This document shows, in pieces, positions 1-41,717 of a DNA stretch of 41,717 nucleotides. Each line of letters starts with the position of its first letter. The first letter of the stretch is position 1. The notes under the pieces were generated by a model, which was given only the letters and a program-made list of their open reading frames with translations, had not been told where the DNA came from and made no database searches. Made by a program: the position numbers and the translations under genes. The DNA comes from a virus, in the IMG/VR virus record IMGVR_UViG_3300017746_000034, positions 1 through 41,717 of that record; one strand, written 5' to 3'.

Positions 1-602
1 GGGAAGGCATTGCCTATGTAATGTATATTGTTTTTGTATTGACGTTTGTGGAAATGTCCACTAAACACATACTCGGGTCCTTCCAAATGTTCTGCTTTGA
101 TTCCACCGTGGTCTGGCATCTCTACCATTGCATTCATTTTAAAGTATGGAAGTTCAAAGTGACCAAACATATACTTGACTTGCATCTTTGCAACTTTCTT
201 ATGTTCGTCACCAACTAGCCAAGGAATAATAGCACAGTCTCCTTGTTCCATTATCTCATCTACCATAACAAAGTTCGGTAAGTCTCTAGCAAACTCCATA
301 CTGTTGAGTTCACGTTTGTCTCTGTAAAATAAATCGTGGTTACCTGTTATAAAGTATACAGTTTCAAATGCGTCATTCAGTTTCTTTAAGTCTTTCCAAC
401 TTGCATTTAATGTTGCTACGTTTACACTTGCTCTTTGATGATGCCAATCACCTAGGAACAAACAGGTCTCTGCATTTCTGGCGTGAGCCTCTGCTATAAA
501 CCAGTCTATAAATTTGTTACAGTCTTTAAGATGTACACCGCTATTAGACTTCAAGCCGTAGTGTATATCTGTGAATACTGCGGCGTGTTTAAATAGATTC
601 AT
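1..602 (-). CDS. 47: gp47-like recombination endonuclease subunit (SbcD/Mre11-type metallophosphoesterase), partial
   Basis: About 200 codons are present; the C-terminus lies beyond the window edge. The calcineurin-like phosphoesterase motifs appear in order: D12-x-H14 (FTDIHYG), G51-D52-W-H-H, G87-N88-H89-D90, and GHFH near residue 185. These are the residues that coordinate the two catalytic metals in SbcD/Mre11 nucleases. In T4 the gp46/gp47 complex resects DNA ends for recombination-dependent replication and degrades host DNA; gp46 should lie just off the left edge. The ATG at 602 lies inside the end of gp55, overlapping it by 14 bases, which implies co-transcription from the promoter at 1476-1504. 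The motif set and gp55 neighbour make the family call strong; the exact T4 equivalence is inference. Confidence 0.9.
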   Translation of the reverse strand, partial: MNLFKHAAVFTDIHYGLKSNSGVHLKDCNKFIDWFIAEAHARNAETCLFLGDWHHQRASVNVATLNASWKDLKKLNDAFETVYFITGNHDLFYRDKRELNSMEFARDLPNFVMVDEIMEQGDCAIIPWLVGDEHKKVAKMQVKYMFGHFELPYFKMNAMVEMPDHGGIKAEHLEGPEYVFSGHFHKRQYKNNIHYIGNAF

Positions 603-1449
603 CTAAATTGGTATTTTCCTGCTTTGCTAATTCTCTTTGTGCTTTAACTTCTTCTTCGTGTTTGATTTGTCTTGTGAAACTTGGCAATTGCCCTGCTTCA
701 ATAAGTAAATCATCTCTTATGTTCTGATTACGTTTCTCAATGTTTAAAACTCTAGTAAAACTATTAGTAATTGCGGCAGTATAATAAGCAAACGGATTGT
801 CTGACTTTGCTTCATTAAACTGTAAACCAATTTGTGCTAATTGCACTAATGCCTGTCCTCTCATTTCGTCGACGTAAGTGTATCCTCTCCAGTTTGCTCT
901 TTGACTGTATCGTTCTACTAACTTCAAAAACATATGTCCCAACTTGGGAGTAATAGTTCCTTTTGTTAAATCAAACTTACCACTCTTAGGTCCGCCACTC
1001 CAATGACTTCTAGCAACTTCAATAAGTTCGTCATCTTTGTAAGCATAATGTTTAAAAGGTAAAAAGTTTAGTTTAGCCTTTGTTTCTGCAATGTTTTTAG
1101 GATTATTTTTCCTACCTGGCTCATCAGGTATATGGTCAAAATCCATAACTCTAAAAGTTAATTCTTCTAAAGCAAAACTATCTGGATCAACAATAAATTC
1201 CTTTTGTCTAGGTTTCTTATTTGCTGGACCATCATATTCTGCTACAGCAGATTTATAGTTTACTTCTTTTAGTTTTTGTGCTTTATTGATTCTTGCAGTT
1301 TCGATTGCTTGATTGTCAATCTCATCTGTGTGATTCACAATAATATCAAAATCATAGTGGTTTTGTGATTTAACCCAACAAAACGACATTTTGCTTTTGT
1401 GAATCTCTAATAAGATATCTTTATTATTAAGATAATTTGTTTTAGCCAT
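589..1449 (-). CDS. 55: gp55-like sigma factor for late transcription
   Basis: The N-terminus (TNYLNNKDILLEI) matches the T4 gp55 opening (YNYVNNKELLQAI). Residues about 155-240 resemble the gp55 sigma-2-like core: RGYTYVDEMRGQAL, a FNEAKSDNPFAY segment like T4 FDETKYKNPHAY, and TNSFTRVLNIEKRNQN. It would direct RNA polymerase to the GATAAATA late promoters found elsewhere in the window. About 130 residues, roughly 21-150, lie between the N-terminal motif and the core and have no counterpart in T4 gp55 (185 aa). I chose the ATG at 1449 over an in-frame ATG at 1476 because TTGGAG sits 5 bases upstream of 1449, while the 1476 codon lies inside the -10 box of the promoter. It overlaps the gp47 start, forming a gp55-gp47 unit. 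Confidence 0.9.
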   Translation of the reverse strand: MAKTNYLNNKDILLEIHKSKMSFCWVKSQNHYDFDIIVNHTDEIDNQAIETARINKAQKLKEVNYKSAVAEYDGPANKKPRQKEFIVDPDSFALEELTFRVMDFDHIPDEPGRKNNPKNIAETKAKLNFLPFKHYAYKDDELIEVARSHWSGGPKSGKFDLTKGTITPKLGHMFLKLVERYSQRANWRGYTYVDEMRGQALVQLAQIGLQFNEAKSDNPFAYYTAAITNSFTRVLNIEKRNQNIRDDLLIEAGQLPSFTRQIKHEEEVKAQRELAKQENTNLDESI

Positions 1450-1475
1450 TTGTTCTCCAAATATATTTTTAAACA

Positions 1476-1504
1476 ATTATAATACACTTTTACGGCATTG
1501 TCAA
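1476..1504 (-). promoter_or_regulatory. Consensus sigma70-type promoter for gp55-gp47
   Basis: On the minus strand TTGACA (1504-1499) is followed by a 17-base spacer and TATAAT (1481-1476), a perfect match to the bacterial housekeeping promoter. The predicted start near 1469 leaves a short leader of about 20 bases with a GGAG ribosome-binding site before the ATG at 1449. It would be read by unmodified host polymerase, which fits early or middle expression of the late sigma factor. Confidence 0.85.
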
Positions 1505-1530
1505 GTATTACTTATGCTTTTCTTTATATT

Positions 1531-1559
1531 AAAACGTGTTTTATTGATAACGATAAATA
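1531..1559 (+). promoter_or_regulatory. Late promoter with palindrome (first baseplate operon)
   Basis: GATAAATA at 1552-1559 resembles the T4 late promoter box TATAAATA. It is preceded by AAAACGTGTTTT at 1531-1542 with a 9-base gap. The same 12-mer, in reverse complement, stands at the identical distance before the gp25 promoter at 11507-11535. The promoter is followed by about 20 bases and an AGGAG ribosome-binding site (1569-1573) for the ATG at 1580. Function is inferred from position, repetition and the presence of gp55. Confidence 0.75.
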
Positions 1560-1579
1560 CTGTTTATTAGGAGAACTTG

Positions 1580-2401
1580 ATGGAAGGCGGAAATAAACCA
1601 GACCAACAAACAGTTATAACAAACCAAGTAGGCAGTAGACGTCTAAGTCCCACAGATTGGCGAGCAAAAATAGGCCCGTACAAGAAAGCAGACTTTGACC
1701 AAATATTTGGTCCTAACTTGAAGAACAAAGAAATGAGGCAAGTGTTAGGCACAGGCGAAGGCGAAGATGGCACCGGTGATAGGCAAGACACAATTTTACA
1801 ACCACTCAAAGACATTGGTGGTATAATATATCCTTACACGCCTACTATACTTGTAACAGGACAAGCAAACTATAACGAAATGACGTTCACTCATTATAAC
1901 TATCCTATATACAGTTTTATGAACAGTACTCCTCCTGTGTTTACAGTTAGTGGACCTTTTACAGCAAACAATGTAAATGAAGCAAGATATCTTTTAGCAG
2001 TTTTAAACTTTTTAAAAGTATGTATTAAGGCACAGAACGGAAGAGGAGCAATGAACACAGGATTTAGAGTACCGCCTGTGTTGGCGTTTAGTTACTTAGG
2101 ACCAAATGGGTACGACAAAGTACCGTGTGTAATAAGGAACTATTCATACCAGTTAAGAGATGATGTTGATTATGTACCAGTAGACACACAAGACTATTTT
2201 GCAACCAAGGCAATATACAAAGAAGAAACAGATAATTTATTCTTGCATCAACGTGATGGCTCGGATAACTATACAACTTATGTGCCTAGTAGTGTTGATA
2301 TCTTGATTGACTTAGCACCACAATATAATCCTGCTGAATTGAGAAAAAGGTTTGACTTAGATCTTATGACACAAGGAGCATTAGGAGGTAAGTACACATA
2401 A
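1580..2401 (+). CDS. Baseplate tail-tube cap / initiator protein (gp48/gp54-like)
   Basis: 273 aa. The segment PPVFTVSGPFTANNVNEARY, followed by a helix ending FLKV, and then VPPVLAFSYLGPNG with VPCVIRNYSYQLRDDVDYVP, has the layout of the proteins that cap the baseplate and start tube polymerisation. T4 gp48 and gp54 have a similar run: an FTWDLTP / STEDLMAIINIYQYF segment, then a late conserved strand pair. The C-terminus (PAELRKRFDLD) also resembles related marine-phage proteins. First gene of the late unit; I use the ATG at 1580 rather than a TTG three bases earlier because of the AGGAG at 1569-1573. Its stop overlaps the gp53 start (TAATG). The choice between gp48 and gp54 is open. Confidence 0.6.
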   Translation: MEGGNKPDQQTVITNQVGSRRLSPTDWRAKIGPYKKADFDQIFGPNLKNKEMRQVLGTGEGEDGTGDRQDTILQPLKDIGGIIYPYTPTILVTGQANYNEMTFTHYNYPIYSFMNSTPPVFTVSGPFTANNVNEARYLLAVLNFLKVCIKAQNGRGAMNTGFRVPPVLAFSYLGPNGYDKVPCVIRNYSYQLRDDVDYVPVDTQDYFATKAIYKEETDNLFLHQRDGSDNYTTYVPSSVDILIDLAPQYNPAELRKRFDLDLMTQGALGGKYT

Positions 2402-2697
2402 TGGCAACAACTAAAAACAGTTTTATAAAAAATGCAAAAGAAAGAGACTTTTATTTAGATATAAATTATTTAAACTTAAAAGGATTCAAACCATCTGTAA
2501 CAGACGTTACAATAACAATAGATAAGAAAACCGAATATAGACCAGACTTACTTGCTCACGAATTGTATGCAGATTCAAATCTATGGTGGGTGTTTACATT
2601 GAGAAACCCAGATCTTTTAAGAGACCCAGTTGGGAATATGGTTTCTGGTTTAAAAATTAAAGTACCTACTTTAGAAAGAGTACTAGAAAGGTTATAA
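2401..2697 (+). CDS. 53: gp53-like baseplate wedge protein (LysM-like)
   Basis: 98 aa, roughly half the length of T4 gp53 (196 aa). The central stretch YRPDLLAHELYADSNLWWVF, then NPD and a Pro-containing loop, corresponds to the T4 gp53 segment RPEELANAIYGNPQLYWVLL. This is the LysM-like part of the wedge protein that clamps neighbouring wedges around the hub. The T4 C-terminal extension is missing. It overlaps the genes on both sides through TAATG junctions, so translation is probably coupled along the unit. The GGAGG inside the end of the previous gene (2384-2388) can act as its ribosome-binding site. The call rests on this motif plus position between a tube-cap-like gene and the hub gene. 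Confidence 0.75.
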   Translation: MATTKNSFIKNAKERDFYLDINYLNLKGFKPSVTDVTITIDKKTEYRPDLLAHELYADSNLWWVFTLRNPDLLRDPVGNMVSGLKIKVPTLERVLERL

Positions 2698-5687
2698 TGA
2701 CATTAGAAAAATATTCAGGCCCTGTCAGAGAGTGTCCTTATGTAGATGGAGGATTTGTACCCTCTAACATTCTTGATGAATATTCAACAGCAACATACAA
2801 CATAAAACTTTATATGCTAGGATTAGGTTCTCTTATTTCTGGTGCAGGCGAAGGCGGACAAGGATTTATCAGAGATGAGAACAACGAAATAATTATTGCT
2901 CAAACAGGCATAACAGATATAAAAATAGATGACCTTGTGATAAGTTCAGTTGTAGGTGGCGGTGGCGAAGGATCATCCTCTAACAGTATAGGCACAAATA
3001 TAAATTTTAAATTGATTCAGCCGTTGCGATGCGATTTAATGGAAAGACTACTGGCGGCCCAAGAAGCACTTAACTTGAAACCTTTTCAAGAGTTCCCTTT
3101 ATTTTTAGAAATAGGATTTGTAGGTGGACAAAAATTCAACTCTGGAAATTTAAACCCTCCTATAGAATATGAAGCACCAACTAAAATTATTAGAATGTTG
3201 TTATCAGATTTCGATTTGGTAATTCAGAGTAATTCTTCAGAATACAATTTTGCTTGTATTGGATACGAAGATGGCATATTCGAAGCCAACTTAGAAAGAA
3301 GACAGTCGTTAAATAAATTTTCTATTGTGTATTCCACTATAAAAGAAGGATTAGATAATTTAGCAAAAGGATTTAATAGGCTAAACAAAAATGCGTATAG
3401 TGATAAAATTAGAGAAAACAAAGCAGATGTAAACGAAACACCAGGGCAAACTCCATATGACATACACGAGTTTGATACTGATACAATTTATCCAAAACCA
3501 GGTGAAGAAGGTGTCGATACTGAGGCATTAAAAATAATGCAAAACTGGCCCAACTCCTTAATAGATTTAAGTAGTAAGATTGATACATCGAAATACTCTG
3601 CAGAAAGTGTAGTAGTGTTCAACGAATTGGATTTAGAAAAGCAAGAAGATTTAACTGTGCCTGCAAATGCAGATGCAAATCCAGACGCAACATATATTTA
3701 CACAACATTTCCAGATAAAACAGACTTGGTTACAGCCGCAACTAAAATTATTTTACAAGATATAAAGATTCAAAATATGGTAATTAGATTGGTTAGTGGA
3801 AAATCTCTTGCAGATATTAAAAAATTAATTCCTACTGATTTAGACTACGACAAGACAGCAGTATTTTGGTTTGATATTAAAACGGATATTGCACCGATTG
3901 GTGTAAATTATCTTCATAACAGAGTTGCATACAAGTACACTCACAGGATAATGTTAAAAAGAGTATATTCTAATATGTTCATAATGCCTGATGAGATTTT
4001 AAATATTACAGCAATTGGAAAACAGAATTTACAAGAAGAATTAAATGCAATCACACATAGATACTATCCATATATTTTTACAGGACAAAATGACCAAATA
4101 CTGAATGCAGTCATTTCAGATACTTCAGGAAACGGAATGATGTTGACATTGCCCACAGGCGGTGTAAACTTAAAAGCAAGAGTTAGACAAAGCGAAGTTA
4201 AGAATCAAAGTGCAACCGAAGTTGCAGAAGAGTTTGACCAAAAGTATCTGGCAGGTGTATTAAGCCAATTAGACGTTGCGAAGTATGTTACTAAATTGCA
4301 AACACAAGTCGAAGATGTTATTGTAAAAGGTGCCCAAGCAACGGTACAAGATTTTCAACGTGTTGTTACACTGGCACGAACAAAAGGATTTAGTGCTTTA
4401 CTAGGAGGAGACATAGACTTTGTAAACACTAGAATAGATCCAAAATTGTTAGGAAGAATCAGTCCATTAGGAGAAGCAATAACAAAATTTGACGAAAGAT
4501 TGAACAAAGCAAAATCTTTGGTATCAGATATAAAGAATTTAGAAGATGTTATTGAAGATGACTTTGGTCAAGTTGGTGAAGACATAATGAAAGACTTCTT
4601 GGCAAAAGCAACTAATGTAGGAGATATATTTAAACAAAAGATTGAAGAATTTACAGGTCCTTTAAAGGCAGGTTTACTTGCTCCTATTCAAGAACAGTAT
4701 GATGCATTTAAAAATGATATGCAAGGAATTTTAACAGACAACGGACCACTACTTTACAACTTGGGAATAGAAGATGAGTTCCAAGAGTTTTTCGATAATG
4801 TGTTCGATCCAGTAGACAGCATACTATCAGAGATTAATAATACATTAGATAGTTTAACAGACTTCGATGGGTTACTAGGAGATTTAATAGAAGGATTCAA
4901 TGACCCAAGAGTTATACAATTATCAGAGGATGATATTCCAGTCAAATATCTAGATGACATTTTAGAAGTAGGCGGCTTTGATGAAATAGCAAAACAAAAT
5001 GAAGCACCCACAGGTGTAACTACCAGTACAGCCGTAGACGAAGTAGTAGCAGATAAAGAAAAAGTAGGAGACCTAAGTGTTACTCCTAATGTTATGGAAT
5101 TATTGTATCATCAAAATCAGTATCCTGCATTCTTAAAAACATTAGATTTAGAAATCAAAGGCGACCCTTATTGGTTACCAGGCACATTAAAAACATCAGG
5201 ACCAACTCAAGAAGCAGAAGGCATAACAGAAATTTCATCAGCATTAAATGAAAAGCAATCAATGTTGCCTAGTTATTTTGAAAGATTGTTTATTTTTAGT
5301 TTTACAACACCAGATTATGATGTGTCTTTAGGAAAAGCAAGTGCTCCAAATCACGGTAGATACACAGGATACTATCTTGCTACTATGGTAGAGCATACAT
5401 TCCAAGGCGGCATATATACATCTAGGATCACAGGAGTCAAGAATGAAAGGCTTGCAAATCCTGAGAAGTTAAATAGTGTAGTTAAAGATGATACTACTAC
5501 AGAGCCAATTGAGTTCGAAAGACCGTTAAACATTACAATGCCTGTATGGTATCAAGAAGGCGGAGAACACGACGGACTATACCTTGACGCCAACGGAGAG
5601 TTTTGGACCGGAGAAGAAATTCAGGAATGGCAAGCAAATCAAAACAACGAAACAGACGATGAAGAAGTACCGATAGACGGAGGATAA
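2697..5687 (+). CDS. Baseplate hub protein (gp27-type role), large
   Basis: 996 aa. The N-terminal third has the strand pattern of a tail-hub ring: YNIKLYML, then IIAQTGITDIKIDDLVISSV, then a long NFKLIQPLRCDLMERLLAAQ segment. Residues about 490-780 are rich in heptad-like helices, probably a coiled-coil spacer. The C-terminal part contains LEIKGDPYWLPG and then YYLATMVEHTFQGGIYTSRI. I associate both with hub proteins that bind the spike and start the tube. Located between gp53 and the gp5-type spike, exactly where a hub subunit is expected. It is much longer than T4 gp27 (about 390 aa), so this could be a fusion of hub functions or an expanded homologue; the family call is by pattern and context. 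Confidence 0.6.
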   Translation: MTLEKYSGPVRECPYVDGGFVPSNILDEYSTATYNIKLYMLGLGSLISGAGEGGQGFIRDENNEIIIAQTGITDIKIDDLVISSVVGGGGEGSSSNSIGTNINFKLIQPLRCDLMERLLAAQEALNLKPFQEFPLFLEIGFVGGQKFNSGNLNPPIEYEAPTKIIRMLLSDFDLVIQSNSSEYNFACIGYEDGIFEANLERRQSLNKFSIVYSTIKEGLDNLAKGFNRLNKNAYSDKIRENKADVNETPGQTPYDIHEFDTDTIYPKPGEEGVDTEALKIMQNWPNSLIDLSSKIDTSKYSAESVVVFNELDLEKQEDLTVPANADANPDATYIYTTFPDKTDLVTAATKIILQDIKIQNMVIRLVSGKSLADIKKLIPTDLDYDKTAVFWFDIKTDIAPIGVNYLHNRVAYKYTHRIMLKRVYSNMFIMPDEILNITAIGKQNLQEELNAITHRYYPYIFTGQNDQILNAVISDTSGNGMMLTLPTGGVNLKARVRQSEVKNQSATEVAEEFDQKYLAGVLSQLDVAKYVTKLQTQVEDVIVKGAQATVQDFQRVVTLARTKGFSALLGGDIDFVNTRIDPKLLGRISPLGEAITKFDERLNKAKSLVSDIKNLEDVIEDDFGQVGEDIMKDFLAKATNVGDIFKQKIEEFTGPLKAGLLAPIQEQYDAFKNDMQGILTDNGPLLYNLGIEDEFQEFFDNVFDPVDSILSEINNTLDSLTDFDGLLGDLIEGFNDPRVIQLSEDDIPVKYLDDILEVGGFDEIAKQNEAPTGVTTSTAVDEVVADKEKVGDLSVTPNVMELLYHQNQYPAFLKTLDLEIKGDPYWLPGTLKTSGPTQEAEGITEISSALNEKQSMLPSYFERLFIFSFTTPDYDVSLGKASAPNHGRYTGYYLATMVEHTFQGGIYTSRITGVKNERLANPEKLNSVVKDDTTTEPIEFERPLNITMPVWYQEGGEHDGLYLDANGEFWTGEEIQEWQANQNNETDDEEVPIDGG

Positions 5688-5688
5688 G

Positions 5689-7701
5689 ATGGCAAAAATT
5701 AGCAAAACAAATAGACAATCTCCGTCAGATAGAGTAAATGATAATGATGAAAAATATTACGGAGTATACAAGTGCGAAGTTGTAAACTCCTCAGACCCAA
5801 ACAGAGACGGCAGATTATTTGTAAAGAATGATTTAATAGGAGACAGTTTTTGGGTAACGTGGACAACACCCTTTGGCGGAATAGCAAATAACAATCCAGT
5901 CGAAGGAGGAACAGAATATGCAGAAACACAAACCAGTTATGGTATGTGGATGGTGCCACCCGATATAGGCAACGAAGTCATTGTTGCGTTCGAAGGCGGA
6001 AATGTCAATAGAGGTTTTTGTATAGGGTGTGTACAACCCACACTAATGAATCATATGATACCCGGTATCCCTGCAGGTGTAACACACGACGGCAATGTTA
6101 TGCCAGTTACAGAAAAAGATAAGACTCAAACTGAGAATCCAGATACTGGTTACAAATATAGAGCAGGTTCAAACAAACTACAAGCAAAAGGCGGTGCTAG
6201 AGCGGCACACGATCCTCTTACAGCAGTATTAGAAGCACAAGGTATTAGTAATGACTGGCCCAGAGGTTTAACCAGTAGTGGTGCTAGAAGAGAATCACCC
6301 AGTCAAGTATTTGGTATACTTACTCCTGGTCCTTTAAAGTCAGCATCAGGAACAAGAGATGGCGGACATCAATTTATATTAGATGACCACCCAGACGACA
6401 GTCAAATAAGATTGCGTACTAAAAACGGTATGCAAATTCTTATGCACGATTCAACAGATACAATTTTTATTATAAACAAATACGGTACAGGCTGGATAGA
6501 AATAGATGGCGAAGGAAATATGGATTTCTTTGCAGATGGTAATTTTAGTGTTAGAGCAAGAGGTGATGTAAACCTAAGGGGCGATAACAATGTAAACATA
6601 GAAGCAGGCGGTGATGTAAACATCAAAGCAAGAAATGATAATCCTGTACCAAGTGAGATAGATGGGTTAAGTTTAAGTATAGAAGGCGGTAAACCTAAAG
6701 TAGGACTAAAACTATCTAGCAAGTACGGAATTATTCACCCTGCAGATAACTTAGGTAGAGGAGACCCAATCTGGGAAACACTACAATTAGGTAGAATGCA
6801 CAGCAAAGGCGGACGAGTAAACATACACGGCGTAAACGGAATGAATTTGAGAAACGATTATGGCGGTGTTAGAATCAGTAGTAAACAAGGTAAAGTTGGT
6901 TTAAGAGGAAAGCCTGTAAACATACATTCATATGGTGTGATGGGTATTAAGTCCAGTATACCTTTACCTGATCCTTCATTGCAAAGCCAGTTGGAAAATG
7001 CCTATGGTGCTTTAGACGGTGCTATAGGAGATGCGGCATCAGGGTTACTAAGTGGCGAAGGACTTAATTTGTCTAACCCATTAGAATCATTTATTCCTAG
7101 AGGAGGTTTACAAGTAGACATAGTAGGAGATATTGTTATTAATAATGGTATCACTCCTGGTACTGTTAAAGATGCAGTACTAGACGGAGACTTGGAAGAA
7201 GCGGCAACATCAGCCGCGGCGGCGAAGTTTATACCAGGCAACTTCTATATGAACAGTATGGGACTAATGCTACAAACAGCACCGTTGGGTATTATGTTGA
7301 ATACTGCACCTATACCAACAATGAAGGCGGCTAGTAGTGTGGGCAATGCCAGAAAGCCAAGTTCATCAAGAAAAACAAATACATTAACAACTCAAAGCAG
7401 TATAGGACTAAGTTTAGGTGGAGCAGTAAACATAAAACGTGTTGCTCAACAAGGTGCAGGTATAGGATTAGACGGCATTAAAGAAAAAGTCATAGGCACA
7501 ATAGCAGAAGGTCTAGTAGGAGGAGGTTCGCCTTATGCATCAACTCCTTCGGTATTACCAGAAATGCAAGGTGCACCAGACAGTATTATATCTAGATGGA
7601 ACAGTTACCAACCAAGTCCAAGCAGAAAAGACTTAGGTGCAAATCCATTGTTCAAAGCAGTAAGTGGTTTCTTAACTAAGGCTACAGGCGGAGATGGGTA
7701 A
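5689..7701 (+). CDS. 5: gp5-like baseplate spike, OB-fold plus beta-helix, no lysozyme domain
   Basis: 670 aa. Residues about 20-125 look like the OB-fold of gp5/VgrG spikes: YYGVYKCEVVNSSDPNRDGR, then GMWMVPPDIGNEVIVAFEGG and GFCIGCV. Residues about 265-320 carry short repeats (GDVNLRGDNNVNIEAGGDVN) typical of the triple-stranded beta-helix that pierces the outer membrane. More repeats follow (RVNIHGVNGMNL, VDIVGDIVINNG). Between them, where T4 gp5 has its T4-lysozyme-type domain, there is only about 140 residues of Gly/Ser/Asp-rich sequence with no lysozyme signature. The last 150 residues are low complexity. An AGGA sequence lies just before the ATG, one base after the previous stop. Confidence 0.85.
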   Translation: MAKISKTNRQSPSDRVNDNDEKYYGVYKCEVVNSSDPNRDGRLFVKNDLIGDSFWVTWTTPFGGIANNNPVEGGTEYAETQTSYGMWMVPPDIGNEVIVAFEGGNVNRGFCIGCVQPTLMNHMIPGIPAGVTHDGNVMPVTEKDKTQTENPDTGYKYRAGSNKLQAKGGARAAHDPLTAVLEAQGISNDWPRGLTSSGARRESPSQVFGILTPGPLKSASGTRDGGHQFILDDHPDDSQIRLRTKNGMQILMHDSTDTIFIINKYGTGWIEIDGEGNMDFFADGNFSVRARGDVNLRGDNNVNIEAGGDVNIKARNDNPVPSEIDGLSLSIEGGKPKVGLKLSSKYGIIHPADNLGRGDPIWETLQLGRMHSKGGRVNIHGVNGMNLRNDYGGVRISSKQGKVGLRGKPVNIHSYGVMGIKSSIPLPDPSLQSQLENAYGALDGAIGDAASGLLSGEGLNLSNPLESFIPRGGLQVDIVGDIVINNGITPGTVKDAVLDGDLEEAATSAAAAKFIPGNFYMNSMGLMLQTAPLGIMLNTAPIPTMKAASSVGNARKPSSSRKTNTLTTQSSIGLSLGGAVNIKRVAQQGAGIGLDGIKEKVIGTIAEGLVGGGSPYASTPSVLPEMQGAPDSIISRWNSYQPSPSRKDLGANPLFKAVSGFLTKATGGDG

Positions 7702-8474
7702 TGGCACTTTTAATAGGACAACTAGACGAGTTAGATGTTAAACCGGCATCTTACCAAACACCAAAAGGACTATTTGTAGGAAAAGGTTATTCTGCAGAAG
7801 GAGAACCACAGTACACAAAGTTACAGCAAAAAGGTGATAAGTTTCACGATCCTATTACACTAACATTAGATGATGAAGGCGATGAAGTATTAGATAATAT
7901 GTTTAAGTTCTTTCCTTTGGATTTAGCAAACAGAGGAGTTGTTGGGTTTTCTCATAAACTTACAGAACAAGAAAAGGCAGAAAAAGTTATTGCTTATAAT
8001 AAAAACAGTTTTCTAAATCCTCAGTCAGAAGAAATACAAAAATTAATTATTCAATATAAAAATATCTTAGTTCCTAGTGATATGTTTGGTCTTACTAATT
8101 TTGATTTGAATAGTATTCCACAAAGTTTTATAAAAATTAAAAAGCCAAACATTACTTTGGTAAGTTTAATACTTCCAATAATGCCTACTCCTTCTAGAGA
8201 AATATTACAGTTAGATAAAATATCAGCACAAAGAATTGTACAAAAAAATGTTAAAACACTTTTAACACAAAGGATGTTTAACAGTTTAGTTGGGTGTGCT
8301 ATGTTGTTATCAGAATCAGATTTTGTTTCTAATAAAGGTGTTGAAAGTCTTAATGCAGGAACATACAACGAATTTCCTAGTTTGCTTTTAACAGAGATTG
8401 ACGAGCGAGTCGACTCTCAAGAGTATTCATACTTCTTGACGTTGATGCAGTACTATACTTTATTAAGAGTTTGA
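7701..8474 (+). CDS. Unknown protein, last gene of the first baseplate operon
   Basis: 257 aa, not recognised. It starts in a TAATG overlap with the spike gene, so it is translated as part of the baseplate unit. The N-terminal 75 residues are polar with short strands (FVGKGYSAEGEPQYTKL). The middle contains a hydrophobic stretch, IKKPNITLVSLILPIMPTPS. The C-terminal third is mainly helical, ending in an aromatic helix (YSYFLTLMQYYTLL). There is no signal peptide. Position suggests a baseplate component or a hub assembly chaperone such as T4 gp51 or gp26, but I see no sequence support for either. Its last 22 bases overlap the convergent minus-strand gene at 8453-8680. Confidence 0.75.
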   Translation: MALLIGQLDELDVKPASYQTPKGLFVGKGYSAEGEPQYTKLQQKGDKFHDPITLTLDDEGDEVLDNMFKFFPLDLANRGVVGFSHKLTEQEKAEKVIAYNKNSFLNPQSEEIQKLIIQYKNILVPSDMFGLTNFDLNSIPQSFIKIKKPNITLVSLILPIMPTPSREILQLDKISAQRIVQKNVKTLLTQRMFNSLVGCAMLLSESDFVSNKGVESLNAGTYNEFPSLLLTEIDERVDSQEYSYFLTLMQYYTLLRV

Positions 8475-8680
8475 GACTTTAGTATATTGAGTTCAGACTT
8501 TAGGTCTGCCGCTTTTACTAATGCCCTGTACTTTTGCTCTTGTTCATCTGCAACACACTTTTCCAATATTTCTATTTGAGCCTTAAGGTGATTACACTCG
8601 TTGTTTTTATCAACGAGCATAGTCCTTAATTCTTCTTCAAGTGTATCGTTTGTGAACTGCTTTGTTAAAGGTTCAGTCAT
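8453..8680 (-). CDS. Small coiled-coil protein
   Basis: 75 aa. Residues about 12-70 form one acidic/basic helix with heptad spacing (TLEEELRTML, then HLKAQIEILEKCV and ALVKAADLKSELNILKS), so a dimeric coiled coil is likely. There is no enzymatic motif. Its ATG follows the stop of the upstream gene by one base, which suggests translational coupling. It is the final gene of the small-gene group driven from 9694-9722, and its 3' end overlaps the last 22 bases of the plus-strand baseplate unit. Function unknown. Confidence 0.65.
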   Translation of the reverse strand: MTEPLTKQFTNDTLEEELRTMLVDKNNECNHLKAQIEILEKCVADEQEQKYRALVKAADLKSELNILKSQTLNKV

Positions 8681-8681
8681 T

Positions 8682-8942
8682 TTACTTTGAGTTTGATACG
8701 ATTTGTTTGATATGTGCTAATTCTTTTATATCTTCAAATCTTTTTGTTCTATAATTATTCAATTCAATTATAGCATATTTTTTAGTTTTTGTATCATATA
8801 CACCTACTGCTTTAATAAGTCCTGTGTCAGGATCTTTATCTACACATTCTGCAACACGTCTATCCGCTGATTTATTCGGAAGTGCCGACACAATTTTATT
8901 GTATGTATCAATGATACGCCTATCGAGTTTACTGTATGACAA
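8682..8942 (-). CDS. Unknown 86-aa protein with TTG start
   Basis: 86 aa, basic, helical N-terminus (KLDRRIIDTYNKIVSALPNK), then a short strand pair (GLIKAVGVYD, KKYAIIEL) and a C-terminal helix. Not recognised. No ATG or GTG exists in frame near the start; the TTG at 8942 is supported by AAGGAG at 8956-8951, 7 bases upstream. It sits in a chain of tightly packed small genes, 13 bases after the 51-aa gene and one base before the coiled-coil gene. The start is the weakest part of the call. Confidence 0.65.
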   Translation of the reverse strand: MSYSKLDRRIIDTYNKIVSALPNKSADRRVAECVDKDPDTGLIKAVGVYDTKTKKYAIIELNNYRTKRFEDIKELAHIKQIVSNSK

Positions 8943-8955
8943 AAGGTTTCTCCTT

Positions 8956-9111
8956 TTAGATTTTAGTCATTTCTACTAAGTAGCCTAATGCAAGAAGTTC
9001 ATCTGTTCTTTGGTGTGCTTCTTGCCCCTTATAAATTCTCTTATCAGTAATCCAATTTGCATTGTTTCCTTTAATTGAGAACTTGTCAATATATTTAATT
9101 TTATATTGCAT
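8956..9111 (-). CDS. Unknown 51-aa protein
   Basis: A short frame (MQYKIKYIDKFSIKG to LGYLVEMTKI) fills the gap between two better-supported genes in the same direction. It shows a beta-like N-terminus, one Trp and a helical C-terminus (QRTDELLALGYL). Codon use matches the neighbours. The gaps of 21 bases upstream and 13 bases downstream fit an operon. I see no convincing ribosome-binding site before the ATG (TGTACCTTTATG), which keeps confidence moderate. Function unknown. Confidence 0.5.
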   Translation of the reverse strand: MQYKIKYIDKFSIKGNNANWITDKRIYKGQEAHQRTDELLALGYLVEMTKI

Positions 9112-9132
9112 AAAGGTACAGTAAATGTGGCA

Positions 9133-9660
9133 TTATGATGCCTGTTTGATATCCTTATACAATAATGTGCTTTCTGCAGGGAATACTTCTACATAACCCA
9201 TACCAGCAACTTGATGATATCTAGTACCGTCTACAGTTTTTTCAGCAACTATGTCGCCTACTGAAAGCGAGTGCATATCTCTGAATGTTACCACTTCGCC
9301 ATCATTACGAGTAATTGTTTTCATTTTGTAATCATTCACGTGACTATCAAACACAATATCTTCCGCAGTTTCTTCATCATAGTAGTATCCGTTAAGAACT
9401 TTGAATACTTCTTCTAGGTTATTTACAAGGTACTCATCTTCGCCTTGTACCAAACCACCATTTTCCATAACATTACAAACCTTTGTGTAATGTGCAAAGT
9501 CCTCAGGCTGAAAACTTTCTTTTCTAGAACTCATACAGTTTCTCATATAAGCCTCGTAAATTGGAAACTTTTCTTCGCCGCCAGTATGACCTCTGTCATT
9601 ACTATTGACATAGTCTCTAACTTCTTTGTTGATTTTGATTTGATAAATTTCGTAATACAT
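9133..9660 (-). CDS. Unknown 175-aa protein, YodL-like C-terminal motif
   Basis: 175 aa, first gene behind the consensus promoter at 9694-9722, with TAGGAG six bases before the ATG. The N-terminal 110 residues are acidic and helical with many aromatic residues (NGYYYDEETAEDIVFDSHV). Near residues 125-160 the sequence MHSLSVGDIV, then YHQVAGMGYVEV, resembles the small beta motif SLSVGDVI...YYVDSFGF of YodL-type domains in mobile-element proteins. That similarity is short and the function of those domains is not established, so I do not assign a role. The strong promoter suggests early expression, and an early host-takeover role is possible. Confidence 0.75.
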   Translation of the reverse strand: MYYEIYQIKINKEVRDYVNSNDRGHTGGEEKFPIYEAYMRNCMSSRKESFQPEDFAHYTKVCNVMENGGLVQGEDEYLVNNLEEVFKVLNGYYYDEETAEDIVFDSHVNDYKMKTITRNDGEVVTFRDMHSLSVGDIVAEKTVDGTRYHQVAGMGYVEVFPAESTLLYKDIKQAS

Positions 9661-9693
9661 AAAAAACTCCTACCTTTTTTAAATTATACAACT

Positions 9694-9722
9694 ATTATAA
9701 CGTTTTTAGTGGTGCTTGTCAA
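9694..9722 (-). promoter_or_regulatory. Consensus sigma70-type promoter for the small-gene group
   Basis: On the minus strand TTGACA (9722-9717), a 17-base spacer and TATAAT (9699-9694) repeat exactly the arrangement found before gp55. A second TATAAT lies 5 bases further on (9688-9683), which may give an alternative start. The -35 box begins just downstream of the SprT-like gene's stop, so the promoter is intergenic. It should drive the genes from 9660 down to 8453. Confidence 0.85.
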
Positions 9723-9726
9723 CCCC

Positions 9727-10134
9727 TTACCAAAACATTTCTAATAATTCTTCTTCTAAGTCGTATGCTTCTACTTCCCAAGGTTTCTTTCTGTATGGAG
9801 TTTGTGAGTGGTCTTGTCTGCACCACGTTTCTGTGCTAGGGTGTAAATCTCCCCTTATAAATTGTTTGGCGTGTACTAATTCGTGTGCTAGGTTAAGTGC
9901 TATTTCGTGTGCAGGGAGTTGACGTTTACCGTGTTTCCTGCATATTTCTATTTCTGCAATCTTTTTATCACCCCAACATAACCCTAAGTGACCACCATCG
10001 CAATGTGTAACTACATTTATATCCACTGTGACATCACGTCTAATACGAGGCATCAAGTGGTGTATTACATCATCAGCAAACTGAGTCAGTCTTTTCTTCT
10101 CTTTTACCCTGCCCTCAATGTTTAAAATTATCAT
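9727..10134 (-). CDS. SprT-like zinc metalloprotease
   Basis: 135 aa. The zinc-binding motif H84-E85-L-V-H88 lies in a hydrophobic helix (IALNLAHELVHAKQFIRG), and a downstream WEVEAY at 119-124 supplies a likely third ligand (E120 or E122). This HExxH...E arrangement in a short single-domain protein resembles the SprT/WSS1-type family, some members of which cut proteins cross-linked to DNA. Here it could process phage or host proteins; the substrate is unknown. There is no signal peptide, so it should act in the cytoplasm. The start overlaps the end of the SGNH hydrolase gene by 20 bases, placing it in the same transcript as the nucleosidase. Confidence 0.75.
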   Translation of the reverse strand: MIILNIEGRVKEKKRLTQFADDVIHHLMPRIRRDVTVDINVVTHCDGGHLGLCWGDKKIAEIEICRKHGKRQLPAHEIALNLAHELVHAKQFIRGDLHPSTETWCRQDHSQTPYRKKPWEVEAYDLEEELLEMFW

Positions 10135-10906
10135 TATTTTTAATCCATTCGCCTAATGTTTTTGCTATGTACCTATGTCCTTTTGCACTTGGATGATGCC
10201 AAGAATCAGGCTCAGACCATAAGCCTTCATATCCTTTCTTTTTTTGCTCGTGCAATAAGTTATTTTTAATATAACCACCTAGTGGGTCGTTGTTACCTGA
10301 AAGTCCCAATAAGTTTGTTAATGTAGTTTGATTATAGCACCAGAAATTTTCTCTGTCAACGGATAATTGTCTGCTTATAATGTGGTCATCAGCATTATCC
10401 ATATCTATATCTTTTGTAACATCTACTAAAGCATTGTTTTGACATATTTTTATGCCTCTACTCTTACAAACTTCCTGAATCAATATAATATGATCCAATT
10501 GTTGTCTCACAATATCCTCTTCATACAACAATGAAATTTCTCTTTGTGCAAATAGCATATGTTTTAATCTGCCTGGCAATTGTATATCATCAAAATTACT
10601 CAGTGCATTAATAGAACCCATTGTCCAATTAGGATCTGCATAATAAAATCTGTGAGGATTACTCCAACTTATTATAACTAAGTCGTCTTTTTTGATATCT
10701 GGAAGTATTTTAAAAAAATGATTTACTATGTCTTGATTGCCAAAACCACTTACAGCACAACTTTCTGATGGGCGGTCAAGTTCTTCACCTATTATGCCTC
10801 CCCAACCTATTGTGTCTCTAACCCATTCAGGATCGCCAGGCTCTATAGTTGTGCCATACATAAAACTGCATCCAAAACCCCAAACTTTATTAAAGTTCAA
10901 TCCCAT
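10115..10906 (-). CDS. SGNH/GDSL-type hydrolase
   Basis: 263 aa from the ATG at 10906. Block I is GCSFMYG with the nucleophile S14; block II is SGFGNQD (G56/N57); block III is SWSNPHR (N83); the C-terminal DSWHHPSAKGH (D234, H237/H238) supplies the Asp-His pair. The family removes acyl groups from lipids, sugars or peptidoglycan. In phages such genes are often carried as accessory genes with unproven substrates. No signal peptide is visible. The longer frame to 10987 adds 27 residues that overlap the nucleosidase much more. The 10906 start begins just before the GLNFNKVWGFGCSF block and overlaps the nucleosidase by 17 bases. Confidence 0.75.
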   Translation of the reverse strand: MGLNFNKVWGFGCSFMYGTTIEPGDPEWVRDTIGWGGIIGEELDRPSESCAVSGFGNQDIVNHFFKILPDIKKDDLVIISWSNPHRFYYADPNWTMGSINALSNFDDIQLPGRLKHMLFAQREISLLYEEDIVRQQLDHIILIQEVCKSRGIKICQNNALVDVTKDIDMDNADDHIISRQLSVDRENFWCYNQTTLTNLLGLSGNNDPLGGYIKNNLLHEQKKKGYEGLWSEPDSWHHPSAKGHRYIAKTLGEWIKNNDNFKH

Positions 10907-11447
10907 AATCTGCTTTGAAAATAGTTTTAAATATATCTTGTCCTGTATTAAAGTTCTCCTTCCATTGAGTAGACTGGTCACTACCACCTACAATATCACT
11001 AATCCACTTGTATGATGTGAACTGTTTGTCCATATTGTGGCATACTTTTGCTAATGCGTATGCCTCCATATCAACACAGTCTACTTCTATAGCAGGTTTT
11101 GTTAATTGGAACTGGTCAAATGTCATACAGGTCTTACCGTCAGTAAAATCTTGGTTGAAATCAAACTGCTGAATTTCTTCATAAGGTGTATGCCCTAAAG
11201 GAACGCCTAAAGGTCTACAGTCGATATCGCCTTGCAAGAACTTTGTACATTTAAGTAAGCCTCTAAAGTCTGGATTGATGCCTCCAGCACTTCCATAGTT
11301 TACCACATTCTCTATGTCTGGATTATCACACAGGTATTTTGTTAGTTTCCAGGCGGCATTTACTTTGCCTATGCCTGTATATAATGTGTGTTTGTATTTG
11401 ATGTCCTCTAATTCGGACTTTAATGCAACTACTAATAGTGTGTTCAT
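10890..11447 (-). CDS. MTA/SAH nucleosidase-like protein (phosphorylase superfamily)
   Basis: 185 aa. The N-terminus LLVVALKSELEDI provides the catalytic Glu (E12 or E14), followed by TGIGKVNAA and VVNYGSAGG (nucleoside-binding loops). VDMEAYALAKV (E128) matches the ribose-binding VEMEATA of bacterial MTA/SAH nucleosidases, and KWISDIVGG (D151) supplies the general acid. All three key residues are therefore kept. The enzyme is somewhat short (about 230 aa is usual). It would split methylthioadenosine, S-adenosylhomocysteine or another purine nucleoside or nucleotide; the true substrate cannot be read from sequence. It is first in the unit with the SGNH hydrolase and metalloprotease. There is no ribosome-binding site before the ATG. 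Confidence 0.8.
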   Translation of the reverse strand: MNTLLVVALKSELEDIKYKHTLYTGIGKVNAAWKLTKYLCDNPDIENVVNYGSAGGINPDFRGLLKCTKFLQGDIDCRPLGVPLGHTPYEEIQQFDFNQDFTDGKTCMTFDQFQLTKPAIEVDCVDMEAYALAKVCHNMDKQFTSYKWISDIVGGSDQSTQWKENFNTGQDIFKTIFKADYGIEL

Positions 11448-11452
11448 ACTTG

Positions 11453-11460
11453 TACTTATC
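11453..11460 (-). promoter_or_regulatory. Possible minus-strand late promoter (variant)
   Basis: On the minus strand GATAAGTA, one base off GATAAATA, is followed by exactly 5 bases and the nucleosidase ATG at 11447. That spacing equals the one seen at gp25 on the opposite strand. It lacks the palindrome at the 9-base position. Alternatively a weak TATAAA at 11483-11488 (read on the minus strand) could be the -10 box of a host-type promoter. Confidence 0.4.
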
Positions 11461-11506
11461 TAAGACTAAAATTTTGAGTTTTTTATACAGGAAAAATGTG
11501 CATATT

Positions 11507-11535
11507 AAAACACGTTTTAATAATTTAGATAAATA
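11507..11535 (+). promoter_or_regulatory. Late promoter with palindrome (gp25 operon)
   Basis: AAAACACGTTTT (11507-11518), 9 bases, GATAAATA (11528-11535), then 5 bases and the gp25 ATG. The 12-mer is the exact reverse complement of the one at 1531-1542, and the spacing is identical. In T4 late promoters transcription begins about six bases past the box, so RNA would start at or next to the ATG. Confidence 0.75.
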
Positions 11536-11540
11536 TCAGT

Positions 11541-11954
11541 ATGGCAACATTTAAAGGTTTTAGTACAGTAAATAGGAATGGACCTCCCTTTAACTTAGAG
11601 GATTTAGAATTAGTCAAACAAGACATTCTTAATCAACTAAAAACATCAAAAGGCGAGAGAGTTATGCTACCAGAATTTGGTAGTATTATACCTGACTTAT
11701 TAATGGAGCCTTTAACAGAAGCAACTATTGGTTTTGTTAAAGACGACGTAACAGATATTGTAAATCAAGATCCTAGAGTAAACTTACTTAACTTGAATGT
11801 GTCAGCAATGGACAACACTTTGAGATGTGAAATCCATTTAGAGTATAAACCAGACCTTACTGAGGATATACTTGTAGCAGAATTTGAATCAACTACAGGC
11901 ATATCTTTAAGTAGCAGTGGAGTTGAATCCGCTCAAGGCACAACAACGTATTAG
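11541..11954 (+). CDS. 25: gp25-like baseplate wedge subunit
   Basis: 137 aa, about the size of T4 gp25 (132 aa). The core reads DILNQLKTSKGERVMLPEFG, then DLLMEPLTEATIGFVKDDVT, matching T4 gp25 (NSLLGIITTRKGSRPFDPEFG, then PLTADTVERNIESAV). gp25-type proteins form the sheath-initiating part of the wedge in contractile tails, phage and T6SS alike, and this gene sits directly before gp6 as expected. The ATG at 11541 must be right or very nearly so, because the conserved domain starts at once. There is no ribosome-binding site, and the late promoter box ends only 5 bases upstream, so the mRNA is probably leaderless. Seven bases separate its stop from gp6. Confidence 0.92.
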   Translation: MATFKGFSTVNRNGPPFNLEDLELVKQDILNQLKTSKGERVMLPEFGSIIPDLLMEPLTEATIGFVKDDVTDIVNQDPRVNLLNLNVSAMDNTLRCEIHLEYKPDLTEDILVAEFESTTGISLSSSGVESAQGTTTY

Positions 11955-11961
11955 GTAGAGT

Positions 11962-14900
11962 ATGGCGCAGGACATAAGACAAAATAATTTATTCGCCGCA
12001 GAAGATTGGCAAACAGCATATAAGGCATTCACTAACGTAGATTTTAAAGCATACGACTTTAACACAATACGTCAGTCTATGATTACATATATCAGAGAAA
12101 ACTATCCTGAGAAATTTAACGACTATATTGAAAGTTCAGAATTTATTGCAATCATAGAATTACTTGCATACCTAAGTCAAAACTTAGCATTTAGAGTAGA
12201 CTTAAACACTAGAGAAAACTTCCTAGCAACTGCTGAAAGTAGAGAAAGTGTTTTACGTTTAGCAAAGATGCTAGGCTATGCACCTAAACGTAATACTGCA
12301 AGTAGCGGTATAATGAAAGTAACAGCAATTCAGACTACACAAAATGTTGCAGACAGTTTTGGTAGAAGTATTGCTAACGAACGTATCAATTTTGATGATG
12401 CCACAGAGGCTGAAAGTTACGACAAATTTATTAGTGTAATGAATGCGGCTTTCACTTCATTTAACAAGTTTACAAAACCGGTTGCTAAAGAGACAATCGG
12501 TGGTATAAGTTCAGAACTATACCAAATTAATAGTGTACCAGGCACGAATGTAACATTCCCATTTAGTTTAAATTTAAGCAATACAGGTGTTCCATTCGAA
12601 ATGGTAAGCACACAGTTTAGCGAAAACAAAGCATTCCAAGAACAAGCACCTGATCCTGATGCACCATTCCAAATTATTTACAGAAATGACGGCAGAGGAC
12701 TATCAGGCAGTAACACAGGTTTCTTTATGATGTTCAAACAAGGATCAATAGCATATCAAGATGCTATTTTTGACAAGCCAATAAAGAACAATCAGGTTAC
12801 AGTTAGTCAATCGATGATTAATGAAAGTGATGTTTGGGTACAAGAGATTAATTCAGCAGGTGAAGTGTTAAGTCAATGGACTAAAGTTCCTAATTTAATT
12901 GGACAAACATTGTTCTACAACAATTTAAAACTAGACAACAAAAGAGTGTTTGCAGTAGACAGTGGATTTGAAGACAATATTACAATTAAATTTGCAGACG
13001 GCAACTTTGGTGCTATTCCAGTAGGCACATACAGAATGTGGCACAGAAGTAGTGCAGGTACATACCAAACAATTAACCCAACAGATGCAGTAGACAAGCA
13101 AATCAATATACCATACACTGATTCAAACGGTGACCAACAAGTATTAACAATGTTCTGCAGTCTACAATATACAGTTTCAAACGGTACTCCAGCAGAAAGC
13201 ATACAAAGTATCAAGCAAAGAGCACCACAAGTTTATCAATCACAGGATAGAATGGTATCTGCACAAGATTACAATGTGTATCCTTATGCAGTAAACAACA
13301 ATATTTTAAAATTAAAAGCAATTAACAGGACACATTCAGGTCATAGTAGATTTATTGATATAAACGATCCAACAGGAAAATATCAAAGTGTTACTGTTTA
13401 CGGTGAAGATGGATTACTTTACAAAGAAGATGCAAAAGACGTAAACACAATTGATATTGAAGGTAGCACAAATTTATCTGAGGTTGTTGAATCCTCTATC
13501 ACAAGCAAATTAAATAACAGTCATTTGAACAACTTTATATATGAAGATTACAGAAATGTACATTTAACAGACAACAGTTTAGTATTTGACTTAACAAGAA
13601 ATTACACAGTTATCAAATGGGTGTCACAGCCTAATAGAGCAACAAGTACCACAGGTTACTTAACAATTGATACTGGTGGAACTCCAGTTGTATTAAAGAA
13701 CAATCAAGTAGGAGATGTGTTTAGACAAATACAAGAGAATGCTAGAATTAAATTTACAAGTCCTACGGATAGCACAAAATACAGATGGGTAGTTATCAAA
13801 GATATACAAAACAACGGCGGACTAATTACCAGTTCAAGTGCAGGTAAAGGTCCTATCACAATGTCAACAAGTTTAGAAAATGGTTGGAGAGCAACTGAGT
13901 TAGTTGTAAGTATACAATCTAATTTGCTTACTAATATAACATCAGAAGTAAGTGACGAACTAACAGCAAAAAGAGACTTTGGTTTAGGCTATAATCCTAA
14001 TCCATCAGGAGCATCGCAAACACATTTCTTTGTAATTAACAACTCTATACTACAAAAAGATGCAGAGTATAGTGCAGATTTAAGTACAGGTGCTTGTTGG
14101 ATTGCTAAATTCGAATATGAGGAAGGTTCATCAGACGATGACTACTCATACAAAATGACCACAAGAGGTAAAAAACTTTTGTTTGAAAGTTACGAAGATG
14201 TAGAATTTATAGATGCAGATGAAAACTACACAGTTGATCCTGCAACAGGCAATGTTAAAAAAGATGTTATAGAAATTTTAGACAACAACAGTAAGCCAAG
14301 TATAGAAGAAACTTATTACTGGGTAGACACAAATGCAGACGGCGTAGGTGATGCTTGGCAATTAAAAGACACAAATAATTATTATACTCCTACAGGAAAT
14401 AGTCCTGAGATTGTTCTCAAGAATAGAGATGTGAGAGCAAATGAGTTAAGTATTAAAATGATTTCTAACTTTGGATTATTACAGGGTGGAGATGCTAACG
14501 TAAGTGTTTCAGATACATACAGTGGTAATGAATTTATAAGTCCTGTAACAGTTGAAATGAGTGTTAACGGACAAACCAATTCAAACGGACAAGCAGTAGT
14601 TAAACCTAATTCAGGTAAAATTACAAACTTACCAAATAGTGTAGAAATACCATTAAGCAAGTTCCCATCAAATATACAAGGTGGTGCAAACGCCAATATT
14701 GCTTATGTGTTTACAGACCTTTCAGGTGTAAACACTTTTAGAGGTAATGTGTCCACAACCAGTTTACAAAGAGCAAATGCACAAATACAAGGCTCTATAG
14801 ATGTTACAAGTAGTACAACAATTAAAGTAAATGAATTTGATTCTAAAAGAACATTAGGTTTAGGTAATCAAGATGTACTTAAAGTAAAATATTCAGATAC

Positions 14901-16380
14901 AAGAGAAAGATTAGACGAAAATATCAAATTTGATATCTCAGATAAATTCACATATTCAGATGGATATATAGATTATAGAAAAATTGAAGTGTTGCCAGTC
15001 GATACAGACTTTGATGGTGTACCAGATGAGCCACTAGCATTCAGTAGATTTGTAGATCCAGATGATTTAGTATTTTTTGAAAATCAAAAAGACTTGCAAG
15101 GTAACGATTTTATTAGACCTATTAAGACTGGTATATTAGATTACAGAGCAGAAACAAGTGCTATAGTAGATTTCTTAAATGAAAACTTGGCACCAGGATC
15201 AAATGTGTTAGACCAAACAGACTTTACTAAGTTTGCATTAATACTTGTACCTACAAAAACTTTTGCTCAAACATACTTAACAAACAACAAAGCAAAATTA
15301 CACGGTAAGAAAGTGTATGTAGCAGATACTAAAAAACTGTTTGATTTACAAATTGAATTTTCAGATTCAACTAATGTTATATTAACAGACAGTCAAAGTT
15401 ATACTGTGAAGAACGGAAGATCCTTTACACAGAATACTAATACTACATACCGCCCAGTTAGTTTTAAATGGGAACACGTTGCACCCAGTGACGTTAGAAT
15501 AGATCCAAGTATTAGTAACATTGTAGAAATGTTTGTTTTAACAAGAACATATTATTCAGAAGTTTTAAAATATAAAAACTCAACAGAGTTAGGTAAAACT
15601 TTCCCACTAGGTCCAACTTCTGAAACACTATCACAAAACTTTAGTGAATTAGAAAACTACAAAAGTATTTCAGACCAAATAGTATATAGAAGCGGAAAGT
15701 TTAAAGTGTTATTCGGCACAGAAGCACTTCCAGAATTACAAGCAACATTTAAAGCAATCAAATTGCCAAATGTTACAATTAGTGATAACGAAATCAAGAG
15801 TAGAGTGAAACAAGCAATAGACCAATTCTTCAATATACAAAATTGGGATTTCGGTGAAAGTTTTTACTTTACAGAATTAACAGCATACGTTCATACTCAA
15901 ACAAATGATATATTAGGTAGTTTAGTAATAGTACCTAAAGACCCAAGCAGAAGATTTGGAGACTTATTTGTTGTAAGGTGTGAACCAGACGAAATATTTA
16001 TGAGTACAGCAACAGTTAGTGATATTAAAATAGTATCAGACTTTAACCAAGAAACTTTACAGCAAATTGGTTCAGCAGTACAAGGTTCAACAGCAGGAGC
16101 AACTGCTGATAATGGACCGTATGCAATTAACGGATACTATCCTTTATACGCAACAACAGACGCGGCGTCAGAGGCGGGAGACGGTACAAGTCATCCGCAC
16201 ACATTCTTTGGACAAACGTTCTATATGCCTAATGGTGTAACTTATTACCACGGTACTTATAACGTAAGTAGCGATGGTCTAAATAGTAGTAACACAGGCG
16301 GTTCGAGTAGTAGTAGTAGTAGCGGCGGCAGTAGCGGATCAAGTGGTAGCAGTGGAAGTAGCGGAAGTGGTGGATATTAA
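11962..16380 (+). CDS. 6: gp6-like baseplate wedge protein (Baseplate_J), enlarged
   Basis: 1472 aa against 660 in T4. The N-terminus (FNTIRQSMITYIRENYPEKF, then ESSEFIAIIELLAYLSQNLA) and the segment near residues 410-445 (AESIQSIKQRAPQVYQSQDR, then DYNVYPY) are typical of gp6/Baseplate_J wedge proteins. Residues about 1280-1370 give the family C-terminus (NWDFGESFYFTELTAYVHT, then VVRCEPDEIF). Between them are several hundred extra residues, including two calcium-loop-like motifs, D789-T-N-A-D-G-V-G-D and D1014-T-D-F-D-G-V-P-D. After the family end comes a tail with S-H1411-P-H1413, YMPNG and YYH1430G, then 27 Gly/Ser/Tyr residues (1446-1472). It would make the wedge dimer that rings the baseplate. 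Its stop overlaps the giant gene start (TAATG). Confidence 0.88.
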   Translation: MAQDIRQNNLFAAEDWQTAYKAFTNVDFKAYDFNTIRQSMITYIRENYPEKFNDYIESSEFIAIIELLAYLSQNLAFRVDLNTRENFLATAESRESVLRLAKMLGYAPKRNTASSGIMKVTAIQTTQNVADSFGRSIANERINFDDATEAESYDKFISVMNAAFTSFNKFTKPVAKETIGGISSELYQINSVPGTNVTFPFSLNLSNTGVPFEMVSTQFSENKAFQEQAPDPDAPFQIIYRNDGRGLSGSNTGFFMMFKQGSIAYQDAIFDKPIKNNQVTVSQSMINESDVWVQEINSAGEVLSQWTKVPNLIGQTLFYNNLKLDNKRVFAVDSGFEDNITIKFADGNFGAIPVGTYRMWHRSSAGTYQTINPTDAVDKQINIPYTDSNGDQQVLTMFCSLQYTVSNGTPAESIQSIKQRAPQVYQSQDRMVSAQDYNVYPYAVNNNILKLKAINRTHSGHSRFIDINDPTGKYQSVTVYGEDGLLYKEDAKDVNTIDIEGSTNLSEVVESSITSKLNNSHLNNFIYEDYRNVHLTDNSLVFDLTRNYTVIKWVSQPNRATSTTGYLTIDTGGTPVVLKNNQVGDVFRQIQENARIKFTSPTDSTKYRWVVIKDIQNNGGLITSSSAGKGPITMSTSLENGWRATELVVSIQSNLLTNITSEVSDELTAKRDFGLGYNPNPSGASQTHFFVINNSILQKDAEYSADLSTGACWIAKFEYEEGSSDDDYSYKMTTRGKKLLFESYEDVEFIDADENYTVDPATGNVKKDVIEILDNNSKPSIEETYYWVDTNADGVGDAWQLKDTNNYYTPTGNSPEIVLKNRDVRANELSIKMISNFGLLQGGDANVSVSDTYSGNEFISPVTVEMSVNGQTNSNGQAVVKPNSGKITNLPNSVEIPLSKFPSNIQGGANANIAYVFTDLSGVNTFRGNVSTTSLQRANAQIQGSIDVTSSTTIKVNEFDSKRTLGLGNQDVLKVKYSDTRERLDENIKFDISDKFTYSDGYIDYRKIEVLPVDTDFDGVPDEPLAFSRFVDPDDLVFFENQKDLQGNDFIRPIKTGILDYRAETSAIVDFLNENLAPGSNVLDQTDFTKFALILVPTKTFAQTYLTNNKAKLHGKKVYVADTKKLFDLQIEFSDSTNVILTDSQSYTVKNGRSFTQNTNTTYRPVSFKWEHVAPSDVRIDPSISNIVEMFVLTRTYYSEVLKYKNSTELGKTFPLGPTSETLSQNFSELENYKSISDQIVYRSGKFKVLFGTEALPELQATFKAIKLPNVTISDNEIKSRVKQAIDQFFNIQNWDFGESFYFTELTAYVHTQTNDILGSLVIVPKDPSRRFGDLFVVRCEPDEIFMSTATVSDIKIVSDFNQETLQQIGSAVQGSTAGATADNGPYAINGYYPLYATTDAASEAGDGTSHPHTFFGQTFYMPNGVTYYHGTYNVSSDGLNSSNTGGSSSSSSSGGSSGSSGSSGSSGSGGY
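16297..16377 (+). repeat. Gly/Ser low-complexity tail of gp6
   Basis: 27 codons, almost only Ser (AGT/AGC) and Gly (GGC/GGA/GGT), in short SSG/GSS units ending in GGY. It follows a His-containing segment (H1411, H1413, H1430) and forms the extreme C-terminus of gp6. The GGTGGA near its end also lies where a ribosome-binding site for the giant gene at 16380 is needed. Confidence 0.9.
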
Positions 16381-19300
16381 TGAGCAATAAACCTTACGAT
16401 TTATTACCTATACAGTTTCAATCAGAGACCAACCAAACGTTCTTTGAAAATACAGTAGACCAACTGTTCAAAAAAGCAAATACAGAGATAGTTGACGGAT
16501 TAATTGGTAGAAAGATTCCAGGCACAGACTCTCCACAGAGAGCAGACTTCATTGAACATAATGATACAGGTAGGAACTTTTATACACTAGAGCCTACATA
16601 TACAAGCACCGAACAAGTATCCGGAGTACCAGGTAACTTTGTATTTTACGAAGACTTGCTATTCTCATTAAAAAGTTACAACGCATTTGTAAACAATCAT
16701 AATAGACTGTTTAAATCAAAACAGTTTACTTACAGTCCCCCGATAGACATTGATAAGTTTGTGAACTATCAAAACTATTTCTGGATTCCAGAGAATTTAG
16801 ACATAGTTAGAATATATGGCTCTGCAGACAGCACTATTAACATAGACGCCATTCCAGGATCTAAAACTTTTGTTGCCCCAAATGGTACAGAATTACTTAA
16901 CGGTAGTTTTGTGCAATTTACTGGAACTCACGTAAGTGGTAGCACATATCTTAAGGACACAACTTATCAAGTCGAGGGTGTTGGTCAACATATAAGATTG
17001 TTAGTACCAGACACAAAAGACAAAATATCTGCATACGCAACATTTGACAGTATTGCCTTTGATGCAGATTGGGACGGCATAGGATCATTTAGTGGTGCAG
17101 GATTAACATACGATTCAGATAATATTAATCCTTCATTATACAGTTTTGATAATCAGCCATATGATGCTGTTAGTAACCAACGTGAAGCAGATTACTTACT
17201 ACAACAAAGAGGTGCAAAAAACCATAACCCTTGGAGTAGATTAAATTACTGGTATCACATACAAACAATTCAGCAGTCAAGAATTGTTTCAACACAGGTA
17301 CCTAATCCTTGGGATACTACAAGTTATGACTCAACAAGTTATGATTATGAATTTGTTGAAGGTAAAGCAGTAGGAAGTATTCCAGAGAATGCCATAAGAG
17401 CAACAAGACCAATTATAGAATTTAACAGAGACTTAGAACTATACAACTATGGTAATGATTTTAATACTTATGTCGATGTAGTAGTCAACGAACCAAGAAA
17501 TCAAATAGATGATAAATTACCAATGGGTAATCCTATTAACGGTACAACTACAGCAGTAGGAAAGAAAGCAATCTTTACAGCCAATGAGTCCGGTGCATTT
17601 ATTTACGATATAGTAGATACAGGATCAGGTAATGTGTCATTTACTGCAAACAGCAGTATCACAATAGCATTAAGCGATACATTCTTAGTACAAGAAGGTG
17701 CGGATATAGGTGCAGAATATTATTGGGACGGTACTTGGAAAAAAGCACAGTTCAAAGACAAAGTTAATTTAGCACCTAAGTTCAAACTGTACGATGATGC
17801 TGGAGTGCCGTTAGACGACACCACAACGTATCCTAGCAGTACATTTAAAGGTAACGAGTTATTCAGTTATAAAATTAATAACTTAAATGCAAACGATTCA
17901 ATTTTAAACTTCTCAGTAGATAGAAGAAGTGGACAATACTCCAGTGATATGCTTTTTGAAAATGATATCTCTAAAGACATTTTCAACTATGTACCCACAG
18001 GTTCTACAACCAAAAGTGTTATCCCAGGATACTACTATGCAAAAGATTTAACATATGATTTCAACGGTAATAAAAATGAAAGATACATTCACAGTTGGAT
18101 GCCAAATGATGTACCTAGTTTTTATCTAACTTTCGATATAAGTAGAAATTATAAACAAGGACAATGTGTAAGTTATAATAAACAATTCTTTACTGCAAAA
18201 GCAGATATCACAGCAGGTAATTTTGATATTACAGAATGGGATTTGGTACAAGAAAACTTCTCAGTACAGGTTGTTAGAGACGAATACTTTATTACTGAAG
18301 CAAACAAAACATCAAAACGTTTTGATATAAGTGCTACACCAATTGACGAACAGGTAGACGTGTTTGTTAATCAAAGAAAACTAGTAAAAGACACAGACTT
18401 TACTGTGGTATCTAACAAAGACGGAATATTGTTTACTAATACTCCTGCATTAAACAGTTTAGTTACAATCAAAACAACTACAAACAGCGATGTAGATTTA
18501 ACGCAACAAGGTAGATTTGAACTACCTAGTGCATTATCACATAACGTTGAAAACAAAAGTATAACAGAATTTACAACAAGTGATGTGTTAAGTCATTACT
18601 TAGGTTTAATTGAAGACCAAACTACATTCAAAGGAAATGCTTTAGGCATAAACAACTACAGCAACAGTGAAAGAATACATACTGGAAACAATGCAAAAAT
18701 TAGGCAAACATTTAGTGACTTGCCTACTGCTATGCTTTTGTCTAGAGGTAGTGTTTTAAACTTAATAGAAGCATTAAGATACAGTGAAGTAGAATACAAC
18801 AAATTTAAAAACAGATTAAAAGGCAAAGTTAAAAACTATGTCACTAACAACACCATTCAAGGTAAAACAGATTCACAAATATTTGAAGATGTATATGCAG
18901 AATTAATTGCAACTAGAACTAATGATACAGCATTCAACAGAACATATATGTTGCCTTGGGGTACAGAATACGAAGAAAAAGAATTTACAGCAAATATAGA
19001 TACTACAACATTCACAACAACTGTAAGTGCAAACTTAGAGCAAATGAATAATTTTGTTAGTGTTTATAAAAATGATGAGTTGCAAACAATAGATACTGAC
19101 TATACAGTTACAAGTAGTGTACCAGTAGTAGTTTCGATGACATCAGTTGCGGCAAATGACAAGATTAAGATTAGAGCATATCAAGATAGTTCACCAAGTA
19201 ATATACCATTTACACCTTCAGCATTAGGATTATTTGCAGTCAAAGAACCAGGCTTTATAACTGATACATCATACACTTCAAATCTTGATGTTATTTGCGG

Positions 19301-22300
19301 ACACGACGGTAGTTATACTTCTAGAGAAAATAATAAAGTAGATGATATTTTACTGCATTTTGAAAAATTAATATACAATAGTGTTTCAAAAAATATTAGA
19401 GAAAGAGATACCATAAGCAAATACTTAACTATAGATGATGTAAATCCTAGTTACTTTGCAGAAACAGATTTTAAAAAGAACGAAATTGATAGTGTTATGT
19501 TTACAGGCTTCTCAAGATGGGCAAGTCAAAACAATGTAGACTTTGTAACAAACACCACAGTTGATAGTGCAGATCCATTTACTTGGAACTACGGAGAACT
19601 AGGACATTGGAGAAATATATTTGAGTACTACTATGGTACACAAACTCCTAACACTACTCCTTGGGAAATGTTTGGATTTGACAGTATGCCAACTTGGTGG
19701 GTATCACATTATGGTAGTACAACTGTAACCAGTAGTAGTACAAGTTTTTGGACAAACGTATCAACAGGGTTTATTCCAGAAGGCGAAAGAAAAGGATATC
19801 ATCCAAGATACAAAAGAGAAAACATTTTGTCTTTACTGCCAGTGGACTCCAGTGGCAATTTAGTTGCACCAAATGTAAGCATTGCAACTAGTGTTACATC
19901 TAGTTCAGATGTAATTAATGACCCTTGGTCATTCGGAGACGGTGGACCAGCAGAGCAGGCTTGGAAGAAAAGTTCAGCATATCCATATGCAGTTGTAACA
20001 GCATTGTTCTTAACAAGACCAGGTGAGTTTGTAAAATACTATTTAGATCCAGAACAAATATTAGAACCTACTGTATTACCACAGCAACTTGTAGATAAAA
20101 CTACTAAGAAGAGAATTGCACATAACAAACTTACTTTCCACGGTGGTTTAGAAGCAGATAATACAACAAGAATTTTAAAAATAGGTTTCAGTCCTATATT
20201 AGACAGTTGGGTTTCTTCACAAGGATTAGACACTCACGTTCAAGTTCAACAAACTGTACAAAACACAGATGTTAAACTAGGGCATAAACACAGTGGTTTT
20301 GTTAACCTTAATGACATTAAACTTTACAGTGATAAATTAAGTATTGACGGATTTAGTACTGGTGAAAAAGTACCGTCAGAAGATGTTTACACAGGATTAC
20401 ATACTAGTGGTGTAATTGCAAGAAACTTTTATAGTGGTGTAAAGATTACTAAGACAGCAATAGGCTATCAGGTAAATGGATATGACAAAAGTAATAATGT
20501 GTTTAACATATTAGAGAGTGACGTAAATGGCGGCTCAGCAGGAATCAAAGTAGGCGGTACTGCTATTATACCTGCAATATTCAGCATAGGCGGAACATAC
20601 AATCAAAACGATATCATAAGTTATAACGGTAATTATTATAAAGCAAAAACTAATTTAGATTCTGGAGACTTTGACTTTGCTAATTGGACCCAAGTTACAG
20701 ACTTGCCAAAAGAAAATACGCAAAGTGGAATATATTATAACAATACTACAGGAATTGTCAAGCAGATAACATACGGACATACTTTCCCTGATATTAATTC
20801 AACATTTGATTTCTTAATAAGTTTAGGAAGATATCAAGAAAAATTAGGTTTCGACTTTGGCGATTACAATGAAACTATCGGAGATGTAGGTAACTGGATT
20901 TATACAGCAAAACAATTTTTATTCTGGGTAGACAGTAATCCAGCAGTTGGTACTATAACAGCATTTAGTCCAATGGCAGAAAAATTAATGTTTGAATCTG
21001 CAATAGGCACAGTTAATCAAATAAACAAATTTACAAAAGGCATACCATCATTTATAGACGCAGATGGTTCAGTACTTAATCCTAAAGAATGTGGAATAAG
21101 CAGAAGTGGAAGACAGATTACAATAACACCACCACAAGGAAAAAGTATTTACGGTGTTTTACTATTAACAAGTGTAACAGAACACGCAACTGTTATTAAC
21201 AATAAGAGTGTGTTTAACGACACAATCAATAATGATATTTACAATATTAGGCAAGAACGTTTAAGATTAAAAACACAAATTTCTAGAGAGTGGGACGGAT
21301 CACTTAATGCTCCAGGTTATATTATTACACCAACTCAAATAATGCCTAACTTTGAAAACTTAGTAGAAGCAACTAGAAATTATCATCAAATGTTTAGTAC
21401 TCCTACATTGCCAATCAAACGAACATTAGCAAGGTCATTGTTTGGATATAATGACACACAATATTTAGATAATTTAGGTATTGAAGAAGATGAACAAGTA
21501 GAATTAATGAAAGGTGCTATTAGAGCCAAAGGTACAGTAGCAGGTTTAAATAGAATACTGAGAAGTGATAGTATTAACACAAATAAAGATTTCACAGTAT
21601 ACGAAGAATGGGCAGTTAAGCAAGGTAACTTCGGAGACATCAGTTCTAACAAAAGTTTTGATTTAATTCTTAACAAAAAAGACTTTGTAAGAGACCAACA
21701 ACTATTAGAACTTAAATTTCCTGAAAGTGTAACAGGTATTGTTTCAGCAATTAATATTGTAGAAAAGAGTACACAATACTTTGCACCACCAATTATTGAA
21801 GTAGATAAACCACCAAGAGAAGTATCAGGTTTAAGTGGTGCTGGAAATGGTAGAGCATTAGCAAGTGCAACATTGTTAGCAGATGGTACATTGGGTACTA
21901 TTAATGTAGACTACAAAGGTTTCAATTACGACAATGCACCTAATGTAACAGTTATAACAGGAAACTTGTATGTTTCTAAAATTGATGAAGTACTTACAAA
22001 CGGCTTAGTAATGAGTAGCAGTTTAGTTCCGCAACCATTCAGCAATGTAGGGTTAAGCAATCTAGTTGTTACTGACCACACAAACGGTGGAACAATTACA
22101 ACAAACGTCGGCGCAACAACAAGTTTAAGCAACTTGGTAGTAGCATTTAATATTCAAGCAGATGCAATTAGTAATGCCAATGTAGTGGCGGCAACAGAAT
22201 TTACAAACTCAGTTGGCCCTATGTTCCTAAAACTTGCAGGTAGCGACTTCACAGTAGCAGATGACGATTCAGGAACAACATTAAGTTACTTGAATATTGC

Positions 22301-25300
22301 GGCAGGAAGATATCAACCAAAACAGAAATTTAAAATTGAAGTTGCAAACAATACAACAATAGATAATATTGTTACTTCAATTGACAACACCATAGTTAAC
22401 CAGTCTTATTATTCTTATATGGATAGTTCAAGACACACAGTACCTTCTAACATTACATTATACACTAATTATGTTAGTAATGATGCATTCACAATTAAAC
22501 GCACATTTAATAATATTGCACAAAACTTATCAACAACTGGCGGAAACTATGATTATATCAGTGCTTATATAGATGGCACACAGATTACAAATGATGCAGA
22601 CTACACTAGACTTACTGTTAGTAATGCTAGTGGATTAGCACAATTAGAATTTTCAAATATTAGTACATTAGTAAACTATACAACATCTTCTGAGGTGTTA
22701 ATTGTAGAAGAAGCAAGTATTACATTTGATACGTCTTTAACAACAGATGTTCCTGGTAGTAATGTAGAAGTAAAAGTCGAATCTGACGACAGGTTAGTGG
22801 CAGTACCAGGCACGACCAGAACCTATGCCATTAGCGAAGACGACCCAAATGACAATGTAGTTACAATAGATATTGATGACAAGTCTAGATTTGTAAAACG
22901 TCCAACAACTGAAGATTTAAATATTAAATTATATCCTTCGAGTAAATTTGAAAAGACAAGTACACTGATTAAGAACAGTGGATTTGTACACAAAGATAAT
23001 GTAGACATACAGGTGTTTGATATTAATCACTTCGATAGAGAAGTAAGTGCTAATACAAAAATTATGTTAAACGGCAACGATGTTGTACATATGGCTAAAG
23101 GCGAACACGACAACTTCGATGTTTATCAGTTGAGAAGTTTGAAGGACGAAACAGGATTTAACAACTTTTATATAAATCAGATAACTGACGGAACAAGTAA
23201 ATTGTTCAGTCCTATCAGTTTACAGGAGTTTAATGATAGTAATATTATAAACGATCCTGAAAATAAAACTTATTTTGATAATACATTGTATATTAAAAAC
23301 AGTCAATTGCCTAACGCAGTTGTAAAATATACAAACGAACAATTGGTATTAGATAATAAATCTATTTACAGAGGAGTTTATAATCCACCGCCAACAACAC
23401 AAGGATTAGTAACTAGAATTAAACCAAATAGAACTGCAAACATTGTAGGTGTATATCCAGATGTAACAAGTGAATTTAAACTTGTTAGTTTGAGACTAAA
23501 CAATGTTAACGGAGATGCAACTATTGCCAGTAACGTAGCCATTGCGGCAAACGTAGACGGACAAAATAATGTTGCAATTGGTATAAGCAAAATTGACGGT
23601 GTTCAAGATAACAGTAAGATTAGATTCTACGGAGATGACTTAGCATCAACAGGCATATCAAATGGTGCTACAAAAGTGTACACAGTTCAAAGTGTAGTTT
23701 ACGACAAAGACAGTTTTACAATTAACGAACCTAATGCAAGTGTACAAGTAGGACAAATAACAAGTTTAGGAAATATTGATATTAGAAGTACTGAAACTAT
23801 AAATGCAACACCTGGTTTAGTAGCAGGAACTTACCCAGTAGGCATTACAGAAATTTCATCTGATGGTGCAGGTACAGGATTAAGTGCAAGTGTTGTAGTA
23901 GGCGGATCAAGTAGTGTTACATCTATCACAGTTACAACAGCAGGTCAGAATTACTTGTTTGATGAAGAAATTAAAATACCAGAAACTTCATTAGGTGGTA
24001 GTGATGCTAATATATTTGTTTTTGCAAATGTAACAGGCACAAAAGATAATTCAACAGTTATAAGAGATAATTCAAATGTATATGCAGTTGTAAGTAATCC
24101 TATTCAGGGCGGTAGTAATGCCCAACCAACAGGATTTAGTTTTAGTAATAAAAGAGTTAAATTCTTAGTAGATGAAATAGGCGACTTTGAAAATAGTGCA
24201 GATGTAAATGTCACACAAGGTAAAAATGATACTTCAATGAGTATGTTAGATGCATACGGTGACTACACAATAGCAGACGTAAATACAAGTGCTAAAACAT
24301 TTAGTGTAACATCAGATGTTATTAGATTCAAAGACGTTAGTGTATCCAGACCAATAACTAACAGCAAGTTAGTTAGTATTACTGCAAACGGCGATGGCAC
24401 AGGTAATGCAGAAATGACACTGAATACTGTGATGCCAACAAATACATTTATTAAGTTAGACAGTGGTAAATCAAACGCAACCTACCCAGTTTGGAAAGAT
24501 GATAGAAACAATAAAAAATTATATTTCTATGATAACACTTTTGTAACCACAGTAAATGGAAATACAGCATTTTATAAAGGTGAAGTAACCACACAATATG
24601 CTACAGTAAATTCATATGATGCAGGTAACAACAAGTTTATTTTAGCAAATGTTAGTACTACTGCTTTAGGTACAAATTACGCAAACGTAGAGTTTGTACA
24701 CGCAGACATAGTAAACGGAAAAGGCGAATGTGGAGACATAGTTGGTTTAACAGGGAAAAGAAAATCATTAACTATTGAAAGTGCTTCAACAATGAGTTTG
24801 CCAGATTCAAATGCTGTAGACATTACACCATCATTTAGTGTTAATGCAGTAAACGATACAACAGTATCTGCAAACAGCAATGTAACAGTTTTATATTTCC
24901 CACAAAACGATGCACAAAACACAGTGGATCAATTAATAGATGACTTTGCAACTACTCAGCAACAATCTGCAGAAATAGAATCAGTTCCATATAACCAAGC
25001 ATATATGACAACTGCTAATACAGAAAACCCTAGTGTAGAATTATTACTAGACGGTAAGGCAGGAAAACTAACATCTATTGATGATATTGTGTTAGGTTTT
25101 GACATCAAGTATTTAGATGAAGAAACAGACAAAGCATTTAAAGAAGAATTAAAAGAAGCAACAGGCGAGCAAACTAGAAGAATTATAGAAAACTACTATG
25201 TGAACAAAGCCAAAAGTATTGACCAACCTTCCTTAGAAAACTTAACAATTAGTTTACAAAGTGTAGGTGGCAACGAAGTAGGCTATCACTTAATCAAAGA

Positions 25301-28300
25301 TGGTTCGCCTTTGAAAGTAAATGACGAAAGCAACAAACAAGTAATTGCTGGAGTACAAAAAACTCCAACAGATGGACTCAAATATGACCCTAGTGGTGTA
25401 GGCGGGTATAAACAAGATGCTACAGCAAAAATCAATCAAGAAATTAAACTAGCATTTAGTGATGACTACAAAGAACCTAAAACTTCTAACGGCGACTTGA
25501 TAGAATATGTAGATACTATTCCTAGAATTAATCCTACAGTTTCTACCACAATAGTTGATAGATTTAAATTAAAAGGTATGGCAACTACTACACAAACTGG
25601 TACAGTAAACAGATTGGGTGTTGCTAATAAAATTAAATTAACTGAACTTGTTAGAAGAGTTAAAAACGGTAATAGAGGATTTGATGGACAATTTGTTATT
25701 AAATTTGAATTTAAAAATGGCGACAGTTTTACATATGATCCATTAAGTAATGAGTTCTCAGGATACAGAAATGCTATTGTAAGAGTTAATCACGTTAAAG
25801 TAAACTACTCAGTAACAAGTAATGATCCAGGGTTAGTAAATGATGTAAGAGTTTCATTATACGATCCTGCAGGACAGATTGTAATACCTAATACAAGAGT
25901 TAAAGAAGCATTTGCTAGTGGACTAATAATTGAAGATTCAATCCCTGCAGATGACGTCACAGGTAATCTTAAAGCAGTTGTGTGGAGTAAAGACTCTGAA
26001 ACAGGAGACTTTATATTTGCAAGTTCATTTACTGAAAGAGCATTTAGACCTAGTGAATCTGATAAAGGTGTAACAGTAGGTAAAATAGTTTCTAGTGATG
26101 CTACAGCAGTTGATATTTATAATAACTTCCATACAGCAGTTGTACTGAATAACAACAGAGCACACAATGTAGAATCTATGGCATTGAGGATTAAGAATCC
26201 TGCATCATATGATCCATTTAAAATGTTTGGTGCAGATTTAACACCAAGCAGTTTAAAATACCTAGTAGTCAGAAACAGCAAATATACTTTAGAAAATGCA
26301 GTAATGCCAACATTTAAACTTAAAACACAAAGCATCACAGATGATGTGTTTATGTTTGGAGATACTAAAGGCTTAAACAATGGCGATAAAGTAAACTTTG
26401 ATGATTTAATATTCAGTGGTGCAAGTCCATTTGATGTATCAGGCGGATTTACAATAGCAGATTTAGAAAGCGATAAGTTTTCAATTAGCGGTATAACAGG
26501 AACTGCATTTGCAGACTATTACGCAACAAGTTTAACATCTTTGAATATGCTTGTCAAGAACAGCAACAGCAAAGCATTTTTAATTAACCATAACAATCAC
26601 AACTTGCAAAACGGCGATATTGTTGTAATCAACGACACATCAGGTACAAGTGCATTTAGTAATGTTAAGTTTAGAATTAATAATGTAACAAGTAAAGACA
26701 CTTACTTTGTTGGTTTAAATGGAACTACAGCACCTACAAGTAATATTGCAGGACTCAAAGCATTTACTACAACACCGCAAATGATGTTCGGCACAATTAA
26801 AGCAAATTCAGAATCATTAGTTGTATACAGCAACAATCATAAAATGCTAAGTGGTATGCAATTTACAGCCTATGCAGATAGTCCAGATCCAGCATCGCTG
26901 AATGGACAAACATTAACTGTTAATGAAGCATACTCGCAAGATGCTTTCTCAGTTGTTGTTTCAAATATTGATTTAATCACAAATAATTCTGCAAACTTAA
27001 CTTATGTTTCAGATGGTACAAAATTAGTATGTAGTTATTTAGGTAGAAATTTACCAGTACACGACCAAGAATTTATGGTATACGATCCGTTAAACGAAAT
27101 AGGATTAGACGGAGAAATATTAACAGCAAATGTTTATTATTCAGATACAGAAGATGATAGTGCTGTGGAAGGTGATGTATCATTTGACTTGACAACACCA
27201 ATTGCAAGAACAATTACTGCTAACACATTAATACTTAAACATTATGAAGATAGTGTGTTGCACGTTCCAAGTCACGGTATGTTCCAACATACTGTTAGTA
27301 CTCCAGTTTTATCAACTGGCACACCAGATGCAAACAACAATGTTTCTGTAACAGTAAATGACTTAACCTATTTTGAAATTGGTAATACTGTGTTGTTCGA
27401 TGATGCAAATGTTGACCATCCTTTAAGTTCTAACAGTTATGATATTATTGATGTAAACGAATCAAACAACACATTTATAATTGTTGATTCTACTGGAACT
27501 GCTACTGCTACTGCAAACATATTTAGAGTAGAAACAGATGCATATATTACTAACTCAGAAAGAGTTATACAAATAGGCGATACAAGTTTATATGACGGAT
27601 TTGCAAATCCAAAAATTGTAACCAAAGATACAATGAGTATCAAAGGAAGATTTAAAGGAACAGCAACAGGTTACATCACTAATGATGCAATGACAGTATT
27701 TGTAAACGGTGATGTAAATGAATTAAACGGTGATGCATTAGTTATATCAGATTGCCCACAAAATTATTACAACAGAGTATATCCTGTATTAAGCAGTTAC
27801 ACAGAAGATAATAGTGCAAATATATTTGTTGTAAGAGGATTTGCTCAAAACAATTTAACATTAGAATTAGCAAACACTCAAACTAGATATACTAACACCA
27901 ACAAAAATAGAATTACAGTAAACGGCTCATCAATTAACTTGGTTAATACAGATTCAATGACAAACTTTGTGAAGAGTTTTAACCAATCAGTTATAGACAG
28001 AGAAGGTGCTATTGTTGACAGTGAAGATGGATTACAAGTTGCATTCTTATATGGTAGAAGAAATCAAGAATTTGAAAACAACGGCAGTAAGTATGTTAAT
28101 GCTCCAGTTGACACATCAGGATTAAAAGTACAAGTAGATGTAAATGCTAATCCTAATATGAATCCTGGAGGAGACGATGTACTGAGTGCAAATAGATACT
28201 TACCACTAAACAGTCAAATTATAAATGCAAAAGGCCCAGCAAGTAAAATTGGTATGCCAATGCTGGACTTAGATAGATTAGAAGGTGCATTTAAATCACA

Positions 28301-31300
28301 ACGTAAGGCGTACAAGAACAAAAAACGTATACCTACAGAAAGAATTTCCAGCAATGCTTTAGATAACAATGCTAAAAACAGTATGGTGCTTAAAGAACAC
28401 GACAAGTGGGTTAACGGCTATGTACAAAATTCAGATGTAACAGAAAACCCAGATGCAAGACAACCATTATCATTCAAGATTAAAACATACAACAAAGTAG
28501 CAAAACAAGATTACTTTATTGACGATACTGAAACAAGTAACGAGTATGCAAGTAGTCCGATTAAGTTTGGTGGTGATGCTGGAAACAATAAAGCAATGCA
28601 AGGGTTCGGAGAAAGAGGCTACAGACCTGCTGGTGGTCCTGGAAACTATGATTATCAAAGTCATACATATATGCAATACAATGGACACGGCGAGCCAGGT
28701 TACTTTGGACCAGGTGACCAACAATACATTGGCGCCGGCGGCGGCGGCGGAGGTGGTACCCACGTAGGAGGAAGAAATCACGGCGGCAATAATACAGGCA
28801 ACGGTAATAACGGAAATAATCAAGGCGCAGGTACAGTTGCAGGTAACGAAGTAGATGTAACAGTTAATCAGCAATATGTTGTAGAACTTGCAGGTAACTT
28901 ATGTACACAGTCCGGAGAGATATTAGAATTCAGCGATGGTACCCAAGTAACATTAGGCGAAGGGTGTGATGTAGAACAGTTAGCCGCATTATTGGCTTCA
29001 CAAAATCCTAATTACACTTATATTACAACAAATACAACACCTCAGGAACCTTGTGTTGAAACACCAGCACAGGCAATGGGACACGCAAAAGTAGATGCAA
29101 GATTTAAAGATGCTCTAAAACGTTACGGTGGAGACAATCAAAGAGGTGCAAGTAGACCATCATATAGAGCAGACGTCAAAGACTTTGGAGTTATTACAAG
29201 CAAAGCGGCGAGTAGACATAGTTGGAATGAGTGGGACGTCAGAAACTTTGTTGAAACAGTTAATAATATTGCAAATGCAGAAGGCATTGATGTAAATAGA
29301 TTCCCAACAAGTTATGGAAAAGACAAGTACTTCTCAACAGGAAAAGGCGGTGTATGGATAGAGTGGGAAGGAACTCACAGAAGTGAGATACAGATTTTAG
29401 GCTCCAGCGGGTTATGGAAAAGAAAAGGTACAATGGGATATAAAGGAATTAGTAAATCCAGAGGATACATTTTCTTTAGAAATCCAAGAAGTATGTTAAA
29501 TGACCAAGACTTTGCTGGTGCAGTAATGGGTTGGAAAATTCACCAAAAGTCATACAATGTAGGTTATAACAAATATACATTATACATTGGTGGTGCAGGA
29601 CAGCCTGTGGTGAGTATTCCATTATTTAAATCCAACTACTTCCAATCAGGAGGTGGCGATGGTAGTTCATATATGCGTAGATTTGTACGTGAAAGATTTG
29701 ATGCAGGTACTGGAACTTATACAGTAAGTGTTACAGGATCACAAGCACCAGGGTTTAGACAAAATAGTGTTGTACACGAATATCCAAGAGCAACAAAAAC
29801 AAACAACTGTCCTCCACCACAAGAACCAGGTGCAGGAGGCAACAACGGATTACAACAAGTTGGTGCAAGAAATTTAAACAACAGTATAAGAATCAAGAGT
29901 GACTTGCCATTTAGTTTAGCAAAAGGTTGTAGTTTTGGTAGCATAAGTGAATGTGCTGAATTTTATCCAGTACAAGAAAGAAACTTAACAACTAACTTTG
30001 ATCCACAACAAGCAAAAACAGAATTCCAGAAACTGCAAACACAAGGCTTCTATGATAAGACTTTAGAAATAAGTGCAGACAGTGAAGATCCTAGACCAGA
30101 AGCAGGATTTGGTGGATTTGCTTTCCCAACTAAGTTAGGTTTACCTAGTGTATATCCAGACTTTGTTGCAGGCGGTAGATTAATTTCACCTAGAGAAATT
30201 ACAAACACTAAACATAAATTTGTTAATGGTAGATTTGTAGGTAGCACTAATAAAAGAGACAGCAGATTTGTAATGCTGGAACCACCAGAAGTACCAACAG
30301 GAAACTTATCAGACGGTAGTGGATTTGGTTACAGAATTGGAGACCAAGTTGTTGCAACAGGTGGTAGACCTAAGAGTGTACAAGACGATGACTTTATGTT
30401 AAAGAGTGTTGACATAGCACAATCTATACCTTTAAGAAATATTGCATTATCACAAGAACTTGTAGACTTACCAATTGAAGAATTAAAACGTAGATTATCT
30501 TTTGAGATAGTAGACAGCAACAGTAACCCAATTCCAGGTGTTGCTATTAAGCCAACATTTAATGCTGTACACAATGCAGAAGATTTTGAAGAAGCACAAC
30601 ACGATAAAACAATGGTTAGTCCAAGTGGTGTTGCTGTTATGAATTACAGAGATTACATTTATGCTGGAGGAGATACTTCAGCAGATTGGGACTCACCTGC
30701 TTATGCTGGAGTTAGAGAACAATACAGAAACTTAGGATTAAGTGATATTGCTTCTGTAAACTTTAGATTAGATGTAGGTGAAGGCAATGCAACCACAATG
30801 ACCATTGATAATATTAGTGGACAAAGTAAAAATTATGAAGTGTTTATAGGTAATTCAGATTTGCAATCAACATATTGTATAATTGGTAAAGTAGGTTACG
30901 GACATTTATTTGATGATGGATCAGAAGCAAGTCAAAGTGCTAGGTTTAAAAGTTTCGATGCTAGTTACTTAGATACATATGATGGAAATACTATTGCTGT
31001 GTGGGACACACAAGGTCAACCAGCATTAGAAACATTATTAGAAAATACCACAGTAGGTGCAGAAGGTATTTGGAAAATGGTCGGAGACTACAGCAACAAT
31101 CCAGACTTAGATAAAAAAGAACATTTATTAACAGTTGCGATGCTAAACTGGAACTCACGTTACGTTCAGTTCTTAGGATTCAAAGACCATAGAGCATACT
31201 TTAAAATGCTTACTGTTGGTACAGTTATTCCTACAAGCGAAGCAAGAAACGGATGGTATGAGTATGATGTTAAAAACTTATATGATCCTAAAAACAAATC

Positions 31301-34300
31301 ATTTAGAAAAGTTACTTCAAGATTCTATGCAATGCCTTTAGGAGCATCAACAGATGGTGCTAACGTAGGACATAAGAAATTTAGCCATACATCAAACGGC
31401 GGCGGCGTTGTAACACTAGACAAAGTTAGAACACTTACTGAAACTGCAAGAACAACACACTTAGAAAATATAGAAGCAGATCCAACAGGAAGTACATATG
31501 ATGCTGAGACAGGTGTAACAACAGTTGCTCCTTCAAGTGATAACTCATTTACACTGAACAACACAATTAGAACTGCACACCTTACAATAAGTGCAGGAAC
31601 AGATGTAAGCAGAGATTCAGAACAATTAGATGTTATGTTTATTGAAAATGACAACTACCTTAACGTTTTAAGAATACCAGTTACAGTACACAAAGCGGCA
31701 GAAGGCAAAACATCTAAACAAGTTGCAGATGATTACAACAAAATAGGTTTAAAACAATATCTAACAATATTCAACAAAGGTACAGGTACAAAAATTGGTG
31801 AAAGTAAAGCAGTTGTATATACATTTAACACTAACCACATACCAGATGGTGCAAAAATTACAGATGTTAAACTTAACATTCAATGGAAATCAAAAGATCC
31901 TTCAGAATGGGGTATGGTATGGTTACAAGCACCAGATGGAACAAGGTTGCCAGTACTACAGCCACTAGGAGAAGGTCTAATAGATGCAACTGGAACAACT
32001 ACAGGTATGTTTGGTTCGGATCATCAGGGTGGTGTATTCAAAGGATACGAAATTACTGAAAGAAGTTCAGGAAAATATCACAACTTTACTATATCAGGCG
32101 GTGTTGCTGACAACAATGTGTTTAAACCTGATGCAGAAACGTTCCCAGTAGACGGAAGAAACATAAGTCCAATACCAGGTAAACACAAACGTTACTATAG
32201 AGCAAAAGACAGACACGGATTTATAGGAACTGTGGATTACGACAGACCAAATACTCCAGCAAATACTATTTGGCAGGCAGAAAACATCATAAGAGAATAT
32301 ATTAGACAATATGATAAGAATGCTAAAGGTGAATGGAGAGTAGAAATTACTAGACCAGGTAGAAATTGGGACGACTGGAAGTATGAACAGCCAATTACTA
32401 AAAGAGATGCGGCAGGAAATGAAACTTTCGAGTATGGCCCACAAGATGTAAACGAAATATTTGCACCAAGATTAAAAATAAGTTATGCAGTTTATGTAGA
32501 AGGCGAAGCACCAACAAGTGTTGCTAACTCAGACGAAGCAATCACAGGATTTGAAATAACTAACCAAGGAATATACACACAATCAGAAATACAAACATTC
32601 GGAGCAATGAGTGTTAGAAGTACAGGTGTTATGGTTCCTGGCAGTATGTTAAGTGGCTCACAAGTAAAAGTTGAAAAAGGTAACGAACTAGATAAAGCAG
32701 TTAGAAATAGAACTGCTAAGTTTGTTATTACTGGTGTAAACAGTTTAGGTAGTATTACAAAATTAAGAATTACAGACAGAGGTACATATATTAACTTCCC
32801 ACCAGAAATGGAAAGAGGTGTATCTCTAAAATATGATGATGACTTTGCAAAAGGATTAGCAGGAACTAGACCAGAAGGATTAGGATACGGCGGTAGAGTT
32901 GCAATGACAAGTAGAAGTAAAATCAATTGTCAAAACAATCCACCAATATTCCCAGCACCAGGCGATAACATTGCAGTACTAGAACCAATTGCAGATGCTA
33001 TAGCAGATGGAATTAATGGAGCCGCTAGAGGTAACGTAGGTATACAAGCATTCAGTTATGATGTTAACCCTGCTGTTAGTGTGCTAAACATTGTTACTCC
33101 TGATGATGGAATGGAGTTTGTTGCACTTAACGGAGGATTTAATCCGTGGAGTTTCCCAGAAGGCGAAATAGATCCAGACTTAGTAGGTGTTAGAGCATTA
33201 GATGACTTCAATAATAGCATAGATGATACAAACAACTTATCACAATTTGGTAATTTGATTGATCCAACAACAGGTTTATCAATAGAAAGACTGAGAGAGT
33301 TAGGATTATTAAATGATGACGATGGAAGTGATGATGGTAAAGACGGGTTTACATTAATAAATGTAACAGATGCTCCAACAATTACAGGACTAGAACAAGT
33401 TACAACAACTAATATGTTCTCATATGACTTGTACACTTTAGATAATACATCAGTTGACGTTACAGGCACAACTTCAAATGTAGATCCTATGTACTTTAAG
33501 AGTGTGTTATTCAAAGATGACATTGTTATGGATAGGAATAATGCAAATGTTTGGGTAACTAATTTCCAAAACGCAGGTAGTGTGTACTATGAAAACGGTA
33601 ATATTGCTTTTAGAGAGAATAACTTAGTAGAAAGCAACAGAATGGAAAAGGCTGTTATATACGATTTAGATGATAACACCACAATTAAAGAATTAGAATA
33701 CATTGATCCGTTTAAAGATGCAATATCAAGCCAAGCAAAAATTAATTTAACTTATATCACAGAGTCAGATCCAGTTGTTTATCAAAACAATGGATCAAAC
33801 TTCAGCAACAATAATACTGGTGAACTATGGTGGGACACTTCAACTTGTAGAAGTTTATGGTATGAGCAAGGTAATGTAACATACAGAAGTAGAAATTGGG
33901 GTAAATGGCATCCAGGAAGTAGTTTTGATGTTTACGAGTGGACAAGAAGTGCGTACTCACCGAGTGATTATGTGAGAAACGGAGGAGAAGGTACTCCTAG
34001 AAACAACACAGACTTCGTATTAGTTAAAGAATTTAATTTAAGCAACAACGCATATCAAAATGTTTATTACTTCTGGGTTAAAGATGTTAATACTGTTCCT
34101 GCTTTAGAAGACAGAACAATGAGTGCTAGAAGTGTAGCATTACAAATAGAAGATCCAATTAGTTTAGGACTTCCATTCTATGCACCAGTTAGCAACACAA
34201 CTATAATGGTTCAGAACACAAAACGTTTCATTAAAGATGACAAAGTTGCTTTCCAAATGAATTACTCTGTAAAAGATACAAAGTATAACAAAAAACATTC

Positions 34301-36329
34301 AGAATGGAAACTATACAGAGAAGCAGATACATCAAGTCAAATCAGTACTGCAATAATTAACAAAATGATTGACAGTTTATGTGGTTATGATACAAACAAT
34401 AAAGTTGTACCAGATCCAGGATTGAACGAATTTGAGAAATATGGTTTAAGTATTAGACCAAAACAAACAATGTTTAAAGACTTGAAGGCGGCTAGACGTA
34501 CATTTGTAGAGTTTGTAAACAGAGAAGCATACAATACTGAACTAACAGATTCAAAATATAAGAATTGGAATTCAGATATTACAGATGATACTTACTTAGA
34601 GATTATAGATTGGATCAAACCTAAGTTTGATAAAACCAAAAAGCCAAGATATGTACTTAACCAGTTTAAGAAATTAAACTTTGCAGGTGAATTAAGCGAC
34701 GGCGATGTTGTAAGAGTAGATAATAAGAAAGATGCTTGGAAAGATTACGAATGGAGTCAAGCAAATCAAGAGTTTACTCACGTAAGGACTTACAATGCAA
34801 GTTATAAATTAAAAGATGTAGTGTTTACTACCAATAATACTTTGACACTTGCTACAAAACTTAGAACAATTATTAATTCCGTATTCAATAATTTGTATAT
34901 TCAAGAGAATGCAGTTAAGATTAACGAGTTGTTCTTCGCATTATTGCATTATGTGAACACAGAACAAGACGAAATTGATTGGGCATTTAAAACAACTTAC
35001 TTCAACATCAAACAAGGTGCTGATGAACTTGCTCAAACATTTATTTCAAAAGCAGATGCTTTCCCTAACGTAACAGAATTTGTAAACGAACAAAAACCAT
35101 TTACAAGTAAGTTAAGAGATTTCCAAGATGTTAAGAGTGTAAGCACAGAAATTATAAGAAACAGCAGTTCAGACTTTGATAAACCACCTTATCAGCCTAA
35201 TCCAAACAACGATGCTATTGTGTTAGATGTAGAAAATGTAACACATTCAAACATTATGTTGACAGATCCTGATTACAAGTATTGGTTTGCTAACTTTAAC
35301 AAAGCAGACAGCAAGGTAAGAACATTTAATCAAACTATTAATATTGATAGAACCAGTTTTGTTATAAGTGAAACAAGAAAAACAGAATTACTTGGAGGAT
35401 TCAGTCCAGTAAATGCCGCAGAAAGAATATTCTTATATGATGTAGACGTTGCTAAACTGAATACTGCAATAGCAAATCCAGGTAACATTTATAGTGCGGC
35501 AAGTATTACAGCATTTAAGATTGAAAGAGATGCTTTAATTAAAACCAAAGTAGGTGCAGACTTTAAAGGATTAGATTTAGATGCTGGTAAGTTTGTAGAC
35601 AATATTATAAACGCAGGTGGCGACGATGAATTAGTAGCAGTATTAGGTTGGGATAGTGCACCATATGATATTGGAGACTTTGACCAAATAATAGAAATTG
35701 AAAACTATGACGGAGTATTTGGAAACAACGGCAACTTAACTATTGCTGGAGTCAAATACGAAGGCTTAGGCGGAACATCATTTACTAAGATAGATGGTCC
35801 TGATAGACCAGAAGAATTAATAATGGTTGGTCCAAAAGAAAACTTAATTATTAACGTTGATACATTTGCAAGTGGCAGTGGATCAAGTACTAAGACAGTA
35901 AGTTATAGAGCACACATAGATATGTTTGGTAAAACAAACTATTATAGATTGGGTAGTGCTAACAGCACAACAATTAGTGCTAATATAACATCAAACGATA
36001 AAGATATTTCAGTAACAAGTACAACAATGTTTGGTCCTGTTTCCCCAGGAAATCCAGGATACGCATTTATTAATGATGAAATGATTAAGGTAACAAGAAT
36101 TGATGGTAACACATTGGTTGGCGTACAACGTGGCTTTAATGGTACAACTATAGGCGTTCATACATCAGCAGATAAGATATATAACGCAAATAGTAGTGTA
36201 ACATTAAATCAAGAAAATGTCAATGCAAACGTGTTGCTTTGGAACACAAACATAACTAATACTACAAATAGTAACCCAGGTGCAGTCTTCTTGCAAGACG
36301 ATGATAACCCAGGAGGTTATATTTCCTAG
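16380..36329 (+). CDS. Giant baseplate/tail structural protein (gp7 position), 6649 aa
   Basis: One uninterrupted frame of 6649 codons in a TAATG overlap with gp6, where T4 has gp7 (about 1030 aa). The first 1750 residues contain signatures I associate with large structural proteins of marine T4-like phages: PTLPIKRTLARSLFGYNDTQ near 1680, then GAIRAKGT and YEEWAVKQGNFGD. Others occur near the C-terminus: NWGKWHPGSSFDVYEW (~5840), VPDPGLNEFEKYG (~6011), YLEIIDWIKPKFD (~6072), EIDWAFKTTYFNIKQG (~6197) with EQKPFTSKLRDF (~6240), and an INDEMIKVTRIDGNTLVG unit near 6565. The 4000 residues between are mostly short beta-rich segments rich in Asn/Asp/Thr. Two CBM5/12-like motifs lie at 591-623 and 1407-1439, and a Gly-rich region at 4075-4156. 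No protease or signal peptide is evident. Baseplate wedge or long fibre scaffold is inference. Confidence 0.85.
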   Translation: MSNKPYDLLPIQFQSETNQTFFENTVDQLFKKANTEIVDGLIGRKIPGTDSPQRADFIEHNDTGRNFYTLEPTYTSTEQVSGVPGNFVFYEDLLFSLKSYNAFVNNHNRLFKSKQFTYSPPIDIDKFVNYQNYFWIPENLDIVRIYGSADSTINIDAIPGSKTFVAPNGTELLNGSFVQFTGTHVSGSTYLKDTTYQVEGVGQHIRLLVPDTKDKISAYATFDSIAFDADWDGIGSFSGAGLTYDSDNINPSLYSFDNQPYDAVSNQREADYLLQQRGAKNHNPWSRLNYWYHIQTIQQSRIVSTQVPNPWDTTSYDSTSYDYEFVEGKAVGSIPENAIRATRPIIEFNRDLELYNYGNDFNTYVDVVVNEPRNQIDDKLPMGNPINGTTTAVGKKAIFTANESGAFIYDIVDTGSGNVSFTANSSITIALSDTFLVQEGADIGAEYYWDGTWKKAQFKDKVNLAPKFKLYDDAGVPLDDTTTYPSSTFKGNELFSYKINNLNANDSILNFSVDRRSGQYSSDMLFENDISKDIFNYVPTGSTTKSVIPGYYYAKDLTYDFNGNKNERYIHSWMPNDVPSFYLTFDISRNYKQGQCVSYNKQFFTAKADITAGNFDITEWDLVQENFSVQVVRDEYFITEANKTSKRFDISATPIDEQVDVFVNQRKLVKDTDFTVVSNKDGILFTNTPALNSLVTIKTTTNSDVDLTQQGRFELPSALSHNVENKSITEFTTSDVLSHYLGLIEDQTTFKGNALGINNYSNSERIHTGNNAKIRQTFSDLPTAMLLSRGSVLNLIEALRYSEVEYNKFKNRLKGKVKNYVTNNTIQGKTDSQIFEDVYAELIATRTNDTAFNRTYMLPWGTEYEEKEFTANIDTTTFTTTVSANLEQMNNFVSVYKNDELQTIDTDYTVTSSVPVVVSMTSVAANDKIKIRAYQDSSPSNIPFTPSALGLFAVKEPGFITDTSYTSNLDVICGHDGSYTSRENNKVDDILLHFEKLIYNSVSKNIRERDTISKYLTIDDVNPSYFAETDFKKNEIDSVMFTGFSRWASQNNVDFVTNTTVDSADPFTWNYGELGHWRNIFEYYYGTQTPNTTPWEMFGFDSMPTWWVSHYGSTTVTSSSTSFWTNVSTGFIPEGERKGYHPRYKRENILSLLPVDSSGNLVAPNVSIATSVTSSSDVINDPWSFGDGGPAEQAWKKSSAYPYAVVTALFLTRPGEFVKYYLDPEQILEPTVLPQQLVDKTTKKRIAHNKLTFHGGLEADNTTRILKIGFSPILDSWVSSQGLDTHVQVQQTVQNTDVKLGHKHSGFVNLNDIKLYSDKLSIDGFSTGEKVPSEDVYTGLHTSGVIARNFYSGVKITKTAIGYQVNGYDKSNNVFNILESDVNGGSAGIKVGGTAIIPAIFSIGGTYNQNDIISYNGNYYKAKTNLDSGDFDFANWTQVTDLPKENTQSGIYYNNTTGIVKQITYGHTFPDINSTFDFLISLGRYQEKLGFDFGDYNETIGDVGNWIYTAKQFLFWVDSNPAVGTITAFSPMAEKLMFESAIGTVNQINKFTKGIPSFIDADGSVLNPKECGISRSGRQITITPPQGKSIYGVLLLTSVTEHATVINNKSVFNDTINNDIYNIRQERLRLKTQISREWDGSLNAPGYIITPTQIMPNFENLVEATRNYHQMFSTPTLPIKRTLARSLFGYNDTQYLDNLGIEEDEQVELMKGAIRAKGTVAGLNRILRSDSINTNKDFTVYEEWAVKQGNFGDISSNKSFDLILNKKDFVRDQQLLELKFPESVTGIVSAINIVEKSTQYFAPPIIEVDKPPREVSGLSGAGNGRALASATLLADGTLGTINVDYKGFNYDNAPNVTVITGNLYVSKIDEVLTNGLVMSSSLVPQPFSNVGLSNLVVTDHTNGGTITTNVGATTSLSNLVVAFNIQADAISNANVVAATEFTNSVGPMFLKLAGSDFTVADDDSGTTLSYLNIAAGRYQPKQKFKIEVANNTTIDNIVTSIDNTIVNQSYYSYMDSSRHTVPSNITLYTNYVSNDAFTIKRTFNNIAQNLSTTGGNYDYISAYIDGTQITNDADYTRLTVSNASGLAQLEFSNISTLVNYTTSSEVLIVEEASITFDTSLTTDVPGSNVEVKVESDDRLVAVPGTTRTYAISEDDPNDNVVTIDIDDKSRFVKRPTTEDLNIKLYPSSKFEKTSTLIKNSGFVHKDNVDIQVFDINHFDREVSANTKIMLNGNDVVHMAKGEHDNFDVYQLRSLKDETGFNNFYINQITDGTSKLFSPISLQEFNDSNIINDPENKTYFDNTLYIKNSQLPNAVVKYTNEQLVLDNKSIYRGVYNPPPTTQGLVTRIKPNRTANIVGVYPDVTSEFKLVSLRLNNVNGDATIASNVAIAANVDGQNNVAIGISKIDGVQDNSKIRFYGDDLASTGISNGATKVYTVQSVVYDKDSFTINEPNASVQVGQITSLGNIDIRSTETINATPGLVAGTYPVGITEISSDGAGTGLSASVVVGGSSSVTSITVTTAGQNYLFDEEIKIPETSLGGSDANIFVFANVTGTKDNSTVIRDNSNVYAVVSNPIQGGSNAQPTGFSFSNKRVKFLVDEIGDFENSADVNVTQGKNDTSMSMLDAYGDYTIADVNTSAKTFSVTSDVIRFKDVSVSRPITNSKLVSITANGDGTGNAEMTLNTVMPTNTFIKLDSGKSNATYPVWKDDRNNKKLYFYDNTFVTTVNGNTAFYKGEVTTQYATVNSYDAGNNKFILANVSTTALGTNYANVEFVHADIVNGKGECGDIVGLTGKRKSLTIESASTMSLPDSNAVDITPSFSVNAVNDTTVSANSNVTVLYFPQNDAQNTVDQLIDDFATTQQQSAEIESVPYNQAYMTTANTENPSVELLLDGKAGKLTSIDDIVLGFDIKYLDEETDKAFKEELKEATGEQTRRIIENYYVNKAKSIDQPSLENLTISLQSVGGNEVGYHLIKDGSPLKVNDESNKQVIAGVQKTPTDGLKYDPSGVGGYKQDATAKINQEIKLAFSDDYKEPKTSNGDLIEYVDTIPRINPTVSTTIVDRFKLKGMATTTQTGTVNRLGVANKIKLTELVRRVKNGNRGFDGQFVIKFEFKNGDSFTYDPLSNEFSGYRNAIVRVNHVKVNYSVTSNDPGLVNDVRVSLYDPAGQIVIPNTRVKEAFASGLIIEDSIPADDVTGNLKAVVWSKDSETGDFIFASSFTERAFRPSESDKGVTVGKIVSSDATAVDIYNNFHTAVVLNNNRAHNVESMALRIKNPASYDPFKMFGADLTPSSLKYLVVRNSKYTLENAVMPTFKLKTQSITDDVFMFGDTKGLNNGDKVNFDDLIFSGASPFDVSGGFTIADLESDKFSISGITGTAFADYYATSLTSLNMLVKNSNSKAFLINHNNHNLQNGDIVVINDTSGTSAFSNVKFRINNVTSKDTYFVGLNGTTAPTSNIAGLKAFTTTPQMMFGTIKANSESLVVYSNNHKMLSGMQFTAYADSPDPASLNGQTLTVNEAYSQDAFSVVVSNIDLITNNSANLTYVSDGTKLVCSYLGRNLPVHDQEFMVYDPLNEIGLDGEILTANVYYSDTEDDSAVEGDVSFDLTTPIARTITANTLILKHYEDSVLHVPSHGMFQHTVSTPVLSTGTPDANNNVSVTVNDLTYFEIGNTVLFDDANVDHPLSSNSYDIIDVNESNNTFIIVDSTGTATATANIFRVETDAYITNSERVIQIGDTSLYDGFANPKIVTKDTMSIKGRFKGTATGYITNDAMTVFVNGDVNELNGDALVISDCPQNYYNRVYPVLSSYTEDNSANIFVVRGFAQNNLTLELANTQTRYTNTNKNRITVNGSSINLVNTDSMTNFVKSFNQSVIDREGAIVDSEDGLQVAFLYGRRNQEFENNGSKYVNAPVDTSGLKVQVDVNANPNMNPGGDDVLSANRYLPLNSQIINAKGPASKIGMPMLDLDRLEGAFKSQRKAYKNKKRIPTERISSNALDNNAKNSMVLKEHDKWVNGYVQNSDVTENPDARQPLSFKIKTYNKVAKQDYFIDDTETSNEYASSPIKFGGDAGNNKAMQGFGERGYRPAGGPGNYDYQSHTYMQYNGHGEPGYFGPGDQQYIGAGGGGGGGTHVGGRNHGGNNTGNGNNGNNQGAGTVAGNEVDVTVNQQYVVELAGNLCTQSGEILEFSDGTQVTLGEGCDVEQLAALLASQNPNYTYITTNTTPQEPCVETPAQAMGHAKVDARFKDALKRYGGDNQRGASRPSYRADVKDFGVITSKAASRHSWNEWDVRNFVETVNNIANAEGIDVNRFPTSYGKDKYFSTGKGGVWIEWEGTHRSEIQILGSSGLWKRKGTMGYKGISKSRGYIFFRNPRSMLNDQDFAGAVMGWKIHQKSYNVGYNKYTLYIGGAGQPVVSIPLFKSNYFQSGGGDGSSYMRRFVRERFDAGTGTYTVSVTGSQAPGFRQNSVVHEYPRATKTNNCPPPQEPGAGGNNGLQQVGARNLNNSIRIKSDLPFSLAKGCSFGSISECAEFYPVQERNLTTNFDPQQAKTEFQKLQTQGFYDKTLEISADSEDPRPEAGFGGFAFPTKLGLPSVYPDFVAGGRLISPREITNTKHKFVNGRFVGSTNKRDSRFVMLEPPEVPTGNLSDGSGFGYRIGDQVVATGGRPKSVQDDDFMLKSVDIAQSIPLRNIALSQELVDLPIEELKRRLSFEIVDSNSNPIPGVAIKPTFNAVHNAEDFEEAQHDKTMVSPSGVAVMNYRDYIYAGGDTSADWDSPAYAGVREQYRNLGLSDIASVNFRLDVGEGNATTMTIDNISGQSKNYEVFIGNSDLQSTYCIIGKVGYGHLFDDGSEASQSARFKSFDASYLDTYDGNTIAVWDTQGQPALETLLENTTVGAEGIWKMVGDYSNNPDLDKKEHLLTVAMLNWNSRYVQFLGFKDHRAYFKMLTVGTVIPTSEARNGWYEYDVKNLYDPKNKSFRKVTSRFYAMPLGASTDGANVGHKKFSHTSNGGGVVTLDKVRTLTETARTTHLENIEADPTGSTYDAETGVTTVAPSSDNSFTLNNTIRTAHLTISAGTDVSRDSEQLDVMFIENDNYLNVLRIPVTVHKAAEGKTSKQVADDYNKIGLKQYLTIFNKGTGTKIGESKAVVYTFNTNHIPDGAKITDVKLNIQWKSKDPSEWGMVWLQAPDGTRLPVLQPLGEGLIDATGTTTGMFGSDHQGGVFKGYEITERSSGKYHNFTISGGVADNNVFKPDAETFPVDGRNISPIPGKHKRYYRAKDRHGFIGTVDYDRPNTPANTIWQAENIIREYIRQYDKNAKGEWRVEITRPGRNWDDWKYEQPITKRDAAGNETFEYGPQDVNEIFAPRLKISYAVYVEGEAPTSVANSDEAITGFEITNQGIYTQSEIQTFGAMSVRSTGVMVPGSMLSGSQVKVEKGNELDKAVRNRTAKFVITGVNSLGSITKLRITDRGTYINFPPEMERGVSLKYDDDFAKGLAGTRPEGLGYGGRVAMTSRSKINCQNNPPIFPAPGDNIAVLEPIADAIADGINGAARGNVGIQAFSYDVNPAVSVLNIVTPDDGMEFVALNGGFNPWSFPEGEIDPDLVGVRALDDFNNSIDDTNNLSQFGNLIDPTTGLSIERLRELGLLNDDDGSDDGKDGFTLINVTDAPTITGLEQVTTTNMFSYDLYTLDNTSVDVTGTTSNVDPMYFKSVLFKDDIVMDRNNANVWVTNFQNAGSVYYENGNIAFRENNLVESNRMEKAVIYDLDDNTTIKELEYIDPFKDAISSQAKINLTYITESDPVVYQNNGSNFSNNNTGELWWDTSTCRSLWYEQGNVTYRSRNWGKWHPGSSFDVYEWTRSAYSPSDYVRNGGEGTPRNNTDFVLVKEFNLSNNAYQNVYYFWVKDVNTVPALEDRTMSARSVALQIEDPISLGLPFYAPVSNTTIMVQNTKRFIKDDKVAFQMNYSVKDTKYNKKHSEWKLYREADTSSQISTAIINKMIDSLCGYDTNNKVVPDPGLNEFEKYGLSIRPKQTMFKDLKAARRTFVEFVNREAYNTELTDSKYKNWNSDITDDTYLEIIDWIKPKFDKTKKPRYVLNQFKKLNFAGELSDGDVVRVDNKKDAWKDYEWSQANQEFTHVRTYNASYKLKDVVFTTNNTLTLATKLRTIINSVFNNLYIQENAVKINELFFALLHYVNTEQDEIDWAFKTTYFNIKQGADELAQTFISKADAFPNVTEFVNEQKPFTSKLRDFQDVKSVSTEIIRNSSSDFDKPPYQPNPNNDAIVLDVENVTHSNIMLTDPDYKYWFANFNKADSKVRTFNQTINIDRTSFVISETRKTELLGGFSPVNAAERIFLYDVDVAKLNTAIANPGNIYSAASITAFKIERDALIKTKVGADFKGLDLDAGKFVDNIINAGGDDELVAVLGWDSAPYDIGDFDQIIEIENYDGVFGNNGNLTIAGVKYEGLGGTSFTKIDGPDRPEELIMVGPKENLIINVDTFASGSGSSTKTVSYRAHIDMFGKTNYYRLGSANSTTISANITSNDKDISVTSTTMFGPVSPGNPGYAFINDEMIKVTRIDGNTLVGVQRGFNGTTIGVHTSADKIYNANSSVTLNQENVNANVLLWNTNITNTTNSNPGAVFLQDDDNPGGYIS
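18150..18248 (+). other. Chitin-binding-like (CBM5/12-type) segment 1 in the giant protein
   Basis: Residues 591-623 read Y-K-Q-G-x-C-V-S-Y-N...F-F-T-A-K...W620, the Tyr-Gly-x-x-V-x-Tyr...Tyr/Phe-x-Ala...Trp pattern of small carbohydrate-binding modules. Whether it binds sugar is unknown. Confidence 0.5.
20598..20696 (+). other. Chitin-binding-like (CBM5/12-type) segment 2 in the giant protein
   Basis: Residues 1407-1439 repeat the same pattern with a better match: Y-N-Q-N-D-I-I-S-Y-N-G-N-Y-Y-K-A-K...W1436. The two segments have the same length and the same aromatic positions, so they are probably copies of one domain type. Confidence 0.55.
28602..28847 (+). other. Gly/Asn-rich linker region in the giant protein
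   Basis: Residues 4075-4156 are dominated by Gly, Asn, His and Tyr (for example GYFGPGDQQYIGAGGGG and NTGNGNNGNNQGAG). The local base composition is more GC-rich than the surroundings (a run of GGC/GGA codons at 28732-28756). It divides the beta-rich middle from a following segment that contains several Cys residues. It may be a flexible hinge or the junction of an inserted module. Confidence 0.8.
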
Positions 36330-36340
36330 TATTATAGTTA

Positions 36341-36362
36341 GTTTTAATAGAAAAGATAAATA
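36341..36362 (+). promoter_or_regulatory. Late promoter with half-site
   Basis: GATAAATA at 36355-36362. GTTTTA (36341-36346), the right half of the palindrome found at the two baseplate promoters, stands at the same distance: 9 bases between GTTTT and the box. The left half (AAAAC) is absent. It lies just after the giant gene's stop and 5 bases before the first possible ATG of the next gene. Confidence 0.65.
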
Positions 36363-36367
36363 TAGAT

Positions 36368-36997
36368 ATGTACAATAAAGATGATAACACTAGTAAAGAG
36401 ACCGACCAAATGACGGACGAAACTAATATGAATGTGTCAGGACACATCCTTATCAGAGACAAAGAGACAGGCGAAGAGTTGGTGAATAAAAGAAATGCTA
36501 TTCATTATGGAAACTTAGGTGCTCTTATTGCCGCAGGTTTACAAAATCAAAGTAATAAAATTATTCATTTTATGGCTTTCGGTAACGGTGGTAGTAGTGT
36601 AGATAGTAGTGGAACAGTTTTGTATAAAGCACCTAACACAAGTGAATCAACAGAACCCACAGCATCATTGTTCAATGAAACATTTAATAAAGTTGTTAGT
36701 AGCACAAGTGCTAACAATGACACAGCAAATAACAAAATTGAACTTACATCTGGTACAAATTATACAGATTTAAAAATAACCTGTACATTAGGATTGAGTG
36801 AACCTAGTGGACAAGAAAATTTTGATACGGCAACAAATCAAAACAGTAATTTTATCTTTGACGAATTAGGATTAAAAGGCTTTGCAACATCTTCGGACAA
36901 TGCAGAACTTTTGACTCACGTAATTTTTCACCCAGTACAAAAAAGTTTGAACAGGGTTATAGAGGTAGTTTACACAGTTAGGATTCAACTGTCGTAA
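36368..36997 (+). CDS. Tail-collar/fibre-like virion protein
   Basis: 209 aa. After a polar N-terminus (about 20 residues) come VSGHILIRDKETGEELVNKR and FMAFGNGG, and late in the protein FIFDELGLKG followed by LLTHVIFHP and a C-terminal strand VIEVVYTVRIQL. This order (fibre N-terminal domain, D/E-x-G-L core strand, final strand) resembles tail-collar fibre proteins and baseplate proteins of large myophages, but the match is loose. The ATG at 36368 would be leaderless with respect to the promoter at 36355. An in-frame ATG at 36410, which would leave a leader of about 42 bases, is an alternative. Position between the giant protein and the tail fibre supports a structural role. Confidence 0.7.
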   Translation: MYNKDDNTSKETDQMTDETNMNVSGHILIRDKETGEELVNKRNAIHYGNLGALIAAGLQNQSNKIIHFMAFGNGGSSVDSSGTVLYKAPNTSESTEPTASLFNETFNKVVSSTSANNDTANNKIELTSGTNYTDLKITCTLGLSEPSGQENFDTATNQNSNFIFDELGLKGFATSSDNAELLTHVIFHPVQKSLNRVIEVVYTVRIQLS

Positions 36998-37003
36998 TAA
37001 ATA
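36996..37003 (+). promoter_or_regulatory. Possible late promoter (AATAAATA variant)
   Basis: AATAAATA overlaps the end of the collar-like gene and lies 21 bases before the tail fibre ATG, similar to the distances at 1580 and 40187. The first base differs from the GATAAATA set and there is no palindrome. Confidence 0.45.
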
Positions 37004-37024
37004 GTTTAGAGGAATAAAAAGAAA

Positions 37025-39175
37025 ATGGCATATACAGTATCAACGACAAGTGGCACAAGTGTTACAGTTGCAGACGGTGTAGTTGACACTACTAATTATA
37101 GTCTTTCCTTAGTAGGTAAGAACGTTAGTGGTTACGGACAATACTTTGTCCAAAATTCAATTAGACACTTAGAGAACTTTGCAAACAGCACCGCCCCTAG
37201 TCCAACAAATAAATTAACTGGACAATTATGGTATGACACATCATCTAGTCAGATGAGAGTATACAATGGTAGTAGTTGGATCAGACTTACACCAGGCGTT
37301 AGTGCTTCAGCACCAGCAGACGGATTTCAATCAGGTACTATGTACTTTGATACAACTGATGACAAACTAAAAATTTACAATGGAACAAGTTTTGTAGATA
37401 CTAGTTATGCAGGTGAAGTATCAGATGCATACAGTAGCACATACGGAACAGCAGGCGGAACTAAGGTAAGAAATATATTCTTAAATGCTACATCAGGTGG
37501 CCCTTATCCTGTTACTGCTTTAGTAAGTGTAAACCAAACAGAAAGTTCAGGTGACGGCACAGGTGCAATACCAAGTGGTGAAACTATTATGGCTATATTC
37601 AGTGACTATGAATTTACAGCCGCTGATAGTGTTTCATCATCAATGGGCGACAATATTAATTGGCACGACCAATTAACTGCCGCAAATGGTGTTGGTGCTA
37701 CAATTAAGAAAGGTCTTAATTTAAGAGACGAATATGCTAACACATCAATTGCTTTAGCAGACAGAGCCTATAGAGCAGACGCAGTTACAGGTAACATTGT
37801 AGTTGGTGCTAGTAACGTGGCTCTTTCAGCGATTGTACAAACAGGTGGTAGTTTTGTTCCAGCAACAGATGTTACTTATGATTTAGGTAACAGCACAAAT
37901 AGATTTAGCCAAACTTGGTCACAATACGTTAATGTAGGAAATGGATCTAATGGTTTCATTAGAGCATACGGTGACTTAGCAATTGGTAATTCCACAACAA
38001 GGGTTAATACATTTCACTCAACAAACGCAGATATTAACACTCTTACTGTAAACACTGGAGCAACAGTAAGTGCTCCTTTGGGTGTTACAGGAGTTTTAAC
38101 AGCATCAAGTGACCTCACTGTAGCAGGTACTACTACTCTAAACGGTAGTACAACGTTAGGTAATGCAACTTCTGATACAGTTTCTTTAGGTGCATTATTA
38201 TCAAGTCCAATTATTCCTGATACTGATGTTACTTACTCATTGGGTAATACTAATAATAGATATAGTATTGTATATGCTAATCAGTTCCAAGGAGATGTAA
38301 CAGGTGACGTAACAGGTAACTGTACAGGTAGTTCAGGTAGTTCAGCAACAGTTGAAACTATTACAGGTGGTAACAACGCATCACATTACTTGGCTTTTGT
38401 GGATGGTAATAACGGCAGTTCAACAGCAGAGATAGTTTATACTGATGCAGGTATTAGTTACAATCCAAGTACAAATATTTTAACTGTGGCAGGTTCAACT
38501 GCTTCAGACTTAACTGGTGATGTAACAGGTTCTATCTCAGGTGGAACAGTTGCAGGTAGTAGTGTAACAGCAAGTGGTACTGTAACAGGTGCAACTTTAA
38601 CTGATGGTACAGCAAGTATTAACAGTGGTCAGATTACAGGTGGTGTTACAGCAACATTCAGTGGTGCAGTACAAGGTGGTACATTAACAGATGGCACTAT
38701 GTCAATTAGCAGTGGTGTACTAACAGGTGGTGTTACAGGTGACTTTAGTGGTGATGTAACAGCAGTAAACTTTAATGGTGTTGCAACTTCCGCCAAGTAT
38801 GCGGATATGGCTGAGATATATTCAGCAGATGCAGATTATGAAGCAGGTACAGTAGTTAAAATTGGTGGCGAAGCAGAGATTACACAAACAACAGAACACG
38901 CAGATGCAGATGTGTTTGGTGTTATATCAACTAATCCAGCATACTTAATGAACTCAGAAGCAGAAGGTTTACCAGTAGCATTAGCAGGACGTGTTCCAGT
39001 TAAAGTTGTAGGTAAAGTTGCTAAAGGAGAACGTTTAGTTGCTAGTGATGAGCCAGGAATGGCTTGGGCATTAGGTTCAGATGATTATGATACAAGAGCA
39101 ATTATAGGCAGAAGTTTAGAAGATAAAGACGACGGTGGCATTGGCTTAGTAGAAGCGGTTATCGGAGTCAAGTAA
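37025..39175 (+). CDS. Tail fibre protein with repeats and a C-terminal beta domain
   Basis: 716 aa. The N-terminal 130 residues hold two copies of a module common in marine phage fibres (LTGQLWYDTSSSQMRVYNGS, then GTMYFDTTDDKLKIYNGTSF). The shaft contains two DLGN/SLGN units (VTYDLGNSTNRFSQTW and VTYSLGNTNNRYSIVY) and, at 38588-38761, two 29-residue repeats. The last 130 residues (YADMAEIYSADADYEAGTVV, then VFGVISTNPAYLMN and PVALAGRVPVKVVGKV) resemble the C-terminal domain of phage fibres related to the Peptidase_G2/intramolecular chaperone group. No cleavage site can be shown. The AGAGGA at 37008-37013 is the likely ribosome-binding site. It probably makes a trimeric host-binding fibre. 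Confidence 0.82.
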   Translation: MAYTVSTTSGTSVTVADGVVDTTNYSLSLVGKNVSGYGQYFVQNSIRHLENFANSTAPSPTNKLTGQLWYDTSSSQMRVYNGSSWIRLTPGVSASAPADGFQSGTMYFDTTDDKLKIYNGTSFVDTSYAGEVSDAYSSTYGTAGGTKVRNIFLNATSGGPYPVTALVSVNQTESSGDGTGAIPSGETIMAIFSDYEFTAADSVSSSMGDNINWHDQLTAANGVGATIKKGLNLRDEYANTSIALADRAYRADAVTGNIVVGASNVALSAIVQTGGSFVPATDVTYDLGNSTNRFSQTWSQYVNVGNGSNGFIRAYGDLAIGNSTTRVNTFHSTNADINTLTVNTGATVSAPLGVTGVLTASSDLTVAGTTTLNGSTTLGNATSDTVSLGALLSSPIIPDTDVTYSLGNTNNRYSIVYANQFQGDVTGDVTGNCTGSSGSSATVETITGGNNASHYLAFVDGNNGSSTAEIVYTDAGISYNPSTNILTVAGSTASDLTGDVTGSISGGTVAGSSVTASGTVTGATLTDGTASINSGQITGGVTATFSGAVQGGTLTDGTMSISSGVLTGGVTGDFSGDVTAVNFNGVATSAKYADMAEIYSADADYEAGTVVKIGGEAEITQTTEHADADVFGVISTNPAYLMNSEAEGLPVALAGRVPVKVVGKVAKGERLVASDEPGMAWALGSDDYDTRAIIGRSLEDKDDGGIGLVEAVIGVK
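38588..38761 (+). repeat. Two tandem 87-base repeats in the tail fibre gene
   Basis: Two direct copies of a 29-codon unit (GATLTDGTASINSGQITGG and GGTLTDGTMSISSGVLTGG, then VTxxFSGxV). The copies begin at 38588 and 38675. They encode Gly/Thr/Ser-rich strand-turn units in the shaft, just before the C-terminal domain. Confidence 0.85.
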
Positions 39176-39184
39176 ACAATTTAA

Positions 39185-39192
39185 GATAAATA
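39185..39192 (+). promoter_or_regulatory. Late promoter
   Basis: GATAAATA in the 44-base gap after the tail fibre gene, 27 bases before the next ATG, which has GTAGGAG (39208-39214) as ribosome-binding site. No palindrome half-site is present at the 9-base position. Confidence 0.65.
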
Positions 39193-39219
39193 AGTGTATA
39201 TACTTTGTAGGAGATAAGA

Positions 39220-40122
39220 ATGGCTTTAAGCACAATGACTAACAGATCCGCAGGAGACAGTATTACTGCTTCTGATTGGGATATTGCTAGAAATAATATA
39301 TTACTAATAACAGGTTCAGCAACTGGATCACAAGAAGGTTGGGGACAAAGTTTTTCAGTATATAATCCATCCGCAGGTGCAACAATTTCAGATACTAACA
39401 CAAACGATATTATCAATGCCGCTCAGGACATTGCTACTTATGTTGGTGCTAGTGTTACAGTTAGTGATGTTGCAAACGCAGGAAGCATTCAAGAAACAGA
39501 TTTAAATACAATACAAAGTACAATTACAAATGCTTATAACAGCAGATTTAGTGCTTCAAGTTCATACTTATCAACAGAAGCAAAGATTGATTCCACAAGA
39601 ACAGCAAGTTGGAACACTAGTGTTACTCACAACTTTACTGTAGACTTTAGCAGTGACTCACACGCAAAAGAATTTTTCAATGCAGGTGGTAAGATTACTT
39701 TTAGTGCAAGTAGAAGTGGTGGTGCAACTAATGACCAAAACACAGATTGGACTAACTTACTAAGTGCTATGAGCACAATTAAAATGGGTTACACCAATGT
39801 AACTGCCGCTTCAGGTAGTAACACAGGTTCAAGAGGTTTCTACGACTTGACATCAAGTATGCAAGAGATCTATATCAAAACAGGTTCAGGTTCATATTCA
39901 AGTAACTATTATCAAATTAGTGCCAGTTATGCAAGTGCTTCAGGAACTATTTCTTTCCAAGTAGTTATGTCAGACGTGCATACAGGTAGAGGTTACTTTG
40001 ATACTGTAGATGGAACACTACAACATAATGTAGGACAAGATAGACCAAACAGTGGTACTTTGCCTAATGGATATGCTGTAACAGTTGCTACACCTACATA
40101 CGCAGAATCCAGCGAACTGTAA
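39220..40122 (+). CDS. Virion/fibre-associated protein, unknown function
   Basis: 300 aa. The opening MALSTMTNRSAGDSITASDW is followed by WDIARNNILLITG, and the middle has AKEFFNAGGKITFSASRSGG followed by DWTNLLSAMSTIKMGY. I associate this layout with minor structural proteins next to the fibres in marine myophages, and with receptor-binding or short fibre components. The rest is Ser/Thr/Tyr-rich with alternating strands (SSNYYQISASYASASGTISF). No enzymatic motif is present. It has its own late promoter and good ribosome-binding site, suggesting separate and high expression. Confidence 0.7.
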   Translation: MALSTMTNRSAGDSITASDWDIARNNILLITGSATGSQEGWGQSFSVYNPSAGATISDTNTNDIINAAQDIATYVGASVTVSDVANAGSIQETDLNTIQSTITNAYNSRFSASSSYLSTEAKIDSTRTASWNTSVTHNFTVDFSSDSHAKEFFNAGGKITFSASRSGGATNDQNTDWTNLLSAMSTIKMGYTNVTAASGSNTGSRGFYDLTSSMQEIYIKTGSGSYSSNYYQISASYASASGTISFQVVMSDVHTGRGYFDTVDGTLQHNVGQDRPNSGTLPNGYAVTVATPTYAESSEL

Positions 40123-40154
40123 ACTAAAAATACTTTAATACATTCTAGAAGTCT

Positions 40155-40162
40155 GATAAATA
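40155..40162 (+). promoter_or_regulatory. Late promoter
   Basis: GATAAATA followed by CTGT, as at the first baseplate promoter (GATAAATACTGT in both). It lies in the 64-base gap after the fibre-associated gene and 24 bases before the ATG at 40187. AGGA at 40174-40177 is a moderate ribosome-binding site. Confidence 0.65.
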
Positions 40163-40186
40163 CTGTGTACAACAGGACACAATATT

Positions 40187-40546
40187 ATGAGCGACAGATT
40201 AGAAAAAGCACTAAAATTTGCCAACTACAGGCATACTCTCAACAATCAAAGAATCCAACTCAAAGCAAAAAACAAAACTTTACTCACTTATAGTTTTGGT
40301 GGAGGCACGTTCTTCATAGATAGAAGTTTGATTTCATTTGTTGATATGCTAATTAAAGATGGTGAAGACTCAGTTGTATTATTAGACCAATACGAACTGC
40401 CTATTCTAGTTGAAGATTTGCAGGAATTCAAAGACGAAATACTAGGTCGTTATTTCGAATCCACTAATGAGTATCACGCAGACTATACAAAACTCAGACA
40501 GTCCAGAAGTGTTGATAAATTATTGGATTTGGATTTAGATGAGTAG
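40187..40546 (+). CDS. Small unknown protein
   Basis: 119 aa, basic N-terminus (ANYRHTLNNQRIQLKAKNKT), then strands (LLTYSFGGGTFFIDRSLISF, VVLLDQYELPILV) and an acidic helical C-terminus. I see no catalytic motif. It is first in a late unit and overlaps the glycosyltransferase-like gene by 8 bases, so the two are probably co-translated. A fibre-assembly or glycosylation accessory role is possible but unsupported. Confidence 0.7.
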   Translation: MSDRLEKALKFANYRHTLNNQRIQLKAKNKTLLTYSFGGGTFFIDRSLISFVDMLIKDGEDSVVLLDQYELPILVEDLQEFKDEILGRYFESTNEYHADYTKLRQSRSVDKLLDLDLDE

Positions 40547-41426
40547 TAAAGGCGTAGTATTATTTGCACATAACAACAAGGAAATTAATTATTTAAAATT
40601 AGCCTGTGTGTCTTGTGCTATGATTAAAAAGAACTTAGGCACAGAAAATATAACTGTAGTATCAGACATTGACAGTTATGAATATAATTTAGATGTACTA
40701 GGCAAAGACTTTATAGAAAAACATATTCCCAATCTCATACTAGTTCAAAAAGATTACGACTTTAAAAATAAAAACATCAGAAGTTTTAGAGATACAAATC
40801 ATAATATACAAACATTAAGTTTTTATAACGAAAACAGATCCTCTGTTTACGACATTACACCTTACGATGAAACCCTTGTAATAGACGTAGATTACTTAGT
40901 AATGTGTGATAGTTTAAACTTATGCTGGGGACACGAAAACGATTTAATGGTTAATTATGATGTACAAGATATACAATCAAGCAGACAAACAGGTAAAGAA
41001 AGACTGCAAAATTATGGCATAACTATGTACTGGGCAACAGTAGTGTACTTTAGAAAGAACGAGTTTACTAAACAGTTCTTTGATATAGTTACGCACGTCA
41101 AACAAAACTATGAGTTTTACAAAGACTTATATGAGTTCTCAGGTATGCTATATAGGAACGATTATGCTTTTAGTATTGCCGCTCATATGATGGGTAACTT
41201 TAGCAGTGAAGCAATACCTCCTTTGCCTGAACGCACAATGTATATGAGTTACGATTGGGACGATATTTACAAAGTAAATGGTGTAAATGATATCACTATG
41301 TACTTGGAATTAGACAAACAAATTAAGAATTTTAACCTGTGCCGTTGGAAAGATTTAGACTTACACTTGATGAACAAGTGGGCATTACAACGACACGCAG
41401 ACGATTTATTGGAAATATATGGCTAA
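40539..41426 (+). CDS. Glycosyltransferase-like protein (GT-A type, DxD)
   Basis: 295 aa. The start GVVLFAHNNKEINYLKLACV and the segment TPYDETLVIDVDYLVMCD, with D116-x-D118, have the layout of nucleotide-sugar transferases: first strand, then a DxD metal-binding turn after a hydrophobic strand. Later RNDYAFSIAAHMM resembles the acceptor-side helix of such enzymes. The gene follows the fibre genes in the same late unit, so the target may be a virion protein or host glycan. No signal peptide or membrane segment is visible. The next gene starts 8 bases before its stop. Confidence 0.65.
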   Translation: MSSKGVVLFAHNNKEINYLKLACVSCAMIKKNLGTENITVVSDIDSYEYNLDVLGKDFIEKHIPNLILVQKDYDFKNKNIRSFRDTNHNIQTLSFYNENRSSVYDITPYDETLVIDVDYLVMCDSLNLCWGHENDLMVNYDVQDIQSSRQTGKERLQNYGITMYWATVVYFRKNEFTKQFFDIVTHVKQNYEFYKDLYEFSGMLYRNDYAFSIAAHMMGNFSSEAIPPLPERTMYMSYDWDDIYKVNGVNDITMYLELDKQIKNFNLCRWKDLDLHLMNKWALQRHADDLLEIYG

Positions 41427-41601
41427 GTTAAAACAACCTAAACTGGGAGACAGAATACTACACAAAGAGCCTGCCTTTCGTAGAGAAAACGAAGGTGTTG
41501 TTATTGAAATGTTAGGTATGCAGTTTGTGTATAAAACAGACAGTGGCGAAGAACGTTTTTGTTTGTTTAAAGAAGATTGGAAAAAAATAAGTGAAAAATA
41601 G
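41419..41601 (+). CDS. Small basic protein, beta-barrel-like
   Basis: 60 aa: MAKLKQPKLGDRILHKEPAF, then EGVVIEMLGMQFVYK and ERFCLFKEDWKKI. The repeated short strands with Gly turns suggest a small SH3-like barrel. It overlaps the glycosyltransferase-like gene by 8 bases and the next frame by 11 bases, so it belongs to the same unit. Function unknown. Confidence 0.65.
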   Translation: MAKLKQPKLGDRILHKEPAFRRENEGVVIEMLGMQFVYKTDSGEERFCLFKEDWKKISEK

Positions 41602-41717
41602 ATATTACATATTAGCAGGTATAGTTTACACATTGTTTGTAGGCTTCACTGCAAGTTCAATTCAACAAAGAGTTACAATTGAAACAATTAAAGACCAATG
41701 TTTTATAGATGGCTGTA
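41591..41717 (+). CDS. Small membrane-anchored protein, start only
   Basis: A frame from GTG at 41591 stays open for 42 codons to the window end. It begins KNRYYILAGIVYTLFVGFTA, a basic residue pair followed by one hydrophobic segment, so an N-terminal membrane anchor or uncleaved signal is likely; a Gln/Thr-rich part and two Cys residues follow. The start is uncertain, as no ATG is available and the ribosome-binding site is poor. Confidence 0.45.
   Translation, partial: MKNRYYILAGIVYTLFVGFTASSIQQRVTIETIKDQCFIDGC

Follow-up and report, generated by a model that had tools for sequence, protein, structure and literature searches.

Gp7 of phage T4 is a baseplate wedge protein, a six-copy monomer of three linked domains which contacts gp6, gp8, gp9 and gp10 and swings outwards upon triggering (PMC3004832). 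The T4 genes follow the order gp6-gp7-gp8, and the 1,032 aa of gp7 make it 6.4 times shorter than the giant protein described here, which likewise comes after gp6 (gp25-gp6-giant). In the Prochlorococcus phage P-SSM2 the order is gp25-gp6-gp7-gp8, and its gp7, with 5,195 aa, is a giant at the equal place. In addition, the jumbo phages hold a family, PHROG 10938, whose members PA5oct gp355, Atu_ph07 gp180, RaK2 ORF070, CBB_236 and SCTP-2 gp140 measure 3,326-4,449 aa and are encoded, as is the giant, directly after gp6. Databases name this family only 'virion structural protein'; its gene sits in the baseplate cluster. As regards length, huge-phage proteins of up to 7,694 aa were known in 2020, some of them tentatively annotated as structural (PMC7162821); their likeness to the present protein is one of size, and size alone is therefore not new. 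Literature searches for earlier accounts of a gp7-like giant among jumbo phages returned nothing specific.

Genomic context of the giant gene

The DNA analysed (the window) is a stretch of 41,717 nucleotides of IMG/VR record IMGVR_UViG_3300017746_000034. It carries a T4-like set of genes, namely SbcD (gp47), gp55, a small wedge subunit, a gp5-like hub, gp25, gp6, the giant and a tail-fibre-like gene. The genes relevant here are the following:

2401 to 2697, + strand: small baseplate wedge subunit (phrog_7145)
5689 to 7701, + strand: gp5-like baseplate hub protein (phrog_13211; Pfam Phage_base_V)
11541 to 11954, + strand: gp25-like baseplate wedge protein (phrog_261, phrog_43)
11962 to 16380, + strand: gp6-like baseplate wedge protein, 1472 aa (phrog_10646, E 0)
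16380 to 36329, + strand: giant open reading frame, 6649 aa, PHROG 10938 family, at the gp7 position (ORF call, profile match, orthologues, dN/dS)
36368 to 36997, + strand: downstream gene, 209 aa, of the unknown-function family phrog_11259
37025 to 39175, + strand: downstream tail-fibre-like gene, 716 aa (phrog_19602 among weak C-terminal matches)

The arrangement is the same in PA5oct and close to it in Atu_ph07, SCTP-2, Vibrio phage 2.275.O, RaK2 and CBB. Over the first 733 codons of the giant, contig 3300047474_000200 (loci L014 and L191) does not differ from the window; it extends farther upstream, where it encodes gp46, portal gp20, prohead protease gp21 and major capsid gp23. Since portal, protease and capsid genes stand on this contig, the window is a fragment of a T4-related myovirus.

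Two side observations concern the surroundings of the gene. The gp6-like neighbour is itself enlarged (1472 aa vs about 660 aa in T4), with a tail rich in Gly/Ser at its end, and the SCTP-2 gene at the gp6 place (L004:5609-14899) encodes 3,096 aa. Moreover, a gene for a late sigma factor of the gp55 type is present, yet the late-promoter motif TATAAATA is rarer in the window than chance, with 1 match (26114, minus strand) vs 6.7 expected.

Reality and intactness of the 20-kb frame

The giant frame runs uninterrupted from the ATG at 16380 to the stop at 36327-36329 and specifies, in 6649 codons, a product of 734 kDa with a pI of 4.9. In the TAATG at 16378-16382 the last base of the gp6-like gene's stop codon doubles as the first base of the giant's ATG, and a GGTGGA stretch lies immediately 5' of this start. 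When the window was shuffled 200 times with a first-order Markov model, the longest open frame obtained had 223 codons. Codon usage of the central block correlates with that of the N-terminal core at r 0.95-0.97 and GC3 stays at 0.19-0.24 along the entire gene, so that the single frame of about 19.95 kb, without stop and with matching codon use, that had been proposed in the preliminary description is borne out. Self-BLAST found no internal repeats in the protein.

The complete frame is also present in two further IMG/VR contigs, L007 (6645 aa, 92% identity) and L008 (6637 aa, 86% identity). All indels among the three orthologues involve whole codons, mostly within the Gly-rich aa 4061-4140, and dN/dS lies at 0.05-0.24 for all 250-codon tiles, including the part that is nearly an orphan (0.12-0.15). 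The frame is constrained by purifying selection from end to end. That it joined several genes through assembly error, an objection foreseen in the preliminary description, was checked and ruled out on these grounds: the probability of such a chimera, in favour of which the unusual length and nothing else can be adduced, is practically nil, given two more contigs of full length, in-frame indels, uniform purifying selection and the existence of relatives of equal length.

Two conserved cores and one variable slot

The profile of PHROG 10938 matches the first ~2,690 residues and the part from aa ~5,730 on, with E values of 1.4e-174, 1.2e-69 and 1.9e-78 on three segments. When the cores were delimited by BLASTP against six shorter relatives, two regions emerged, core N and core C, both of which align with the PHROG 10938 members named above at 25-34% identity and in the same order, and which enclose a variable slot. 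The anatomy of the protein is then as follows:

16380 to 21998, + strand: core N, aa 1-1873 (BLASTP to six shorter relatives; AlphaFold model of aa 701-1900)
20589 to 20651, + strand: CBM5/12 (chitin-binding-type) module within core N, aa 1404-1424 (Pfam PF02839; fold matches)
21999 to 33479, + strand: variable slot, aa 1874-5700 (length contrast with six relatives; 134 loci)
21999 to 23729, + strand: slot entry, aa 1874-2450, common to other members of the giant clade
23730 to 32579, + strand: nearly orphan inner slot, aa 2451-5400 (without matches save in contig L096)
28560 to 28799, + strand: Gly/Asn-rich linker, aa 4061-4140, an indel hotspot (orthologue indels)
32580 to 33479, + strand: slot exit, aa 5401-5700
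33480 to 35369, + strand: core C, aa 5701-6330, family-conserved (BLASTP, family ORF matches)
35940 to 36155, + strand: C-terminal module of ~72 aa, aa 6521-6592 (module HMM)

Tiles of core N match 70-160 family ORFs and core C matches at least 549 viral-contig stretches, the family being widespread. Accordingly, the likeness of the terminal parts to known phage structural proteins stands as first proposed, and the attribution to marine phages alone does not, the relatives being the jumbo phages PA5oct, Atu_ph07, RaK2, SCTP-2 and CBB. It is supported by these matches that the giant is probably a virion structural protein, detection in virions being that of homologues: the record of PA5oct gp355 is marked ESI-MS/MS, and CBB_236, identified here as a 3340-aa homologue, gave 21 peptides in the CBB virion proteome (PMC5259590).

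The AlphaFold model of aa 701-1900 (45 sequences; pLDDT 76) has a mixed alpha/beta globular core. In BFVD it matches proteins of its own family (from Atu_ph07 and uncultured phages), and in the fold search of the PDB nothing came up except chitin-binding domains and small beta domains of the tail-fibre type, none with E <= 0.001. The CBM5/12 module scores 27.3 bits against a Pfam cut-off of 26.2, and lower in shorter sequence contexts.

The slot is responsible for the difference in size. It spans ~165 aa in PA5oct, 200 in RaK2, 260 in Vibrio phage 2.275.O, 490 in SCTP-2, 620 in L015 and 1,530 in Atu_ph07, against ~3,830 aa in the window protein. The preliminary description had seen an added central region of some 4000 residues; the region is upheld, in the refined form of a defined slot (aa 1874-5700) with a nearly orphan interior (aa 2451-5400). 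This interior is without match in 50,697 phage records and without homologue among the fetched family ORFs, with the exception of the sister contig L096, which has 24% identity over aa 2502-3975. A stretch of the slot exit, aa 5444-5500, is common to the giants, and the most G/N/D-rich 60-mer of the whole protein starts at aa 4101. For aa 4180-5369, AlphaFold (three sequences) yielded a pLDDT of 26 and thus no confident inner-slot structure, and there was no PDB profile match. E1_FCCH-like beta repeats, picked out by eye at aa 2396-3820, were rejected, given that the repeats failed to recognise one another in leave-one-out HMMs and that the best Pfam score for E1_FCCH in the slot was 20.1 bits against a cut-off of 29.5. 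The beta-rich character of the added modules and the radial fibres, both proposed in the preliminary description, are accordingly conjectural.

Size range and origin of the giants

The protein is among the largest phage proteins on record, and it is neither unique nor the longest of its family. After merging contigs from overlapping loci, complete IMG/VR relatives of 7,914 (G003), 7,548 (G005), 6,778 (G004) and 6,539 aa (G012) were obtained, together with L096, of at least 4,996 aa. The 89 distinct complete homologues have a median length of 4,389 aa and a median slot of 698 aa; the slot-length distribution was taken over 134 loci picked by similarity to the query, for which reason such counts are not population frequencies.

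A tree was built from 867 core columns of 110 representatives. All 13 proteins with a slot above 2,000 aa (2.2-4.2 kaa) form one clade (SH-like support 0.995), and the remaining 97 have slots of up to about 1,700 aa; because the giants form a single clade, the slot expansion looks to be of single origin. The five relatives named above share the cores and the expanded slot with the window protein and differ in their inner slot content, most of which only L096 has in common with it. Once expanded, the slot seems to have turned over nearly all of its inner content, to the point that the lineage of the window and the sister subclade share only the slot's ends.

A different route to gigantism is represented by L171 (contig 3300032242_003199), a separate lineage with at least 6,099 aa (open frame 6,311), which combines a moderate slot of about 1,700 aa with a long N-terminal part ahead of core N.

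Relationship with gp7

The location at the gp7 position, as first described, agrees with the gene order of T4, P-SSM2 and PA5oct; identity with gp7 is not upheld, the relationship being positional, without any profile relationship or any fold relationship of aa 701-1900. In fact, BLAST, HMM and HHalign searches detected no homology with T4 gp7, the HHalign probability never exceeding 0.5% with either the nine regional profiles or the two core alignments, and T4 gp7 was not among the 50 best PDB fold matches of the aa 701-1900 model, the only part modelled for that purpose. Core homology between P-SSM2 gp7 and the giant was likewise undetectable by sequence profile. What these two proteins do share is slight, namely a weak match of the C-terminal module HMM in P-SSM2 gp7 (aa 71-126, a module of ~60 aa) and a weak chitin-binding-like stretch. 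Since gene order agrees but homology was not found, our claim is that the giant works at the gp7 position, not that it is a gp7.

Natural splits of the gene

In at least two cases the gene has apparently been split by nature inside the slot. On contig 3300017967_000052 (L109:6518-23134, L020:5258-14335) a first ORF of 5,538 aa holds core N and most of the slot, and a second, of 3,022 aa, the slot end and core C, both adding up to ~8,560 aa on one contig. The junction consists of TAA, an AAGGAG ribosome-binding-like site and ATG, and no single indel could join the ORFs because their frames do not overlap. On contig 3300009194_000009 (L036), also a single contig, the core N gene (2725-9228, 2,167 aa) is followed by the core C gene (9350-14278, 1,642 aa), separated by a GC-rich hairpin with a T run, which is terminator-like, a TATAAATA motif and an AGGAG site; the same motif occurs just 5' of the first ORF, its overall frequency in the locus being not above chance. 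A third candidate, L091:729-14350, has core N and core C apart in overlapping frames; in view of this overlap and of the matching contig L087, which is intact, a frameshift or an error of sequencing is the probable cause.

The two fissions belong to different clades of the tree, each nested among fused forms, and this speaks for a slot that is not part of the folded cores. From this we infer that the cores may be able to fold and function when not covalently joined, the slot being the breakable point of the chain.

Proposed role and alternatives

The explanation that we consider rather probable is that, in a T4-related jumbo-type myophage, the giant is a wedge-associated baseplate protein with two cores and an expandable slot which forms exposed arms. 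It is based on the gene order, the presence of relatives in virions, the purifying selection along the frame, the single clade of giants, the variability, content turnover and fission of the slot, and the adhesion-type modules, that is, the CBM5/12 of core N and a confident bacterial Ig/cadherin-like domain (E 2.5e-15) in the slot of L108. By analogy with T4 gp7, the cores would be baseplate-bound and the slot would be a projecting arm with a hinge. Core N, which adjoins gp6 and bears the chitin-binding-type module, would dock on the gp6 wedge and core C elsewhere at the baseplate periphery, while the slot would form a string of exposed domains, with the Gly-rich stretch at aa 4061-4140 as hinge, projecting as arms that may widen the baseplate or contact the host surface. 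With six copies, a gp7-like stoichiometry, about 4.4 MDa would be added per virion. Against the arm model stand the missing relationship with T4 gp7 in sequence and in the fold of aa 701-1900, the inner slot without confident structure, and the category 'head and packaging' given to PHROG 10938 by PHROGs, a label which does not fit the genomic position and was treated as an annotation default.

The same variability could mean that the slot is not mainly a structural arm and bears a payload, either enzymatic (a glycan depolymerase, for instance) or receptor-binding. Turnover of its content between subclades is what would be expected of host-specific parts, core N has a carbohydrate-binding module, and the slot of G003 gave a sub-threshold GLEYA-type match; nevertheless, no enzyme family was detected in the slots of the window and seven relatives, nor does aa 4180-5369 match any PDB profile, and this explanation is regarded as unlikely. 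The split genes, in turn, would suit a precursor cut in or near the slot, with the virion holding pieces of core N and core C, and the slot parts separate or removed: two relatives encode the cores as separate genes, so that continuity is unnecessary, and the T4-type protease gp21 lies upstream on the contig that is identical at the gene's start. However, searches of the giant protein revealed neither a cleavage motif nor a protease domain, purifying selection on the slot is the same as on the cores, and the known targets of T4-type proteases are head proteins, all of which makes a precursor quite improbable. Size alone would recommend a tape-measure protein, and the mixed alpha/beta globular core, the carbohydrate-binding module and the place after gp6 all speak against it; moreover, tail length would need to track a slot that varies about twenty-fold, so that this function is scarcely credible. 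The wedge-associated protein with exposed arms is thus the reading retained.

Conclusions

Two cores and one expandable slot show where the size of these proteins comes from. Four points appear to be new: the delimitation of the cores and of the slot between them, the grouping of the giants in one clade, the exchange of slot content and the fission of the gene in nature. Taken as a whole, the picture of an uncultured jumbo-type phage lineage with a two-part baseplate protein, whose slot underwent a single-origin expansion that gave rise to some of the largest virion proteins known from phages (6.5-7.9 thousand aa), with the interior replaced between subclades in the manner of a cargo bay and the parts also separable, is possible and is put forward tentatively. 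If true, it would supply a naturally occurring series of fused and split giants in which the assembly of such structural proteins into arms could be studied. Cultivated relatives, PA5oct and CBB among them, would allow direct tests of the roles of covalent continuity and of the arms.
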